Of a stretch of 64,000 bases of DNA, positions 1-64,000 are shown piece after piece; the stretch's first letter is position 1, and the number at the start of each line of letters is the position of its first letter. Origin of the DNA: a virus; IMG/VR virus record IMGVR_UViG_3300028840_002524, positions 1 through 64,000 of that record. One strand, written 5' to 3'. The notes under the pieces were generated by a model. The model ran no database searches. It saw only the letters and a list, made by a program, of their open reading frames with translations, and was not told the origin of the DNA. A program made the position numbers and the translations under genes.

Positions 1-352
1 CCCTCACCCCCACACCCCCAGGACTGCGCAGTCCACCCCAAAGCGGCGCCCCCACCTAAAACGGCGCTGGCGACTCAAAAACATATAGACAGATAACCAA
101 TCCAACCCAACCCCAAACCAATCCTCCCATACCTGTGTGCAAGACCCATTGGCTGACCAGCAAAGAAGCAGGTGAATGTGCGGATGGCCGCGCAGGCGTG
201 GGTGCACGTAGAGAACCATACGAAAGACGCTCCTCGATCCTGACCCCATACAATCCCACTGAGCATACCGAGATCCGTGTGAAAGGGCCGTCCCCATACA
301 ACCAACCCGCAATCCACGCATCGTTTCGGGCGCAGGCGGGTGAATGCCATTC

Positions 353-400
353 CCTGGGACCGGGACTGAAAAAAAATGAACGACTGTCGCTACCGACAGT
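353..400 (+). promoter_or_regulatory. Composite repeat element, copy 1
   Basis: CCCTGGGACCGG is followed by a run of eight A, then TGAACG and the interrupted palindrome ACTGTCGCTACCGACAGT (383-400; 7-bp arms, CTAC loop). A T-run follows at 403-408, so as RNA it resembles a bidirectional terminator, while as DNA it resembles an operator. The same composite layout returns at 437-486 and 15294-15338, upstream of the two giant genes. Confidence 0.65.
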
Positions 401-414
401 TAATTTTTTGGAGG

Positions 415-432
415 ACTGTCGCTACCGACAGT
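415..432 (+). repeat. Interrupted palindrome, copy 2
   Basis: This is an exact 18-nt copy of the palindrome (7-bp arms, CTAC loop). It lacks the A-tract and TGAACG flank of copies 1, 3 and 5 and lies only 14 nt after copy 1, so the two form a closely spaced pair. Confidence 0.7.
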
Positions 433-436
433 CCCG

Positions 437-486
437 CCCTGGGAGCGCCGTCAAAAAAAAAATGAACGACTGTCGCTACCGACAGT
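437..486 (+). promoter_or_regulatory. Composite repeat element, copy 3
   Basis: CCCTGGGAGCGCC is followed by ten A, TGAACG and the exact palindrome at 469-486. The layout matches copy 1. It ends 13 nt before the -35 hexamer of the promoter candidate at 500-528, a position compatible with an operator or activator site. Confidence 0.65.
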
Positions 487-499
487 GGATGCTTTTCCC

Positions 500-528
500 T
501 TGACCGGCCCTGGGACCGGGGCGATGAT
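500..528 (+). promoter_or_regulatory. Candidate sigma70-like promoter for the first giant gene
   Basis: TTGACC (500-505; five of six to TTGACA) is separated by 17 nt from GATGAT (523-528; four of six to TATAAT). One of the CCCTGGGACCGG motifs lies inside the spacer, and palindrome copy 3 is just upstream. It would give a leader of about 130 nt before the start at 667. It is identified only by hexamer match. Confidence 0.4.
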
Positions 529-666
529 TGAGGCGAGCTACCCGGCGCGGTCACCGACCACATAGCCCCGGGAAGCGACAACCGGCTCGGCTCCCCCTGG
601 GACCGGCAACGGCCCGAAGGGACCGAGAGGCGACTTTCGAGATCACCGATTTACGAGGTTGCACCC

Positions 667-3600
667 ATGACACGCTGCCAAGCCTGCGGCCATCCTTCCG
701 TATCCCTCGCCTGTACCTCCTGCGGCACCCTTGCCGAAAACGAGAACGGCCCATCCCTGGGCGGCGGTTGGGCGCCCCATCCATACGATCCCGTCTCGGG
801 TATCTGCTTCGAGATGCACGGCAAGCACCTGCTTCCCGGGGATGAGGTGCGCGTCCAGCTCAAGAACGGCCGCAAGGCCACGGGATATGTGGACTACGCC
901 AGCACGAGCAAGACCCTCTACCTGTGCAAAGAGCATACGCGGCGCACGTGGAAGCGCGGGGTCTGGGTGCAATTCAAGGCCGAGGACATCGCCTCGGTGG
1001 ACATCGTGAAGCTATCCGAGGGCGAGGAGCGGCCGTACGCGCTAACGCTCAGGTCCGAATCCCCCGTGATTGCGGACTGGATCAAAGAGGCGCCCGAGCG
1101 CACCCCCGGCCCGCAGCACGCCCACGAGAACAACAGCCGGGCCGTGACGTTCCCCTTCCGAAAGGGCCTCGAAAGCAAGCTCTTCCGCCTCTTCGAGGAG
1201 CCCATCGGCCTCGGATGCCCCTATCTGTACCGCCTGGAGCCCGACGGTATCCTCATCGCCGACGTGACCGAGGAAACCATCACCCTGTGGAAAACCAACG
1301 ATCCCGGCCGATACCTGGGGTTCGATCCGAGAGAAAATATCCTCGATCACCTCCAAAAAATGGGGAAATCGGGGGTGGTTTTGTTGGGGCGCAAGGACTT
1401 ACGTTCGACTGTCGGTAGCGACAGTCGTTCAATTTTTGAAAATGAACCCACGCCCGCGAGCGTACGCCAGCGGCGCGGCGGCACCTACAGAACCGGCGGA
1501 AAGGCCGGTCCCGCCCGTACAGTCGTGCGCGGATTCCGTTTCCAGGTGGGTGGGAAGAAAGCACGCGGCCGACAGGCCAAGAACAAGGAGAAACAGGCGG
1601 CCGCAAAGCGCGTGGGGAAGCGCGGCCTCGCAAGGCGCATCTCCGCAGCCAAGAAGTGGCACAGGTCCTCAAGGGGCGCGGCCTATCATCGAGCTTTGGG
1701 CGATTACAACCGGGAAAGCATGAAACTGCGGTCCCAGGGGTTGTCAAAGCGCCTTTTCGAGAACGGTCTTGACTACTTTTTCGGAGATCCAGTGCTGTGG
1801 GCCCTCGATAGCCGGTCCCAGGGGGTCCGCACAGTCGCCGCTGGAGACCTGATTTCGGGTCACCTGTCAAGCACCCCTATGGGGGTGGGGGTGAATCCCC
1901 TGGGACCGACCGGGATACCAGATATGTCCACGCACGGGGAAAATTTGGCGTATGGGGAAAATTCTGCCCTGGGTGAGGAGGAGTGGAAGCCGTCGAGGCT
2001 CGGCGTCATCAAACCCGGAATGCGGGTGGTCTCCCGTGTCGGGTGGGTGGGCACGGTTCTCAAGGTGGTGGAAACGTCGAGCAACCCGTACGCGGTCGTG
2101 AAGTGGGACAAGACGGGATCGACGGGGCGGCACACGGTCACGACCCTGCATCCCGTGGAAGAGGATATGTCCACGCACGGGGAAAATTCCGCCCTTTCCG
2201 CGTCGCAGATCCGTGAGGGCGACAGTCCTGAGCTTCTACGGGCCATCGACGATTTCGCCAGCGGAATCACGCGCAAGAAGCCCGGCGGGATGTACGGGGA
2301 GTACATTCGTGCCCTTGGTATCGCCATGATGCGCGGCGGTTCGGGGCCCGATGCGAAAGCGTGGTGGCGGGCAGACCCCAAGGGATTCGACCCGAACTAC
2401 GCCTCGTGGCTCCAGGGCGAGATCGAGAAGCTGTTCAAGCAGCACGGCCAGCCCGTGAAGAAGTTCACCCCCGTGAGCGAGTCGGAAGACCGCTCTGGCG
2501 AGTCCGCAGGCCCGCGAAGCGAAAGCGTCGCCGAAGGGTCCGACGTGGTGAGCGCGGTGCAGGCAGCCATGGTGCCCACAAGGCCCAAGCGCATGCGGAA
2601 CCCGCGCACCGGGAAGATGGGCACCCTTCGCGTCCCGAGGGAACCCTCGTTCGTCGAGGACTTCCGGCCCGAGTTCCCCGAGAACCACGAGATGCAGCGC
2701 AAGCTGGCCGGGCACATCACCAAGGGGGCGTCCGAGTGGCGCGAGGAGAAAGCGCCCAGGGTTCGCCTCCCCTCCGGGTGGAGTGTGAAGCGATGGACCT
2801 ACTGGCGGCGGGACTTCCCGGAGACCCCCATGCGCAAGGAGTCGCAGGCCCTCCTCATCGCGTACCAGGGGAAGCCCGTGTTCACATTGGACTTCCAAGG
2901 CCGCAGCCCGCACGCCCTCGGCGTCGTGAAGGGGTCGAAGGTCGAGCGGCACTACGGCGTGGTGCAGGACAGCACCACGGAGTTCCTGGAAGACCTTCGG
3001 GACACCATCGAGGACGCCGGGTCCGTAGGCGAGGCCGTGGACAGCGTTACGAGCTTCACCCCCGTGAGTGAGTCCGTGAGCGAGGCGGTTGACTATGAGG
3101 ATCCGAAATATGAGGACCTTGTGAGCTTCTTGCAGTCGGCGGGTCGTGAGGCGCTCCAGTATCCCAAGGACAAATGGAGCAGCGTGTACTTCAAAAACGT
3201 GAAAGCGCATCACGTGGCGGAAATCGACTTCCCCGCCTTTAACGCGGCGAAGCGGGGGGTCCGGGGGATCACGAAGGATATGTACGACCACGCCCTCGCC
3301 GGGGCCTTCGAGAACCTGCAAGACGAGATCGAGGGGGCCAGCTCGTTCGAGTGGGGCGATAAGGAGGGGTTCATTGGCCGGGATCCCAAGACGCAGGATT
3401 ACCGAATGTTCCCTGTCGATGAGAGCGTGAGTGAATCCGTGAACGAGGCGGTAGGTCGGGACGCTTTCCACATCTGGCACATCACGGGCGCGAGCAACGC
3501 CAAGGCCATCCAGTCGGGCGGGTTCAAGCCCATGCCCACGAGCAAGGGACCGGGGGTATCGGTGGCCGTGCACCCGGCTGCGGCCCGGGGCCTTTTGCGG

Positions 3601-6600
3601 ACGGCGCAGCGCATGTTCTCGTTCCGGACCTTCGAGGACATGAAAGCGTGGTTCGTGGAGATGGGCGCGGACCCCGACGACCCCAAGTGGGGCAGGGTGG
3701 GGAACGAAGGTGATCCTGCGCGGGCGTACGTCAGTGCCATGTCCCTGTTTCACCCGGCCGTGGGTGGCAGCGCGACCAAGATCCCGAGGAATGAGTTCCT
3801 TTGGGCCGACATCGGGAAGAACCTGCATCGACAGGGGCCGCCGTTCGTGGCCGTCGAGGTCATCGGCAGTGACATGGACTTCGACGCCTATTCCGGATAC
3901 GAGGCCCTGTTCGACAAGCTTGCCGACGCCTACAAGCGGTTCTCGCCCAAGTCCATCGAGGCCGAGGTGTTCCTCGACGGCCGGGACATCGGGATCATGA
4001 ACGAGGTGTGGGACGAGCTGTACGTGGACATCAACAAGACCCCCGAGAAGATCCGCGAATCCCTCTCGGAAGGTGGGTGGTGGAACCCCAAGGAGATGAG
4101 CACCGAAGAGCTCCAGAAGGAACTCGCGGACATCGAGCGCGACTACGGGCGGAACCTCACCATGAGCGGCGGGGCCGTGGACCGTCGGCGCGGGACCATG
4201 ATCAACAAGATGCGCGAGATCAAGCGCGAATTGCAGAGCCGTGGGGTGCGGACGGAATCCGAGGTGATGGACATCGGTTTCCTCCAGGCCAAGGACCCCT
4301 ACACCGTCAAGTACGCCTGGAAACGGCGCGGGCCGATCAAGGTCGTGACGGTGGACGGGAAACGGGCCGCTGAGGAGTTTCTCGCCAGCGTGAAGCGGGA
4401 CGGCGGGAACGGGATGATCGTCAAGGGCGTGAAAGAGTCGGAAGGACCGCGAAGCGAGAGCGTTGTGGCGGAGGAGAAGTACGGAGTGTACCGGGTCTAT
4501 GTCCGCTACGGGAAGTACGGAGACAAGAAGCCGGTCCCCTACTATCTGGCAGGGACGCCATCCAGCATCCGCGAGCTGTTCGCCGATCCCGAGACGGCGG
4601 AGTACGACGAGGACGATAACAAGCTCATGCCGTACAAGATGGCGTGGGAACGCCCTGCTCGCTCTGAGGAGTCGGCCGTCACCGAAGCGAAGGAATACGT
4701 CCTTTGGGGGCTTCCCAAGGGCTCGAAGGATCAGATCGACGCCAAGGTGCTTCTCTCGAACGGGCGCAGCATGCGCGACATCGAGAAGGTCAAGAAGCTG
4801 GCCGGGCGCGACGGGTGGCACACGTTCCGGGTCCAGGTGATCGACCTCTCGAAGCCCTTCGACGCGGGTGCCGCGTTCGCCGGGGCCGTCGGCGAAGCCG
4901 TCAAGGGAATGAAGAACCTCACCTTCCTGCTCAACAAGCCCGAGGCGCCCATCGAGATGCGCGGCCGGTCGAAGAAGGGCTACATGGCCGTTTTCAAGGA
5001 GGGGAAGCACTACAAGGTGGCGCACGTGCCCACGGGCCTCGTGGCCTCCCCGCCCTTCCGCCTGCAAGCGGACGCGGCGGCTCTGGCCGTCCAGATCGAG
5101 GAGGAACTCGGGTCGAAACTCGACTTCCCGGCGGATCGGAAGCCCACCGATGTTCTCAAACGCATCGCGGACATCGTGATCGAGTACCGGATGGGCAAGC
5201 CCTTCGGCTACTGGGAGAGCGACGAGGACGGCGTGGCACCCCTGTTCGAGGGCCTTTTCGAGAGCTACAAGGCCGGGTGGATGAAGCTCACCCCCGCCGA
5301 GAAAAAGACCATGATCGAGGTGGTCAGGGCGCAGTACAAGACGCGCAGGAACGTCCCCTCGCAGCCCTACCGGGATGACTACGCGCCCATGCGCCGGGCG
5401 TTCGGCGTTCCCGCCGCCCTGGAACACAGCGGAGAGGAGCTGCCCGATCACTACTACGAAGCGTTCCGGTGGGCGTGGCAGATGGTCCAGCGCGGGGCCG
5501 ACCCCGACAAGTCCATCCCGGGAAAGATCGTGTACGAGGGCCTTTCCGAGAGCGGAGTTACGGTCAGGTACATGGGCGGTGAGCGCAGGCGTGGCCGGGG
5601 CGGCCTCCGTGGGCGCTCCATGGGCCGTGGCCCGGCCTCCTATCCGTTCGAGTTCGACCGGGGAATGGAAGATGTGGTATCCGAGCTGCGCACCTACCTC
5701 AAGGGGAAGCGGTTCAAGACCGATAACGTCGATTCGCTGACGTTCCTCGTGGGCCGTAAGGGCGCCACGGCCGCCGTCGCGTGGCTGAAAGACAAGGGGG
5801 TCCCCATCGACTACGACCTCCAGGATATGTCCGGGCCCGGCGAGGCCAAGCCTTTCGAGAGCATCCAGGAGGCCCTCCCTCGCGGGTTCAGCGTCGAGGT
5901 CGTGCAGTCGCGGAAGAACCCCGACTGGATCAAGGTGTCCGTGGAGGGCGACTTCCGGGGCGAGCGCGTGTACGGCGAGACGCAGCCCTTCCACATCGGG
6001 ATCAGCAAGCCCACCAGGAGACTCGTGGGCCAGATCACGCAGGCCGCGTTCAAGCGGGGCGAGTACGGGAAGGGCGTGCCCATGGGCCTCCAGGGCAAGC
6101 TCGAAGCCGCCGTCCTCGACGCCCTTGAGAAACACGCGGTCGAGAGGGGCATCTCGTACGCGCACCTCGAAGGGCTCGCCGAGGCCACCCGCAGGCCAAA
6201 GAAGCCCAGGGGCACCAAGACCAAGAAATTCGTGATGTACTTCCCCACCGAGCAGGACGCCATCGACTACGCCAGGGCGTTCGGCTTCAAGCCGGGGGAG
6301 ACGCGGGAGGAGAAACTCGGGTGGACCGTGGACGTGCGCCGGGGCGGCCCGGCCATGCGGTCCGATTTCATCTATACCGAGCCCAACCCTGACTTTGAGA
6401 CGTTCCTCCGGGCGTGGGTGGGCGAGCACCACGGACCGGCCATGGCCGACAGGGTGGCCGACGACTACCTGCGGATCTTCGCGGGGGCCAAGAAACCCAC
6501 GCCTTTCGAGGAGCGGCAGGCCGCCTCCATGAAGAAGCTCTACAAGGACCAGTACGGCAAGGAGCCGGGGCGCGTGAAAGCGCCCAAGGGGTCCGCAGCG

Positions 6601-9600
6601 GCGGCGCGGTTCAGGCTGCCAAGGGGCGTGCGCGTGCCCGGCGGAATGTACGCGGTGGGCCTCGCGGCCGGTCCGAACAAGGACTACCACCGGGGTTCCT
6701 GGAACGCCGAAGTGTACATCCCGCTCACGTTCGAGGTGGTGAGCACCACGGACGCGGCGGTGGACGCCGTGCACAGGTTCACAGGAAAGAACGATCTCGG
6801 CGGGAGCAACTTCTTCGAGCCGAACCGGCCCAACGGCACCCGGGCAGCCCGGAACGACCGGGCCGGGATCGTGTTCGACTCGGGCGGAATGGCTGTGGGA
6901 CGGGTCACCTACGGGGGCACCTTCATCCCCGCCGACTCACCCGGGTTCATGCGCGAGGGCCTCGAAGAGGCTGGAAAGGGACGGGCGCAGGTCATTCGAG
7001 GGATCCAGGCCGAACTCACCAAGATCATGAAGGACTTCGAGCGCGGGAAGTACAAGTCCCAGTACGACGATGTGGACGCCGTGGACGTGCACCTCCAGGT
7101 GCTCAACGGCAAGTGGAAGGTGTGGGTGGGCGAGGTTCCCGCCTCGGAGCGGCGGAAAGGGTACTGGACCTCCGAGGACTCCTGGTACTCCGTGAGCGAC
7201 GGCGAGTCGGCCAACGACCTAAAGGTCACGGCCGAGGAGATGTTCTACGACCTCGTGGGCAGGTACAGCGGCAAGTTCGAGGAGTCCGCGCCCATCGCCG
7301 AGTTCGAGCCCAGGCTCAAGCTCCCGGCCGATCCCACCGACCGGCCCAGAACCTACAAACCCAACAGAAGCGAGAAAAGCGTCATTCGCCGCACGGTGCG
7401 CGACGCCCTGGCGGTGACCTACTTCGACTCCGTGAATCAGGCCGTGTCCACCGTGGGCGACGCCATCGGGCGCCTCGGGTACCAGTTTGACGAACCCCTC
7501 TCGGGGCGGCAGCCCAAGCGGCCGGGCGAGACCGGCCGGGTGGCGCTGCATCTCCAGCGCATGACCAACGACCCCTACTGGCCCCTCGACCTGACCACAG
7601 GTCCGGTCCAGTTCACCTTTTACGTCATGCCGAACGGCAAGGTCGAGGCGGTGGGCTACTACACCGAGGGCGCCGAGGAGCGCCCCAACCCGGTCGTGGA
7701 GGGGATCAACGATCCTCACATCTTCAAGGCCGTATTCCTTGCGGGCGGCCCGGGTTCGGGCAAATCCTTCATTGCGAACCAGATGTTCAAGGGCACCGGG
7801 CTCAAGTTCCTGAACAGCGACCTCGCGTTTGAGCACCTGCTCACCAAGCGGGACCTCCCATTCGACATTAACCCGGACAACGAGGAGGTTTACGCCAAGC
7901 AGATGCAGGCCCGGGGCCGCGCCAAGGAGCTCACCAAGCTGCGGCGTCAGCTCTGGCTCGACGGGATGCTCGGGCTCGTGGTGGACGGAACGGGGAAAGA
8001 CTACGACAAGATCGCCAAGATGGCGACCAACCTCAAGGGCCTCGGGTACGACACGAGCATGGTGTTCGTGAACACGTCCCTCGACGTGGCCCACCAGCGG
8101 AACAAGGACCGGAAGCGGTCCGTCCCGGCCGACGTGGTGAACGATTCGTGGAGGCAGGTCCAGTCCAATATGGGCAAGTTCCAGGCGTTCTTCGGGAGCA
8201 AGAACTTCAAGATCGTGGACAACAGCAAGCCCCTCGACAAGCAGGGCATCCAGGAGCTGGGGGTGAACCTGCGCCGGGCGGCCATGAAGATGACCGACGG
8301 ACCCATCGAGAACCCCGTGGGGCAGGCCATCGTGAACACCCTGCACAAGACCGGCGGAAAAACCATGAGCGACATCGCCAACGCCCAGACCGAGGCGGCC
8401 GCGAGGATGCACGGGTACCTTGGCACGTTCATCGCCGAGTTCAGGGGCCTCGACAGCGCCGCCCTCCGGGTCCTTCTGGCCGAGACCACGGTGGACGCAG
8501 AGGTCCGGGAGATCATGGAACTTCGGAAAGACCTCGCCAAGGCGGAGGCCGAGGGCGACGAGACCAAGGTGGCGGGCATTCGGTACGCCCTCGGGATGGC
8601 CGAGGCCGCGCTGGAGGTCGCCCAGGGCGAGGAGGGCCTGGAAGCGGAGGAAGAGCTCCAGGACATGGGGGTTACGTTCTACAAGGAGGGACGGCCATCG
8701 ACGGTGATGGGGCCCTATCCGACGGTTTCGGCCGCCATGCTCGCGGCTGACCGGGTGTATCCCGTGGAAATAGGGGAACCGTGGGGAGATACCATCGACT
8801 CTCGCCAGCGGCGCGAGACGGTGGACGGCTATGTCGAGACCATGCCGTGGGTTACGGCCGAGGTCCTCAGCGTGGAGCCCGGTGTGGTCATGTACCACGA
8901 GGGTTCCGTGGGGGCGTCCCTCGACAGGGGCCTCCTCGAAGGGCTGCGCACCCGCGTGCGCCCCGTGGCCGACCCGTTCCTCCTCCCCGAGGGGGTCACG
9001 GCGGCACAGAAAGCGGTGGTAAAGGACCTCCGTAAGTTCTTCAAGAAAAAGAAGATAAAGGTCCGGTACAAGAGCCTCGCCACCCAGGGGCCGTGGGTCG
9101 AGGTCAGGGTGGACCAGGGGAAGGACTTCAAACCGTGGCTGAGTGGGGCAGAGCTCAAGAACTTTCCCGATGACATCCGGTCCACGGCCGTGCAGGTCCT
9201 CGGGGGCGCCCCGGGGCAACTCTCCTACGGGAACGCCCAGGGGAACATGATCGCCATGTTCCCGGAGCGGTGGTGGGACTTCCTCACCCGCATGGGCGAG
9301 AAGGTCACGCCGGTGGCCGAATCGGTGGGTGTGATGGACCTCTCGGGGGTGCAATCCATCCTCAAGGGGGCCGGGGGCAAGATCGAGCACGCGGCCGAGA
9401 AGCTAGCCGAGCTCTGGGTCAACGCGGCCGGGGCGGTCGCCCTGTTCATGAGTTACGCCCAGAAAGCCGGGGTTACCGTCGAAGTGGCCCGGAAAGCGGC
9501 GGGCGTGCTCTCGGGCATGACCGAGGCGGAGATCGAGGAGGCAATGCCCTCCTGGGGGTACACGGGCGGAACACCTGTGGGCGTGCCGCGCACAAGGGGG

Positions 9601-12600
9601 CGCAAGACGTTCCCGAGCGAGCGTCAGATCAAGATCGCGGCCAAGCAGGCCGGGACCTCGTACGAGGACGCCTGGGTGATCGCCCGAGACTACTTCGCGT
9701 ACGCCATCCCCATCAACCAGATCATCAAGACGCATCCGGGCATGGCACCGGCGGAGGTCACCGGGGTGGTGGCCTACCTCCTGACCAAGTTCGAGCAGCC
9801 CACCGGGCACCGCAGGGAGGGCCTCGTGCACCTCTCGGCGGCCATCACCGAGGCGTGGTACGACGTGGAGCAGCGGTCCATCTCGCGCTGGCGTGAAGCC
9901 ACGGAGCGGATCGGCAACATGCTCAAGTCCAAGCAGACGGTGTACGCGATCACGGCCGCCCTGGATTCGGCTGCCGAGGACGCGGTGAAGGAGGCCCAGA
10001 CCCTCCGAGGGGCCGAGAAGGAGGCATTCCTCGACCTGGGCGCCCGCTACATCGCAATCGCCCAGACCCTCAAGGCGTCGAAGCCCTACGCGGACGCCAT
10101 GAAGGAGCTCCTCCAGGTGGAGGTGGCTCTCGATTTCCTGGAGGGGATGCTCACCGGCGAGGCCAAGAACGCCTTTGAACACCTCATCAAGGACGGGTAC
10201 GACACGGACCGCTTCGTGCCGGTCGTGGCCGTCGGCGAGGAGGTCGGGCAGGCTGGCCTGGGCTGGACCGACGGGGAGGCGACCCTCTGGGAATCCTACG
10301 TTGTCCACCGGGGAATCCTGGAAAGCAAGGAGTACCGCGACAAGGACGGCGTGGAATACGAGCAGTTCTCCGAGGGCGGGGACGTGTACGTGTTCAACCG
10401 GATCTTCCCGGGCAGCATCCAGATTTTCACGCCCCTGGGCGAGGAGATCAGGCCCGACACCTGCGGCGTGTGCGGAAGCACCCCGGCGGGGGAGATGTAC
10501 CACGGGCCGAAGCTGTGCGCCGACTGCCACGCGGTGGTCTCCGAGAAGATCAAAGCCGAGAAGGAGCCCCGGGAAGGGCTGCACACGGCGACGGCCAAGA
10601 AGTGGTGCGAGGAGGCCGGGGTAGGCAAACGCCGCAAAAGCGGCAAAGATCGCATCGAGAACATGGCCGACATTCTTTCCAAGGCCAAGGGCAAGTACGC
10701 CGAGGCGGTGAGCGAGCGCAGCGTCGTGGAAGTCATCGCTCGGCAGGTGGACAAGGGCAGGATCACGGCCGAGGTCGCCGAGCGGCTTCTCACCGAGGCC
10801 GAGCTGCCCACGGACGTGCCCCGGCGCATCCTGCTCCCGACCGAGCCGGTGGACCACGACTTCGAGACGGCCGAGGCCATCGAGGACTGGTTCGAGGACT
10901 GCCGGGAGACGTTCAGGTTCGACAGCCGGGAAGCCATGCCCCACGGCGTGGCCTACTTCGGCGAGAACGAGGTCGTGGTCGTGGCCTACGACCATCTCCT
11001 CTCGGAGGACGCCCGCGACGCGGTGATCCAGGCGGCCGATGCGCAGCGCGTATGGGACGGGCTCATTCCCGTCGGCGATGCCAGCACGCCGTTCCACTCT
11101 CTCCTCGTGCGGGAGGGGGAGGCCGATCTCGTGCGGGCCCAGGGATTCACGACGGAGCACCGCACCGACCTCGAAAAGCGTAGGCGCGTGCGGTTCATCC
11201 AGGCCGGGGTCGAGAACTTCGTGCCCGGGTCCGTCAAGACGGCATACCTCTCGGACGGGACCGAGATCACCTTCGGGACGCCGACGGCCGAGAAGGACGC
11301 CCTCCTTGCCAAGGCGTGGGAGGAGTTCGACGGGACCGTCAGCGGGAAGGACCCCCTCGAAGTCGAGGAGGGGCTTTTCCGCCACTACACCGGCGCCCCG
11401 AGCGGCCTGGGCGAGGCCGCCGACGCCGCTCTCCAGAAGGTCACAGCCCTGGACAACGCCACCGTGAGCGAGGCCCCGGCTCTGTGGGCCCGGCTCCAGA
11501 CGGAGGGAACCCGGGTTCAGTCGATCATCTTCCCGGCCGACAAGAACGAGAAGGAGGCGACGGAGGGGGCGTCGGCCCTCGGGTACACGCCCGTGGAGGT
11601 GGGGAAGGTGGAGCGGAACGTCCGTGTCGGCGTGCGCGAGCCCGTGGTCGGGGCGCCCACCAGGGCGCTCTCATTCGGAGAGGGGATCACCGTGATCCTC
11701 CAGGGGGCGCAGGAAAACACGGTCCGAGTCTACGACGATCCGTACGAACCGGAACGCCTCCTCCGGGAGATCGCCCTCCACAACCTCGTGGAAGGGGCCG
11801 ACAAGGTAGCCCCCATGGGGCCGCGATCCTGGGCCCTGGGCTATCCCGACAACAGCGCCTCCCTCCTCGTGTACTTCCCGAGGCACGGGATCGCCCGGAT
11901 GTTCACCCGGGAGGACCTGGGCATCCGGTTCGAGGGGGAACTCAGCGAGCAGGTCACGGGCATGCCGGTGGCGCCGCCCGAGACCGAGGCCGAGTCCATG
12001 GACCAGAAGCTCGACAGCATCGTGCGCAAGCTCGTGCTGAACGGCAGCCTCGACGCCCTCCAGGATGTGGCGTTCGACGATGACACGGGGTCCATTTACC
12101 TGTTCTTCTCGGCCGCCATCACGAGGGAGGAAGCCGAGGACATCACCCAGGACCTCGGCAACGAGTACCAGCAAACGCGGCTCGTGGCGTCGCCCGATCA
12201 GTCCCTCGACGGCGAGGTGGGAGAGTCCGATTGGTGGGTTGTGTTCGTGCCGGGCGAGGACGAAACGGGCGCCCCGGGCGAGCCCGACCCCACGCGGTGG
12301 GGCGCCACCAAGGTGCCCGAGCAACAACCGCAGGGCCTCTCCCAGTTCATGGACAAGGACGCGGTGCAGTCCATCGCCAAGGGTGTCAGCCTGGACAAGG
12401 CCATCGACGCCCTCACAACCGAGAGCCTCGCCGAGGTGGACTTCAATCCCCTCTCGTTCGCGCTGGCGTTCGCCGCGCACCACGGCCTCGACGAAACGTC
12501 CCTCGCCTCCTCTCCTCTCGCGCCGGGGACCGTGTTCCTGACGGTGAAGAACGAGGCGGGCACAATGAAGCGCGTTGACTTCTCAGCCCCGGGAGTGGGC

Positions 12601-12726
12601 GACGGGGTGAACGTGGTGGTCACCGATGCGGCCAACGGCCAGAAGGAAACGGTGGGCCACTTCAAGAACCCCACCCTGACCGAACTCCTTGGAAAGCTCG
12701 GAGACAACCCGGCATGGAAAGCGTAA
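667..12726 (+). CDS. Giant multidomain polyvalent protein, putative virion polyprotein (4019 aa)
   Basis: An ATG with an upstream GAGG opens a 4019-residue frame. Residues 4-19 form a Cys4 zinc ribbon (C4, C7, C16, C19). A basic stretch follows at about 260-350. Around 932-1130 is a possible ADP-ribosyltransferase-like domain beginning HIWHITGASNAKAIQSGGF. A P-loop nucleotide kinase of the zeta-toxin/polynucleotide-kinase type spans about 2350-2540 (Walker A GGPGSGKS at 2360-2367, then LNSD). A second Cys pair module (CGVCG...CADC) lies near 3266-3290. The modules are separated by Ser/Glu/Ala linkers such as PVSESVSEAV (about 799-808), ESVSESVNEAV (about 919), GLSESG, SIQEAL, GLAEAT, GLEEAG and VAESVG. 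Large polyvalent proteins of phages are a known class; processing by the protease at 24227 is inference. The first ~500 codons carry repeats and a palindrome, so a later start or a fusion is possible. Confidence 0.75.
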   Translation: MTRCQACGHPSVSLACTSCGTLAENENGPSLGGGWAPHPYDPVSGICFEMHGKHLLPGDEVRVQLKNGRKATGYVDYASTSKTLYLCKEHTRRTWKRGVWVQFKAEDIASVDIVKLSEGEERPYALTLRSESPVIADWIKEAPERTPGPQHAHENNSRAVTFPFRKGLESKLFRLFEEPIGLGCPYLYRLEPDGILIADVTEETITLWKTNDPGRYLGFDPRENILDHLQKMGKSGVVLLGRKDLRSTVGSDSRSIFENEPTPASVRQRRGGTYRTGGKAGPARTVVRGFRFQVGGKKARGRQAKNKEKQAAAKRVGKRGLARRISAAKKWHRSSRGAAYHRALGDYNRESMKLRSQGLSKRLFENGLDYFFGDPVLWALDSRSQGVRTVAAGDLISGHLSSTPMGVGVNPLGPTGIPDMSTHGENLAYGENSALGEEEWKPSRLGVIKPGMRVVSRVGWVGTVLKVVETSSNPYAVVKWDKTGSTGRHTVTTLHPVEEDMSTHGENSALSASQIREGDSPELLRAIDDFASGITRKKPGGMYGEYIRALGIAMMRGGSGPDAKAWWRADPKGFDPNYASWLQGEIEKLFKQHGQPVKKFTPVSESEDRSGESAGPRSESVAEGSDVVSAVQAAMVPTRPKRMRNPRTGKMGTLRVPREPSFVEDFRPEFPENHEMQRKLAGHITKGASEWREEKAPRVRLPSGWSVKRWTYWRRDFPETPMRKESQALLIAYQGKPVFTLDFQGRSPHALGVVKGSKVERHYGVVQDSTTEFLEDLRDTIEDAGSVGEAVDSVTSFTPVSESVSEAVDYEDPKYEDLVSFLQSAGREALQYPKDKWSSVYFKNVKAHHVAEIDFPAFNAAKRGVRGITKDMYDHALAGAFENLQDEIEGASSFEWGDKEGFIGRDPKTQDYRMFPVDESVSESVNEAVGRDAFHIWHITGASNAKAIQSGGFKPMPTSKGPGVSVAVHPAAARGLLRTAQRMFSFRTFEDMKAWFVEMGADPDDPKWGRVGNEGDPARAYVSAMSLFHPAVGGSATKIPRNEFLWADIGKNLHRQGPPFVAVEVIGSDMDFDAYSGYEALFDKLADAYKRFSPKSIEAEVFLDGRDIGIMNEVWDELYVDINKTPEKIRESLSEGGWWNPKEMSTEELQKELADIERDYGRNLTMSGGAVDRRRGTMINKMREIKRELQSRGVRTESEVMDIGFLQAKDPYTVKYAWKRRGPIKVVTVDGKRAAEEFLASVKRDGGNGMIVKGVKESEGPRSESVVAEEKYGVYRVYVRYGKYGDKKPVPYYLAGTPSSIRELFADPETAEYDEDDNKLMPYKMAWERPARSEESAVTEAKEYVLWGLPKGSKDQIDAKVLLSNGRSMRDIEKVKKLAGRDGWHTFRVQVIDLSKPFDAGAAFAGAVGEAVKGMKNLTFLLNKPEAPIEMRGRSKKGYMAVFKEGKHYKVAHVPTGLVASPPFRLQADAAALAVQIEEELGSKLDFPADRKPTDVLKRIADIVIEYRMGKPFGYWESDEDGVAPLFEGLFESYKAGWMKLTPAEKKTMIEVVRAQYKTRRNVPSQPYRDDYAPMRRAFGVPAALEHSGEELPDHYYEAFRWAWQMVQRGADPDKSIPGKIVYEGLSESGVTVRYMGGERRRGRGGLRGRSMGRGPASYPFEFDRGMEDVVSELRTYLKGKRFKTDNVDSLTFLVGRKGATAAVAWLKDKGVPIDYDLQDMSGPGEAKPFESIQEALPRGFSVEVVQSRKNPDWIKVSVEGDFRGERVYGETQPFHIGISKPTRRLVGQITQAAFKRGEYGKGVPMGLQGKLEAAVLDALEKHAVERGISYAHLEGLAEATRRPKKPRGTKTKKFVMYFPTEQDAIDYARAFGFKPGETREEKLGWTVDVRRGGPAMRSDFIYTEPNPDFETFLRAWVGEHHGPAMADRVADDYLRIFAGAKKPTPFEERQAASMKKLYKDQYGKEPGRVKAPKGSAAAARFRLPRGVRVPGGMYAVGLAAGPNKDYHRGSWNAEVYIPLTFEVVSTTDAAVDAVHRFTGKNDLGGSNFFEPNRPNGTRAARNDRAGIVFDSGGMAVGRVTYGGTFIPADSPGFMREGLEEAGKGRAQVIRGIQAELTKIMKDFERGKYKSQYDDVDAVDVHLQVLNGKWKVWVGEVPASERRKGYWTSEDSWYSVSDGESANDLKVTAEEMFYDLVGRYSGKFEESAPIAEFEPRLKLPADPTDRPRTYKPNRSEKSVIRRTVRDALAVTYFDSVNQAVSTVGDAIGRLGYQFDEPLSGRQPKRPGETGRVALHLQRMTNDPYWPLDLTTGPVQFTFYVMPNGKVEAVGYYTEGAEERPNPVVEGINDPHIFKAVFLAGGPGSGKSFIANQMFKGTGLKFLNSDLAFEHLLTKRDLPFDINPDNEEVYAKQMQARGRAKELTKLRRQLWLDGMLGLVVDGTGKDYDKIAKMATNLKGLGYDTSMVFVNTSLDVAHQRNKDRKRSVPADVVNDSWRQVQSNMGKFQAFFGSKNFKIVDNSKPLDKQGIQELGVNLRRAAMKMTDGPIENPVGQAIVNTLHKTGGKTMSDIANAQTEAAARMHGYLGTFIAEFRGLDSAALRVLLAETTVDAEVREIMELRKDLAKAEAEGDETKVAGIRYALGMAEAALEVAQGEEGLEAEEELQDMGVTFYKEGRPSTVMGPYPTVSAAMLAADRVYPVEIGEPWGDTIDSRQRRETVDGYVETMPWVTAEVLSVEPGVVMYHEGSVGASLDRGLLEGLRTRVRPVADPFLLPEGVTAAQKAVVKDLRKFFKKKKIKVRYKSLATQGPWVEVRVDQGKDFKPWLSGAELKNFPDDIRSTAVQVLGGAPGQLSYGNAQGNMIAMFPERWWDFLTRMGEKVTPVAESVGVMDLSGVQSILKGAGGKIEHAAEKLAELWVNAAGAVALFMSYAQKAGVTVEVARKAAGVLSGMTEAEIEEAMPSWGYTGGTPVGVPRTRGRKTFPSERQIKIAAKQAGTSYEDAWVIARDYFAYAIPINQIIKTHPGMAPAEVTGVVAYLLTKFEQPTGHRREGLVHLSAAITEAWYDVEQRSISRWREATERIGNMLKSKQTVYAITAALDSAAEDAVKEAQTLRGAEKEAFLDLGARYIAIAQTLKASKPYADAMKELLQVEVALDFLEGMLTGEAKNAFEHLIKDGYDTDRFVPVVAVGEEVGQAGLGWTDGEATLWESYVVHRGILESKEYRDKDGVEYEQFSEGGDVYVFNRIFPGSIQIFTPLGEEIRPDTCGVCGSTPAGEMYHGPKLCADCHAVVSEKIKAEKEPREGLHTATAKKWCEEAGVGKRRKSGKDRIENMADILSKAKGKYAEAVSERSVVEVIARQVDKGRITAEVAERLLTEAELPTDVPRRILLPTEPVDHDFETAEAIEDWFEDCRETFRFDSREAMPHGVAYFGENEVVVVAYDHLLSEDARDAVIQAADAQRVWDGLIPVGDASTPFHSLLVREGEADLVRAQGFTTEHRTDLEKRRRVRFIQAGVENFVPGSVKTAYLSDGTEITFGTPTAEKDALLAKAWEEFDGTVSGKDPLEVEEGLFRHYTGAPSGLGEAADAALQKVTALDNATVSEAPALWARLQTEGTRVQSIIFPADKNEKEATEGASALGYTPVEVGKVERNVRVGVREPVVGAPTRALSFGEGITVILQGAQENTVRVYDDPYEPERLLREIALHNLVEGADKVAPMGPRSWALGYPDNSASLLVYFPRHGIARMFTREDLGIRFEGELSEQVTGMPVAPPETEAESMDQKLDSIVRKLVLNGSLDALQDVAFDDDTGSIYLFFSAAITREEAEDITQDLGNEYQQTRLVASPDQSLDGEVGESDWWVVFVPGEDETGAPGEPDPTRWGATKVPEQQPQGLSQFMDKDAVQSIAKGVSLDKAIDALTTESLAEVDFNPLSFALAFAAHHGLDETSLASSPLAPGTVFLTVKNEAGTMKRVDFSAPGVGDGVNVVVTDAANGQKETVGHFKNPTLTELLGKLGDNPAWKA
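1408..1425 (-). repeat. Interrupted palindrome, copy 4, inside the giant gene
   Basis: This is an exact inverted-orientation copy. Here the arms extend to 9 bp (CGACTGTCG, loop GTAG, CGACAGTCG), and GTTCAATTTTTG follows, so in the transcribed direction it looks like an intrinsic terminator or attenuator about 740 nt into the gene. It reads as TVGSDS and does not break the frame. Confidence 0.65.
1921..1945 (+). repeat. In-frame direct repeat, first copy
   Basis: A 25-nt sequence encoding DMSTHGEN recurs exactly at 2164-2188, 243 nt (81 codons) downstream in the same frame. A shortened echo (YGENSAL, 1951-1970) sits between them. Confidence 0.7.
2164..2188 (+). repeat. In-frame direct repeat, second copy
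   Basis: This is identical to 1921-1945 and encodes DMSTHGEN followed by SALSAS. The ATG inside it (2167) is preceded by GGAAGAGG, so it could act as an internal start, although the spacing is very short. The repeat suggests a local duplication at the N-terminal side of the giant gene. Confidence 0.65.
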
Positions 12727-14426
12727 GCAGGCGACTCTCGGCCCGGCGCATGGCTATGGCCGAACGGGTGCATATCCCCCTGGGGTCTCTGGGAGTCCCC
12801 AGGGACGATATGCCCCAGATACGGAGCGACCTTGTTCCCGAATTCCTGCGGTGGCTCACGGCGCAGCGCGTCCCCCACCGCCGAACGCGGGTTCAGGTGG
12901 ACAAGATCAAGGCCACGCAGCGCGAGATCGACATCGACAAGGTGGCCTCGATGGTGGCCTCCGCCCCAGAGAAATCTCTCGCCAAGCCCGTGATCATCTC
13001 AAAGGACTTCTACCTCCTCGACGGGCATCACCGGTGGCTCGCCCTCGTGAACAAGGACCCGGCCTACAAGATCGAGGCCGTCCAGGTCGGCATTCCCATC
13101 TGGAAGCTCCTCGCCTACGCCCGCGAGTTTCCGCAGGCTTCCTACAAGCAGATGGGCGAGGCCGAGGAGCAGAGCGTCTACAAAAAGCGCATGCACAAGG
13201 CGCTCAAGGGGTGGAAGAAGCTTTTCCCCGTCAAGAAGGAGGGCCACAGCACAGTCGGCACCCTCTACTTCGACACGCCCGAGGAGGCGCTCAAGTGGAA
13301 AGAGGATGCGGCCGCGTTCATCGAGCGCATCAAACCCATCGGGGCCACCGAGCGAGCGCCCCAGCTCGTGAAGAAATGGGAGATGCTCAAGGACGATTTC
13401 GAAAAGTGGGTGGGGTGGGAAGACCCTCGCCGCAACCTCTACTCTTTCGAGAAAGCGGCTCGTGACATCGCTTGGACGTTCTGGGATTACCGCAAGGAAC
13501 TCCTCGACGTGTTCATGTATCAGGTCGAGCCCATCGCCGGGCCTCTCGGGCAGTCGGAGCTCAAGGGCAAGCGCGAGATGACCGACGTGAAGCGCATTGG
13601 CCCGTTCCATCTCGGGATGGCGGCCTCCGGGCCCTGGGGGAAACCGCTCGAACCGGATGAGGAGATGATCGCCAATTACAAGCGCCTATCCGACCGGCTA
13701 CCGACCATCGTAGCGAAGCTCAAGCGCAACGGTCTCCTCCAATACATGAAGGGCGTGCGGTTCCGCGTCGAGGAGGCGAAGGGGGAGGCCGGGGCAACAT
13801 ACGACGCCGTGAACAGGATGGTCCACATCAAGAACCGGGCCGACGATCACGCCGTATACCACGAACTCGCCCACCACCTGGAGCACCTGCTGAGGAAGGG
13901 ACAGCTTCACGGCGGAGCACGGCCGTGGCGCGACTGGCGGTTCTGGTTCGAGGGCACTGACGCCAAGTTCACCAAGAAAGACTACGAGGCCGTCGGGATC
14001 CACCCGGGCGAGAATCGCCACATCGAGGGGCGTCTCAAGCGGGCGCAGGTTCCGCAGTACGTGAAAATGTTCGTCAAGGCCGTGCACTACGGCTACTACG
14101 CCGCCCGCTCCCCCGGCGCGGGATGGCGATACACGGATTACATCCCGGCCAAGCACATGGGGGAGGCCCTTCAAGGTCTCATCGGTCGGCCCATCAACAC
14201 GGGGATTCCCTCGGCCTACGGCCACGTGAACGCTGGCGAAGCGTTTTCCGAGACCATGGCCTACTTCATGCTCGGGAAGCTCAAGAAGGGCACCGGTCTG
14301 TGGATGCTCAAGCAGATATTCCCCACCCTCAAGGAGTCCGATGAAAAAGACAGCAAAGAAAAAGAGCGCATCGTCGAAGCGGCCGAGCGGCGCGTCAAGC
14401 ACAGGCGCGAAGCCGAGCGTTCCTGA
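12714..14426 (+). CDS. ParB/Srx-like domain fused to a zinc metallopeptidase (570 aa)
   Basis: The ATG overlaps the end of the preceding giant gene by 13 nt, with GGAG 10 nt upstream. Residues about 60-140 form a ParB/sulfiredoxin-like domain, with a DGHHRW motif at 103-108 preceded by a predicted strand and Val/Ile-rich stretches. The C-terminal part has a gluzincin signature, HELAH at 383-387 (HExxH), with Glu509 or Glu513 in EAFSETMAYF as the likely third metal ligand. The middle (about 140-330) is a helical region I do not recognise. ParB-like and zincin domains are typical partners in phage polyvalent proteins, which fits its position between the two giant genes. It could process those proteins or host targets; the substrate is unknown. 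Confidence 0.7.
   Translation: MESVSRRLSARRMAMAERVHIPLGSLGVPRDDMPQIRSDLVPEFLRWLTAQRVPHRRTRVQVDKIKATQREIDIDKVASMVASAPEKSLAKPVIISKDFYLLDGHHRWLALVNKDPAYKIEAVQVGIPIWKLLAYAREFPQASYKQMGEAEEQSVYKKRMHKALKGWKKLFPVKKEGHSTVGTLYFDTPEEALKWKEDAAAFIERIKPIGATERAPQLVKKWEMLKDDFEKWVGWEDPRRNLYSFEKAARDIAWTFWDYRKELLDVFMYQVEPIAGPLGQSELKGKREMTDVKRIGPFHLGMAASGPWGKPLEPDEEMIANYKRLSDRLPTIVAKLKRNGLLQYMKGVRFRVEEAKGEAGATYDAVNRMVHIKNRADDHAVYHELAHHLEHLLRKGQLHGGARPWRDWRFWFEGTDAKFTKKDYEAVGIHPGENRHIEGRLKRAQVPQYVKMFVKAVHYGYYAARSPGAGWRYTDYIPAKHMGEALQGLIGRPINTGIPSAYGHVNAGEAFSETMAYFMLGKLKKGTGLWMLKQIFPTLKESDEKDSKEKERIVEAAERRVKHRREAERS
12778..12804 (+). other. Hairpin near the start of the ParB-zincin gene
   Basis: CCCTGGGG (12778-12785) pairs with CCCCAGGG (12797-12804) across an 11-nt loop. 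It resembles the CCCTGGGACC repeats of the leader. No T-run follows, so it is not a clear terminator. Confidence 0.4.
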
Positions 14427-15186
14427 GATTCATTCGAAGTCCAGGCTCGTGCCGGTCAAGTCGCTCAAGCCAAACGACTGGAACCCCAACGTCGTGCCCG
14501 ACGATATTCTCGTGTCCATCGTGGCCGGGATTCACAAGCACGGTTTCGTGGGCGCCGTCCTCGTGTGGAAGGGGCGCAACATCATCATCGACGGCGAGCA
14601 CCGCTGGATCGCCGCCAAGAAATCGGGCCTCACCAAGATCCCGATCATCGAACTCGAAGTGGATGAGGCACGAGCGCGGGAGCTCACCATTGCGTTCAAT
14701 CAGAAGCGTGGGTTCTTCGACCCCGACCGTCTGACCGACGTGGTGCAGTTCATCGCCGACAAGACCGACGCGGCCCGCAAGGACCTCCAGGTCATGCTCG
14801 GATTCTCGGCCAAGGAAATCGACGGGATGCTCCACGACGCAGCGAACGAGGCCGAGAAAGAGCTCTCCAAGAAGATCAAAGAGGAGGGAGGAAATCCCAA
14901 GGTCGAAACGCGGCCGCCCCCTCCTCCGCTTCCCCCGCCGCCCGGTGATCCCGAGGACGACGGCGGCGCAGCGGCCGCTGGCGACAGCGACTCCGCCCCC
15001 GGGTACGGCGACGGCGCTCCGACGGAGGAGAACCCAACGGGAAAATTCCCGTTCACGTTTTACGCCCCGTCCATGGACGACTACGAGCGGATGCGTGATC
15101 TCTTCTATTCAGACGGCGAGTTCTCGTTCTCGAAGCTAAACGAAATGCTGGAATCCGCCGTAGAGCATTCACAAGCCGCCGAGTAG
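14341..15186 (+). CDS. ParB-like protein (281 aa)
   Basis: The start overlaps the end of the ParB-zincin gene by 86 nt. After a Lys/Ser-rich N-terminus (about 1-30), residues 35-130 match the ParB N-terminal fold, with VPVKSLKPNDWNPN, IIIDGEHRW (DGEHRW at 84-89) and AFNQKRGFFDPDRL. ParB-like domains of this kind bind DNA or nucleotides, and some act as CTPases or nucleases; there is no evidence here for partitioning. A Pro-rich linker (about 190-205, PPPPPLPPPP) leads to a short C-terminal domain (FTFYAPSMDDYERM). It sits between the two giant genes and ends in a hairpin that overlaps its stop codon. Confidence 0.75.
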   Translation: MKKTAKKKSASSKRPSGASSTGAKPSVPEIHSKSRLVPVKSLKPNDWNPNVVPDDILVSIVAGIHKHGFVGAVLVWKGRNIIIDGEHRWIAAKKSGLTKIPIIELEVDEARARELTIAFNQKRGFFDPDRLTDVVQFIADKTDAARKDLQVMLGFSAKEIDGMLHDAANEAEKELSKKIKEEGGNPKVETRPPPPPLPPPPGDPEDDGGAAAAGDSDSAPGYGDGAPTEENPTGKFPFTFYAPSMDDYERMRDLFYSDGEFSFSKLNEMLESAVEHSQAAE

Positions 15187-15195
15187 CGGCTTTCT
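15173..15195 (+). terminator. Terminator overlapping the ParB-like stop codon
   Basis: AAGCCGC (15173-15179) pairs with GCGGCTT (15186-15192) around CGAGTA, which contains part of the TAG stop. TTTCTC follows. The stem is short but perfect, and a promoter candidate lies just downstream. Confidence 0.55.
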
Positions 15196-15261
15196 CGTGG
15201 ATACGGAAAGTAGGCCCCGGTTCCCGGATCGACCGCTGGAAAAAGGTCAAGAAAATTCTGC

Positions 15262-15292
15262 TTGACGCTCCACCAGCGGGACGTTCTACTGT
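15262..15292 (+). promoter_or_regulatory. Candidate promoter for the second giant gene
   Basis: TTGACG (15262-15267; five of six) is followed by TACTGT (15287-15292) at 19 nt, or TCTACT (15285-15290) at 17 nt. The -10 match is weak, but the site lies in a 181-nt intergenic gap, after a terminator and before repeat copy 5. Confidence 0.35.
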
Positions 15293-15293
15293 A

Positions 15294-15338
15294 CTGAGAC
15301 CGGGATAAAAAAATTGAACGACTGTCGCTACCGACAGT
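15294..15338 (+). promoter_or_regulatory. Composite repeat element, copy 5
   Basis: GAGACCGGGAT, a run of seven A, TTGAACG and the exact palindrome (15321-15338) reproduce copies 1 and 3. The arms extend to 9 bp here (CGACTGTCG/CGACAGTCG). It lies in the leader of the second giant gene, 18 nt before its ribosome binding site, so it could act on transcription or as an RNA hairpin limiting translation. Confidence 0.65.
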
Positions 15339-15367
15339 CGTGATTTTCTCCGAGTAGGAGGGCTCCC

Positions 15368-18300
15368 GTGCCTGGAAAAGCCACTCTTGCGTTTCGTCTT
15401 TACTGCTCGCTTGCCGCTTCACCGAAGCCCATTAGCGAGTTTACCCTCCTCAACAACACGGACCTTCTGACCGCCCTTCACGAGGCGGGTGCTCACCTCG
15501 AAGCGGATCTCTTCGACGCCCTGAGCGAGGACAGCAAAAGGTGGGTCCGGGACGTGGTTCTCCACATGGAGCCGTTCGACCTCAAGGAGGTCGATCTCAC
15601 CGGCAAAGTGGACTTCGACGAGTTCTGGTCCTTCCCGACCGACGAGGCGGCGCGGAGTTTCGCGTCGGGCCTCCCGGCCACGGTGGACAAGGCTGTTCGA
15701 AACAACCTCGTAGGATTCCGTGGGGTCCTGGATCAGCCCATCGAGCAGCGGGCGATCAAGGCGGGCGGCCAACTGTCCTCCTATCTGGAGTGGCACAGCG
15801 CCGTCAACGTGCAGGACACGCCTGCCCGTCCGATGGAAGCCGACATGAACTTCCCGGCGCGGCTGTGCGCCCGGTACGACCCCCGCGACGTGCGAACGCT
15901 CGCGGCCGAATACCCGGCCGATCACGTGATGCCGCAGCGCGAGAACTTCGCCAAGTTCGTCGAGGCCCTCGGCGCCATCGAGCCCCACGACGACTTCGAC
16001 CCCGTGCTGGAGCGGTTCGTCAAGGTGGCGTGGCCCTCCGAACTCATGGACAACCTCAAGGCCGCGATCCCTTCCACGGGCCTGAACTTCGAGGACCTAC
16101 GGGAGCAGGTGAGCTTCGTGGCGCGGCACCTACCGCGCACCCTCCTGTCCCTGAACCCTTCTGACCTTTCCTCCCACCTGGGCGAGCATCTCGCCCACGA
16201 GCTCGTGGAGTTCATCCACTGGGCGTTCCCGGGTGTTTCCGAAGAGGACCCCGACCCCGAGGGCGACGCCGACGCCGATGGCGAGCAGGAAGCCGACGCC
16301 GAGGGGGATGCGGAAAAGGCCAAGATGGGTGAGTCCGTGCAGATCGAGCCGAACTACGCCCTCGTGTACGTGAGCGGACGCGACGACGTGGCGAAGCTCG
16401 TGGGCCCCGCCATGGCCTCGAAGGAAATGAAAAACTGGACGGACGTGGACGGCCTGTCGAATTGGCTCATGTACGGCCACCGCATCCGCAACGTAGGCGT
16501 CATGCGGCCGAAAGACCTCGGCGGATACGCCATCTACATCCCCAAGAACCAGCTCTCCGACCTCAAGATGGTGTTCGGGGAACTCGGGATCGCGGAATCG
16601 AGCGTCCGGGTAGTGACCGCCGACGACGCCGCAAGCGTGGCGGAAGGGGGCGTCCGAGACACCCTCGGCCGGTGGTACCGCGTGATCAAAGAAGAGCTCT
16701 ACAACACCCTCATGGTCTCCGAAGCCGAGTACGCCCTGGCGTGGCTCGCGCACAAGGCGGGATTCCGCCCGGAGCCGTCCCTCGGCGAGTTCGGCCTCTC
16801 TTCGCAGCAGGCCGCCACCTCCCGCCGGGCAGCCGAGCGCATGCACGACAAGTACCCGGGTTTCGCCGGGGAAAGCGCGGGCGCCGTCAAGAGGCTCGCC
16901 AAGGTGCGGGCCCCTGCCCTCCAGGAGTACAAGCCCAGGAAGGGCAAACACACCCCGAAGCAGCGCAAGCACGGCGGCGGGAACTACGTGTTCCCTCCGA
17001 CCGAGAAGGACCCTTACGGCCGCTACCCCATGACCAACGCGGCCCAGGCCCGCAACGCCCTCGCCCGTGCCGGGGCCTGTGACGAGCAGTCCTCCTGGAT
17101 GAAAATCCGGGGAATCTCCTGCGCGGACCTCAAGAAGAAGGTCGCCAACGCCGCCAAGAAGGACTTCCCGTCCATCGAGGTAGGCGAGCGCGTGGGAGAA
17201 GCGTTCCTCGACAAAAACTGGGTCTCGTACCTGATCCCGGTGGGCGAAACCCCGGCCCTTCACAAGCAACTCCGCGCCATCAACAACAGCCAGATCGTTC
17301 CGAAGCTGGCAAAGAAAGCCCACATCCGCCCCGACATGATTTTCGGGGTAGAGACGCCGGTGGGGTTCCGCATCTTCGTGTACTCCGGGAACAAGGGCGG
17401 CGTCTTGGACATCTTGCAGCAGGCCGGGATCATGGACGCCTACGAAGGGCCATGCTCCCCTCCCGTCCAGGAAGCATATCCCGAGGGCGACACACCTCTG
17501 ACCTTCCTGTTCCGGGGCGTCTCGGCAGACCACGCCCGTGAGTGGGCCGAGGAATGGCAGGGCCTCGGGTACATCACCTCCTTCAACGTCTCTTCCTCCG
17601 GGAACGACACCACCGTCAGTATGATGGCCGGGAACCCGGGGCAGGTCCGGATCGCGGGGCTCATGCTCGGGAACTACATCGAGCCCGACGATCCCGCCTA
17701 CGGCACCCCTTCCGAGGGCGTAGAAGAGAGCCGGTCCTCCGCGCTCACGGCAGTGACCAACTACGCGGGGGTGATCAGCCGCACGGACGGAGAAGGGTAC
17801 GCCGACTTCGCCCACGCGATGGCCGACCACTACCTCTCCGGTGCCGCTCTTCCCGACCCGAAGCTCTGGGCACGGAAGTACGGCGACTTCGACCCCATCT
17901 GGGCCGACCTCGTGGGCGAGAAGGTCCGCGAGATCCTTTCGCAGCACGGCATCAACGTGCGCGAGAGCGTTTCCGAAGCCGTCATGAAGTCCATCGCCTA
18001 CATCGACCTCGACAAGAAGGAGGCGGATCGTCTTCGGGAAGCCTACGACAAGGCGAACCCGTGGGACCCCTCCTGGGGCGAGCAGTACACGATGGAATCC
18101 GACATCGTGGACCTCCTGAACAAGAACGGTCGCTTCGGCGACATGCGGGCGGAGTACGGCAAGGGCAGCGACCGCTACGCAATGCGGCTTTGGGTCGATC
18201 CGAGCCACGTGCGGCAGCTCTCGCGCCTCCTCTCGGCGGCCTACGGGCTGCGCGTGAAGGAAAGCACCGCTCTGGTGTTCGACTCCGAAGCGGTTCTCCA

Positions 18301-21300
18301 GTCCATCGCCGAGGGTGTGTTCGAACACCTGAACCGCCCTGTTTCTGTGTCCGTGGACGCCATAGGCGGGGGCATCCTGCGCGGGTTCGTCGAACCGACA
18401 GCCGCCCTGGAGCTCTTCGCCGAAGCCCTCACCCACTTGGGCGAGGGTACCGAGGTCGAGATCGACAAGAACGAGTCCATTTTCCGGGCCAAGGGACTCC
18501 CCGAGGGCCTCGGATGGGACACCCCCGGTGACCTATACCCGGCCGACGGACCGGAGGCCCTGGGCGAGGACAGCCTCTTCGCCCCCACGAAGGTCAAGCC
18601 CTCCGGGGAGACCGACAACCCGTCCAACCGGGCAGCGGCCTCCGCGAAAAAGGTCATGAGCAAGAACGGCCCCAAGAAGATGGCGAAGGACCCCAAGGAG
18701 GTGGGCCGGGGCGAGAAGGGGGACAAGGCCGGGGGCAAGAAGCCCAAGACCATCCCCCGCGACGCCAGCGGCGGCCCGGGTACCTCGGGCGAGTCCGATC
18801 CCTCCGCCGACTACACCAAGGCCACCGTCGGCGTGAAGGGCAGTCTCTTCACCGTCCTGGGCAAGAAGAAGGGCGAGAAGGGTCCCCAGGCAAAGGGAGG
18901 CGAGGCCAAGGGCAAGGTCGTGACGCCCGGCGTCGCCATCAAGTCCTTCGAGTGCACCTGCCCCCACTGCTCGAACAGCGTCAAGGAGAACGTGCTCAAG
19001 CGGTTCGCCCCGGCGCTCCTGGAGCAGGACCCGGTGGCCGGGGGCGGCGCGACGGCCGTATCCCCCGCCAACGACCGGCCCGGCAACATCGAGGCCCCTC
19101 CCGGAGCGGCCTCCACTCCTCCGAAGAGCGAGCCCGCCAAGGAGCCCGAGAAGCCCACGGAGGCCGACCCGACGAAACGTCAGGACGACGAGGAAGAGGG
19201 CGGTCCGACCCAGGGTCTCGTGTGCCCCTTCTGCGGGAAGGAAATCCCCCGCGACGTGCTCAAGGGCATGATGGGCGAACTCCTCGCCCAACTCGCGGCC
19301 CAGCTCCAGCAGGGCTCGACCAAGCCCGAGGAGCCCGAGGAAGAAAAGCCCGAGGATGAGGAAGAGGAGGAAGAGGAAACCCCGGAAGAGGAGCCCGCTC
19401 CCGAGCCCGAACCCGAGCAGCAACCGGCCCAGGCCCCGGCGGGCGAGACACCCCCGGCAGCCCCCATGGCCCCCGCAGCTCCGGGCAAGCCCAAGGAGTC
19501 CATCGAAGAGCGCGGACGGACGGACTTCGTGCAGCAGTTCATGGGCTTCGACATCACCTACTACAACGCCCGGCAAGGCTTCGAGGCCAACAGCGCCGAG
19601 GAGCTCCAGGACGCCATCGAGGCGCGGTATCCCGGCTCGTTCCGGGGCTACGTCCTCGACGCCGTGCGCTCTCTCATCGTCAAGGTGCCGGTGAAGCAGG
19701 CCGACAAGTTCGACCAGATGCTTCGGCAGCAACTCCTCAAGGTCAAGTCACCCTCGGTTATCTCCTCCTCGGTCCAGACCAAGGACGGCGAGCCCGTCGT
19801 GGAGACGGAGCAGGAGCCCGGGGAGCCGGTGATCGAGGCGGGAGGCTCTGGAATGGGTCGATTTCGGCAGGGAGCGCCCGTTAGGGGGACCGACAGCCTC
19901 AGCGTGGGTGACCTGCTTGTGAACGTGAGCAAGCAATTCGGCGCTGTGAACGTCGCTAGGGTTACCGATGTGGGTGGAATCGGCGGCGTTGTGACGGCCA
20001 TCTTCGTGGACCCGAACAATCCGTCGAAGAAACGGATGCCGTCGGACCGCGAGTTCGCCATCCACGACTTCGACACGAGCGACTACTTCTTCGCCGAAGG
20101 CGTCGAGTCCGAGGAGCCCATCGCCGTGGGCGAGATCGGGGTGGACAACGACGGAATCCCGGCCGGTGTCCGGGTCCGGGTCCTCGACAGCCACCGGGGG
20201 AAAGCCAAGGTGGACGCCGGGGGCCGCGTGATCGACGTGGCCGCCGAGGATGTTCTCGTGTACCCCTCGGGGTCCACAATCGAGGAGTGCCTCGCGGCCC
20301 TCGAAAGGGGCGAGTCCCTGGGGGCCGTCGCCATGCGGCGCCTCACCTCCAGGACCAAGGCCGTGCGCCTTGCGGCCCTGGGCGAGACCACCGAAGGATC
20401 TTCCGGGAAGTACCTCAGCATGTACTTCCCCAACGTCGAAGCGTGCCACAAGGCCAAGGCCGCCGTGGGCGCCCTGGGGAGCAAGATCACCGACGGCACC
20501 GAGGTATCTTTCGCCGTCGAGCCCCTGAACGGGGAGAGCACCCGGCTGCGCACCATCGCCGAGCAGCTCGGCGGCGCGGTTCTCCGGACGATCACCCCTC
20601 CGGGGCCGGTCGCGGAACAGCTCGACATCGACACCGACAGCACCGACCTGGGCGAGGTGAACAACCTTTTCCAGGGCGCTCTCGCGGACATCAAGGGGGC
20701 TCGTGACCTCCTGATCAAGGCCCAGACCGGAGACATGGCCCGCGCCGTGGCCCTCCTCAAGAGCATGGGGGCCAAGGAAAAGGTCATGAACGCCCTCCAG
20801 GGCGTGGCCGACTCCATCGAGGAGCACGGCACCAACCTCAAGGAGACCCTCGGGGCCCTCGACAAGGCCCACGACGTGTTCTCCAAGGCATACCCGGACG
20901 CCCCCAACGGGGCCCCGGAAGAGGAGCCCGCTCCCGAGAACGGCGAGATGCCACCGGCCGAAGAGCCCGCCCCCGAGAACGGGAACGGCGAGCCCATGCC
21001 GGTCGAAGAGCCTCCGGTGGAGGCGCCCCCGGCCGAGGAGCAGCCGCCCCCGGCGGTCTCCCCGCGCCCCGTCGAGTCCATGAACAAAATCCTGGGCGAG
21101 ATGCGCAGGTCGGCCCACTGGCCGCTGATCCGGTACGCTCTCTCCGAGGACGATTTCCAGACGTTCGGGAACTTCATGCGTTCCATCTCTCCCAAGATCA
21201 CGGCCCACGAGGTTTCCGCCGTGTTCGAGACCATCCAGGAAGTCACGGAGATGGACATGGCCCTCGAATCCGGGATCGTTCACGGAGCGCATTTCCTCGC

Positions 21301-21517
21301 CAAGAGCGACGTGGAAATGCCGGGGGAGATCACGGGACCGACCATGGCGGGGCAGGAGAAGCCGCGCCTCATCGGTGGGCAGACCGTTCGGGTCAAAGGC
21401 GTGTACTTCGGAGAGGACGGGAAACTCCGGGTGAACCTGGACGAACCCATCGAGATGACGGTGTACGCCGACGACATGATGACCGCCATCCAGAGCGGCC
21501 AGCTCGTGGCCGACTGA
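15368..21517 (+). CDS. Second giant multidomain protein, putative virion polyprotein (2049 aa)
   Basis: The GTG start has GGAGGG 5 nt upstream. An N-terminal domain (1-290) ends in an Asp/Glu/Ala-rich linker. Residues about 540-610 (YVFPPTEKDPYGRYPMTNAA) resemble a small domain seen in phage head-region proteins (DUF6582-like). Residues about 787-871 are paralogous to 520-605 of the first giant protein, both followed by a SES linker. Two similar Cys modules (CTCPHC near 1197; CPFCGKEIPRDVLKG near 1285) flank Pro/Glu-rich stretches. Linkers with [I/L/V]xE recur (GESVQ, RESVSEAV, SIAEGV, ESIEERG). Another acidic Pro-rich stretch precedes the C-terminal domain (about 1905-2049). I assign no enzyme activity. 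It shares linkers and a domain with the 4019-aa protein and lies just before the capsid genes. Confidence 0.7.
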   Translation: MPGKATLAFRLYCSLAASPKPISEFTLLNNTDLLTALHEAGAHLEADLFDALSEDSKRWVRDVVLHMEPFDLKEVDLTGKVDFDEFWSFPTDEAARSFASGLPATVDKAVRNNLVGFRGVLDQPIEQRAIKAGGQLSSYLEWHSAVNVQDTPARPMEADMNFPARLCARYDPRDVRTLAAEYPADHVMPQRENFAKFVEALGAIEPHDDFDPVLERFVKVAWPSELMDNLKAAIPSTGLNFEDLREQVSFVARHLPRTLLSLNPSDLSSHLGEHLAHELVEFIHWAFPGVSEEDPDPEGDADADGEQEADAEGDAEKAKMGESVQIEPNYALVYVSGRDDVAKLVGPAMASKEMKNWTDVDGLSNWLMYGHRIRNVGVMRPKDLGGYAIYIPKNQLSDLKMVFGELGIAESSVRVVTADDAASVAEGGVRDTLGRWYRVIKEELYNTLMVSEAEYALAWLAHKAGFRPEPSLGEFGLSSQQAATSRRAAERMHDKYPGFAGESAGAVKRLAKVRAPALQEYKPRKGKHTPKQRKHGGGNYVFPPTEKDPYGRYPMTNAAQARNALARAGACDEQSSWMKIRGISCADLKKKVANAAKKDFPSIEVGERVGEAFLDKNWVSYLIPVGETPALHKQLRAINNSQIVPKLAKKAHIRPDMIFGVETPVGFRIFVYSGNKGGVLDILQQAGIMDAYEGPCSPPVQEAYPEGDTPLTFLFRGVSADHAREWAEEWQGLGYITSFNVSSSGNDTTVSMMAGNPGQVRIAGLMLGNYIEPDDPAYGTPSEGVEESRSSALTAVTNYAGVISRTDGEGYADFAHAMADHYLSGAALPDPKLWARKYGDFDPIWADLVGEKVREILSQHGINVRESVSEAVMKSIAYIDLDKKEADRLREAYDKANPWDPSWGEQYTMESDIVDLLNKNGRFGDMRAEYGKGSDRYAMRLWVDPSHVRQLSRLLSAAYGLRVKESTALVFDSEAVLQSIAEGVFEHLNRPVSVSVDAIGGGILRGFVEPTAALELFAEALTHLGEGTEVEIDKNESIFRAKGLPEGLGWDTPGDLYPADGPEALGEDSLFAPTKVKPSGETDNPSNRAAASAKKVMSKNGPKKMAKDPKEVGRGEKGDKAGGKKPKTIPRDASGGPGTSGESDPSADYTKATVGVKGSLFTVLGKKKGEKGPQAKGGEAKGKVVTPGVAIKSFECTCPHCSNSVKENVLKRFAPALLEQDPVAGGGATAVSPANDRPGNIEAPPGAASTPPKSEPAKEPEKPTEADPTKRQDDEEEGGPTQGLVCPFCGKEIPRDVLKGMMGELLAQLAAQLQQGSTKPEEPEEEKPEDEEEEEEETPEEEPAPEPEPEQQPAQAPAGETPPAAPMAPAAPGKPKESIEERGRTDFVQQFMGFDITYYNARQGFEANSAEELQDAIEARYPGSFRGYVLDAVRSLIVKVPVKQADKFDQMLRQQLLKVKSPSVISSSVQTKDGEPVVETEQEPGEPVIEAGGSGMGRFRQGAPVRGTDSLSVGDLLVNVSKQFGAVNVARVTDVGGIGGVVTAIFVDPNNPSKKRMPSDREFAIHDFDTSDYFFAEGVESEEPIAVGEIGVDNDGIPAGVRVRVLDSHRGKAKVDAGGRVIDVAAEDVLVYPSGSTIEECLAALERGESLGAVAMRRLTSRTKAVRLAALGETTEGSSGKYLSMYFPNVEACHKAKAAVGALGSKITDGTEVSFAVEPLNGESTRLRTIAEQLGGAVLRTITPPGPVAEQLDIDTDSTDLGEVNNLFQGALADIKGARDLLIKAQTGDMARAVALLKSMGAKEKVMNALQGVADSIEEHGTNLKETLGALDKAHDVFSKAYPDAPNGAPEEEPAPENGEMPPAEEPAPENGNGEPMPVEEPPVEAPPAEEQPPPAVSPRPVESMNKILGEMRRSAHWPLIRYALSEDDFQTFGNFMRSISPKITAHEVSAVFETIQEVTEMDMALESGIVHGAHFLAKSDVEMPGEITGPTMAGQEKPRLIGGQTVRVKGVYFGEDGKLRVNLDEPIEMTVYADDMMTAIQSGQLVAD

Positions 21518-21529
21518 CCGGAGAGAAGC

Positions 21530-21868
21530 ATGATCGACGTAAAAACAAGCCTGAAATACACGGCCCCGGCCTCGGCCGCCATCGTGGTCGAATTCCGTAA
21601 CGACGGGAATCTCAACCCGTACGTGGTGGTCGAGAACAAGGATGGCGTGAACTCCATCGCCGCGAAGTACCAGGAGAGCGACGATGGTGTGACCTGGACC
21701 GACATCGCCGGTACGAACGTGAATATCGGCCCTGGCGATGCCGACGGGCAGGTGGTCGTATCGAGCAGGGCTCGCATCGCCCTCCACGCGGGAGGCAACG
21801 CGGACCTGCTATTCTCCCTCATTCGGCAGGTAAACGGAGACCCCACAGACATGGGGTGCATCACATAG
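21530..21868 (+). CDS. Small beta-rich structural protein (112 aa)
   Basis: The ATG has GGAGAGAAGC immediately upstream, 12 nt after the second giant gene. The sequence alternates polar and hydrophobic residues (AAIVVEFRNDGNLNPYVVVE; DGVTWTDIAG), as in a compact beta-sandwich typical of decoration or head-fibre proteins. No signal peptide or membrane segment is seen. I do not recognise the family; the role is inferred from its place beside capsid genes. Confidence 0.6.
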   Translation: MIDVKTSLKYTAPASAAIVVEFRNDGNLNPYVVVENKDGVNSIAAKYQESDDGVTWTDIAGTNVNIGPGDADGQVVVSSRARIALHAGGNADLLFSLIRQVNGDPTDMGCIT

Positions 21869-21911
21869 TCTGACAGCGGCGAAAGCCGAGAACATTTTTC
21901 AGGAGGACAGG

Positions 21912-22610
21912 ATGAGCTTCAGCATCGGGTACGCGGAACACGAGGCGAAAAAGGACCAGATGAAGGTAGGCGTTCCCGGTGGGGGAGCGCCCTCGCAGCC
22001 GCAGGCGATCATCGAGTGCCCCGTGGACAGGATCGGTGGATTCCGTCTCACGAACCAGGGCGACACGGACTTCGACTACCAGCTCTGTCTCCGGGGGCTC
22101 TCCAGAGCCATCGCGGCCGAGGTGGTCGGTCCCCTGGGTTCCCAGAACTACAGGGGCGAGTTCGCGTTCAAGCAGATCACCCCGGGAACCGTGGTGATCC
22201 TCGAAGCCGCCGGTGAGACCTTCACCGACAACGGCGACGGCACGCTGACCGGCGACGCGGGCGGCACCGGCACCGTGGACTACGCGCTCGGCACCTACGA
22301 CGTGACCTTCGCGGCCGTCACCACGGGCGCCGTCACCGCCAACTACACCACCGTGGGCTGGATCCGCTACGGCGCGGCCGCCACGCTCGTGGGCGGCGGC
22401 GGAGGCCGGTACGTGGAACTCGAACCGGCTCTCGGCGATCCCTGGGCCGACGCCATCAAGGGCCACAGCCACGTGGGCATCGAAGCTTACTGCGCGGGCG
22501 GCAGCGACGATTCCCTCATGGACGTGCAGGCGACCCACTTCGGCGACGACAGCGAGTTCAAGCTGGACGAGCCCATCGAGATTCGCGGGAACCTCAACAC
22601 GACCTACTAA
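21912..22610 (+). CDS. Virion structural protein carrying the recurrent beta module (232 aa)
   Basis: A strong AGGAGG precedes the ATG. Residues about 88-146 hold the beta module found in at least five other virion genes here (ITPGTVVI..., TFTDNGDGTLTG, TGTVDYALGTYDVTF, GAVTANY). Twenty-six consecutive nucleotides (22218-22243) are identical to part of the sheath gene (45374-45399), which suggests recent copying. The flanking parts (RLTNQGDTDFDYQLCLRG; IEIRGNLNTTY) look like a second beta domain. It lies between small structural genes and the protease, so a head or decoration role is likely. Confidence 0.65.
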   Translation: MSFSIGYAEHEAKKDQMKVGVPGGGAPSQPQAIIECPVDRIGGFRLTNQGDTDFDYQLCLRGLSRAIAAEVVGPLGSQNYRGEFAFKQITPGTVVILEAAGETFTDNGDGTLTGDAGGTGTVDYALGTYDVTFAAVTTGAVTANYTTVGWIRYGAAATLVGGGGGRYVELEPALGDPWADAIKGHSHVGIEAYCAGGSDDSLMDVQATHFGDDSEFKLDEPIEIRGNLNTTY

Positions 22611-22646
22611 GGCCGTGTTCCGGGTACGCAAAACCGGTGAGGTGTG

Positions 22647-22667
22647 GCCCGGGGTTCGCCCCCGGGC
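22647..22667 (+). other. GC-rich intergenic hairpin
   Basis: GCCCGGGG (22647-22654) and CCCCGGGC (22660-22667) form a perfect 8-bp stem with a TTCGC loop. Partly paired AGGTG...CACCT flanks lie outside it. No T-run follows; it may be a weak terminator or an mRNA-processing or stability element before the gene at 22695. Confidence 0.5.
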
Positions 22668-22694
22668 ACGCCCCACCTTCAACGGAGGGAAAAG

Positions 22695-23504
22695 ATGGAT
22701 AGTAGGATCGAGCGCAGGGCACGGCTCACCAAGCCCTCTCCCTACCTCCTGTTCCACCCTCCCGCCAACGCAAGAGTCTCAGCAGTCGTCCACAACCCGG
22801 CCGATCCTCCCCATATCGCGTGGGCCACTGGCCTGTGGGAGCTGGACTACGGCCTGCGGCCCACCTTCTCCGTTCAGGGAGTCCAACAGCGGCAGGGAAA
22901 CGCCATCGCCCTCGACGCCCAGGGGAGCCCCACCGTGGGACCTCCTGCGGTGCGTGAGAGCGAGTTCGCGTATCCCTACGCCTGGGCGCCTTTTGTCCCG
23001 GCCGTGCAGGGAAGCACCGTGCCGCGTGGCAAGGAGGAGGCGGCGGCCGTGATGGTGCCCCAGGACGTGGGGCCCGACGTGCGGGACTTGCGGATCCTTC
23101 GTTTCCGCTGGCGCGGAACGGTGGCCGCAGCGGTGGTGGTCGGGAGCGGCGACGGGACAGTGGGTCCCTTCACCCTGGACCTCACGAACGGTGGCCTGCT
23201 CGGCATGCCCATCGTTCCGGGGACGGTGGTGATCACGGCGCCTCTCGTGGCAGGCGGGAACGCCGTCGCGGGCGACTGGCCGTGGCCCAGAGGCGAGTGG
23301 CAACCGGAGTGCCGGTACGGCCGCATGATCGGGGATGTGGACCCGTCGGTGGATTCGATCATCGACTACGAAACGGGCCAGATCACCATCACGTTCAGCG
23401 GCCCCATCGTGAACGCCGTGGGCAATATCGTCGGCGACTACGAACACGACTACGAGCACGTGCCCCTGGACATTTTCGTGTCCTGGGATGCGGACTCCAT
23501 CTGA
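22695..23504 (+). CDS. Virion structural protein (269 aa)
   Basis: The frame is open from 22644, but the ATG at 22695 is chosen because GGAGGG lies 5 nt upstream and the earlier codons run through a hairpin. The N-terminal half (YLLFHPPANARVSAVVHNPA, LWELDYGLRPTFSVQG) is unrecognised. Residues about 171-254 carry a version of the recurrent beta module (PIVPGTVVITAP, MIGDVDPSVDSIIDYETGQI, VGDYEHDY) with a longer loop. It is probably a structural protein of the head or connector. Confidence 0.65.
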   Translation: MDSRIERRARLTKPSPYLLFHPPANARVSAVVHNPADPPHIAWATGLWELDYGLRPTFSVQGVQQRQGNAIALDAQGSPTVGPPAVRESEFAYPYAWAPFVPAVQGSTVPRGKEEAAAVMVPQDVGPDVRDLRILRFRWRGTVAAAVVVGSGDGTVGPFTLDLTNGGLLGMPIVPGTVVITAPLVAGGNAVAGDWPWPRGEWQPECRYGRMIGDVDPSVDSIIDYETGQITITFSGPIVNAVGNIVGDYEHDYEHVPLDIFVSWDADSI

Positions 23505-23513
23505 GAGTAGGCA

Positions 23514-23960
23514 ATGCCTCTACCCGCTCTGAAAAGTTTGGCGAAAAAATCCGGAACGTCCTTGGACCGCGCTGAGGAGCTGTGGGACAAGGCCAAGGAG
23601 CGGGCGGCCGAGGAAGGTCACAAAGAGGATTGGCCCTACGTGATGGGCATCGTGAAGAAGATGCTCGGACTCGGGGAATCCTACTCTCCAGAGGACGCCA
23701 TGCTCACCACGGAAGTGGTCGGGCAGGGAGCCGCTGAGAAGCTCCTCATGGAAAACATGCCCGCAGGCATCCGCCAGAACCTCTACCAGAAGTACATCAA
23801 CATGGAGCTTCAGTGGAGGCGGAAGCTAACGGGCCGGGACATGAATTGGAACTTCTTCCTTCGATCCCTGCGAGAAGCGGTGATGATCCTTCTCAACTGG
23901 TCCTCGGGTGAGGAAACGACGGAGAGTTTCGATTCCGGGGAACTTGGCGGAGTGATCTAA
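23514..23960 (+). CDS. Conserved phage protein with a KSG...LWDKAK motif (148 aa)
   Basis: Start ATG is 10 nt after the previous stop. The N-terminal 50 residues (LPALKSLAKKSGTSLDRAEE then LWDKAKERAAEEG and DWPYVMGIVKKML) form a short helical domain often seen in phage genes near the prohead protease. The remainder is helical with several Trp, and the C-terminus is acidic (EETTESFDSGELGG). GLGESYSPED after the first domain resembles the Ser/Glu linkers of the giant proteins. The function is unknown; the position suggests a head assembly role. Confidence 0.6.
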   Translation: MPLPALKSLAKKSGTSLDRAEELWDKAKERAAEEGHKEDWPYVMGIVKKMLGLGESYSPEDAMLTTEVVGQGAAEKLLMENMPAGIRQNLYQKYINMELQWRRKLTGRDMNWNFFLRSLREAVMILLNWSSGEETTESFDSGELGGVI

Positions 23961-23961
23961 C

Positions 23962-24339
23962 ATGACCAAACTCAAGCTTCCGGACATCCGGGACCTCGAC
24001 GTAGTGGGCCTCCACTACGAGCCCGGCCGGGGGCGCGAAACGGTGGTCATTCAGATTCCTTCGGAGGAAGGGGCGAGCACGTACAGGATCAACCTTCGGG
24101 AACCGGAGGAATACCAGTACATCGCCCGTCTGCCCAACGGGCGGAGGATTATCGACATTCTTCGGATCGAGGGTCACCTCGCGGTGAGACCACGAACCGG
24201 TGAGTTTTTGAAACTGGAGGATTCCGATGCCGCGTCTGCTGACGGATTCAATGCCTCTGTCGTTCAAGCTCTTGGAGCGTTCCGAGCAGGCAGACGGCCG
24301 CGTCCGCGTCCGTGGGAGATTTCAACACTGCGACCTTAA
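23962..24339 (+). CDS. Hypothetical protein upstream of the protease (125 aa)
   Basis: It starts one base after the stop of the previous gene. The first 85 residues look like a small beta-rich domain (VVGLHYEPGRGRETVVIQIP; YRINLREPEEYQYIARLPNG). Its last 38 codons overlap the protease gene by 113 nt in another frame and are Arg/Pro-rich, so they may be a non-functional tail. No family is recognised. Confidence 0.55.
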   Translation: MTKLKLPDIRDLDVVGLHYEPGRGRETVVIQIPSEEGASTYRINLREPEEYQYIARLPNGRRIIDILRIEGHLAVRPRTGEFLKLEDSDAASADGFNASVVQALGAFRAGRRPRPRPWEISTLRP

Positions 24340-26515
24340 AAACCGGAACGGTCGCGTGTATCCCCGCCGCGTGTGGGAACAGCACCTCACGAACGATGCC
24401 GACTTCATGAAGTCGATTCGGGAGGGGAAGGTGTTCGGCCACCTGGAGCACCCGGATGACGGGCGCTCGAACCTCAACCTCGCCGCCATCAAGATCGAGA
24501 ACCTGTCCATGACCTCGGAGGGCGAGGTGGTCGGCGAGCTGACCACCCTGTCCACCAGGGCGGGCAAGACGGCGGCCTCGCTGTTCAACGACGGCCTCAA
24601 GATCGGCATCTCCTCCCGGGGCCACGGCTCCGTGCAGAAGAACACCGAGGGGATCGACGAGGTGCAGGAGGATTTCATCCCCGAGGCGTTCGACCTCGTG
24701 GCCGAGCCCTCCACACCGGGCGCCGATCTCGTGAAGGAGGCGTTCGAGAGCGTTGCTCCCGTGGCCGCCCTCACCGAGGGGAAGATTCCCCAGGACGTGC
24801 GGGAGCGTGTCCGGACGGAGAACGAGCTGGCAATGCTCAACTCCAGGCTCGAAACAATGGAGCGCCTCAAGGAAGCCAAGAAGGTCACCCGCGTGACGAT
24901 CCACGAGGCGAGCGATCTCCTCTACGACCTGCACCGCAAGTTCAAGTCCGAGCTGAACGCGGCCGACTTCGTGAACCTGGAGGAGCGCATCGTGGCCGTG
25001 AAGGAGTTCTCCCGGGCCTCGTTCCCGGAGGACGATGACATCTCCATGGGGAGTTCCATGTACAGGGATGAGGAGGACGACGATCTCGACATGGACCCCG
25101 ACGACATGCCCGACGAAACCGAGTGCGGCGCCATGCGTCCCGAGATGCGCGGCCGGGTACGCTCCTACGGCGAGATGGGCGACGAGTGGACCGACGCCGA
25201 GGAGGACGACTACGACGATATGCCCGACGACATGGACGCCGACGCCTACGAGCGCGTGATCCGGTCCAGGTGGCAGCGCAACGTCCGCGAGCGCCGGGAG
25301 GCCGCCAAGAGGATCATCCTGGGTGAGATGGCCGACGAGGCCGCCGCCCGCGAGCTCGTGATCTTCATCGAGAACGACGGCGATCTCTACCGGCAGCAAC
25401 ATACGCCCATCAACAAGAACCTCATCACCAAGATGGCCCGGGGAATGTACGATTCCCGCAAGGCCGCCAAGCTTTTCGGGTACCTCGTGGACGCGGCAGC
25501 GAAGAAGTACGCCAAGGAGATGGGTTCGGGGATGCCGTGGCACAAGATGTTCGACAAGCAGACCAGGAACATGGCCGCCGTGGAACTCACAGGCACGTTC
25601 GAGGCGGAAGCCAAGGACGGAGAATTCAGCCACCTCCTGCCCAAGAAGTACGCGGGCTTCGTGCCCGAGGGCCGTAGGCGCGTACGCGAGCAGGCCACGG
25701 CCGACCTGTCCCACAGGGTCGAGGTGACCATCGACCTCACGGACCTCTCCCCGGAGCAGCGCGAGAAGTTCGACGTTTTCCGCCCTGGCGAGTCGCTCGA
25801 AACCATGGCGACCGTCGTAAAGGCGGGGCTCCCCGAGGACCTCGGCGTCACGGAGTGCGAGGGCAGGTGGCTCGACGGCGACAAAATCTGCATCGAGCTG
25901 GGCTTCACCGGCAACCCCAAGTCTCTCGCCAAGTCCGTCTCCGAGGTGATGGGCCAGAAGGTCAAGCTGGAGTCCATCACGGACGGCCGCGACCCGGGTG
26001 CCCCCATCGGGTTCACGCCCGAGGTGGTGAACCTGATCCAGGGACTCCGCGACCGCTTCCGGGCCGTATCCAGCCGGTGCGAGAAGCTGGAGACCGAGAA
26101 CCAGCGCCTCCGCGACCTGGGCGACGCCATGACCGAGCTTCACCGCCGGGAGGCGCTCCAGCGTAGGCAGGAGGAAATCCTCAAGGAACACCCGGCCCTC
26201 CAGGCCGCCCTCCCCGAGCTGAACAAGGCCCGGACGGTGGAAGAGCTGGAAGAAAAGGCGGGGGTGTTCCTGGGAATCCAGGGTCAGAACATCAATTTCC
26301 GCAAGCCCGAGGAGGACGGCGGAAAGCCCAAGAAGGACAAGAAAACCGAAGGCGCACCCAGTCACGGGAGCACCGGCGTGCAAAACGGCGTTCCTCGCCC
26401 GGGAGAGCTGGGCGGGGGCACCACCGTCACCGACGGGAACGCTCGCACCAAGGGTTCCGTGGAGGAGGGGAAGACCACGACATCGCGGCTTTCCCGACAC
26501 TACCGCACCCGCTGA
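24227..26515 (+). CDS. Prohead protease fused to scaffold (762 aa)
   Basis: GGAGG lies 6 nt before the ATG. Residues 1-165 match T4 gp21-type prohead proteases (herpesvirus-assemblin-like serine protease fold): KNRNGRVYPRRVW, GHLEHPDD (candidate His72/His75) and GISSRGHGS (candidate Ser129/Ser130). KEAFESVAPVAALTEG follows, with LTE at 182-184 as a likely self-cleavage site of the (I/L)xE type. The remainder is a long, charged, largely helical scaffold-like region with a very acidic part (about 265-345) and a helical C-terminus. In T4, protease and scaffold are separate genes. The next gene is the capsid protein. It should mature the capsid and is the best candidate for cutting the two giant proteins. 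Confidence 0.85.
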   Translation: MPRLLTDSMPLSFKLLERSEQADGRVRVRGRFQHCDLKNRNGRVYPRRVWEQHLTNDADFMKSIREGKVFGHLEHPDDGRSNLNLAAIKIENLSMTSEGEVVGELTTLSTRAGKTAASLFNDGLKIGISSRGHGSVQKNTEGIDEVQEDFIPEAFDLVAEPSTPGADLVKEAFESVAPVAALTEGKIPQDVRERVRTENELAMLNSRLETMERLKEAKKVTRVTIHEASDLLYDLHRKFKSELNAADFVNLEERIVAVKEFSRASFPEDDDISMGSSMYRDEEDDDLDMDPDDMPDETECGAMRPEMRGRVRSYGEMGDEWTDAEEDDYDDMPDDMDADAYERVIRSRWQRNVRERREAAKRIILGEMADEAAARELVIFIENDGDLYRQQHTPINKNLITKMARGMYDSRKAAKLFGYLVDAAAKKYAKEMGSGMPWHKMFDKQTRNMAAVELTGTFEAEAKDGEFSHLLPKKYAGFVPEGRRRVREQATADLSHRVEVTIDLTDLSPEQREKFDVFRPGESLETMATVVKAGLPEDLGVTECEGRWLDGDKICIELGFTGNPKSLAKSVSEVMGQKVKLESITDGRDPGAPIGFTPEVVNLIQGLRDRFRAVSSRCEKLETENQRLRDLGDAMTELHRREALQRRQEEILKEHPALQAALPELNKARTVEELEEKAGVFLGIQGQNINFRKPEEDGGKPKKDKKTEGAPSHGSTGVQNGVPRPGELGGGTTVTDGNARTKGSVEEGKTTTSRLSRHYRTR

Positions 26516-26555
26516 CAGCAGCGCATGACCTGTTTGTGACCAGAAGGAGGAAAAA

Positions 26556-28019
26556 ATGATTCGAGGCGCGAAGAGCTCCTACGCCACGGCGGGAACCATC
26601 GACGAACGCTTCGTGGCGAAGCACAGGAGCATCGTGGAGAGGTTCAAGAACTTCTCCCTCCCGGAAATCGGGATCACCGAGTCGGAAAACCCGTTCGAGG
26701 CCATGGCCGCCAAGGCGGGCAAGGGGTCCGTGGACGACCTGAACCCCTTCGCCATGACCAAAGCCGCCATCCTCATGCAGAACTTCGTGAACGAGTCGCT
26801 GCGGCAGAACCTCGACGAAACGTCGCGGGCCAACCTGCCCACGTGGATCAAGAACGGCCTCGCGCTGATCTCGGTCACGTTCGCGGAGGACATCGTGGAC
26901 CAGCTCATCTCGGTCCAGCCGATGGCGAACAGGAAGGGCCTCGTGCACTACCTGGACATCATCACCGAGGCGAGCAAGGGCAACATCCAGGCGGGAACCC
27001 GCCTCTTCAACGCTCTCCAGGGCTTTCGGGGAACGGAGAACTACTCCTCGGAGAAGGTCGTGGGCGAGCCCATCGGCGCGGCCGGTGCGACGGACTACAA
27101 CCCGACGCTCGGCTACCGCCCGGTCATCCCCGGCACGTTCATCATGACGGACGGGGCGCTGGTCATCCGTGACGACAGGAACGGAAACCTGATCGGCGAC
27201 ATCGCGGGCGGCGGTCCCACCAACACCATCAACTACGTCACCGGCGTGGTGGACGCCCGGTTCTCGGCCGTCACCACCGGCGCGATCACGGCGAACTACG
27301 AGTACAACGTGGAAGCGGCCCTGGCGCTCCCCGAGTACGGCATCGTGCTCAGGCAGGAGTCTCTGGAAGCCCGTCCCCGTGCGCTCGGCGCCACCTGGAG
27401 CCAGCAGGCGGTGTTCGATTTCCTGAACGATTTCGGCATCGACGCGGAGCCCACCATCATCGACGCGGGGGCCCGCATCATCCAGATGGAAACCTGCAAG
27501 CACGTAATCAACTTCCTCACGAACGTCGCCGCAGGCGGCAGCGTCGTGTTCGACAACGCCCCGCCCGCCACGGCCGTTCCCTACACCCTCCACATCAAGA
27601 CGTTCTCGTTCTACGTCTCCAGGCTCCAGAACCTCATCTGGGAAAAGACCCAGACCGTTCGCCCGAACGTGCTGGTGATCTCCCCGGACATCTGGTTCAT
27701 CGTGGCCGCTCAGGACGGGTTCGAGGGCGTCACCCCGGTGGCGAACGACGGCATCGCCGGTCCGAGGAAAATCGGCACCCTCACCCGCCACGGGATCGAG
27801 GTTTTCGCCGACCCGACGTACACCCAGGAGTCGGGCGTCCTCACCTACAGGGGCCCGGAGTTCGTCTCCACGGCCGCCGTCATGGGGATGTACATCCCCC
27901 TCTACAAGAGCCCGGTGCACGTTCGCGGCTTCCGGAAGGACGTGGCGCTCCTGAGCGAGTACGCCCTTCACGCCGTGGACGACCAGCAGATCGGTCTGCT
28001 CTCGGTAATCAATCTCTGA
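26556..28019 (+). CDS. Major capsid protein (487 aa)
   Basis: A strong AGGAGG precedes the ATG directly after the protease-scaffold gene, the usual order. The length and the C-terminal region (GTLTRHGIEVFADPTY, VMGMYIPLYKSPVHVRGF) fit a T4-like HK97-fold capsid protein. SLPEIGITESENPF places an ITE at 40-42, a candidate N-terminal processing site for the gp21-like protease. Residues about 189-250 are an inserted copy of the recurrent beta module (VIPGTFIMTDG, GNLIGDIAGGGPTNTINY, AITANYEYN), probably displayed on the capsid surface. It is identified by context and sequence character, not by a database match. Confidence 0.85.
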   Translation: MIRGAKSSYATAGTIDERFVAKHRSIVERFKNFSLPEIGITESENPFEAMAAKAGKGSVDDLNPFAMTKAAILMQNFVNESLRQNLDETSRANLPTWIKNGLALISVTFAEDIVDQLISVQPMANRKGLVHYLDIITEASKGNIQAGTRLFNALQGFRGTENYSSEKVVGEPIGAAGATDYNPTLGYRPVIPGTFIMTDGALVIRDDRNGNLIGDIAGGGPTNTINYVTGVVDARFSAVTTGAITANYEYNVEAALALPEYGIVLRQESLEARPRALGATWSQQAVFDFLNDFGIDAEPTIIDAGARIIQMETCKHVINFLTNVAAGGSVVFDNAPPATAVPYTLHIKTFSFYVSRLQNLIWEKTQTVRPNVLVISPDIWFIVAAQDGFEGVTPVANDGIAGPRKIGTLTRHGIEVFADPTYTQESGVLTYRGPEFVSTAAVMGMYIPLYKSPVHVRGFRKDVALLSEYALHAVDDQQIGLLSVINL

Positions 28020-28053
28020 TCGTGACTTGCGCGAGGCCGTAAGGGGCTGATTC

Positions 28054-28281
28054 ATGGCGAAGAAGAAAGCGACCAAAAAGGGGCCAGCCAAGAAGAAGGT
28101 CAAGAAAAAGGCAGTGCCCAAACGAAAGACCGGTCGCAAGAAGAAAGTCGCCAAGAAGAAGTCCCAACGCGGTGGGAAGGGTAGGAAGTTCGCCAAAGCG
28201 AAAGCTGCCCCGGGCCGCAAAAAGGCCAAGCGCAAGGAACAGGAAGAGACAGAAAAACCGAAGTACGGTCAAGGCGAATAA
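28054..28281 (+). CDS. Histone H1-like Lys-rich protein (75 aa)
   Basis: The ATG is 35 nt after the capsid gene; only a weak ribosome binding site is seen. About 29 Lys and 6 Arg in 75 residues, arranged as KKK/Ala/Pro runs (MAKKKATKKGPAKKKVKKKA), resemble the C-terminal tails of histone H1 and bacterial H1-like proteins. The short C-terminus is acidic and polar. It should bind DNA or RNA non-specifically and could help condense packaged DNA or act on the host nucleoid. A strong terminator follows at once, so it closes the capsid transcription unit. Confidence 0.7.
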   Translation: MAKKKATKKGPAKKKVKKKAVPKRKTGRKKKVAKKKSQRGGKGRKFAKAKAAPGRKKAKRKEQEETEKPKYGQGE

Positions 28282-28292
28282 CGGACAGGGAC

Positions 28293-28325
28293 GGGGCTCC
28301 TTCGGGAGCCCCTCCCGCCGTTTCT
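28293..28325 (+). terminator. Intrinsic terminator after the capsid unit
   Basis: GGGGCTCC (28293-28300) and GGAGCCCC (28305-28312) form an 8-bp perfect stem closed by a TTCG tetraloop, followed by TCCCGCCGTTTCTT. It is the clearest terminator in the window. Confidence 0.8.
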
Positions 28326-28344
28326 TCTACGATGAGCAGAGCGT

Positions 28345-29448
28345 GTGCTGACAGTGGAACCCAAGGCGCAGAAGTGCCACATCGCATTCAAGGGCGACCT
28401 GTGGTGTCCCTTTCCCCTGAAGCTTGACACATACCAGGGGTGCGGCCATTCGTGCCTCTATTGCTCTGCCCGCCTCCAGCGCCGCACGGCCTACCAGCGC
28501 ACCTTCCACGTCCCGCGCTCCATCCCGAGCCTCAAGCGCCAAGTCTCCGGGAAAACAGGCACCACGGCCTGGAAACTTGTCCAGGAGGGCATGACTTTCC
28601 AGTGGGGCTACGCGGCTGACCCTTTCCCGCCCATCGAATCCGAGTACGGGACCTCCCTCGACGCCCTCCGGATCTTCTCTCACCTGGGCGTCTCCTTCTC
28701 CCTCTGCACCAAGTCGGTGATCCCCGGGGAGAAGCCCTACCTGGAGGAGTTCAAGAAGCTGGGGAACCGCGTGCTCTTCCGCATGTCCTTCTCGACCCTC
28801 GACGATGCGGCAGCGGCCGTCATCGAGCCGAACGCGCCGCCTCCCTCCGAGCGCCTCGCCCTCCTCGAACGGTTGACGGACCTGGGCGTCAATACACTCG
28901 CCCGGCTCTCGCCCACCATTCCGGGCACCACCTTCGAACGGGTGACCCCCGAGGAGATTGCCAAGACGCTCCGACGGCTGCGGACCGCGTGCCGGTACGT
29001 GAACTTCCACCCGTTGCAGGTGGACTTCCGGTCCGAGAAAACAGCGTGGGTCCCTATGTTCGACGCTCTCGGGCTGCGGTACCACACCTGGAAAGCCCGG
29101 TTTGTGCGGCATGCGAAAGGCCGGGCAAGCCACTTCCTGACCCCGACGGATTCCTGGCGCTCGATGCTCATCAAGAACGCCCGGACGGCTGCGCAGGCCG
29201 AGGGGGTCGAGGTCGGGTTCGATTCCGGGCCCGGCACCCTCGGCGCGTTCTCCTCGGACGGCGCCACGTGCTGCGGGTCCTGGGATGGGATCAAACACAA
29301 CCCCGACGCCATCATTCCCATGGTGAAGGACGGTAGGGTAAACTCTATGAAGTTTGAGCGGGCGTTCTCGCTCCCGCCGAAACACTACGCCGAGGTTCGC
29401 TCGGCTATTTACTCTCTATTCGAAAAGGCCAGAAAGGCGCGGGCATGA
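28345..29448 (+). CDS. Radical SAM enzyme, spore photoproduct lyase-like (367 aa)
   Basis: The GTG at 28345 is taken as start, although the ribosome binding site is weak; GTG 28354 is also possible. YQGCGHSCLYCSA contains C33, C37 and C40, the CxxxCxxC ligand set for a 4Fe-4S cluster, in the GCxHxCxYC form typical of spore-photoproduct-lyase-like radical SAM proteins. FQWGYAADPFPPIE and SFSTLDDAAAAVIEPNAPPPSERL fit the rest of the barrel. More Cys near the C-terminus (ATCCGSWDG) could bind another cluster or substrate. It overlaps the next ParB-like gene by ATGA, so the two are co-translated. Repair or modification of DNA is possible; the substrate is not known. Confidence 0.8.
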   Translation: MLTVEPKAQKCHIAFKGDLWCPFPLKLDTYQGCGHSCLYCSARLQRRTAYQRTFHVPRSIPSLKRQVSGKTGTTAWKLVQEGMTFQWGYAADPFPPIESEYGTSLDALRIFSHLGVSFSLCTKSVIPGEKPYLEEFKKLGNRVLFRMSFSTLDDAAAAVIEPNAPPPSERLALLERLTDLGVNTLARLSPTIPGTTFERVTPEEIAKTLRRLRTACRYVNFHPLQVDFRSEKTAWVPMFDALGLRYHTWKARFVRHAKGRASHFLTPTDSWRSMLIKNARTAAQAEGVEVGFDSGPGTLGAFSSDGATCCGSWDGIKHNPDAIIPMVKDGRVNSMKFERAFSLPPKHYAEVRSAIYSLFEKARKARA

Positions 29449-30317
29449 ATATCTGGCACGAGAAACTGGACGTGGCGCTCATCGAGCCCCACCCGGATAA
29501 CGCCAACGAGCAGGTGGAACACGTGTTCAACACGCTCACGGCCAACATCCGATCCAGGGGGATGCTCAGCACCCCGCTCGTGCGCGTGGTCGCCTATACG
29601 GGGAAAGGTAAGAATCGGAAGCCGTCCCGCTACCAGTGCGTGGACGGCCACCACAGGATCGAGGCGTACAAGGCCGCCGGGCACACGGACCCTCTCCTCT
29701 GCATCGTCACCGACATGACGGACAAGGAAGCGGCCGAGCACCTCATGTCCATGAACAACCTCTCGGGCGAGCCCAACCCCAAGAAGCTCGGCGCCCTGAT
29801 CGACAAGATGCTGAACGAGCTCGGGTCCACGGCCGTCGAGATCGCGCAGCACACGGCCTACTCTCCTTCCGAGATCGACGCTTTCCTCGCCGAGGCCGCA
29901 GACGCGGCGGATGCTTTCACCGGCCTCGACGTGGGTGGCGGCCCTTCCCCGGCCGAGGGGGAGGGGGAGGAGGACGTAGAGCAGTGGACCTTCTACGTGG
30001 AAGAGAACCAGGGGCAGGTGATCCACCGGGCCCTGGAGCAGGCCAAGAAGCTAAACAAGACGGAGAGCGAGAACCCGGAGGCCGACGCCCTGGAGTTCGT
30101 GTGCTCCTTCTTCCTTTCGAAGAAGAGCAAGAACCTGGAGGACGGCGTGCTCCTGACGGTCCCTCTCCCTACAAAGCAGCAATTCCTTGACCTTTGGGAG
30201 CGGTTCCGGGCCGCGAATCCGGGCAAGGATATGGAGGATTTCCTATACACTCTCATGGGACCGCTGGAGGAAACCCTCCCTGAAATCGTCGCCGGGGGTA
30301 AGGTCGCCAAGGTGTGA
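29445..30317 (+). CDS. ParB-like protein coupled to the radical SAM gene (290 aa)
   Basis: The start codon overlaps the radical SAM stop (ATGA). Residues 10-110 form a ParB/sulfiredoxin-like domain: VALIEPHPDNANEQ, YQCVDGHHRIEAYKAAGH (DGHHR at 67-71) and MSMNNLSGEPNPKKLG. A helical middle (DAFLAEAADAADAF) and a C-terminal domain (VEQWTFYVEENQGQVIHRA) follow. The C-terminal domain has the same WTFYV-like opening as FTFYAPSMDDY in the ParB-like protein at 14341, so the two are probably paralogues. Translational coupling suggests work with the radical SAM enzyme, perhaps on nucleotides or DNA. Confidence 0.75.
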   Translation: MNIWHEKLDVALIEPHPDNANEQVEHVFNTLTANIRSRGMLSTPLVRVVAYTGKGKNRKPSRYQCVDGHHRIEAYKAAGHTDPLLCIVTDMTDKEAAEHLMSMNNLSGEPNPKKLGALIDKMLNELGSTAVEIAQHTAYSPSEIDAFLAEAADAADAFTGLDVGGGPSPAEGEGEEDVEQWTFYVEENQGQVIHRALEQAKKLNKTESENPEADALEFVCSFFLSKKSKNLEDGVLLTVPLPTKQQFLDLWERFRAANPGKDMEDFLYTLMGPLEETLPEIVAGGKVAKV

Positions 30318-30371
30318 GCCCTCGGATAAAATAGGTGGGGCATCGTATGTAACGCTTTTAGGAGTAGAACC

Positions 30372-30872
30372 ATGGTGAAGTACAAGGACCCTTACGGCCG
30401 TACCGAGGAAACCATCGCAGCCTGGGCAGAGATCAAGCCCGAGGACAGGCAGGAGATGGAGGTCGCGGAGATCGCCAAGGTACGCGGAATGGAAGTGAAT
30501 CGGTTCATCAACGCCGGTCGCTCCTCCATCATTTTGCCCGCCAGCGCCGAGAGCGGCGGCAGCGGACACGGCTCGCGTCTCGATCCGGGCGACTTCGTGG
30601 ACGGCGCGTACTACGAGAAGTGCCTCAAGCACGCCCAGGGACTCATGCGGCTGTGCTTCGTGGACGACAAGCTTCTCGACGACCTCGCCAAGCAGAAGCG
30701 CATCCGGGACGGCGAGGAATTCCCCGACTGGGTGAAAGAGGCAAAGTCCCAGCTCGACAAGGAGGGAGGCACCAAGGCCAAGCACACGGAGCAGTTCATG
30801 GAGAACGATCCCGTGGACCGGCTGGCCCAGGTGCAGGCCGAAGGTCGCCCTCACGCGAGCGAAGAACGATAG
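30372..30872 (+). CDS. Hypothetical head-region protein (166 aa)
   Basis: AGGAG precedes the ATG. It is a charged, mostly helical protein: TEETIAAWAEIKPEDRQEME near the start, a Gly/Ser-rich patch (SAESGGSGHGSR), and DWVKEAKSQLDKEGGTKAKH towards the end. No membrane segment or enzyme motif is seen. Its place between ParB-like and neck-like genes suggests a head completion or scaffolding role, but I do not recognise the family. Confidence 0.55.
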   Translation: MVKYKDPYGRTEETIAAWAEIKPEDRQEMEVAEIAKVRGMEVNRFINAGRSSIILPASAESGGSGHGSRLDPGDFVDGAYYEKCLKHAQGLMRLCFVDDKLLDDLAKQKRIRDGEEFPDWVKEAKSQLDKEGGTKAKHTEQFMENDPVDRLAQVQAEGRPHASEER

Positions 30873-30910
30873 GCTTCGGGCGATCCGACGCCTAAAAGGA
30901 GGAAAGAAGC

Positions 30911-31408
30911 ATGGCAAAGCACCAGTACAGGGTCGCCGCGAGGGGTTCCCTAATTCTCCCCATGGAGAACGGCGGGACCAAGCGGCTGGAGCCGGGCCAG
31001 ATCGTCACCGGTCCCCACTTCGCCAAGTTCGTGGGGAAGGGCCTCATGCCCGTGATGGACACGCCCCCCAAGCCGAAAGCGGCGCAACTCCCTGCCCCGT
31101 TCGTCAAGGCCGATGAGAAGGAGGCCCCCGAGGCCCCCGAGGCCGACGAACAGGAGGAGGCTCCCAAGGGCGAAGAGGTCGAAAGATCCGCACCGGCCGA
31201 AGAGCCCGTGGCCGAGCCTGAGCCCGAACCCGAACCGGAGACGGAGGAGGAACCGGAACCCAAAGGGGACTCCCTCCCGGCGAGCAAGTCCGAGCTCAAG
31301 AAGATGAACAAGGAATCCCTCACGGCCCTCGCAACGGAGCTGGGCCTCGACTCCGAGGGAACCAACAAGGAAATCGCGGCGCGGATCGCCAAGGATTTGG
31401 GCCTGTAA
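30911..31408 (+). CDS. Structural protein with acidic linker and SAP/HeH-like C-terminus (165 aa)
   Basis: AGGAGG stands before the ATG. The first 60 residues form a small beta-rich domain (YRVAARGSLILPMENGGTKR, LEPGQIVTGPHFAKFV). A long Glu/Pro/Ala linker (about 65-120) follows, with EPEPEPEPETEEEPEP. The last 45 residues (SELKKMNKESLTALATELGL...TNKEIAARIAKDL) resemble SAP/HeH-type helix-extension-helix DNA-binding modules, also found at the ends of phage structural proteins. It may link head and neck or contact DNA. Confidence 0.6.
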   Translation: MAKHQYRVAARGSLILPMENGGTKRLEPGQIVTGPHFAKFVGKGLMPVMDTPPKPKAAQLPAPFVKADEKEAPEAPEADEQEEAPKGEEVERSAPAEEPVAEPEPEPEPETEEEPEPKGDSLPASKSELKKMNKESLTALATELGLDSEGTNKEIAARIAKDLGL

Positions 31409-31409
31409 T

Positions 31410-32114
31410 ATGGTGACCCAAGCGGAAATGCGCCGTTACATCCTCGATTCCCTCGCGGATGAAGGGGTGGACGTGGAGCTCAATGAGCGGCAGCTCGACA
31501 CGTCGATTCGCAAGGCGCTCCAGCTCTGGACCAAGTACAACCCGATGCGCCGGTGGATCAACCTCGGCGACATCGGACCGGCCCTCACGACCACCTACAC
31601 TCCTTCCGAGGATGAGGTGGGAATCGCGGGCGTGGTCGATGTTCGCTTCATGGACATCGACCCGCAGACCAGACCGTACATCACCCCTTCCACCTACGAG
31701 CTAAGGTGGGGGATGAGGGGGCCTCGCCTGTTCTTCGAGCTTCACGTGGCCGAGCGCCGCATGGAGCGTTTCACAGGCGAGGCTCCGGACTGGTACTGGG
31801 AGGAAGAGGAGGGGGTCCTCTACATCTACAATCCCATCCGTCCGGTCAAGGTGATGGCCCTCTTTCTGAAAAAGGTTCGGATCGAGGACATCAAGGAATA
31901 CCAGATGGACGAGTTCGAGATCGCCTGCGTGGCCGAAGCCAAGTTCCTACTGGCTCGGATACTCGGCAAGTTCGGACCCATCCCAGGCGCGGACGGGGAA
32001 ATTCAAACCGACGCCGACCGTCTCAGGGAGGAGGCCAAGGAAGAGAAAGGCGAGGTTCGCCGCCGACTGGAACGCTCGCTCAGGTCCGTACCTCCGCCCA
32101 GATATGTGGGTTAA
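31410..32114 (+). CDS. Putative neck or head-completion protein (234 aa)
   Basis: The ATG begins one base after the previous stop. The N-terminal helices (AEMRRYILDSLADEGVDVEL, RQLDTSIRKALQLWTKYNP) and the following beta region (WINLGDIGPALTTTYTPSED; VLYIYNPIRPVKVMALFLKK) resemble head-completion adaptor proteins of contractile-tailed phages. The C-terminus is a charged helix (DADRLREEAKEEKGEVRRRL). I cannot tell whether it corresponds to T4 gp13, gp14 or another adaptor; the assignment rests on context and general shape. Confidence 0.5.
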   Translation: MVTQAEMRRYILDSLADEGVDVELNERQLDTSIRKALQLWTKYNPMRRWINLGDIGPALTTTYTPSEDEVGIAGVVDVRFMDIDPQTRPYITPSTYELRWGMRGPRLFFELHVAERRMERFTGEAPDWYWEEEEGVLYIYNPIRPVKVMALFLKKVRIEDIKEYQMDEFEIACVAEAKFLLARILGKFGPIPGADGEIQTDADRLREEAKEEKGEVRRRLERSLRSVPPPRYVG

Positions 32115-32147
32115 ACAACGTAAACCGTTTGAGAGGAGGAAACTACT

Positions 32148-32882
32148 ATGGGTCTCGACACTCTGACAAGGGAAGGAACCCCTTATGCACGCGGATCTTC
32201 GTTCAACGCCCTGGTGCAGATCCTACAGAACGCGGGCATCGCCGTGGACAAAGGCGGCGCTGGCGTCGGATGGGTGCGGTTCGCCGCGCAGCCCCTCGCC
32301 GACGACACCCTGACGATCAACGGGCGCGTCTACTGCTTCGATCCCACGGGCGGGGCCCCGGCCTACGACGTTGCCGTCACCATCGGCGCGGCCGTGACCA
32401 ACACCATCGACAACCTTCTGGCGGAGATCAACGCCGACGCGGACACCCGCTGCCACGCAGCGAAGGGCGCGGGCGCGGTGGTCTGCATGCTCCAGTCCAC
32501 GGACACGGGACCGACCTCGAACTTCGCCTTGGCGGAGTCCACGGCCGGTGTCCGGATGATCCTGAGCGCCGCAGCAGCGGTCGGCGGGGAAGCCAAGAAC
32601 GCCATCCCCACCATCCGCAAGGCCACCTACGAGGTGACGGCCGCCGACGTGGCGTCCCTCGCAATCCCGGCCGAGCTGCCCGTCGCCACCTTCCCGGGAA
32701 CCGTCGCCCCCACGGTCATCGTGGTGGGAGTCGTGACCTCGGCCGGTGTGGTGGTCCCGCTGACGGTCGCCATCACGCTCGTGTGGAGGCAGTTCAACTC
32801 CGGATTCTGGACCCTGTGCATCCAGGACTCGGCAGCGGTGCTCACGGCCGCCGACGTGGTGTCCGTGCTGGTGATCTCGTAG
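32148..32882 (+). CDS. Virion structural protein, tail or fibre type (244 aa)
   Basis: GAGAGGAGG precedes the ATG. Residues about 48-105 (DDTLTINGRVYCFDP, AVTIGAAVTNTIDNLLAEIN) carry a motif common in phage structural proteins, a beta hairpin followed by a helix ending in LxAxIN. The C-terminal part is a hydrophobic beta-rich domain (TFPGTVAPTVIVVGVVTSAG). A strong terminator follows. It may be a decoration, tail or fibre-base component. Confidence 0.55.
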   Translation: MGLDTLTREGTPYARGSSFNALVQILQNAGIAVDKGGAGVGWVRFAAQPLADDTLTINGRVYCFDPTGGAPAYDVAVTIGAAVTNTIDNLLAEINADADTRCHAAKGAGAVVCMLQSTDTGPTSNFALAESTAGVRMILSAAAAVGGEAKNAIPTIRKATYEVTAADVASLAIPAELPVATFPGTVAPTVIVVGVVTSAGVVVPLTVAITLVWRQFNSGFWTLCIQDSAAVLTAADVVSVLVIS

Positions 32883-32908
32883 GGACAACTTTTGCGTTCT
32901 GAGGGGAC

Positions 32909-32938
32909 GGGGGCGCTTCTGCGCCCCCTCCCTCTTTC
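32909..32938 (+). terminator. Intrinsic terminator before the adhesin cassette
   Basis: GGGGGCGC (32909-32916) pairs perfectly with GCGCCCCC (32921-32928) around TTCT, followed by TCCCTCTTTC. It separates the head/neck genes from the fibre genes. Confidence 0.75.
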
Positions 32939-32960
32939 GGCTTGATACTTATGGCCGTCC

Positions 32961-33518
32961 ATGGAACTTCCCGTCTATTTTCCCGTCACCGAGGGGGACA
33001 TCAAACGGGGAATTCGCTCCCCGAACCTCGGCGGCCATAGCTTCCCGTGCAGCGCGACGAATGCGTTCTACGGGATTGAGCCCACAGATTCGATCAAGCA
33101 GGCTTTCGAGAAGCTCTTTCCCGGCGGCGGCCCGGGAACGGACGATGTTGAGTACATTTTTACCTCCACACGAAGCACACCCCAGGGCGGAATACTTTAT
33201 CTTGAAATAGGAAACGTCACCTGCATGCGTGCTGGTGTCACGGCCATTTCGGCCACGAACCTTACAGGAATCTCGGTGCGCGTAGACGCGGCCGATGGAG
33301 GACGGGATTTCGATTTCGAGGTGGTGACCGCCCCAAGCAGCGCCACCCCGACACCCATCGGGGCGCTGTCCCTCAGCGGCGCCCTGTCGAATCAAAGAGA
33401 CGACTTAAACGTAGCGATCCCGGCGGGAACCGAGTGGGGTGTTCGGGTTGTTCAAACGAGCGGTTCCGGACGCTCTTCTTTCCGTAAGATGGTAGTAGCA
33501 GTTCGACTGAGGAATTAA
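32961..33518 (+). CDS. Adhesin-type structural protein A (185 aa)
   Basis: The ATG at 32961 has no good ribosome binding site, and the upstream 20 nt follow a terminator, so the start is uncertain. The C-terminal 85 residues ([20 protein letters not shown] ... GVRVVQTSGSGRSSFRKMVV) are clearly paralogous to the C-terminus of the collagen-like fibre at 33522 ([20 protein letters not shown] ... [20 protein letters not shown]). The N-terminal part (SATNAFYGIEPTDSIKQAFE) is different. It may be a shorter fibre or a partner that trimerises through the same end domain. Confidence 0.65.
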   Translation: MELPVYFPVTEGDIKRGIRSPNLGGHSFPCSATNAFYGIEPTDSIKQAFEKLFPGGGPGTDDVEYIFTSTRSTPQGGILYLEIGNVTCMRAGVTAISATNLTGISVRVDAADGGRDFDFEVVTAPSSATPTPIGALSLSGALSNQRDDLNVAIPAGTEWGVRVVQTSGSGRSSFRKMVVAVRLRN

Positions 33519-33521
33519 CAC

Positions 33522-35243
<1,722 letters not shown>

Positions 35244-35244
35244 G

Positions 35245-36369
35245 GTGTCGATTGTTCTCGTGGTCAAAAATGAGGGCACAGAAGACGTTCTCATCGAGGA
35301 CCTCGGGTTCACTATTTCCGGAGAATCCCAGGAGCAGGTGAATGACCTGTTCGACATCCGGAGCTTTCTTCTCTCGGAGAATTTGCGGCAGTTTGCGCTG
35401 GCGGGAACGCTCAAGCTCAACGACGGGACATCCGACATCCCCGTTTCCGAGGTGGACGATTTCATTCAGTACCACAACACGGGCCCTGATCAGGCCCATG
35501 AGGTGGCGGTAGACGCAACCGAGTTCAGCGGCCATCTTGGAACCGGGGACAGCGACGTACAGGCGGCCCTGCGAACCCTCGATCAGCTCCCGATCTCCGG
35601 TGTGACGGGCCCCACGGGTCCGGACGTGCACAATGATCTCACCGGCCGAGACACCTACCCGGCCCACCCGGATAGCGCCCTCAGCCGTTCCGTGCAGAAC
35701 AAGTCCGACAATTACACAATGGTCCTGTCGGATTTCGGAACCACCCTGCGGTTCACGAACTCCACCCAGAAAACGCTCACCCTCTACTCCCTTTCGGGAA
35801 CCGAGACCGGGCGCGAGGTGGAGGTGATCCGGACAGGGACGGGGAGTCTCCTCCTGGCAGTCCCCTCGGGATATACGCTGTACTTCCTCGGCGTGCAGTA
35901 CACGGGGGCCGCGACGGTCGAGATCAACGAGCAATGGAGGCGCATTCAGCTTCGGGCGATCTCGGCGACGGAATGGGAGGCGAGCCTCGACGCCTTGGCG
36001 TTCAACGAGTGGAGCTCTGAGGTGTCCGATGACGGCGAGTCCACCACCACATCACAGACGTTGCAGACGAAGCTATCCCACACGACAGAGGAACTCCCGG
36101 CTGGAAAATACAGGGTGGGATATGGGTGTGAGTACGGGAATAACATCCAGAAAGCCACCGAGGTCACCGTCGAGGTCGAGGGTTCCACCGTCGCGCTCGT
36201 GCAATCGTCTGTCACCGAGGGGGATTACTGGAATCCGTTCGCAGGATTTTATTACTACGACCTTGCAGCCGACGGAACCATCACCGTTGATCTCAAATAT
36301 AGGAACCTTGACACCGGCGGAACCGCGAGGATTCGCTGCGCACGGATTGAGGTATGGAGGGTGGAGTAG
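35245..36369 (+). CDS. Adhesin-type structural protein B (374 aa)
   Basis: The GTG start follows GGGAG by 8 nt and lies one base after the previous stop. The N-terminal 80 residues are paralogous to the anchor domain of the collagen-like fibre (LVVKNEGTEDVLIEDLGFTI; DIPVSEVDDFIQYHNTG). A short GVTGPTGP stretch (about 118) looks like a remnant or seed of a collagen segment. The rest is beta-rich (NYTMVLSDFGTTLRFTNSTQ; GYTLYFLGVQYTGAATVEIN). It is probably an alternative fibre sharing the same attachment site. Confidence 0.65.
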   Translation: MSIVLVVKNEGTEDVLIEDLGFTISGESQEQVNDLFDIRSFLLSENLRQFALAGTLKLNDGTSDIPVSEVDDFIQYHNTGPDQAHEVAVDATEFSGHLGTGDSDVQAALRTLDQLPISGVTGPTGPDVHNDLTGRDTYPAHPDSALSRSVQNKSDNYTMVLSDFGTTLRFTNSTQKTLTLYSLSGTETGREVEVIRTGTGSLLLAVPSGYTLYFLGVQYTGAATVEINEQWRRIQLRAISATEWEASLDALAFNEWSSEVSDDGESTTTSQTLQTKLSHTTEELPAGKYRVGYGCEYGNNIQKATEVTVEVEGSTVALVQSSVTEGDYWNPFAGFYYYDLAADGTITVDLKYRNLDTGGTARIRCARIEVWRVE

Positions 36370-37268
36370 TGGCGAACGCTTCGTACACGTACACGGTTCC
36401 CGGGTCGTTTCCGAACGGGAAGGTAGCGCCCGCCCGCTTGGACAAAGAGATCCGCGAGTCGGCCATCGTTACCGCCCTCGATGGAGTCTCCACCGGGGGG
36501 ACGACGTGCACCGTCACGTTCAAGGCACAGCTCTCCTCGACGGACAAGCAAATTCTCGACGGCGACCCGTCGCAGACGCCGAACCCCGCCACACCGTGCC
36601 CGGTCGGCAGCCTGATCGGGGACCATTCCGGTGAGCCTCTTTCCGAACAGGTCCCCATCCCCGTGCAGCCGGTGGACACGTCTGGGCTCGATCCCGAGAC
36701 GGCCCTCAACTGCACCGAGGGCCTGTACGTCCCGGTCGAGATCGGTGTAAATCCGTCTGTGCTGAACCAGACGTGGCCGTTCCCCATCGACGCAGTGGCC
36801 GCTCGGTACGTGTTCGACAACCCAGAGTGGGAGCTGGGTGACAAGTTCGACGCCTTCGGGATCGGCGCTGGCGATCCGTCCGTAGGCCCGGTGACGGCGC
36901 CCGTCGCGCAGGGTGGCCGCGTGATCCCTGTGTACCCCACGGTTTTCCAGTACGTGCGGCACGGCTTGTTCGTGAAGTTCGGGAACGAGGACAAGGAGTA
37001 CCGCGTGGCCTCCGAGGACCAGCAGGCCGGGACCATCACGATCATGGAGGACCTGGAGGTGGCGCTCAGCGGCGGGGAGGACGTGCGGCTGAGGCGGCCG
37101 TTCGCAATATCCGTCCCGGTCCACAAGGGGGTCCTCTACCCCATCGGCGACCTGACGGCCGGGTCCTCCCTTGTCAGCGCGGGGAACGTGCTGCGCATCC
37201 GGTACCACCACAAGACAGCGCCGCCGTCGGCCTACGAGATAGGAATGGCCCTAATAACCCTCTTTTGA
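36369..37268 (+). CDS. Virion structural protein (299 aa from the GTG start)
   Basis: The GTG at 36369 is preferred because GGAGG lies 8 nt upstream and it overlaps the previous stop by one base. ATG 36354 in the same frame would add five residues. The protein is beta-rich with many Pro and Gly (YTYTVPGSFPNGKVAPARLD; QGGRVIPVYPTVFQYVRHGL; FVKFGNEDKEYRVASEDQQA). No enzyme motif is seen. Its place at the end of the fibre cassette suggests a fibre, fibre-base or adaptor protein. The family is not recognised. Confidence 0.55.
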   Translation: MANASYTYTVPGSFPNGKVAPARLDKEIRESAIVTALDGVSTGGTTCTVTFKAQLSSTDKQILDGDPSQTPNPATPCPVGSLIGDHSGEPLSEQVPIPVQPVDTSGLDPETALNCTEGLYVPVEIGVNPSVLNQTWPFPIDAVAARYVFDNPEWELGDKFDAFGIGAGDPSVGPVTAPVAQGGRVIPVYPTVFQYVRHGLFVKFGNEDKEYRVASEDQQAGTITIMEDLEVALSGGEDVRLRRPFAISVPVHKGVLYPIGDLTAGSSLVSAGNVLRIRYHHKTAPPSAYEIGMALITLF

Positions 37269-37278
37269 GGTAACGACG

Positions 37279-37875
37279 ATGCCCGACGGAAAGTACAACT
37301 ACGCCGACGGCCTCAAAGGCTGCCTCGGGTTTTCTCGCACGAAGGGCGGCGGGTTCGGCGGCTTCCTGTCCCGAGCCATCCGGATGTTCTCGGCCGGGGA
37401 ATGGAGCCACGTGTTCGTGGTCCTCGACCGGGTTCCGGACACAGGCGACTACTACATTATCGAGGCGGCCGAGGCGGGGGTGCAGATCAGCCTGTTCTCG
37501 GAGTACGCCGAGGACAAGAACATCGAGTTCGCCCTCTACAAGCCCAAGGTGTCCGAGGAGGCCATCGCCGAGGGGGTCAGGAAGATCCTCCCACTGAACG
37601 GCCGCGCCTACGGTTACCTCCAGTTCGTGGGGTTCATCCTCGTGTGGCCCTACTACATGGTGACCGGGAAGCGGAGACACAACCCGTTCGGTGGTGGTAT
37701 CATCTGCTCCGAGCTCGGACTCATCTACGCGAGGGGAACGCGGGTGAATCCGCCCGTGTTCGACAGGATGGACCTGAACCTCACGTCTCCCGAGGACCTG
37801 AACGACAACGCCGACACTGACCGTACGCACTGGCTTTTGAAGCTGACACACAAGGGGATTCCAGGATCACTATGA
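37279..37875 (+). CDS. Permuted NlpC/P60-like papain-fold enzyme (198 aa)
   Basis: GAGG precedes the ATG. SAGEWSHVFVVLDR carries a conserved His44 and GGGIICSELGLIY a Cys143, in the His-before-Cys order of the permuted papain-fold YiiX/LRAT-like group. Between them lie YYIIEAAEAGVQISLFSEYA and GRAYGYLQFVG, also typical. Such enzymes cut peptides or amide/ester bonds and occur in phages as cell-wall or host-interaction factors. It overlaps the glycosyltransferase gene by ATGA. No signal peptide is seen. The substrate could be peptidoglycan, lipid or protein. Confidence 0.65.
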   Translation: MPDGKYNYADGLKGCLGFSRTKGGGFGGFLSRAIRMFSAGEWSHVFVVLDRVPDTGDYYIIEAAEAGVQISLFSEYAEDKNIEFALYKPKVSEEAIAEGVRKILPLNGRAYGYLQFVGFILVWPYYMVTGKRRHNPFGGGIICSELGLIYARGTRVNPPVFDRMDLNLTSPEDLNDNADTDRTHWLLKLTHKGIPGSL

Positions 37876-38870
37876 GCAACGTGATGCTACACGTGCACAA
37901 CGTCTGTATCTTGGGGGGAGTCCCTGCGTTCATCGCGGACCTCGCGGCGGCCTTTCCCCAGTTCACACACGTTGCCCTCCACGTGAAGGATCAGTCTGAG
38001 CGCAGTGCCGAGCAAATGCTGAACCATGACGGGATCACGGTAGCCCACGGTCCGTGCTCCGAGACCGTCATCGAGTCCTTTGACCCTGCCGTCCTCATCC
38101 TCCACAACATCTCAGGCTCCTCCGTAGAGGGGAAAGCTCCTTGGGGCTGGTTACGCCGGTGGCCGACGATATTCTGGCATCACAGCAGAGTACGCCCGGC
38201 CATCGCTGCCGACCTGCATGTATTCGTCTCCGAGCACCTTCGCCGAAGCTACGCCAACTTGCTTGATAGCATGTTCATAAAGCGGTGGAAGGTGGTGCCT
38301 CCGTGCATCCAGACGGGACGTTTCGCAAGGGTCAAGAGAACCACGGAGCGCACCATCGGGAAGCTCGCCACCCCAACGAGGCCAGAGAAATACCCGTTCG
38401 TCCTCCTCAAGGTGGCGAAGCGCGTGAACGCCCGCCTCGTGATGCCCGGGGCAAACAAGTTCTATCCGAACGAGAACGGGCGCCTCATGTCCCTCATCCC
38501 TTCGTGGCACAAGGTCCCGTGGTTCATGTCCAAGATGGGCGTTTTCGTCTACGTGAACGCGCCGAAGTTCGGCCCGGAGACGTGGTGCCGTGGGGTCACA
38601 GAGGCGCTCGCATCCGGGCTCCCTGTGGTGGCAGAGAACCGTGGAGGGATCGCCGAGCAGATCAAGGAGCGCAGTACGGGGTTCTTGGTCCCTCCGGATG
38701 ACGAATACCTCATCTGGGCCCGCGTGGCTGAGCTCTTCGAGAACCCTGACCTCGCCGAAAAGATGGGAGCGGCCGGTAGGAAGTGGGCGCAGGAGAACGC
38801 GGACATCAAGGTGCTGCAACGTGAGCTGACCGGCGACATCCTCGGGATGGTCACGGGGAGGCCCGTCTAA
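37872..38870 (+). CDS. GT4-type glycosyltransferase (332 aa)
   Basis: Start overlaps the previous stop by ATGA. The C-terminal half has the GT-B/GT4 signature: PETWCRGVTEALASGLPVVA with an EX7E pair (E236, E244), then NRGGIAEQI and TGFLVPPDDEYLIWARVAEL. The N-terminal half (HVHNVCILGGVPAFIADLAA; VLILHNISG; FWHHSRVRPAIAADLHVFVS) is the acceptor domain. It should transfer a sugar from a nucleotide donor. The next genes are methyltransferase-like, so this looks like a small glycan-building set. Possible targets are the Thr-rich fibre upstream, virion proteins or host surface glycans. Confidence 0.8.
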   Translation: MSNVMLHVHNVCILGGVPAFIADLAAAFPQFTHVALHVKDQSERSAEQMLNHDGITVAHGPCSETVIESFDPAVLILHNISGSSVEGKAPWGWLRRWPTIFWHHSRVRPAIAADLHVFVSEHLRRSYANLLDSMFIKRWKVVPPCIQTGRFARVKRTTERTIGKLATPTRPEKYPFVLLKVAKRVNARLVMPGANKFYPNENGRLMSLIPSWHKVPWFMSKMGVFVYVNAPKFGPETWCRGVTEALASGLPVVAENRGGIAEQIKERSTGFLVPPDDEYLIWARVAELFENPDLAEKMGAAGRKWAQENADIKVLQRELTGDILGMVTGRPV

Positions 38871-39397
38871 TGCCCATCTCCTATCCCGACGCGCTGAGCA
38901 GGATCGGATGGAAGATCATCCAGGTGAAGCCCAAGTCCGTCCTTGACATCGGGTGTGGGTGCGGCCTGTACGGCGTTCTCGCCAGGGAATACACGGACAT
39001 TGACCAACGCAGGCTTGAGCCGTCCACGTGGCAGGCACGCATCGAGGCCGTCGAGGTTTTCCCGGCCTATGTTGGGGAGGTCCACGAGTGGGCCTACGAC
39101 CGGGTGTTCATCGGGGACGCGCTCGAAATACTGCCCGACCTTGGGCGCTACGATCTTATAATCTGTGCCGACGTGATCGAACATTTCTCCTTCGAGGATG
39201 GCTCGCGGCTGCTTGACACGATCCGCGACAAGTCCGACCACGCGATCCTGAGCACACCCGCGAAGTGGATCCCGCAGAAGGACGTATTCGGAAACGAGCA
39301 CGAGACGCATCGCCACCACTGGACCGGCGAGCAGCTCTCGCGGTGGGGAACCGTGGTCCAGATAGGAAGCACCCTTGTGCTGGAGATGAGCGCATGA
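38870..39397 (+). CDS. Class I SAM-dependent methyltransferase (175 aa)
   Basis: The ATG overlaps the glycosyltransferase stop (TAATG). VLDIGCGCGLYG at 24-35 is motif I for SAM binding; RVFIGDALEILPDLGRYDLI and ICADVIEHFSFEDG match motifs II-IV; HAILSTPAKWIP fits strand 5. The length is typical of small-molecule or sugar methyltransferases. Given its neighbours, O-methylation of a sugar is the most natural role, but this is inference. Confidence 0.75.
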   Translation: MPISYPDALSRIGWKIIQVKPKSVLDIGCGCGLYGVLAREYTDIDQRRLEPSTWQARIEAVEVFPAYVGEVHEWAYDRVFIGDALEILPDLGRYDLIICADVIEHFSFEDGSRLLDTIRDKSDHAILSTPAKWIPQKDVFGNEHETHRHHWTGEQLSRWGTVVQIGSTLVLEMSA

Positions 39398-39873
39398 CCA
39401 CCCCGACGAAAAAAGAACTACAGAAGATGTTCGGCCGCTCCTGGTCCTCGGGAGGGGAAACACCCTGCGGGCAGGGGTCTACCCTCGGTAACACCGTCGA
39501 GATGCGCGAGGGGCTGCGCGATTTCATCGTGAAATACGGGGTGGACAAAATTCGGGACTGCGGGTGCGGCTTCGAGGTGAAGGACGTGATCACGGAGCCC
39601 ATTGACGAGTGCGACCTGATCATCTGCAAGGACGTGTTCATTCACTGGACCAACGAGATGATCATGGACGCCATCGCCAATTTCAGGGACTACGGCCAGT
39701 ATCTCTTTGCCGAGAGCACCCCCGGCATCACCAATGCCGACCGCATGACGACAGGGGGAGGCTTCTCTCGTGTGAACCTGGAGGCGCTCCCGTTCAACCT
39801 CGGGGAGCCCATGGAAGTCATCCATGACAAGAAGTTCCGCCGGTACTATGGGTGGTGGGACCTGAACCCCTGA
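39394..39873 (+). CDS. Shortened methyltransferase-like protein (159 aa)
   Basis: The frame is open from 39265, but the ATG at 39394 overlaps the previous stop (ATGA) and is the sensible start. After an N-terminal helix, IRDCGCGFEVKDV (DCGCG at 55-59) looks like motif I, but CDLIICKDVFIHW (motif IV type) follows after only about 15 residues. The stretch that normally holds the SAM-binding acidic residue and motifs II-III is missing. YGQYLFAESTPGITNADRMT resembles strand 5. It may be an inactive or regulatory partner of the enzyme just upstream. Confidence 0.6.
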   Translation: MTTPTKKELQKMFGRSWSSGGETPCGQGSTLGNTVEMREGLRDFIVKYGVDKIRDCGCGFEVKDVITEPIDECDLIICKDVFIHWTNEMIMDAIANFRDYGQYLFAESTPGITNADRMTTGGGFSRVNLEALPFNLGEPMEVIHDKKFRRYYGWWDLNP

Positions 39874-39884
39874 GAGGGCGTACC

Positions 39885-40643
39885 ATGTTCTACAGGTTTG
39901 TAAAAAGCGGCGTTCGACTTCCCCTCGACCTGGACGATATGTACCAGGACGAGGCGTGCTTCATTGCGGGGGGCGCCCCCGTCCTGGAGGACTTCGCCAA
40001 GTTGCTCCACGGCCGCAGGCCGCCAATCCTCGCCATTAACAACGCCGCCACGACGGTGCCCGCCACGTTCTGGGTGGGCGGCGACAAACCGGATTGCATT
40101 GACCGCTCCATCCTCTGCGATCCAACCCTCTTGAAGTTCGGTGTGATCAGCAGAAGGGACTACGCCGTGGAGGGGCGCCCGTGGAAGCTGTGGCCCGGCA
40201 CCCTCTTCTTCGGGACCAAGGACGGATTCAACCAGCGGAACTTCCTCGACCGGCACCGCGATATGTGCTGGTGGAAGAACACGTTTTTTCTTGCTCTCCA
40301 GCTCGCCTACCGCCTGGGTTTCCGGACGGTATACCTCGTGGGCTGCGGCTTCAAAATGGAAAAGGAAAGTCAATACGCATGGAAAACCGCGTTGACCGAT
40401 GAAGAGGTGGCCTGGAACCAGCGCCTCTACAACAACTCCCTTATTCGTTTGAAGGAATTAAAACCTCTCTTTGAAAAAAAGGGACTTCGGGTCGTGAGCT
40501 CTACGCCGGGATCTCTGGCGAATGACATTCTGGAATATGTAGAACCGAGGGATGCGCTGCGCGAGTTCGAGCTTCCCGAGCCGAACACGGTAGTGCTCCC
40601 CCATAGTTCGAAGGTGTCGAAGCCCACGCCCCAGAGGGCATAA
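39885..40643 (+). CDS. DUF115/MptE-like or sialyltransferase-like glycan protein (252 aa)
   Basis: The frame extends upstream to 39852, but the ATG at 39885, with GAGAGGG before it, is preferred. CFIAGGAPVLEDF near the start, a middle with FWVGGDKPDCIDR, and FLALQLAYRLGFRTVYLVGC resemble the Rossmann-like fold of DUF115/MptE and related sialyltransferase-like proteins often found in glycan gene clusters. The C-terminus is disordered. The DNA in the last third (around 40441-40500) is visibly more AT-rich than its surroundings. It completes a four-gene glycan cassette. Confidence 0.55.
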   Translation: MFYRFVKSGVRLPLDLDDMYQDEACFIAGGAPVLEDFAKLLHGRRPPILAINNAATTVPATFWVGGDKPDCIDRSILCDPTLLKFGVISRRDYAVEGRPWKLWPGTLFFGTKDGFNQRNFLDRHRDMCWWKNTFFLALQLAYRLGFRTVYLVGCGFKMEKESQYAWKTALTDEEVAWNQRLYNNSLIRLKELKPLFEKKGLRVVSSTPGSLANDILEYVEPRDALREFELPEPNTVVLPHSSKVSKPTPQRA

Positions 40644-40685
40644 CCCCGCACGAGAAGCAGGATGAGATTGTGATGGAAGCAAAGC

Positions 40686-41018
40686 ATGGAAGTACCGACT
40701 CAAGCCATGAATACGCTCAGCGATACCGCGTGGGGTGCGCTCTTTGTCATGATGTGTACGACGATGGGATCGGCCATCGTGTACCTCATGCTTTACGTCC
40801 GTTCGCTCAATAGGAAGATCGAGGACCTCGGTGAGAAGCGGACACAGGATGCGAAAGACGATGCAGCCGAGGCTCAGAAGCTTGTGCGAGAGTCTCTGGA
40901 GGCCGTAAACAAGGCAACCCGGGCCATCGAGGAGCTTTCCCGTAAGGTTGGTGAGTGGCATTCGACTACTATGGATGAACTCGCAAACCTTCGACGCAGG
41001 CTCCCAGGAGGAGACTAA
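40686..41018 (+). CDS. Single-span membrane protein with coiled coil, holin or spanin candidate (110 aa)
   Basis: The ribosome binding site is weak (GGAAGC). Residues about 14-41 (TAWGALFVMMCTTMGSAIVY...) form one membrane span. Residues 42-105 are a charged heptad-like coiled coil (RKIEDLGEKRTQDAKDDAAE, RESLEAVNKATRAIEELSRK). Phage membrane proteins of this size in the late region are often holins or inner-membrane spanins. No cell-wall hydrolase is recognised next to it apart from the papain-fold protein at 37279. Confidence 0.5.
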   Translation: MEVPTQAMNTLSDTAWGALFVMMCTTMGSAIVYLMLYVRSLNRKIEDLGEKRTQDAKDDAAEAQKLVRESLEAVNKATRAIEELSRKVGEWHSTTMDELANLRRRLPGGD

Positions 41019-41263
41019 TGATGGAAGCCCTCCGAAAATGGGTGAACGCGCTGTTCGGAAAGAACGGTTTCAGCGAGGAGAGCCACGAGATCGAGGTCAA
41101 GCGGATCAAGGAACGCAGGAATTTTCTGAACGATGAAACGCATGCGAACCTCGGTCGTATGGGAAAGGCTTACGAGGATCTCGACATCCCCGAGGCCCCG
41201 GCCTCCGAACCTGACTGCCTGGACTCCGACGCGCTGGACGCCCGAGGATGCGCGGGCCCGTAG
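41018..41263 (+). CDS. Small hypothetical protein (81 aa)
   Basis: The ATG overlaps the previous stop (TAATG) with AGGAGG just upstream, so it is coupled to the membrane protein. It is a charged helical protein (ESHEIEVKRIKERRNFLNDE) with a short acidic C-terminus. No signal peptide, membrane span or known motif is seen. Confidence 0.55.
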   Translation: MMEALRKWVNALFGKNGFSEESHEIEVKRIKERRNFLNDETHANLGRMGKAYEDLDIPEAPASEPDCLDSDALDARGCAGP

Positions 41264-41272
41264 GAGGTTCCC

Positions 41273-41500
41273 ATGACCACCGAGGAAGAGGTCCAGGAGA
41301 TGCTTGAGGCCGTTGTCCCTCCGGACCGGGCGGCCCAGGATACCTACGTCATCGCGGCGTACAAGGACAGCCCAACGGATGAGGGAGAGGTCGGGGTCCG
41401 ACAGGCGCTCATGACCAACGAGGAGCAGTTCGGTCTCGCCGAGGACGCCCTCGACGCCCTCTGGACGTACGTGGGTCTCGAACGCGGCTGGCCCTCGTAG
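41273..41500 (+). CDS. Small acidic hypothetical protein (75 aa)
   Basis: GGAGG lies before the ATG, nine bases after the previous stop. The sequence is acidic and helical (MTTEEEVQEMLEAVVPPDRA; EEQFGLAEDALDALWTYVGL). It is the last gene before a promoter region. No family is recognised. Confidence 0.55.
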   Translation: MTTEEEVQEMLEAVVPPDRAAQDTYVIAAYKDSPTDEGEVGVRQALMTNEEQFGLAEDALDALWTYVGLERGWPS

Positions 41501-41508
41501 TTTTCCAT

Positions 41509-41536
41509 TGGACACCGGCACATCGACCCATAGAAT
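41509..41536 (+). promoter_or_regulatory. Candidate sigma70-like promoter of the tail region
   Basis: TGGACA (41509-41514; five of six to TTGACA) and TAGAAT (41531-41536; five of six to TATAAT) are separated by 16 nt in a 116-nt intergenic gap. It would start the transcription unit for the tail completion, sheath and tube genes. Confidence 0.5.
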
Positions 41537-41548
41537 GGGTGTATCCCA

Positions 41549-41570
41549 TACCCGGGGGGTACCCGGGGGG
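41549..41570 (+). repeat. Tandem 11-bp repeat downstream of the promoter
   Basis: TACCCGGGGGG occurs twice head to tail (41549-41559, 41560-41570), 13 nt downstream of the -10 hexamer. The position fits an operator or initial-transcription pause site. Confidence 0.5.
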
Positions 41571-41616
41571 CACGAACGGCGACCGTTATAGCTCGCTGGC
41601 GGCCCGGGGAGGAAAG

Positions 41617-41904
41617 ATGGCGACTCCGGAAGGGCTTGTTCGTAGATTCTACGGCTGGCTGCACAAGGTTGAGACCGACCTAAAGCGCGACCGAGGCGCG
41701 GCGCCCATCCTGCCGAAACTCCCCACCACACGGCCCACCTCTCTCACCGAAGTCTCGCGCCTGACCGTAGGCGTGTACGGTGCTCTCACCGGCACAAAGC
41801 ACGAGGAACGTGCGGCCTATTGGCGCGGCATCTTCGAGGGAATAGAGCGCGACGGTTGGCAGGATTCCGCGACTGTTGGTAGCGACAGTGGAGAAAAAAA
41901 TTGA
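41617..41904 (+). CDS. Small hypothetical protein (95 aa)
   Basis: The frame is open from 41539, but the ATG at 41617 with GGGGAGGAAAG upstream is chosen. It is a basic, helical N-terminus (LVRRFYGWLHKVETDLKRDR) followed by a helical domain (TSLTEVSRLTVGVYGALTGT; RAAYWRGIFEGIERDGW). Its last codons run through palindrome copy 6 and read TVGSDSGEKN. It overlaps the next gene by 4 nt. No family is recognised. Confidence 0.55.
   Translation: MATPEGLVRRFYGWLHKVETDLKRDRGAAPILPKLPTTRPTSLTEVSRLTVGVYGALTGTKHEERAAYWRGIFEGIERDGWQDSATVGSDSGEKN
41872..41889 (-). repeat. Interrupted palindrome, copy 6 (diverged)
   Basis: ACTGTTGGTAGCGACAGT has one change from the other copies, giving a G-T wobble in the stem. 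GGAG and seven A follow immediately, so the hairpin sits directly upstream of the ribosome binding site of the next gene (TTG start at 41901). Confidence 0.6.
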
Positions 41905-42476
41905 CTTGGCCGACACGATACCCGGCGTACATTCGGACGGTGATGGGCGTGCAGGCAGAGCACGACATCCGCCGAATCCCCCGCCTGTGGTATTGGCGCT
42001 TCAACCTCGAAACGACCGACGAGGATACGGTCTATGGCGAGGCGGCCGAGACCCTTCGGAAATACCATGACCCCATCGGGGTGCACCTCCTTGTCCGCGA
42101 GTGGTCCAAGGAAGAGGGTCCCACGAAGATGGGGGTAGACAAGGACGTGGACCTCAAGCTCACCATCTCGCTCGCCGAGGTTGCCCGGCTCGGGCAGCAC
42201 TACGGCCTGGGCAACGAGGCCGAGGAAGGATACATCCCCCACGCCGACGACGTGTTCCAATGGCGCGGGGAACTCTATACGGTCACGGAGAGGCTCCGGA
42301 TCGAGAAGATGATCGGCCCCACCCGGTGGGTGGGACTCTACGCGGGCGCGGCCGTGAAGCTCGTACACGACTCGACCGACATGGACAAGCCGATCAGGGA
42401 ACTACCAGACGACCCACCGCAGCCGCCGTGGCCGGTGGAGATGAGGAAAGATGGCGTCAGTCAAGGTACACCATAG
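41901..42476 (+). CDS. Putative tail or neck completion protein (191 aa)
   Basis: A TTG start at 41901 is preceded by GGAG at 7 nt spacing; ATG 41943 is an alternative. The protein is mixed alpha/beta (YWRFNLETTDEDTVYGEAAE; VDLKLTISLAEVARLGQHYG; DDVFQWRGELYTVTERLRIE) and ends in a Pro-rich tail. It is the first gene of the tail block, just before an HK97-gp10-like protein, the position of head-tail connector or completion proteins. The exact family is not recognised. Confidence 0.55.
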   Translation: MTWPTRYPAYIRTVMGVQAEHDIRRIPRLWYWRFNLETTDEDTVYGEAAETLRKYHDPIGVHLLVREWSKEEGPTKMGVDKDVDLKLTISLAEVARLGQHYGLGNEAEEGYIPHADDVFQWRGELYTVTERLRIEKMIGPTRWVGLYAGAAVKLVHDSTDMDKPIRELPDDPPQPPWPVEMRKDGVSQGTP

Positions 42477-43071
42477 CGTGAAGGTCGGCGGCCGGGTCTA
42501 CAAGCTCCGGACGCGCAAACCCTTCATGACCACCTTGGTGGAGAGCGAGATTCGCGCCACGATACCGCAGATGCGTAACGTGGCGTGGGAGACTCGTGAC
42601 CTACTGATCGACAAGGCCCTCGCGGGAACCGCCCAGGGGCGCCAGAAGGTGCTAAGCCGTGGCGACTTCCCCCGCTCCAAGGCCCCCGGCGGGAGGAAGC
42701 AACGGCGCCCCTTCCCATTCGACCGCGACTCCAACCTACGCCTACAGCCTGACTACGTGGACTGGAAGGTCCGCAACGGCTACGACCCGAGGCCCCTGCT
42801 CGCCTCGGGAGGGTACCTTCGAAATCTCGACGTGTTCGAGTCCAGGACCAAGCAGGGCGTGACCTACGCGGTCCGTCTCAGGCGCGGCCGTTCCATCCGG
42901 ACAGGCATCCCCTACTCCATCCTGTGGCGGTGGCTCGAATTCGGGAACTCCACCACCAAGCCCCGTCCGCATTGGCGCCCCACGGCCCGGATCGTGAAGC
43001 GCCTCGTGAAGCGGATTCCAGATGACGCCAGGGCGCAGGCCGTCCGTGATGCTCTCAGGGAAGCAACATGA
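42451..43071 (+). CDS. HK97 gp10-like tail completion protein (206 aa)
   Basis: GAGGAAAG lies upstream of the ATG, inside the end of the previous gene (26-nt overlap). A helical N-terminal region (FMTTLVESEIRATIPQMRNV) and the C-terminal WLEFGN...RPHWRPTARIVKRLVK pattern resemble HK97-gp10/tail-completion (neck) proteins, which carry an FG...RP.LRPA-type end. It overlaps the next gene by ATGA. Confidence 0.6.
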   Translation: MASVKVHHSVKVGGRVYKLRTRKPFMTTLVESEIRATIPQMRNVAWETRDLLIDKALAGTAQGRQKVLSRGDFPRSKAPGGRKQRRPFPFDRDSNLRLQPDYVDWKVRNGYDPRPLLASGGYLRNLDVFESRTKQGVTYAVRLRRGRSIRTGIPYSILWRWLEFGNSTTKPRPHWRPTARIVKRLVKRIPDDARAQAVRDALREAT

Positions 43072-43796
43072 TCCGACCGATAGACGAGGCCCTAAAGGGA
43101 TTCTTCGGCCGCCTCCTGTGGGGCGGGCGCTCGATCCCCGTGGTCTACGCCTCCCCGGATCGTGCGTATGGAGAGATCACCCGGTGGCTCGCCCAGAACA
43201 ATCGAATCAAGGTCGAGACGGCCGAAGAGCAGATCAGGGCCAAGAAGCTAAAAATCCCGATGCCCTTCTGCTCCGTCTGGACAGAGCCAATGGACTTCGA
43301 CGCGGAGCGGTTCAGCCCGGGGCGTATCCGTGGGTTCGACCTCGATGAGGAGGCGGGCACGGCGAAGGTCATGAAGGTGCCCAAGCCCGTGGTGGCAACC
43401 CTCCAGGCCGATTTCTGGATGAAGAATGTACACGAGGCCAAGATCCTCGAAACGCAACTTGAGCTGCAATTTTGGGACAACGAGCGGACAATTCCTGTTG
43501 ACTTTTCGGACGACAGGCACTATCAGCCGCCGTATGATGTGCTCGTGCACATGAAAGTTCTGGGGCGCACGAGATTCTGGATCAAAAAGACGGGACCGCT
43601 GACCGACAACAGCGACCTTGAAACCGAGGGGAAACTTCGAAGTATACGACGGACGTTTTCGGGAGAGGTAAGGGCTCAGATTCCTCACGTGCCGCAACTG
43701 CACAAGGTACTCAGGGACCTCACCTACTCCTTTATCGACGATAACACCCAGACCGAGCTCGAATCGCTCGACGTGCAAGTATCTGGAGGACCGTAG
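43068..43796 (+). CDS. Putative tail terminator or sheath-stabiliser protein (242 aa)
   Basis: ATGA overlap with the previous gene. It is a mixed alpha/beta protein of the size of tail terminators (SIPVVYASPDRAYGEITRWL; VVATLQADFWMKNVHEAKIL; DVLVHMKVLGRTRFWIKKTG). It directly precedes the sheath gene, the usual place of the tail terminator in contractile-tailed phages. The assignment comes from position and general character. Confidence 0.5.
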   Translation: MIRPIDEALKGFFGRLLWGGRSIPVVYASPDRAYGEITRWLAQNNRIKVETAEEQIRAKKLKIPMPFCSVWTEPMDFDAERFSPGRIRGFDLDEEAGTAKVMKVPKPVVATLQADFWMKNVHEAKILETQLELQFWDNERTIPVDFSDDRHYQPPYDVLVHMKVLGRTRFWIKKTGPLTDNSDLETEGKLRSIRRTFSGEVRAQIPHVPQLHKVLRDLTYSFIDDNTQTELESLDVQVSGGP

Positions 43797-43798
43797 CA

Positions 43799-46700
43799 AT
43801 GGCGCAGAACGTGGCAGGCATCGACATTCGGGAAATCGACCTATCTCTATACGTCCCGACGGGCAGCAACGCCATCTTCGGCGTCGTGGGCCCCGCCACC
43901 AAGGGCGACACGGACGTGCTCGGGACCTACACGGACGAGGGAAACTTCGTGGCCGCACGCGGCCGTCCCGTGGACCGGCAGCACAGCGTCCGGGCAGGCA
44001 TCCGCTACCTGCGGAACGGCAATCAGCTCAAGCACGTGCGCGTGGCGGGGACGCTGCTCGACACGGCCGAGCTGACACTCCGGAACGCAACCCTGGACAA
44101 GGACATCGTGACCTTCACGGCCAAGTCGCCGGGCACCTGGGCGAACGGAAACGTCCAGATCGGGATCGTGCACAACGGTTCCCCCGCGACCTCCTACGAC
44201 GTTTACGTGTACTTCTACGGCGTGCGCGTGGACGGCGGGGCCTACACCAACATGACCAACGCCACGATCACCACGCTCATGGCGAATGACCCCTACGTGG
44301 ACGTGGCCCTCGACACAGGCGCCGGGACGGATTTCCCCGACGAAACCACCGACGCGGTGACGAGCCAGCTCACCCCCGAGTCCCTCGCAGGCGGCGAGGA
44401 CGGAGCATTCGCCTCGACGCGCTCCGACGACTCCTCGACCGGTGGCCTCGGCGAGCAGACCGCCTACTCGGGCGTCACCATCGCCACAGGCGACGGCGCC
44501 TCCACGACCCTGAGCGGGACCGTGAGCCCCGGAGCACCCATCACGCCGGGCACGTTCATCATCACGAGCCCCGGTCCTGTGGTGTGGACCGACGACGGTG
44601 AGGGCAATCTCGCCAGCGCCGGGCCCGATGCCGGGTTCATCAACTACCAGACGGGCGAGTTCGTCCTGGAATTCACCGCAGCCCCGGCCCTCGCGTCCCT
44701 GATCACGGCGGCATGGACAACCGGGTGGGGCGAGACGGCCGACACGGCCGTGGCCGCAACGCTCGCCTACAGCGGCACGCTCTCGCGGCCGGGCGTCTAT
44801 CCCGGGGCGGCAGCGGGCGCGAACAAGGTTCTCTTCACCCACCTCCTCACGCAGGCAGCGGCAGCCGTGGGCGGCGGTGCGGGAACCGTGAACTTCCTCG
44901 CCCTCTTCGGCGGGGCGGTCTACGTCTCGGATGACATCGAGATCAGCGCCACCATCGGCGCCGTCGTTCGGACGTTCACCTGGGACGGAACCCTGACGGC
45001 GGCCGGGCTCGTGAACGTCGCCTCGGACACAGGAGGCTACACGGCCACAATCGACCCCTCCAACGGGGACACCACATTCTCCACAGGCCCGGACAACGCC
45101 ACGAACATCGACATCGAGGCACGGCATCACGCCTCGGACGACGGCACCGGCGTGCTCACGGGTGTGAACGTGGCTTCCGGAACCATCAACTACCAGACGG
45201 GTGCGTGGACGCTGACCTTCACGGCACAGCCCACGGTGGGAGGCACCATCGACGCCTACTACCGCCACGCCACGATCCTCGGTACCGGTGACGGGTCCAC
45301 CAAGGACTACAGCGGCACCCTGGAGGAATACCCGGTTCGGCCGGGCACCGTGGTGGTCACGGACCTCACGGAAACCTTCACCGACAACGGCGACGGCACC
45401 CTCACGGGTGGCGCGGGCGGAACGGGAACCATCGACTACTGGACCGGTGTGATCTCGGTCTCCTTCTTCGCCAACGTCGCCCTCGGGGATGAGGTGATCG
45501 TGACGGCCGACCGCATCCTGGCCCACATGACCTCCATCCTCGGCGGCCCCATCGGCAACGAGCGCACGATCACCGGCGGCGTGATCACCGACGGCCTCTA
45601 CGCCATCCTCGATTCGGGATCCGTCTCGGGGCTGCGGTTCCGGGTGATGTTCGACAGCGCGGCCGTCGAGACCTACGACAACGTGGCCGACCTCGCCGCC
45701 CTGCTCACCACGGTGAACGGGGTTTCCGAGTACGTCACCCTGGAAAGCCTGATCACGACGGCCGAGCCCGACGTGACGGCGGCCCAGAACGTGGGCATGG
45801 CGGGGGCGTTCACCAACAGCGACGTGGTGGGGGCCAAGGTGGGCAGCACCTACACCGGCCTCCAGCTCTTCTCGAACCCGGACACGGTGCCCTGCCACTT
45901 CATCACCACCCCGGGCATCTTCCACCGGCAGGTCCAGGACGCCGGGATCACCCTGTGCTCCACCGGCGGCCGACGGTGCATCTGGATCCACTCCATGCCC
46001 GACTTCACGCCCCCGGAGCAGATGACCGACGATCTCCCGGGCGTAAACTCGGCCGATCCCGTGCAGGACATGATCGACTACTCGAACGGCTCCTACACGG
46101 CGGTCGCCAAGGTTCCGTACCCGCCCCTCTCGGCCTGGAACTCCTCCTTCGGGGCGGCCTTTGGAACGTGGCTGAACTACTACGACCAGTACACCGACGC
46201 GGACGTGTGGGAACCGCCCGAGGGCGACATCGGCTCCCTCGCCGCCTACACGGACAACAACGCCTATGCGTGGTACCCCATCGCGGGCGAGCAGCGCGGC
46301 GGCGTCCGGGACGTGAACACCATCCGGTACAGCCCGGACAAGAACGAGCGCAAGCTCATGGGCCCCACCACCTCGGTGAGCACGCCCAACGTGATCAACC
46401 CCCTGGTCCGGTTCGAGGGCCGGGGCATCTACCTGTACGGGCAGCGGACCACCCAGAGGAACGCGACCGCCTTGGACCGCATCAACGTGCGGTGGACCCT
46501 GAACGTCGTGGAGAACCAGATCGACGTGGTGTCCCGGGTGTTCCCCTTCGAGATCAACGACGACGTGCTGTGGCGCCAGATCGAAGCCGCCGTCCGGTCC
46601 ATCGTGGACCCCGTGGCCGAGCTCCGAGGGTTCACGGACGTTCGCGTGGTGTGCGACGAAACCACCACGCTCCCCACGGACATCGAGAACTACCGCGCCA

Positions 46701-46807
46701 TCTGCAAGGTGTTCATCAAGCCCGCGCTGGCGATGGAGGAGCTGGAATACCAGATGATCCTCACGCCGCAGGGCGTGGACTTCGACACGGTGGCCCCCGT
46801 CGGCTAA
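43799..46807 (+). CDS. Contractile tail sheath protein (1002 aa)
   Basis: GGAGG precedes the ATG. The N-terminus (VAGIDIREIDLSLYVPTGSN; FGVVGPATKGDTDVLGTYTD) and C-terminus (GRGIYLYGQRTTQRNATALD; RINVRWTLNVVENQIDVVSR; LTPQGVDF) are typical of sheath proteins. It is about twice the length of simple sheaths because of several inserted domains (about residues 200-640), three of them related to the recurrent beta module (44537-44730, 45163-45270, 45329-45513). One stretch of 26 nt is identical to the gene at 21912. The tube gene follows. Confidence 0.9.
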   Translation: MAQNVAGIDIREIDLSLYVPTGSNAIFGVVGPATKGDTDVLGTYTDEGNFVAARGRPVDRQHSVRAGIRYLRNGNQLKHVRVAGTLLDTAELTLRNATLDKDIVTFTAKSPGTWANGNVQIGIVHNGSPATSYDVYVYFYGVRVDGGAYTNMTNATITTLMANDPYVDVALDTGAGTDFPDETTDAVTSQLTPESLAGGEDGAFASTRSDDSSTGGLGEQTAYSGVTIATGDGASTTLSGTVSPGAPITPGTFIITSPGPVVWTDDGEGNLASAGPDAGFINYQTGEFVLEFTAAPALASLITAAWTTGWGETADTAVAATLAYSGTLSRPGVYPGAAAGANKVLFTHLLTQAAAAVGGGAGTVNFLALFGGAVYVSDDIEISATIGAVVRTFTWDGTLTAAGLVNVASDTGGYTATIDPSNGDTTFSTGPDNATNIDIEARHHASDDGTGVLTGVNVASGTINYQTGAWTLTFTAQPTVGGTIDAYYRHATILGTGDGSTKDYSGTLEEYPVRPGTVVVTDLTETFTDNGDGTLTGGAGGTGTIDYWTGVISVSFFANVALGDEVIVTADRILAHMTSILGGPIGNERTITGGVITDGLYAILDSGSVSGLRFRVMFDSAAVETYDNVADLAALLTTVNGVSEYVTLESLITTAEPDVTAAQNVGMAGAFTNSDVVGAKVGSTYTGLQLFSNPDTVPCHFITTPGIFHRQVQDAGITLCSTGGRRCIWIHSMPDFTPPEQMTDDLPGVNSADPVQDMIDYSNGSYTAVAKVPYPPLSAWNSSFGAAFGTWLNYYDQYTDADVWEPPEGDIGSLAAYTDNNAYAWYPIAGEQRGGVRDVNTIRYSPDKNERKLMGPTTSVSTPNVINPLVRFEGRGIYLYGQRTTQRNATALDRINVRWTLNVVENQIDVVSRVFPFEINDDVLWRQIEAAVRSIVDPVAELRGFTDVRVVCDETTTLPTDIENYRAICKVFIKPALAMEELEYQMILTPQGVDFDTVAPVG

Positions 46808-46848
46808 AGCCGGGGAACGCATGACGACCGACTATTAGGAGTAGAAAC

Positions 46849-47388
46849 ATGGCCCTCGCATATCGCTACACGGGCGGCCACCTGCGGCAGGCTCAAGGCA
46901 GGTGGAACGAGCAGAAGAGCAACATGGGGATGATCGAGCTCCACGTGGACACCCTCGGCATCCCCGGGGGGCAGGAAATCCTGTCCCTGTCCTTCTCGGA
47001 AGCGACCATCCCCGGCCGCAAGATCACCCGGGGGCAGATCGAGTACCTGAACGGCACGGTCTTCTACCCGCAGCGGCCCGAGCCCCTGGGCGAAATGCCC
47101 ATCATCTTCCGCGACTACATCGACTCGAACACACGGCTCACCATCGAGCGGTGGTTCGACAAGGTGTACGACGAGCGGACGGGGCTCATGACCGTCACGA
47201 ACCGGCTCAAGGTGTCGGGCCACCTCGTGCTCTTCGGCTCGGACGGCGTGACCGGGATTCGCACCTACACCCTCTTCGGCGTTTTCCCCATGGGCGAACC
47301 CGACATCCGGGTGGACCACAAGACCGGTGAGCAGATCCTCATGGAGATGAACCTCTCCGTGGACCTCATCCAGGGCAAGCGCGTGTAA
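46849..47388 (+). CDS. Tail tube protein (179 aa)
   Basis: AGGAG precedes the ATG, directly after the sheath gene. The size and pattern fit tubes of the T4 gp19 type: EILSLSFSEATIPGRKITRG, EMPIIFRDYIDSNTRLTIER, WFDKVYDERTGLMTV and RTYTLFGVFPMGEPD. A terminator follows, so the sheath and tube close one unit. Confidence 0.85.
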   Translation: MALAYRYTGGHLRQAQGRWNEQKSNMGMIELHVDTLGIPGGQEILSLSFSEATIPGRKITRGQIEYLNGTVFYPQRPEPLGEMPIIFRDYIDSNTRLTIERWFDKVYDERTGLMTVTNRLKVSGHLVLFGSDGVTGIRTYTLFGVFPMGEPDIRVDHKTGEQILMEMNLSVDLIQGKRV

Positions 47389-47395
47389 AAGGAGT

Positions 47396-47420
47396 GGGGA
47401 CCTCCGGGGGTCCCCTTCCT
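47396..47420 (+). terminator. Terminator after the tail tube gene
   Basis: GGGGACC (47396-47402) and GGTCCCC (47409-47415) form a perfect 7-bp stem around TCCGGG, followed by TTCCTATCC. It may be leaky and reduce expression of the chaperone relative to the tube. Confidence 0.6.
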
Positions 47421-47447
47421 ATCCATCTATTCTGAAAGGGGCGAAGC

Positions 47448-48320
47448 ATGACCGACGACGCTGCACAGACGGAAGCGGCCGGGAACGGGCACCCGGCAGC
47501 GACCGCCGAGACCGCTGCACCGCCAGCGGCAGAAAAGGGCATCACCCTGCCATACGATCTCCCCTCCAGAGGGGTGTTCTACGGGGAGAAGCTCCCCAAC
47601 GGCACGGTGACCATGTTCCCCATTCGAGGGGAGCAAGAGGAACTCCTCGCCGGGGCCGGGGATGGTGTCGAAGCCACGCCGGTTTTCCGGTCCGTGGTAG
47701 CGCAACTCTCCGACCTCAAGGGCCTCGCTTACGAGGACCTCCTCCTGAGCGACTGGGTGGCCCTTCTCCTGAACCTTCTCGCGTTCTCGTACACGCCTAT
47801 CGTGCGCCTGCGGCCGCGATGCACCTACTGTCACAAGTTCTTCCCCAAGCACGTCAACATCGAGGAGATGCCGTGCACCGTGGTGAAGGATGAGGAACGA
47901 GACAAGTGGGCCTCGGCGTTCAAAACGGACCCTCTTCCGTTCAGCAAGGCCGTCGTGGAGTGGAAATTGCTCACACTCAGCGACATGATCCGGGCGGAGG
48001 AGTGGGCCGAGCAGCAGCAAAGCACCCAGATGACCCCGGGAAGCCCGCTGCACACGTACACCATCGCCCGCCACATCAAGACCATCAACGGCAAGGAGAC
48101 CAAGATTCTCCACGCCATCGACTGGGTGCGGCAGGCGTACGGGCGCGACCTTCGTGCGCTCTCCGAGGAGTTCCGGAAGTGGGAGACGGGCTACGACCTG
48201 ACTCCCAAGTTCAGATGCCCGCACTGTGGGGGCACGTTCCGACAGAAGCTTCCGCTGGACGGCAGCTTTTTTCGTGCGGTTCGTTCCGGACCTGGAGAAT
48301 CTCCGTCGCCAGAGGTTTGA
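47448..48320 (+). CDS. Tail assembly chaperone / gp26-like protein, zero-frame product (290 aa)
   Basis: AAGGGGCGAAGC precedes the ATG. After an Ala/Thr-rich disordered N-terminus (1-33), LPYDLPSRGVFYGEKLPNGT and FPIRGEQEELL match the start of T4 gp26-like baseplate/chaperone proteins. Two Cys pairs (CTYCHKFF near 125; CPHCGGTF near 257) look like a zinc ribbon split across the fold. It lies between tube and tape measure, the classical place of tail chaperones. Near its end a TTTTTTC run could move some ribosomes into the next frame, fusing it to the 48325 product (about 342 aa in total). Confidence 0.75.
   Translation: MTDDAAQTEAAGNGHPAATAETAAPPAAEKGITLPYDLPSRGVFYGEKLPNGTVTMFPIRGEQEELLAGAGDGVEATPVFRSVVAQLSDLKGLAYEDLLLSDWVALLLNLLAFSYTPIVRLRPRCTYCHKFFPKHVNIEEMPCTVVKDEERDKWASAFKTDPLPFSKAVVEWKLLTLSDMIRAEEWAEQQQSTQMTPGSPLHTYTIARHIKTINGKETKILHAIDWVRQAYGRDLRALSEEFRKWETGYDLTPKFRCPHCGGTFRQKLPLDGSFFRAVRSGPGESPSPEV
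48267..48273 (+). promoter_or_regulatory. Candidate programmed frameshift site
   Basis: The zero frame reads AGC TTT TTT CGT. Phe-tRNA on TTT (48270-48272) can slip +1 to TTC with full pairing; a -2 slip on the T-run gives the same frame. The shifted frame continues as VRFVPDLENLRRQRFDI into the small gene, which looks more protein-like than the zero-frame end. Frameshifting at this position is well known for tail chaperones. Confidence 0.5.
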
Positions 48321-48324
48321 CATC

Positions 48325-48477
48325 ATGGTCCATGGGAAGCAGCCCTACGAGTCGTGGGCTGCGATGACCTCTTGGCAGCGTGAGGATTTCGTGGCTCGGC
48401 TCGCGGACAAGTTCCGCGAGGAGAAAGCGAGACACGATGACGCGATGAGGAAAGCGCGTAGTGGCCGACGCGGTTGA
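48325..48477 (+). CDS. Chaperone extension, probably made by frameshift (50 aa from own ATG)
   Basis: The frame is open from 48226. An ATG at 48325 with AGAGG 9 nt upstream could start a free 50-residue protein (MVHGKQPYESWAAMTSWQRE...), but the residues before it (FVRFVPDLENLRRQRFDI) also look coding, which favours a fusion to the 47448 product. The protein is charged and helical and overlaps the tape measure gene, as the T part of G/GT chaperones does. Confidence 0.6.
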   Translation: MVHGKQPYESWAAMTSWQREDFVARLADKFREEKARHDDAMRKARSGRRG

Positions 48478-50443
48478 GAATTTGGGGTTTGTTTTCTCCG
48501 CCAAGGACCTCGCCTCGGGTGTGGTCTCCAAGGCCGAGGAGAACATGGAGGCCGCCGTCACGACGGCCGAAGCCCACGTTACGGACCTCGCCGACGCTGC
48601 CGAGGACGCCACCCAGACCATCGGAACGAGTACCGATTCGGTTGTTTCGGCCATCCAAGGGGGCTTCAATCAGACCAATCTGATCCTACGCTCCCTCACG
48701 ATGGCCCTCACCACTTCCACGGATGAAATACTTGCGGCGACTGGCGCTGCCGCAGAGGGCCTCGGCGAGCTGGACACGGCCGCCGAGGACGCAAAGAAGG
48801 GAACCGACTCCCTCGCCAAGTCCTCGGAGGGACTCTTCGGCAAACTGAACTTCGTTCAAGGCGCCATCGGGTCCATCGTTAAGCTGGGCGGCATAGGGAT
48901 GATCTTCGGCGCCGGGTTCGGCCTGGGGATGAAGGGCATCACGGCCCTGATCAACCTGATCAGCGAGACTCTACAGCCCGCCCTGGAGATCCTCACCAAC
49001 GCTTTCAAGACGGCCTTTGCTCCCGTGTCGGAGGAGCTCTACAAGCTGGCCGTCCAGGTGGCTCCCCTCCTCACCAAGGCCATCATGCCGGTGGTGGATA
49101 TACTCACGGAGATCATTCCACACATCGGGAACTTTGTCGCCGACCTGACGGCAGGCGGCGGCATGATGGGGACAGTGTTCGGGGGGCTTAAAACCCTATT
49201 CGACAACCTACGCGCCCCGGTGATGACCATCGTGGAGACCCTCGGCAACCTCGCCAAGACGGTTCTCCCGGTCCTCCTCCGGGTGTTCAACATGATTGTG
49301 GAGTCGGCCGTCGTTCCCATCCTCACCAAGGTGGCGAACATCCTCGCGGCCGTGATCCAGCGCCTCGCTCCCATCATCGAGAAGCTCATCCTGAAGCTGG
49401 AGCCCATCTTCGGCCTTGTGATCGAGGCCGTAGCCGAGGTGGCTGACATCCTCCTCGACGCGCTGCTCCCGGCGATGGAGCCGATCCTGGACATGCTCGA
49501 CGAAATGCTCCCCGATCTCGTGCCTCTCCTCAAGGAAATGGTGGTGGCGTGGCTCGAAATGGCGAAAGCCCTGGTCCCCATCCTGCCGCCGCTCATCAAA
49601 CTGGTGGCGCTCCTCGTGGGGAAGGTCCTCGGACCCGTCGCGCTCAAGGCTCTGGGCATGTATATCAAGCTGTGGACGGAGGTTTACAAGCTCATCGCCA
49701 AGCTTCTCACCCCGGCAATCAAATGGGTGGCCCGGTTCCTCGCCGACATCGCCCGGGAGTGGGACAACATGGGCCTGTCTGCCAAGGAAACCCTCGATCT
49801 CATCTGGTGGGGGGTGAAGCAGGCGTGGGAATGGATCGTGGACAAGTCGAAGTGGCTGTCCGAGAAGGTGATTGGGTTCTTCACAGGCATTCCCGATATG
49901 CTGAAAGGGGCCTTTACCTCCTACATGGACTGGCTCAAGGGGGCTTACGAGTCCATTTTCAAGTTCCTGGGACTCGAATCGACCGGGAAAATAGCGGGGG
50001 CGTTCATTGATACCCTCAAAAACCTTGTCCTCGCCCCCATCGACACCATCAAAGCGATCATAAATGACACGATCATCGACACGATCAACACCATTCTCGC
50101 GTGGAAAGTGCCGGTGATCGGCGGGACGCTGGCGAAAAACCTCGGTTTGAACACACTCCCGTACCTCCAACAGGGCGGAATCGTCACAGAACCCACCGTG
50201 GCGACCCTTGTGGAGAAGGGAATCCCCGAGGCCGTGGTTCCGCTGGAGCCCACATACATCCAAAGATTCATGGCGAGCGTTATGCCGAGCCTCGGGGCGC
50301 AGGAAATGGGGCCTGTGGAGGTTCGGACGGACTCGGAACTCAAGGATCTTCTGCGCGAGGCCGTGGGTTTCCTCGCCAAGATCGCCACAAAACTCGATGA
50401 GGGCGAGCAGCGACGCGCCCCGTCCCTCGGTGGAGGCTTCTAA
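48461..50443 (+). CDS. Tape measure protein (660 aa)
   Basis: GTG start with GAGGAAA upstream, overlapping the chaperone extension by 17 nt. Long helical, Ala/Leu-rich sequence with several hydrophobic stretches (GSIVKLGGIGMIFGAGFGLG near 140; ILPPLIKLVALLVGKVLGPV near 370) and heptad-like repeats (VVPILTKVANILAAVIQRLA; ILDMLDEMLPDLVPLLKEMV) is typical of tape measures. It lies between the chaperone and baseplate hub genes. If length scales as in other phages, about 660 residues imply a tail near 100 nm. Confidence 0.85.
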   Translation: MADAVENLGFVFSAKDLASGVVSKAEENMEAAVTTAEAHVTDLADAAEDATQTIGTSTDSVVSAIQGGFNQTNLILRSLTMALTTSTDEILAATGAAAEGLGELDTAAEDAKKGTDSLAKSSEGLFGKLNFVQGAIGSIVKLGGIGMIFGAGFGLGMKGITALINLISETLQPALEILTNAFKTAFAPVSEELYKLAVQVAPLLTKAIMPVVDILTEIIPHIGNFVADLTAGGGMMGTVFGGLKTLFDNLRAPVMTIVETLGNLAKTVLPVLLRVFNMIVESAVVPILTKVANILAAVIQRLAPIIEKLILKLEPIFGLVIEAVAEVADILLDALLPAMEPILDMLDEMLPDLVPLLKEMVVAWLEMAKALVPILPPLIKLVALLVGKVLGPVALKALGMYIKLWTEVYKLIAKLLTPAIKWVARFLADIAREWDNMGLSAKETLDLIWWGVKQAWEWIVDKSKWLSEKVIGFFTGIPDMLKGAFTSYMDWLKGAYESIFKFLGLESTGKIAGAFIDTLKNLVLAPIDTIKAIINDTIIDTINTILAWKVPVIGGTLAKNLGLNTLPYLQQGGIVTEPTVATLVEKGIPEAVVPLEPTYIQRFMASVMPSLGAQEMGPVEVRTDSELKDLLREAVGFLAKIATKLDEGEQRRAPSLGGGF

Positions 50444-51078
50444 TGCCCGAAGGTCCTCCAGTCATGTGCTCCCTGGTGCTCGAAGCCGACCCGCTGAACC
50501 GGCTCAACTTCGAGTCGTTCCCGTCCGAGGAGGGGATTCGGGAGCAATACCAGAGCAACTGGAAACCCGGCATCGAGGCGGGCGCCTCGGAACCCCTGTA
50601 CTGGACGTGGCAGGGGGGTGGTTGGGCAAACTGGACCCTCACCCTCAAGTTCCAGGCCGGGGCCACCGAGTCCGCGACCCCTGGAAAGACGGATGATCAG
50701 ATTCTCCAGGAGATGGAGCGCAAACTGCGATGGATCCAGGCGCTCGGGGCGCCCAGGGGGCGCAAGAGGCAGCCCTCGGAGCTCCGGACCAACGCCCGGC
50801 CGGGCGACCCGCCCTACATCCTGGTGGTGTTTGGCGGCTTCATGACGCTGAGGAACCTCTGCCTTGGTGCCTCCGTCCAATGGACCGGGCCGTATGACCC
50901 GGTGACGGCCCGGCCGCACGGGGCAAAGGCCGAGATCGCTCTACAGCGCGTATCTGGCTTCTACCCGGACTGGTACACCATCGCGGAAGGGAAAACAACG
51001 CTGACCGGGCCGAGCAACCCGGTGTTCCAGGCCACACCCGAAGGCCCTGCGGCCGGTGGGGTGGTCGCAGTGGGATAA
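50443..51078 (+). CDS. Baseplate hub/tube-initiator protein, CIS Afp7-like N-terminal part (211 aa)
   Basis: TAATG overlap with the tape measure stop and GGAGG upstream. LNRLNFESFPSEEGIREQYQ, WTWQGGGWANWTLTLKFQAG, and ILVVFGGFMTLRNLCLGASV followed by GPYDPVTARPHGAKAEIALQ match the N-terminal part of Afp7-like proteins of contractile systems, which join the tube to the hub. In those proteins a LysM domain usually follows in the same chain; here it is the next gene. Confidence 0.6.
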   Translation: MPEGPPVMCSLVLEADPLNRLNFESFPSEEGIREQYQSNWKPGIEAGASEPLYWTWQGGGWANWTLTLKFQAGATESATPGKTDDQILQEMERKLRWIQALGAPRGRKRQPSELRTNARPGDPPYILVVFGGFMTLRNLCLGASVQWTGPYDPVTARPHGAKAEIALQRVSGFYPDWYTIAEGKTTLTGPSNPVFQATPEGPAAGGVVAVG

Positions 51079-51082
51079 AAGC

Positions 51083-51433
51083 ATGGCTTCTGACGGACAA
51101 TTCGAGCTGGACCTGCCTTTCACCTCTCCTTTCAAGGAGACACCCCTCTTCTTGAAGGACGGGAAGGCGTTTTTCGGCATCTGGAAGCCGCCTGCCATCC
51201 AGATCGACGGCGATGAGAAGCGGATCAAGGTGGATCTCGCCCACGAGGGCGACCTCACCAAGTACGCCGAGGAGGAATACGGCGATCCGAGCCTTTTCTG
51301 GGTGATCGGGCACGTGAACAAGATCAATTATCCGCCCCGGGACGTGGTGAACGGGCTCGTGATCATCATTCCCAAGGAGGAACACGTCATGGCGGCCCTC
51401 CAGGCGGCGCAGGAACGTAAACAAAATGTTTAG
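51083..51433 (+). CDS. LysM-type baseplate protein (116 aa)
   Basis: The frame is open from 51056, but the ATG at 51083 follows the previous stop directly and is chosen. DLTKYAEEEYGDPSLFWVIG, HVNKINYPPRDVVNGLVIII and PKEEHV form a LysM-like domain as in T4 gp53 and the C-terminal part of Afp7-like proteins. It overlaps the next gene by 8 nt. Confidence 0.7.
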   Translation: MASDGQFELDLPFTSPFKETPLFLKDGKAFFGIWKPPAIQIDGDEKRIKVDLAHEGDLTKYAEEEYGDPSLFWVIGHVNKINYPPRDVVNGLVIIIPKEEHVMAALQAAQERKQNV

Positions 51434-52637
51434 CAAGCAGCTAAAGATCGAAATCCTGGACCCCACGACGGGCGCGAAGGACGCCACGCCGCTCGTGGAG
51501 TCTTTTTCGATCCTCCACAGCGCCTTTCGGCACGGCCGACAGTGGGAAATTCGGTTCGCGGATGAGGACTGGAACTTCTGGGAGCCCTACGTGGCTGGAA
51601 TCGACCCTCTGCGCGTTCGGCTGACCTTTTCGAAGAGCAACACCCAGGAGACCACAGGATGGCTCACACTCTACGTGGACGCTTCTGAGGCCGACTACAA
51701 CCGCTCCAGGCTGGACGGGACTCTCCGTGGCGGTGACGCGCTCCTAAAGATGGCCCTGGAGGACAGGACCAAGGCGTGGCCGCAACTCACCGTGGACGCC
51801 ATCCTGACCCAACTCGCAGCGAGCTACGGATTCGTCCCGGACACCACGGGCATGCTCGGGTCCCGCACGTGGTACCAGCTCGACGAAACCGACATTGACT
51901 ACCTCAAGTATCTCCTGGGGTTCGCCTCGACCACGGGCGGCCGGGGAGACGTGTGGCTGTGGTTCGACAATGGGACGCTGCACCTCAAGCCTTTCGACAC
52001 CAAGGCCCCTTCGAAGGACAAGTACCTCATCGGGGGGATCGACGACAGGCTCGCGCACGCCCCGGCGGGATTCTACGGGGGACAAGTGGACAGGGGCGGC
52101 GGGCGCCTATTCGACGCCATCGCCCACGACACGAGCACAAAAACGACGCTCAGTTTCACGGCCGGGGCGGTCTCGGCCGGTGGCCCGGCGCTCTCCACCT
52201 TCGTTCCGCGCATCCCGGCCCAGGGCCGACGGAGCGCCTACGTCACGGACGCGGACATCTCGCTCCTGCGGGCGGTCGCGCAAGCCCGGTGGGCCAAGTA
52301 CGCCATGCGGTACTTTGGGATCACCCTCGAAACGAAGGGTTCCCTGCGCACAACCGTGGGCGACATGATCGAGGTGGACTTCCTCAAGGAGTACCCGGAC
52401 AAGGGGGCTTTCGTTCGAGGGCGCTACCCCGTGTTCGAGGTGGAGCACAAGTACACCAGGGGCGTGTTTCGGACCAATATCACCGGCTACCGTCGGGAAG
52501 CGGAGGCCGGGGAGACCGCTGCGGCGGGCGCCAACGTGTCCTCCTCTCGCGGGCAGGACGCATACTTGACCGAGCTCAAGACCGGGCAGACCGGCCTCGG
52601 GCAGGGCACGAAAGTGACGGCGAGGGCTCTCGGATGA
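51426..52637 (+). CDS. Baseplate hub protein, gpD/gp27-like (403 aa)
   Basis: AGGA lies upstream of the ATG, inside the previous gene. Features of VgrG-like/gp27-like hub proteins are visible: an N-terminal beta region (WLTLYVDASEADYNRSRLDG), a helical region with LTVDAILTQLAASYGF and WYQLDETDIDYLKYLLGFAS, a second beta domain, and GDMIEVDFL...RGRYPVFEVEHK near the C-terminus. It overlaps the spike gene by ATGA, as expected for hub and spike partners. Confidence 0.75.
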   Translation: MFSKQLKIEILDPTTGAKDATPLVESFSILHSAFRHGRQWEIRFADEDWNFWEPYVAGIDPLRVRLTFSKSNTQETTGWLTLYVDASEADYNRSRLDGTLRGGDALLKMALEDRTKAWPQLTVDAILTQLAASYGFVPDTTGMLGSRTWYQLDETDIDYLKYLLGFASTTGGRGDVWLWFDNGTLHLKPFDTKAPSKDKYLIGGIDDRLAHAPAGFYGGQVDRGGGRLFDAIAHDTSTKTTLSFTAGAVSAGGPALSTFVPRIPAQGRRSAYVTDADISLLRAVAQARWAKYAMRYFGITLETKGSLRTTVGDMIEVDFLKEYPDKGAFVRGRYPVFEVEHKYTRGVFRTNITGYRREAEAGETAAAGANVSSSRGQDAYLTELKTGQTGLGQGTKVTARALG

Positions 52638-53407
52638 ACCTGTGCAACGGCCTGTGGGCCGCCATCGTTGTTGACACCAAGGACCCCCTGGGGTCCAGGC
52701 GCGTGAAGGTCCGCGTGCCCGAGCTCCACGGGACCGTCCAGGATCAGACGATCAAGGACGTAAACCTGCCGTGGGCGCGGCCGTGCTTCCCGTACGGCGG
52801 CCCGACATACGGCGATGATTTCGTTCCGGGCCTCCAAGCGCAGGTGTGGGTGGCATTCGAGCACGGGGACCCGCAATCCCCTATATGGGTCGGATGCGTC
52901 TACGCCAGCGGCGAGGGGCCTGCCCCGGAGTTCGCCCAGGTCGGCCCGGCGAACCAGCAGCCCAAGGGGAACTACCGCCGCACAGAGGGCGGGTGGTTCG
53001 TGGGCGTGATCGAGAGCGCCTCGACCAAGGTGTACCGGGCCAAGTCGCCCACGGGGATGCTCGTGGAGGTCGATGAGTCGGCCAAGAAGGTGACCGTCCA
53101 GACGGCCACGGGGTTCAAGCTGGAACTCGATGAGAGTTCGAGTACCGTGGTCCTCCAGGACGCGACCGGGAACAAGATTGAACTCAAGACCACCGACGGC
53201 GGTATCACCCACGCGGTCAAGGCCCTCCTCGAAGCGCCATTGATCGCCCTTGGGCAGGCAGCAGCCGAACCCGTCGTGAAGGGGACCAGTTTTCTCGCGG
53301 CGTTCATCGGGCATACGCACCCGGGCGTAACGTCGGGACCGGCCTCGACAGGCCCGGCCACCCCACTACCGCCCTCGATCCTTTCCTCTAAGGTGTTTAC
53401 GGAATGA
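52634..53407 (+). CDS. Baseplate spike protein, gpV/gp5-like (257 aa)
   Basis: The frame is open far upstream, but the ATG at 52634 overlaps the hub stop (ATGA) and starts a good gp5/gpV N-terminus: CNGLWAAIVVDTKDPLGSRR, VKVRVPELHG and the OB-fold part (GDDFVPGLQAQVWVAFEHGD, PQSPIWVGCVYA). Repeated beta strands (KVTVQTATGFKLELDESSST, VVLQDATGNKIELKTTDGGI) form the needle-like beta-helix. GHTHPGVTSGPASTGPA near the end resembles the metal-binding tip. No lysozyme domain is present, unlike T4 gp5. Confidence 0.85.
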   Translation: MNLCNGLWAAIVVDTKDPLGSRRVKVRVPELHGTVQDQTIKDVNLPWARPCFPYGGPTYGDDFVPGLQAQVWVAFEHGDPQSPIWVGCVYASGEGPAPEFAQVGPANQQPKGNYRRTEGGWFVGVIESASTKVYRAKSPTGMLVEVDESAKKVTVQTATGFKLELDESSSTVVLQDATGNKIELKTTDGGITHAVKALLEAPLIALGQAAAEPVVKGTSFLAAFIGHTHPGVTSGPASTGPATPLPPSILSSKVFTE

Positions 53408-53817
53408 GCCTCGACCTCAGCCCTATCAGCGGCGTTTGGACCGGCCCGGCGTTCCCCTTCCGCCACGGGGTGGCAGGGGTGCTCGGCCCGAAGTCCGATG
53501 ATGATGTGCTCGCCACGGCGATCCAGATCACGCTCAAGACCCGGAAAGGGTCCTGGAAGCCTGATCCGAGCTTCGGTTCGTTCGTCTGGGACCTCCTCTT
53601 CGAGCCCCTCGATCCGATCACCGAGCAACTTGTCAAGTATTACACCGTGAAAGACATCACGGATCAGATACCCTATGTGGAAGTCACGAGCGTGTCGGTG
53701 GCTTCGTTCCCGGATGACCACCTCGTGGAAGTGAAAATCGCCTACAAGCGGCAGAGCGATGCCACCGACAGCATCAAGCAGACTGCCGTTGTTTTTGACA
53801 AGCAAAGGGCGGCGTGA
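53404..53817 (+). CDS. Baseplate wedge protein, gp25/gpW-like (137 aa)
   Basis: ATGA overlap with the spike gene. The size, ISGVWTGPAFPFRHGVAGVL start, DDDVLATAIQITLKTRKGSW and PDPSFGSFVWDLLFEPLDPI fit the gp25-like family, which anchors the sheath at the baseplate. The next gene is gpJ-like, giving the usual W-J-I order. Confidence 0.8.
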   Translation: MSLDLSPISGVWTGPAFPFRHGVAGVLGPKSDDDVLATAIQITLKTRKGSWKPDPSFGSFVWDLLFEPLDPITEQLVKYYTVKDITDQIPYVEVTSVSVASFPDDHLVEVKIAYKRQSDATDSIKQTAVVFDKQRAA

Positions 53818-56732
53818 TGGCTCTACCCGAAGTCACCCACACGGAGCGCACACAGGACGCGGTTCTCCGGGCCCTGAATAGCCTTGTGCGCGTCCGGTTC
53901 CCGGCAGATTTCAAGGACGTGTTCAAGGCGGGCGTCTCGCAGGGGTGCCTGTCGGCCCTCGCCTGGATGCACGCGCAGCGGTCCTTCTACTACAACCGCC
54001 TTTCCATCAATGCGTTCCTGGAATCCTGCGACGAACGGGAAGCGTGCCGGGCCCTGTGCAAGGCGCTCGGGTACACCATGCGCCCGGCGTCGAGCGCCTC
54101 GGTGGCCGTACGCGCTTACCCCGACCCGCCCCAGACCGTTCCGGTCACGCTTCGCCAGGGCGAGCAAGTCCTCGTGGGCGACCTGATCTTTGAGGTCCCC
54201 ACCGACTACACCATCCCGGCCGGGAAATCCGTGTGGCCCGACGATACGACCGACAACATCATCTCCCTGGTTGAGGGCTCGACGGCCGAGGACGAGTTCG
54301 TCGGCGACGGGTCCGCGTTCCAGGAGTTCGAGGTGTCCAAGGACGGCGTGATCGACGGTAGCGTGGTCGTGACGATTGCGGGGGAAGTCTGGGACATCGT
54401 GGAATCGGTGATTTTCACCGAGGGTGACGGCTACGGCCGGGACATTTACGAGGGGGACGGCCTCGACAACCAGACGTACGACCTCGCCCTTCTCTACGCG
54501 ATCATAGACCCCGACAGCGAGGACGCCCCCATCATCCTGGTGGACGGCACGCGGTGGCTCCTCGTTAGCTCCTTCACAGGTGCGGCCGAGGAAGTGACGG
54601 TCACGCAGACTGTGGACGGCTTGTCCACCGTGGCTTTCGGTCTCGCGGCCGACGGCTCGGCCCCCGTGAACGGGGCACAGATCGACGTGATCTACCAGAT
54701 CAGCGGGCCGCAGCAGCGGGTGGAGCTCAAGTACGACGATGACGACCGGGCCACGGTTGTGGCAGGAGACGGCGATTCGGGGCTCATCCCGGCCACCGGC
54801 GCGGCCGTTGTGGTCTCCTACCGCGTGGGCGGCGGCACACAGGGCAACATCGACATCGGGGCCCTGGACACCACGATTCGGGGGTATCTCCCGGACGGAA
54901 AGCAAATCAACGTGCGGCTGTACAACTATGAGCCCGGGAGCGGCGGCGAGGATCGAGAGACCCTCGACCACGCCAAGTTCTACGCCCCTCGGGTGGCGAA
55001 GAGCAATGACCGGGCCGTCCGCAAGGAGGACTACGACGCCCTGGGCTCGACCTACATCGACGCGCTCTACGGCGCCCCGGCCTACGCTTCGGCGAAGCTC
55101 AAGCAGGACAAGCCCGAGCGAAACGAGGTCGAGGTGGCTGTCTGGAGCCGGGACGCCAACGGGCGACTCGCCACGGCACAGGACGCGCTCAAGGAGGCCC
55201 TCCGGGGGTACCTCCTCACCAAGCGGGTGGAAACCGTCTACATCACCATGGTGGACGGGACCGTGCTCTACTTCGATGTGGAACTCGGGGTGTCCCTCTA
55301 CACGGGGTATTACTCCGACACGGTGTTCTCCTCCATTCAGACGGCGCTTCAAACCTTTTTCAACTCGGCCCTCGTGAAGCCCGGGGATGACCTGTCGATC
55401 TCGCAGCTCTACGAAGTCCTCCAACAGGTGGAGGGCGTCTATCGGGTGGTGATCTACAACCTCACCGGGACCCTCCAGATGCTCCTGGAGCTGACAGGGG
55501 ATGGCACCACGCAGGCGTTCACGGATCGACTCGTGAAGCCCGACGGCCTCGACATCCAGGGGAACTCGGTCCAGATCAAGACACCGAATCAGGCCAGCCC
55601 GACCCAGACCGTCACGGATGACGGCGACGGGGCGCTCATCGGCGACGTGGACCCCCTCGGCACCAACACGATCAACTACGACACGGGCGAGTTCACGGTC
55701 ACCTTCGGGACGGCCCCCGACTCGGGTGCGGCCATCTACGTCGAAGCCCGCTATGTGTCGAACCTGGAATGGGAGGAGACCCTCGACTCATCCGACGGCG
55801 CCCTCTCCTCCATCGACGTGATCTCGGAGTATTTCCCCATCACCAAGACGCCCCCGAGAGGGGTGGCGTTCGGGCAGACTGTCCAGTTCACCGTCCCCGA
55901 GGAGCTCCAGCCCGTGGTTCCTGGGCGCCTGTTCCTCATCGGGGGATACGGAACCGGCGAGCTCATCGCCTACGACGACGGCGCGGGGAACATCGCGGGC
56001 GACGTGGATGGCACCTACACCAACGAGATCGACTACGAGACCGGTCTCGTGTCCTTCCGCTGGAACGCGGTGCCCCCGGACTCGGGCGGAATTGGCACCA
56101 CCATCACAGTGAGCCCGGTCCCGGACGGGGTTACCACCTCGTTTACCTGGACAGCGGCCGCCATCGGGTGGGCGGCCATTCTGGCAACCGGTCTGTACGA
56201 GGGGCGCCTCAAGATCGACTTCTCGACGGCCTGGGCAGCGTCCGGATTCCGGGATGCGTTCGACAACTGGCAGGGGCGTCTCGACGGCCTGGACCTGGAC
56301 CACTTCGAAATCCCGACCATCGACTACGCGGCCGGTACCGGCACCCTCAAGTTCTTGTCGGCCCCGCAGGCCGGGGAGCCCGCTGTGGTGCCCATCACCC
56401 TCGCGCCCGTCACGGTAATGCTGTACTCGAACTTCGTGTGGTACGTGAAAACGCTGGCGGCGGCCGGTCACGACCATTTCCTCTACGCGGACAACGAGGG
56501 GCGGCTCTGGGGGCAGCCTGCGGCGTCTTATCCGACGAACCAACTCATCCACGCCACAGGCCACCTCATCGCCGACCTCGCCTCCGGGCCGGTGGTCTCG
56601 GGACGTACCCCGATCATCTCCTACGACGCATGGAGGCAGTCGAACAAGCGCGACATCCCGGTGGACTCCCTGGAGATCGGCGGCCTCGGCACCGTTCTCT
56701 CCGAGGAGCTTGAGAAGGAGATCGACCTCTAA
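53817..56732 (+). CDS. Baseplate wedge protein, gpJ/gp6-like (971 aa)
   Basis: ATG at 53817 overlaps the previous stop (TGATG); a GTG at 53814 is also in frame. The core has gpJ/gp6 features: GGTQGNIDIGAL, DHAKFYAPRVAKSNDRAVRK, EDYDALGSTYIDAL and QTFFNSALVKPGDDLSISQL. It is much longer than P2 gpJ because of several inserted domains, including two copies of the recurrent beta module (55570-55745: DDGDGALIGDVDP, TNTINYDTGEFTVTF; 55900-56100: DDGAGNIAGDVDGTYTNEID). It forms the wedge ring together with the gpI-like protein. Confidence 0.8.
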   Translation: MALPEVTHTERTQDAVLRALNSLVRVRFPADFKDVFKAGVSQGCLSALAWMHAQRSFYYNRLSINAFLESCDEREACRALCKALGYTMRPASSASVAVRAYPDPPQTVPVTLRQGEQVLVGDLIFEVPTDYTIPAGKSVWPDDTTDNIISLVEGSTAEDEFVGDGSAFQEFEVSKDGVIDGSVVVTIAGEVWDIVESVIFTEGDGYGRDIYEGDGLDNQTYDLALLYAIIDPDSEDAPIILVDGTRWLLVSSFTGAAEEVTVTQTVDGLSTVAFGLAADGSAPVNGAQIDVIYQISGPQQRVELKYDDDDRATVVAGDGDSGLIPATGAAVVVSYRVGGGTQGNIDIGALDTTIRGYLPDGKQINVRLYNYEPGSGGEDRETLDHAKFYAPRVAKSNDRAVRKEDYDALGSTYIDALYGAPAYASAKLKQDKPERNEVEVAVWSRDANGRLATAQDALKEALRGYLLTKRVETVYITMVDGTVLYFDVELGVSLYTGYYSDTVFSSIQTALQTFFNSALVKPGDDLSISQLYEVLQQVEGVYRVVIYNLTGTLQMLLELTGDGTTQAFTDRLVKPDGLDIQGNSVQIKTPNQASPTQTVTDDGDGALIGDVDPLGTNTINYDTGEFTVTFGTAPDSGAAIYVEARYVSNLEWEETLDSSDGALSSIDVISEYFPITKTPPRGVAFGQTVQFTVPEELQPVVPGRLFLIGGYGTGELIAYDDGAGNIAGDVDGTYTNEIDYETGLVSFRWNAVPPDSGGIGTTITVSPVPDGVTTSFTWTAAAIGWAAILATGLYEGRLKIDFSTAWAASGFRDAFDNWQGRLDGLDLDHFEIPTIDYAAGTGTLKFLSAPQAGEPAVVPITLAPVTVMLYSNFVWYVKTLAAAGHDHFLYADNEGRLWGQPAASYPTNQLIHATGHLIADLASGPVVSGRTPIISYDAWRQSNKRDIPVDSLEIGGLGTVLSEELEKEIDL

Positions 56733-58756
56733 TGGCTCTTGCGCATCCTATCTTTGTCCCGCTGTATACAAGCGGTACGCCTGTTGGAATCCTCAAGGTG
56801 GTGCAGAGCGGGTTCTCTACCATCTTCGGGAATGAGAACGGGAACTCGAACATCTCTCTTCCAAGCATCATGACGAAGAATGTGTTTGTCTGGGACGGCA
56901 ACATCATTCTTCCCGTGGGGCATTTCTCCACATCGGCACAGGGCGGTGTTCGATTCAACCCAAAAACGGGCACGTTCAACTTTGGGGATCTATACACGTG
57001 GGCCGCGCAGCGTATCCCCCTTGGGGACCGCATCGGGTTCATCAATACTTCCTGGTTCCAGAGCGGGCCATCTCCCCGCTACAGGGATCACGCCGGTGGG
57101 AGCGGTCCCGCAACAACGCCAAATGAGTGGGCGGTGCTCGGGGATACCGTCCACGTGATCGGTAGCTCGCTCGCAATACAGTGGGCGTACCCCTTCACAA
57201 CCACCCCCGGATCGGTCTCGCTCACGGTGAAGAAGCTTTGTCCCTATAAGGGGTTCATGTACGCCTTGGAGTTCCATGGCGGGGGAGCGAGGCTTGCGAA
57301 GTACAATTCTGGGTGGTCGTGGGTCGCCGCCATACAGCCGATCACGGACCAGGGCGACCTACAAGCCAACGGTGCTGGAGCGGCTTTCTTCGAGGCGGGA
57401 GGAAAGCTGTGGTTCTTCGCCTCGTACAACAACGGAGGAACGCAGTGGCACCGCATCTTCGAGGTGGACGAAACGGCCGGGACGTTCACAGAGGACAACA
57501 CCCTCATTCCCTCGGGGTGGAAAGGGGTCCCGACGAACACTACGCGCCGGTGCTTCGACGTGATCGACGACACGGGTGCATCTCGCCTCGTGTACCTCTT
57601 CGCGCACAATGACGCTGGAGCCGGGTGGGATTGCTACGAGTTCGACGGGGTGAACCCCATGAACGATGGCTCGGGCGGCGATGCCCCTGTTTCGAGCGGC
57701 GGCCACCGACTCGGGGCGACGGCCGGGGCTATCTGGGACGAATCCGCCGCTGGATGCCATGTGGAGCAGTCTTTCGACTCGGTGCCGTCCGAGTACGCCA
57801 CAATCAAACACCGTACCTACGACATCGGCGCCAACGCCCCGGCAGACGTGGACCTTCGGTACGAGGACCTGAGCGACCCCACGAGCCGTCCCGTGTTCCC
57901 TGTCTGCTCCGAGAAGACCGGCGTGGGGAGCGAGGGGAAAACCAACCTCATCACGAAACCGGCCGGGATCACAACCCTCGCCGACCTGAACGATGATTTT
58001 TCGGACGACGTGATCGACCCTATCCTGTGGGAGATTGTTAACCCATCTATCCGAGAATCATCCTATGACTTCGGCGGCGGTTCTACGGCAGGCACGCGCA
58101 TCTTCTACTCCATCGTAGAGGGGAGTGGCGAGATCAGGTTCGGCGCGAGCGCACCGACCCCGGCGGTGCAAGCAAATAATGGAATCGGTCTCAAGAGCAG
58201 ATGGGGCATGACGGGGGCTTTCACGGTTCGCGCCAGGATCGCCAACCTCGCAGCTCTGCTCACGCAAGCGAGCCGGTGGTACAAGATGGTCCTCATGGTG
58301 AAGGAGGCCACCAACCAGGGGTACGGAATCTTCTTCTGGCGGAACACGAACGTGTACGCCAAGGCGTTCTCCATGTCCCCCAACAACGTGATCTCCGTGG
58401 GCGCTGACGGCGCCACCCTGATCACGGACGGGATGGACATGGACATATCCCGCGACGCCCTGGGGAATTTCACCATGACGGTGGACGCCAACGGGACTCC
58501 CGAGGTGCTCGCGTCTCCGGGAACGCTCCCTCTCTACACGGGTGAGATGCAGGCTTGGATCGCCGCCTTTACTGAGACCTCCAGCCAGTGGACAGGTTCG
58601 CCCCAGGGACCGGGGTTCTCCGATTTCCAGGTATTCGGCGCGGGCGGCATCGGGCTGTTCGAGGGCGGAGTACAGCATGATTTCATGTGGGATCATGTCC
58701 TGGACCTCGGCGTGGGCCAGAACCTCTCCGCTGTCATTCACGCTGATACGGATTAA
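56732..58756 (+). CDS. Fibre or baseplate protein with propeller-like and lectin-like parts (674 aa)
   Basis: TAATG overlap with the previous stop. The first 400 residues have repeated Trp/Gly-rich strands (GFMYALEFHGGGARLAKYNS, AGGKLWFFASYNNGGTQWHR, GASRLVYLFAHNDAGAGWDC) as in a beta-propeller. Residues about 435-640 (NDDFSDDVIDPILWEIVNPS, GEIRFGASAPTPAVQ, GAFTVRARIANLAALLTQAS, GFSDFQVFGAGG) look like a concanavalin/LamG-type domain. It would suit a carbohydrate-binding appendage. It is placed between gpJ and gpI, so it is probably baseplate-associated. DNA here is slightly less GC-rich. Confidence 0.55.
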   Translation: MALAHPIFVPLYTSGTPVGILKVVQSGFSTIFGNENGNSNISLPSIMTKNVFVWDGNIILPVGHFSTSAQGGVRFNPKTGTFNFGDLYTWAAQRIPLGDRIGFINTSWFQSGPSPRYRDHAGGSGPATTPNEWAVLGDTVHVIGSSLAIQWAYPFTTTPGSVSLTVKKLCPYKGFMYALEFHGGGARLAKYNSGWSWVAAIQPITDQGDLQANGAGAAFFEAGGKLWFFASYNNGGTQWHRIFEVDETAGTFTEDNTLIPSGWKGVPTNTTRRCFDVIDDTGASRLVYLFAHNDAGAGWDCYEFDGVNPMNDGSGGDAPVSSGGHRLGATAGAIWDESAAGCHVEQSFDSVPSEYATIKHRTYDIGANAPADVDLRYEDLSDPTSRPVFPVCSEKTGVGSEGKTNLITKPAGITTLADLNDDFSDDVIDPILWEIVNPSIRESSYDFGGGSTAGTRIFYSIVEGSGEIRFGASAPTPAVQANNGIGLKSRWGMTGAFTVRARIANLAALLTQASRWYKMVLMVKEATNQGYGIFFWRNTNVYAKAFSMSPNNVISVGADGATLITDGMDMDISRDALGNFTMTVDANGTPEVLASPGTLPLYTGEMQAWIAAFTETSSQWTGSPQGPGFSDFQVFGAGGIGLFEGGVQHDFMWDHVLDLGVGQNLSAVIHADTD

Positions 58757-59746
58757 ATGAGCGACTACCAGACAACTCGGGGGAACAACCTCGGTATTCA
58801 AACCGAGTACAAGTATGGGCCGTCCCATAGCAAGACGCTCGGGATCTACGAGCTCAATGCCTACGGACCCGCGCTCGCAGCCGAGGTCGGGGTGGACTCT
58901 CGGAACACCACGTACATTCGGATTCTGACCGCGACGCAGCGCCCCTCCACCAACATCCTCGACGTGAGCGGCCTGATCTACGATGACCAGGGCCTCGTGA
59001 TGACCCTCAAAAAGGTCCAGTACGGCCCGTCCGAGAGCGGCCCGTGGACGGATGGAACGATCCTGTCGGCCGACCCGGGCTACAATTTCCCGCCGGGCGC
59101 CGTTCCTGCCGGGACGCCGTACAACGTGCCTGTGGACATCCTCGGCGCCGCCAGCGGCGACAAGTGGTTCCGGATCGAGATGGACTACGATTCGACGACC
59201 ACGGAGCACGTTCAAGGGCCTTTCCCCTTCACGGCCTTTGCGCCGGTGCCGGGGCTTCCCGATTTCCTCACGGTGCCCGAAACAAGCAGGACGGGGGACT
59301 ACCGCATCGAGTGGGGAGCGGGCATCCTCACCGATTACTACGAGCTCGAAGAGGCCACAAACGAGGATTTCACCGACGCCCACCTCGTGGCGACGGGCGT
59401 GGTGTTCGAGTACGAAGTGACCGACAAACCGGACGGGGAGTATTACTACCGCGTCCGTGGGGTGAATGCTTTCAACGTCGGGCCGTGGCTCGTAGGGGAC
59501 AACCCGGTGCAGGTCCTCCCGCCCGAGCCTCCGTCGCTGTTGACGGTGCCCGAGCAGTCCACCACGGGGGCCTACCGTATCTCCTGGACGCCTTCCGAGG
59601 CGGCCGAGTGGTACGAGGTCCAGGAGGACAAGAACCAGTCCTTCCCGAACCCCACTCAAATCTACAGGGGGGAAGGGCTTTTCGTTGACGTGACCGGCCG
59701 CACGGACGGCCGATATTACTACCGCGTGCGGGCAGGGAGAGGCTAA
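58757..59746 (+). CDS. Fibronectin-III-repeat structural protein (329 aa)
   Basis: It starts directly after the previous stop. Two related repeats in the C-terminal half (LTVPETSRTGDYRIEWGAGI ... DGEYYYRVRGVNAFNVGPW and LTVPEQSTTGAYRISWTPSE ... DGRYYYRVRAG) have the fibronectin type III pattern. The N-terminal half (TYIRILTATQRPSTNILDVS; GLVMTLKKVQYGPSESGPWT) is another beta domain. FN3 domains are common in phage baseplate and fibre proteins and often bind sugars weakly. It overlaps the gpI-like gene by TAATG. Confidence 0.65.
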   Translation: MSDYQTTRGNNLGIQTEYKYGPSHSKTLGIYELNAYGPALAAEVGVDSRNTTYIRILTATQRPSTNILDVSGLIYDDQGLVMTLKKVQYGPSESGPWTDGTILSADPGYNFPPGAVPAGTPYNVPVDILGAASGDKWFRIEMDYDSTTTEHVQGPFPFTAFAPVPGLPDFLTVPETSRTGDYRIEWGAGILTDYYELEEATNEDFTDAHLVATGVVFEYEVTDKPDGEYYYRVRGVNAFNVGPWLVGDNPVQVLPPEPPSLLTVPEQSTTGAYRISWTPSEAAEWYEVQEDKNQSFPNPTQIYRGEGLFVDVTGRTDGRYYYRVRAGRG

Positions 59747-60972
59747 TGGGAAGCGTAAGCGCATGGGCCTCTGGAACGAACTCCTGTGAGGTACGGCTCA
59801 CACCCGTTCCGGACCTCTACAACCTCCTCCCCCGCGAGATCATCGAGCGAGATCAGGAGACGGGACACGTCACCTACCTCGACTACTGGGATGATCCCGA
59901 GGAGAGCGGGGTCGAGATATGGGATGACGCCGGGGCCATCTGGGACCGGACCGGATACAAGCCCGTGCTCGAATCCCTGTTCTGGGTGATGGAGCAGGAG
60001 AGCCGCGAGGACCTCATCGCCCTGGAGGACCTGGAGGATCTTCGGGACCCGGACAAGTGCCCGGCCGAGTTCCTCCCGGTCTGGATGCGCTCCCTCGGCC
60101 ACGCCGTCGAGGAGGGCCTCTCGGAGACCGCGCAGCGCGAGACTCTCAAGGCCATCATTCCCCTGAACAAGATCCGGGGAAAACCCCTCTCGTACGTGAT
60201 TTTCTTCCGCATGATCGGCTACCGGATCGTCCAGTGGCCCCTGTGGAAAAAGGAGATTCACGAGGCCCAGGACCGCTACGCCCGCTCCCGCTACGAGACG
60301 GTGACGGCCGTGACGGGGGAAGTTCTCGCCACCATCCCGGTGGGGGCGACGGCCCAGTCACCCATCCGCCCTACCTCCTTCCGCTGCACCGATGGCGTGG
60401 AGACATTCCGGGACGATGGAGAGGGGAACCTGATCGGGAACCAGGGCGGCGACGGCTCTATCATTTACGCCACGGGGGTGTACAGGATAAACTTCGATGC
60501 TGGACCGGCGGGCGCCGTCACGGCCGACTACGACCGCGTGGACGATGAGTACCCCTACCACGCGGCCCGAATCGACCTGGACGTGTACATCACCCCGATC
60601 TCGGGACCGCCGCCCACGGTGGTGGACGCCTCCTTCGTGAAGCAAGTGCTGGACCGCCTCGATGAGGTGAACCCCATCCACGTGCTTCTGAGGAACCTGT
60701 CCTTCATCCTCGAAGAATCGGACGAGCTAATCAACTTCGCCAACGACGCGATGATGTGCGGGCCGCACATGGCCGAGGAGGTCATTTCTACTGAGTGGAA
60801 CTTCTTCACGGGAGACCTCGGAGCCGAGGGGGAGGACTCCCATCTGATCATTGATCAGAGCAACGGGTTCCGCTTCTGTATCCTCGACGATCTCGCCAAT
60901 ATCGTGTGCCCGGCGAGCGATATAATGGAAATCACCAGCACCCCCGCGCAGCCGCATGATGGGGTCTGGTAG
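59746..60972 (+). CDS. Tail protein I-like baseplate protein (408 aa)
   Basis: TAATG overlap with the previous gene. DLYNLLPREI near the start, DPDKCPAEFLPVWMRSLGHA, VEEGLSETAQRETLKAIIPL and NKIRGKPLSYVIFFRMIGYR are the hallmarks of P2 gpI-like proteins. Residues about 206-265 are another copy of the recurrent beta module (SPIRPTSFRCTDGVETFRDD; GEGNLIGNQGGDGSIIYATG). The C-terminus has an extra domain (WNFFTGDLGAEGEDSHLIID). It should cap the wedge and attach fibres. Confidence 0.75.
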   Translation: MGSVSAWASGTNSCEVRLTPVPDLYNLLPREIIERDQETGHVTYLDYWDDPEESGVEIWDDAGAIWDRTGYKPVLESLFWVMEQESREDLIALEDLEDLRDPDKCPAEFLPVWMRSLGHAVEEGLSETAQRETLKAIIPLNKIRGKPLSYVIFFRMIGYRIVQWPLWKKEIHEAQDRYARSRYETVTAVTGEVLATIPVGATAQSPIRPTSFRCTDGVETFRDDGEGNLIGNQGGDGSIIYATGVYRINFDAGPAGAVTADYDRVDDEYPYHAARIDLDVYITPISGPPPTVVDASFVKQVLDRLDEVNPIHVLLRNLSFILEESDELINFANDAMMCGPHMAEEVISTEWNFFTGDLGAEGEDSHLIIDQSNGFRFCILDDLANIVCPASDIMEITSTPAQPHDGVW

Positions 60973-60980
60973 GAGGGACC

Positions 60981-61442
60981 ATGGCAATATCGACAGCGAC
61001 ACCTGAGTACACATTCGACATCCCGGCGACCAAGGCCGCCCTCCTGTCGGCGCTCGTGCGGCAGAACTTCAACGCTCTCGGGAGCCTGAACCTTACGACG
61101 GACGCGGCCTACCCGCCGAATCCTCGCCAGGGGCTCCCGCGCATCCTCGCCACCGACATCACAAACGTGAAGCTCCAGCTTTACTTGAATGGCGCGTGGA
61201 CGGACATTATCCAGCACCTTGAGTCCACGGACCCGGTGCCTCACAAGGTAATCGTGGCTGTCGCCGCCCCCGGCGCGGCCGCGTGGACCATAGACCACAA
61301 CATCGGGAGCAGAGTCATCGCCCAGGCGTATGACGGTGCTTGGAACCTCCTCAGTCCCACGGCCGTGCAGCAGCCGACCGTGAATAGGGTTACATTCAAC
61401 TTCGCCGGGGCTCAGTGGGGCTTCGCCGTCTGCATCGGATAG
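60981..61442 (+). CDS. Small tail-fibre-associated protein (153 aa)
   Basis: TAGGAGGGACC precedes the ATG. The N-terminal half is helical with FDIPATKAALLSALVRQNFN; the C-terminal half (HKVIVAVAAPGAAAWTIDHN, IGSRVIAQAYDGAWNLLSPT, VNRVTFNFAGAQWGFAVCIG) is a beta domain with the pattern often found at the ends of phage fibre proteins. It is probably a fibre component or tip. Confidence 0.55.
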   Translation: MAISTATPEYTFDIPATKAALLSALVRQNFNALGSLNLTTDAAYPPNPRQGLPRILATDITNVKLQLYLNGAWTDIIQHLESTDPVPHKVIVAVAAPGAAAWTIDHNIGSRVIAQAYDGAWNLLSPTAVQQPTVNRVTFNFAGAQWGFAVCIG

Positions 61443-61451
61443 GAGAATGAG

Positions 61452-62315
61452 ATGAGCGACAAGGCACGCAACCGGCTCGCACGGGGCCTCCTGGCCCGGG
61501 TAAAACCGGCCCAACCGAGCAGGCCGAAAGCGGGGAAAAATCTCTTCACGCACGGGGAATCTTCCGATCTCGGACCCACAGCCCGTGGGGAGGTTCGGAT
61601 CACAGCCATCCCGGTGGACCCTGAGACGGGAAAGCCCGTGGGGAAGCCCGAGGTGCTCCACGAGGACAAGAACCTCGTCGTGACGCAGGCCCGTGACCTC
61701 ATGGCTGCGATGGCGGCCGGGGTCGCCAACAGTGCCTTGAATTACATCGAGCTGGGCGATCCCTCCCCCGCAGCAGCCCCGGCCCTGTCAGACACCAACC
61801 TCCAGCAGACCACGGGGCAGCGCAAGGCGTCGGCCCTGGTAGTCACGGGGAACGCGGTCAAGGCCACGTCTCTCTGGCTCGCGGGCGAGGGCAACGGGCT
61901 GACCTACACCGAGGCAGGGCTGTTCACCGGACCCTTCGGCGCAGGCACGATGTTTGCCCGGAAATCCGGGTTCTCCATCGCCAAGACAGCGAGCTTCCAG
62001 CTCCAATTCGAATGGACGATCATCTTCGACGTGCAGGACGCCACGAACTCCGGGTGCACCGGCGTGGCCCTCACGGGTGCTTCCGACCCTGAGCAGCGGT
62101 ACATCTTCATCGGGGCGGGCGGGGAGTCCCAGGTCGTGGTCCCCATTGACTTCGTGATCGGTTCATACCGCCTGGAATTCTTCCTGAACGGCCAGAGGAT
62201 GGTGCCCACCCGGCAGTACAACGAGGCCGCCATCGGGGCGAACAAGGGTGTCAACTTGATCGCGTTCACCCTGAACCTGAACGACGTGTGTTATTTCCGG
62301 TACATCCGGTCGTAG
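61452..62315 (+). CDS. Tail fibre-like structural protein (287 aa)
   Basis: GGAGAATGAG lies before the ATG. After a basic N-terminus (ARNRLARGLLARVKPAQPSR), the sequence KNLVVTQARDLMAAMAAGVA, SALNYIELGDPSPAAAP and NGLTYTEAGLFTGPFGAGTM resembles phage fibre and baseplate-associated proteins with this start. FTHGESSDLG echoes the STHGENSAL repeat of the first giant protein. The C-terminus (YRLEFFLNGQRMVPTRQYNE) is beta-rich. Confidence 0.55.
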   Translation: MSDKARNRLARGLLARVKPAQPSRPKAGKNLFTHGESSDLGPTARGEVRITAIPVDPETGKPVGKPEVLHEDKNLVVTQARDLMAAMAAGVANSALNYIELGDPSPAAAPALSDTNLQQTTGQRKASALVVTGNAVKATSLWLAGEGNGLTYTEAGLFTGPFGAGTMFARKSGFSIAKTASFQLQFEWTIIFDVQDATNSGCTGVALTGASDPEQRYIFIGAGGESQVVVPIDFVIGSYRLEFFLNGQRMVPTRQYNEAAIGANKGVNLIAFTLNLNDVCYFRYIRS

Positions 62316-62324
62316 GAGTAAGCC

Positions 62325-63827
62325 ATGGCACTCGACGATATTCCGCGCAGACAACTCGACATCGCTTTCGCCTCCTGGTTCGAGGTCGAGCCCGAGAGCT
62401 CGGCCCCGTTCAATCAGGTGGAAGTACAGGCCGGGGTGTTCTTCAACCTCGCCACCAAGACGCCGTACGTCATGGCTGCCCAGACCTCGGGCGCGTTCGC
62501 CGTGGTCACGGCTCCGGGACGCTACCGCTACGACCTCGTGTACCTCGACCAGACCGGTGTGGTGCAGATCCAGCAAGGGAACGAGCAGGTCGGCGTCGCC
62601 ACCCCATACACAGGCGCCCCCGGCGACGGCGCGGGCCCGGCCATCGTGGGCACGAGTTTCCCACTGGCCTACGTCCTCATCGAGGAGGACGTGACCGTAG
62701 ACATTCAGTCGGGCGACATCACCGACCTGCGGGGGGTGTTCCAGAACACCCTCAACATGGACGCGACGAACCCGGCCGACGTGGACCTTGCAGCGGCGCC
62801 CGGCTCGGCCGAGATCGCTGCCCGGCGGGATCACGTCCACCAACTCAGCGCAGCCCTCCAGACGGCCCTCGCGGCGCCCTACGACAAGGGGAGCACCCTG
62901 TTCTGGACCATCCGGACGGACCTCCCTGGAAACATCAACGCCCGGAGCATGCACTGGATCCTCCACAAGTTCCAGGGCAGGGCGGCCAACGACCCAAACG
63001 TGTGGTTCAACCTGAACGTGGGCACCGAGGAGGTGCTGGAGCTGTGGCCGGTGGACTTCGGTGGGACCGGGAACAACATTGGCCTCGGGTTCGCCGACGA
63101 CACGGACCCTCTCACCGCCGTTTTCCAGAACGGGTGGGTGTACGTGTACCTGATCGGAAACCCGACCAGCGGCGCGGCCGCGCTCGTGTACTCGACCAAC
63201 GGCCCGAGCGTGGGGCCCGGCCTCACGGACCCCGCATTCGCCGGGTACACCGTGTGGCGTCTGATCACCTGTATCGAGGGCGACGCCGCTGGCGGCGACC
63301 CCGTTGCGATCCCGGCCATGAAGATGGACAACATGGTCATCAAGCAGACGGCCACGGGGGCCACCGGCAGCGGAACGAACGTGGGCGGCCACGTCGAGGG
63401 GCTGCTCTGGACGGCCGGGCTTGTGCCGACGCCTATCAGTGTTGCGGAGCACGTATCACCCATCGGAATCGCTGTGTTCTTCAACCTGTGGGCCTATGCG
63501 GAGAACAATACAGGGGCCGGTACCGGCACTGTCGTGGCGAAGTTCCAACCCGATTTCACAACACCCACTCCCGTTGTCCCGCATCTTGCGTCCATCACGG
63601 ACTGGAATGATGCGTTCAAGCAAATCGAGGTGGTGGCGAACTCGAATGGCAGCTTCAGTGACGAGCACTACGTGTACGACGGATTCTGGATGACCCTCTC
63701 CGAGCTGCGCACGTTCCTCCTGGACATCAACATCAACGGGATCGGCACCGAGGCACTGGGGCTGTCCGTCCTTGCGTACATCGAGGTGAATGACCACGAC
63801 CTGATCGACTTCGACTACACCCTGTAG
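62325..63827 (+). CDS. Tail fibre protein (500 aa)
   Basis: TAGGAGTAAGCC precedes the ATG. PRRQLDIAFASWFEVEPESS, FNLATKTPYVMAAQTSGAFA, RYRYDLVYLDQTGVVQIQQG and VTVDIQSGDITDLRGVFQNT form an N-terminal attachment region as seen in contractile-phage fibres. A loop with a repeat-rich middle and a C-terminal beta domain (SFSDEHYVYDGFWMTLSELR) follow. It is a candidate for host recognition. A short Lys-rich gene comes next. Confidence 0.6.
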   Translation: MALDDIPRRQLDIAFASWFEVEPESSAPFNQVEVQAGVFFNLATKTPYVMAAQTSGAFAVVTAPGRYRYDLVYLDQTGVVQIQQGNEQVGVATPYTGAPGDGAGPAIVGTSFPLAYVLIEEDVTVDIQSGDITDLRGVFQNTLNMDATNPADVDLAAAPGSAEIAARRDHVHQLSAALQTALAAPYDKGSTLFWTIRTDLPGNINARSMHWILHKFQGRAANDPNVWFNLNVGTEEVLELWPVDFGGTGNNIGLGFADDTDPLTAVFQNGWVYVYLIGNPTSGAAALVYSTNGPSVGPGLTDPAFAGYTVWRLITCIEGDAAGGDPVAIPAMKMDNMVIKQTATGATGSGTNVGGHVEGLLWTAGLVPTPISVAEHVSPIGIAVFFNLWAYAENNTGAGTGTVVAKFQPDFTTPTPVVPHLASITDWNDAFKQIEVVANSNGSFSDEHYVYDGFWMTLSELRTFLLDININGIGTEALGLSVLAYIEVNDHDLIDFDYTL

Positions 63828-63837
63828 GAGCAGGCAG

Positions 63838-64000
63838 ATGCCCGAGAAAAAGAAAGTTCCGCAGCGAAGCAACTCAAAGGCAGAGCTCAAGAAGAGGAGA
63901 AAACTCGTGGAGGACAAGCAGGGCGCCAAGGCCCTGGAAGCCATCGCCATCGCGCAGGGGAAGCGCCCGCGAAAATGTGCCAGCCTCGCGGTGCCTCCCA
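63838..64000 (+). CDS. Lys-rich protein, cut by the window end (54 aa visible)
   Basis: AGGAG precedes the ATG, 10 nt after the fibre gene. The visible part (MPEKKKVPQRSNSKAELKKR, RKLVEDKQGAKALEAIAIAQ, GKRPRKCASLAVPP) has no stop before 64000. It is basic and helical. The function cannot be judged from this piece. Confidence 0.6.
   Translation, partial: MPEKKKVPQRSNSKAELKKRRKLVEDKQGAKALEAIAIAQGKRPRKCASLAVPP

What the first reader, a model, noticed from the sequence alone, without database searches (positions are those of the whole stretch)
667..21517. Two giant proteins whose linkers look like prohead-protease sites: a putative packaged polyprotein system
The 4019-aa and 2049-aa proteins are built of modules of about 100-250 residues separated by Ser/Glu/Ala linkers: PVSESVSEAV, ESVSESVNEAV, SLSEGG, GLSESG, SIQEAL, GLAEAT, GLEEAG, PIAEFE, VAESVG, AITEAW, SIAEGV, SIEERG. 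Nearly all contain [I/L/V]-x-E followed by a small residue. T4 gp21 cuts after (I/L)xE, and a gp21-like protease (24227) lies just downstream. T4 also cleaves and injects internal proteins, including the ADP-ribosyltransferase Alt. Single [I/L]xE triplets are expected by chance in Glu-rich proteins; the signal is their clustering in low-complexity linkers at domain borders. If cut, the two genes would yield a set of separate internal effectors from two polyproteins.
Basis: partly seen in the sequence, partly recalled or inferred. Interest (0 to 1): 0.88.

Follow-up and report, generated by a model that had tools for sequence, protein, structure and literature searches.

The report
Phage polyprotein cut by capsid protease
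Two giant proteins of an uncultured T4-related phage look like polyproteins: strings of small proteins that the phage's own capsid protease would cut apart inside the forming head, so that many different proteins can be packed and injected into the host together, a strategy so far best known from animal RNA viruses.

Summary
The 4019-aa and 2049-aa ORFs are real, a gp21-like protease (Peptidase_S77) lies just downstream, and the listed linkers are present. Plain [LI]xE is not enriched in giant 1 (41 vs 34). The extended form E-[SG]-[LIV]-x-E-[AGS] is: 10 vs 0.17 in giant 1, and 12 in both giants vs 1 in the other 28,410 aa examined. It is often a tandem of two or three sites.
Four lines point to cleavage. 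(1) A relative phage (131 kb, IMG/VR) has shuffled, inserted and swapped modules in the homologous giants, and homology breakpoints fall on [LIV]xE|[AGS] (15/58 within 3 aa vs 2.9 expected). (2) The polynucleotide-kinase-like module of giant 1 is a separate gene in dozens of other phages. There it starts with a short leader ending in [LIVM]xE|G (63/63), e.g. MKTFKELQE|G, like the T4 capsid-targeting leaders MKTYQEFIAE|A; fused copies keep the site. (3) AlphaFold2 puts that site at the end of a disordered coil between two globular domains. (4) A site occurs at the protease-scaffold junction, and candidate sites in the capsid-protein N-terminus.
Most likely these are head polyproteins cut in trans by the prohead protease. 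Virion mass spectrometry is missing. New variant of a known kind.

The parts
667..12726 (+). Giant 1, 4019 aa: proposed head polyprotein. N-terminal core (aa 1-433, zinc-ribbon-like start), shuffled middle (aa ~434-2210), kinase module (2213-2606), conserved C-terminal part (2956-4019)
   Evidence: homologue in G001 as a 2678-aa ORF plus a separate 872-aa ORF
15368..21517 (+). Giant 2, 2049 aa: second proposed head polyprotein
   Evidence: homologue of 2481 aa in G001
24227..26515 (+). Prohead protease fused to a scaffold-like C-terminal part, 762 aa
   Evidence: Peptidase_S77 and phrog_207; 75% identical in G001
24302..24730 (+). Peptidase_S77 (T4 gp21-like) domain
24776..24778 (+). Glu184 codon, candidate autocleavage site ALTE|GKIP between protease and scaffold part; conserved island in a divergent stretch
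26556..28019 (+). Major capsid protein; candidate propeptide sites GITE|S (aa 42), FVNE|S (80), LDE|T (88), Glu kept in G001
   Evidence: phrog_138 2e-18; alignment
2533..2535 (+). Giant 1 Glu623, RSESVAE|GSDV
   Evidence: extended motif
3082..3084 (+). Giant 1 Glu806, tandem site PVSE|SVSE|AVDY
3445..3447 (+). Giant 1 Glu927, triple site PVDE|SVSE|SVNE|AVGR
4069..4071 (+). Giant 1 Glu1135, tandem site KIRE|SLSE|GGWW
4435..4437 (+). Giant 1 Glu1257, KGVKE|SEGP; end of homology block with G001 (NESLGE|G there)
4684..4686 (+). Giant 1 Glu1340, SAVTE|AKEY; left border of a module that in G001 sits in giant 2 behind GLGE|AKEY
4687..4896 (+). AKEY module (aa 1341-1410), swapped between giants and a separate small gene in phage contig L108
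5548..5550 (+). Giant 1 Glu1628, tandem site IVYE|GLSE|SGVT
5869..5871 (+). Giant 1 Glu1735, ESIQE|ALPR
6181..6183 (+). Giant 1 Glu1839, EGLAE|ATRR
6967..6969 (+). Giant 1 Glu2101, EGLEE|AGKG
7300..7302 (+). Giant 1 Glu2212, APIAE|FEPR; same border in G001 is ESLAE|ADEF; in the low-confidence N-terminal stretch of the model
7699..7701 (+). Giant 1 Glu2345, NPVVE|GINDP: site kept in 63/63 distinct kinase homologues
7702..8484 (+). Polynucleotide-kinase/zeta-like P-loop kinase module (aa 2346-2606)
   Evidence: Pfam AAA_33, Zeta_toxin; phrog_12810 6e-46; Foldseek best match bacterial Pnkp kinase 4gp7
8482..8484 (+). Giant 1 Glu2606, LLAE|TTVD; homology with G001 ends here (LLGE|G there)
9319..9321 (+). 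Giant 1 Glu2885, TPVAE|SVGV (weaker)
16643..16645 (+). Giant 2 Glu426, SVAE|GGVR
17198..17200 (+). Giant 2 Glu611, ERVGE|AFLD; homology block ends at aa 609
17726..17728 (+). Giant 2 Glu787, EGVEE|SRSS
17975..17977 (+). Giant 2 Glu870, tandem site NVRE|SVSE|AVMK; right-hand module replaced exactly here in G001 (AVRE|GLGE|AKEY)
18311..18313 (+). Giant 2 Glu982, QSIAE|GVFE
18443..18445 (+). Giant 2 Glu1026, THLGE|GTEV; G001 carries an extra module inserted exactly here (THLGE|A ... GLASE|S)
19508..19510 (+). Giant 2 Glu1381, ESIEE|RGRT; G001 has an extra module inserted here (ES ... VESVQE|AGRT)

Best explanation
The two giant ORFs encode head polyproteins. Each is a chain of small internal (ejection) protein modules joined by recognition sites of the phage's own gp21-like prohead protease, consensus [LIV]-x-E|[AGS], often in tandem. 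The precursors are recruited into the prohead core, probably through their conserved ends, and the protease cuts them there in trans into roughly 20 mature proteins at the same time as it matures the scaffold and capsid protein. The fragments stay in the head and are injected with the DNA; one of them is a polynucleotide-kinase/zeta-like kinase. Shown: the ORFs, the protease gene, the enriched extended motif, the coincidence of module borders with the motif, the equivalence of an internal site to the N-terminal leader site of stand-alone homologues, and a disordered linker at that site in a model. Inferred: cleavage, packaging, injection and the functions of the fragments.
For: Extended motif 10 vs 0.17 in giant 1 and 6 vs 0.10 in the G001 homologue, with a different spelling in the two phages (ESVSE|A vs ESLGE|A), while same-composition controls are at background. 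12 vs 1 against the other ORFs of the record. Homology breakpoints between the two phages fall within 3 aa of a site in 15/58 endpoints (2.9 expected, P<=0.0005) or 13/47 junctions (2.5 expected, P=0.0002); [LIV]xD and [LIV]xK controls are null. Exact module insertions and swaps at the site. Kinase module: 63/63 distinct homologues have Glu at P1 and [LIVM] at P3 in front of the domain, with short Met-initiated leaders in the stand-alone ones. T4 internal proteins have MKTYQEFIAE|A and MKTFKEFTSTTTPVSTITE|A. Fused copies keep the site at the N border, and most fused copies also have one at the C border, where stand-alone copies simply end. AlphaFold2 with 42 sequences (pLDDT 83): two globular domains joined by a low-confidence coil that ends at this Glu. 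The AKEY module of giant 1 is a separate small gene in L108, next to genes with leaders such as MNSFKSYLYE|A. Literature: the first 10 residues of T4 IPIII suffice for packaging (PMC9026906); T4 Alt is cut at both ends by gp21 at ITE and LTE (PMC5694885); in phage Atu_ph07 the fused ART-like/kinase gene gp053 lies in a gene cluster with 29 virion proteins found by mass spectrometry (PMC6102473).
Against: No proteomics for this phage or any close relative. Only one relative with comparable giants was found, so conservation rests on one pair of phages. The two giants have no T4-type leader at their own N-termini. In giant 2 the motif excess is moderate. Flanks are not unusually disordered by composition. 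The last ~1060 aa of giant 1 are collinear with G001 and hold few credible sites. Evolutionary joints and protease sites are not the same thing: recombination at repeated linker codons could also leave motifs at borders.
Confidence: 0.72

Rival explanations
1. Intact polyvalent proteins: giant multidomain virion proteins, injected whole, whose short Ser/Glu/Ala segments are only flexible joints that recombination has copied around.
For: Polyvalent proteins with many domains are well documented, and N4 virion RNA polymerase is packaged uncut (PMC5512222). Module shuffling is seen here too. A motif at borders is also expected if borders are recombination joints.
Against: The joint matches the specificity of the protease encoded next door, in two phages that spell it differently. 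The same site stands in front of the kinase in stand-alone genes of other phages, where no joint exists. Tandem sites four residues apart are not needed for a flexible joint.
Confidence: 0.17
2. Polyproteins released by another protease, such as the metallopeptidase-like domain (HELAH) of the neighbouring 570-aa gene, as proposed for other polyvalent proteins.
For: The 570-aa gene 12714-14426 has a ParB-like part and an HEXXH motif at aa 383; embedded metallopeptidases are the proposed processing enzymes of polyvalent proteins (PMC5512222).
Against: Only the ParB-like part (aa 19-150) of this gene has a counterpart in the G001 stretches searched, while the linker motif is kept there. The motif is that of the prohead protease.
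Confidence: 0.06
3. Chance or compositional artefact: Glu-rich proteins with unremarkable [LIV]xE triplets.
For: Plain [LI]xE is not enriched in giant 1 (41 vs 34).
Against: Extended and tandem motifs exceed shuffles many-fold, and module borders coincide with them.
Confidence: 0.02

Closest known systems
T4 internal proteins IPI, IPII, IPIII and Alt, with capsid-targeting leaders cut by gp21
   Same: Same class of protease (Peptidase_S77), same type of site ((L/I)xE|small), proteins destined for the head core; stand-alone homologues of the kinase module carry T4-like leaders
   Different: In T4 each internal protein is its own gene with its own leader; here many modules are fused in two ORFs and the former leader sites lie inside the chain
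Polyvalent proteins (Iyer et al. 2017, PMC5512222)
   Same: Giant multidomain phage proteins with shuffled modules including a zeta-like kinase and, next door, ParB-like and metallopeptidase-like domains; proposed to be injected
   Different: Those are proposed to be released, if at all, by an embedded metallopeptidase; here the sites are those of the capsid maturation protease acting in trans
phiKZ/SPN3US head proteins with long propeptides cut by the prohead protease
   Same: Several prohead-protease sites per protein and cleaved ejection proteins
   Different: There the protease removes propeptides (plus a C-terminal one from the protease itself); no multi-product precursor is described in the papers read
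Polyproteins of eukaryotic positive-strand RNA viruses
   Same: One long ORF cut by a viral protease at short repeated recognition sites between functional units
   Different: No shared domains or protease family; DNA phage, cleavage inside the assembling head; analogy only

Membership tests
T4-type prohead protease substrates | Phage encodes a Peptidase_S77 (gp21-like) protease | tested here: met
   5.6e-17, above Pfam cut-off
T4-type prohead protease substrates | (L/I)xE|small sites at the borders of mature segments | tested here: met
   V is also common at P3
T4-type prohead protease substrates | Cleavage observed at those sites | not testable with these tools
   needs virion mass spectrometry or an in vitro assay
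T4-type internal proteins | Short N-terminal capsid-targeting leader ending in the cleavage site | tested here: not met
   No such leader at the start of either giant; met for the stand-alone homologues of the kinase module. So the giants are not filed as internal proteins of the T4 type, only as working like a chain of them
Polyvalent proteins | Two or more unrelated domains with different activities in one polypeptide | tested here: inconclusive
   Many unrelated modules, but only the kinase could be identified
Polyvalent proteins | Virion protein injected into the host | not testable with these tools
   Position beside head genes and Atu_ph07 proteomics are indirect
Polyprotein | Modules occur as separate proteins elsewhere | tested here: met
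   Kinase in dozens of phages, AKEY module in L108, last 858 aa of giant 1 a separate gene in G001

The most novel reading that the evidence does not exclude
A DNA phage uses true polyproteins: a set of packaged proteins is made as two giant precursors and released inside the prohead by the capsid maturation protease. This is part of a wider habit of T4-related phages of fusing internal-protein genes at their leader cleavage sites, so that the sites become internal joints and modules can be added, swapped or removed at them.
Probability: 0.6. Interest if true: 0.85.

Novelty: new variant of a known kind. Interest (0 to 1): 0.78.

Why it matters
Polyprotein processing in tailed phages is not described in the literature that could be searched here. 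If true, one targeting event per precursor would pack an equimolar set of different proteins, and the sites would act as plug-in points for exchanging injected proteins, a mechanism for the rapid turnover of counter-defence modules. It also gives a rule for reading the many uncharacterised giant proteins of T4-related phages: look for tandem [LIV]xE|[AGS] and split there into testable proteins.

Tried and rejected
AlphaFold2 on giant 1 aa 787-1839 as a single sequence gave pLDDT 36 and was not used. Composition-based disorder of the flanks did not separate site Glu from other Glu. Searches of the phage collection with giant 2 and with the remaining parts of giant 1 found nothing. Searches of viral contigs with giant 1 as a whole found no relative; with capsid protein and protease they returned only G001; genome contigs gave none. 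Giant 2 was not found in seven further phage records. A query with a short cyanophage peptide was too short for the tool. The neighbouring metallopeptidase as processing enzyme was considered and judged unlikely, since that half of the gene has no counterpart in the relative.
Full report
What was checked. The window is the first 64 kb of a 116,195-base uncultured virus record. Giant 1 (667-12726, 4019 aa) and giant 2 (15368-21517, 2049 aa) are open reading frames without interruption. Downstream lie a 762-aa protein whose N-terminal part is a Peptidase_S77 / head maturation protease and whose remainder looks like a scaffold (inference from gene order and low-complexity acidic sequence), then the major capsid protein (phrog_138). 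Further on come tail sheath, tape measure and baseplate genes. So the giants sit at the head end of a contractile-tailed phage's structural gene block.

Is the motif more than chance? The extended form is: in giant 1 [LIV]xE[AGS] 39 vs 15.2, [SG][LIV]xE[AGS] 15 vs 2.3, E[SG][LIV]xE[AGS] 10 vs 0.17; giant 2 shows 15 vs 9.2, 6 vs 1.3, 2 vs 0.11. Rearranged motifs of the same composition, such as [LIV]..E[AGS], are at background. In 28,410 aa of other plus-strand ORFs of the same record, E[SG][LIV]xE[AGS] occurs once, against 12 in 6,068 aa of the giants. The E at P5 is explained by tandem sites: [LIV]xE[AGS][LIV]xE occurs 8 times in the two giants vs 0.38 expected, e.g. PVDE|SVSE|SVNE|A.

A relative. 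One other phage with homologous giants was found: G001, IMGVR_UViG_3300017991_000005, 131 kb. Its giant 2 has 2481 aa; its giant 1 is split into a 2678-aa ORF and a separate 872-aa ORF that corresponds to the last 858 aa of giant 1. Capsid protein and protease are 93% and 75% identical, but the middle of giant 1 shares only a few blocks. Block borders are telling. The module AKEY... starts right after AVTE in giant 1 and right after GLGE in giant 2 of G001: the same module in different giants, cut at the same point. Giant 2 SVSE|AVMK corresponds on its left side to GLGE|AKEY in G001 and on its right side to nothing. At giant 2 THLGE|G, G001 has an extra module THLGE|A...GLASE|S. At KPKES-IEE, G001 has an extra ~90 aa ending in ESVQE|A. 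The kinase block ends at LLAE|T and LLGE|G. Counted over all retained blocks: 15 of 58 block ends lie within 3 aa of an [LIV]xE[AGS] Glu, 2.9+-1.8 expected under rotation, P<=0.0005; [LIV]xD and [LIV]xK give no excess, although the reversed form E.[LIV] does, as expected if E-S-[LIV] is part of the linker. With block ends merged into 47 junctions, 13 vs 2.5, P=0.0002. Blocks in Pro/Glu-rich stretches were dropped by hand before counting. The spelling differs between the phages (ESVSE|A vs ESLGE|A), so the pattern rather than the letters is kept.

A module with an independent history. Giant 1 aa 2346-2606 is a P-loop kinase: AAA_33 and Zeta_toxin in Pfam, best structural matches bacterial Pnkp polynucleotide kinase, then zeta toxin, with T4 Pnk further down. 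Relatives are stand-alone genes in Pelagibacter phage HTVC008M and Methylophilales phages and in many viral contigs (521 relatives among the candidate stretches, 80 kept). In 63 of 63 distinct copies in which the start of the domain could be matched, P1 is Glu and P3 is L (44), I (12), V (4) or M (3); P1' is Gly, but G or A was required by the extraction. In the stand-alone copies the residues before it are a short leader, mostly about 9-22 residues, starting with Met: MKTFKELQE|G, MKSYTDLQE|G, MKTFKSFLNE|G, MKSFEQILSE|G. The T4 record gives MKTYQEFIAE|A for IPII and IPIII and MKTFKEFTSTTTPVSTITE|A for IPI (the ten-residue leader of IPIII and its processing are from PMC9026906, the IPI cut position is inferred from the motif). 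In T4 the first ten residues of IPIII suffice to bring a protein into the head, and gp21 removes them (PMC9026906). Fused copies keep the site: VVE|G in giant 1, IVE|G in G001, SVEE|G in L050, ELEE|G in L058, NINE|G in L065, VTE|G in Atu_ph07. At the other end, stand-alone kinases mostly stop 10-45 aa after the conserved AKxWI, while most fused ones (giant 1, G001, L050, L080, L065, L026) have [LIV]xE at that border (L031 is less clear). This is what one expects if the leader site of a separate internal protein has become an internal joint.

Structure. A model of giant 1 aa 2202-2606 from 42 sequences (pLDDT 83) shows a domain at about 2234-2333 and the kinase at about 2351-2591. They are joined by a coil whose pLDDT is below 50 at aa 2334-2341 and which ends at Glu2345; the other predicted site, Glu2212, lies in the low-confidence first 14 residues. 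The sequences of that alignment were picked by an E-G pattern, so the invariance of E144-G145 is not independent evidence, where P1 was free, is.

Wider pattern. L065, a 5.9-kb phage contig, encodes a 1296-aa protein with the kinase, a cytidylyltransferase-like stretch (Pfam 0.0015, below cut-off) and further blocks, with ILTE|A, NINE|G, GLSE|A, ILKE|A and LIIE|G between them. In cyanophages Bellamy and SynMITS9220M01 a small protein starts MKSFKQFQE|SWSNKYKKS or MKTFKQFQE|GWSNKYKKS, and in P-TIM68 the same sequence is inside a 373-aa protein beside the capsid gene behind MNE|G. In Agrobacterium phage Atu_ph07 most of gp053 to gp062, ART-like by eye (YRG motif, not tested), start M[KR]W..L[TN]E, and gp053 joins such a domain to the kinase through VTE|G. 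The paper on that phage reports that CDS 31-76, which includes them, holds 29 proteins found in virions (PMC6102473); whether gp053 itself is among them could not be read.

Mechanism proposed. Precursors enter the core of the prohead, the protease cuts at [LIV]xE|[AGS] while it also frees itself from its scaffold part (ALTE|GKIP, conserved island) and trims the capsid protein (GITE|S, FVNE|S, LDE|T), and the products remain with the DNA. T4 Alt, cut at ITE and LTE at its two ends by gp21 (PMC5694885), is a precedent for cuts on both sides of an internal protein. The last ~1060 aa of giant 1 are collinear with G001 and probably one or two products.

What remains open. Cleavage and packaging have not been seen. 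The giants have no leader of the T4 type at their own starts, so how they are recruited is unknown. Conservation rests on one pair of phages. The main rival is an intact polyvalent protein whose joints only look like sites. The protease-matching sequence, the tandem sites and the leader equivalence speak against it but do not exclude it. A second rival, processing by the neighbouring HEXXH protein, is weakened because only its ParB-like half has a counterpart in the G001 stretches searched.

Novelty. The parts are known: gp21-type proteolysis, capsid-targeting leaders, polyvalent proteins. Their combination, a polyprotein cut in trans by the capsid protease at former leader sites, was not found in the papers searched (the library lacks most subscription journals). 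Hence new variant of a known kind.

Noticed in passing
window 12714-14426: 570-aa gene overlapping the end of giant 1: ParB-like N-terminal part (aa 19-150, 69% identical in G001) followed by a part with an HELAH (HEXXH) metallopeptidase motif at aa 383 with no counterpart found in G001; MGE|A lies near the border.
   Followed up: partly
window 14341-15186 and 29445-30317: Two ParB-like genes close to head genes; the first is 67% identical in G001. ParB-like domains near head genes are frequent companions of polyvalent proteins.
   Followed up: no
L015 11567-21590 (Agrobacterium phage Atu_ph07 gp062-gp053): Tandem array of ART-like (YRG...) genes, most starting M[KR]W..L[TN]E; looks like a family of packaged Alt-like proteins with capsid-targeting leaders; gp054 appears to carry two such domains.
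   Followed up: partly
L065 33-3923: 1296-aa phage protein with kinase, cytidylyltransferase-like and, by eye, RNA-ligase-like blocks separated by [LIV]xE|[AG]; may be a packaged nucleic-acid repair polyprotein.
   Followed up: partly
L108 4842-8090: Cluster of small genes with leaders such as MNSFKSYLYE|A and MSRLNTEKYSSLNE|S next to a stand-alone copy of the AKEY module.
   Followed up: partly
window 21912-22610, 43799-46807, 53814-56732: Three proteins (unknown, tail sheath, baseplate wedge) each match phrog_6128, suggesting a shared inserted domain in several virion proteins.
   Followed up: no
window 33522-35243: 573-aa tail fibre protein matching many fibre and collagen-like families.
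   Followed up: no
window 2236-6774 (-) and 43847-46822 (-): Very long antisense ORFs (1512 and 991 aa) opposite giant 1 and the tail sheath gene; most likely shadow ORFs of a GC-rich genome.
   Followed up: no
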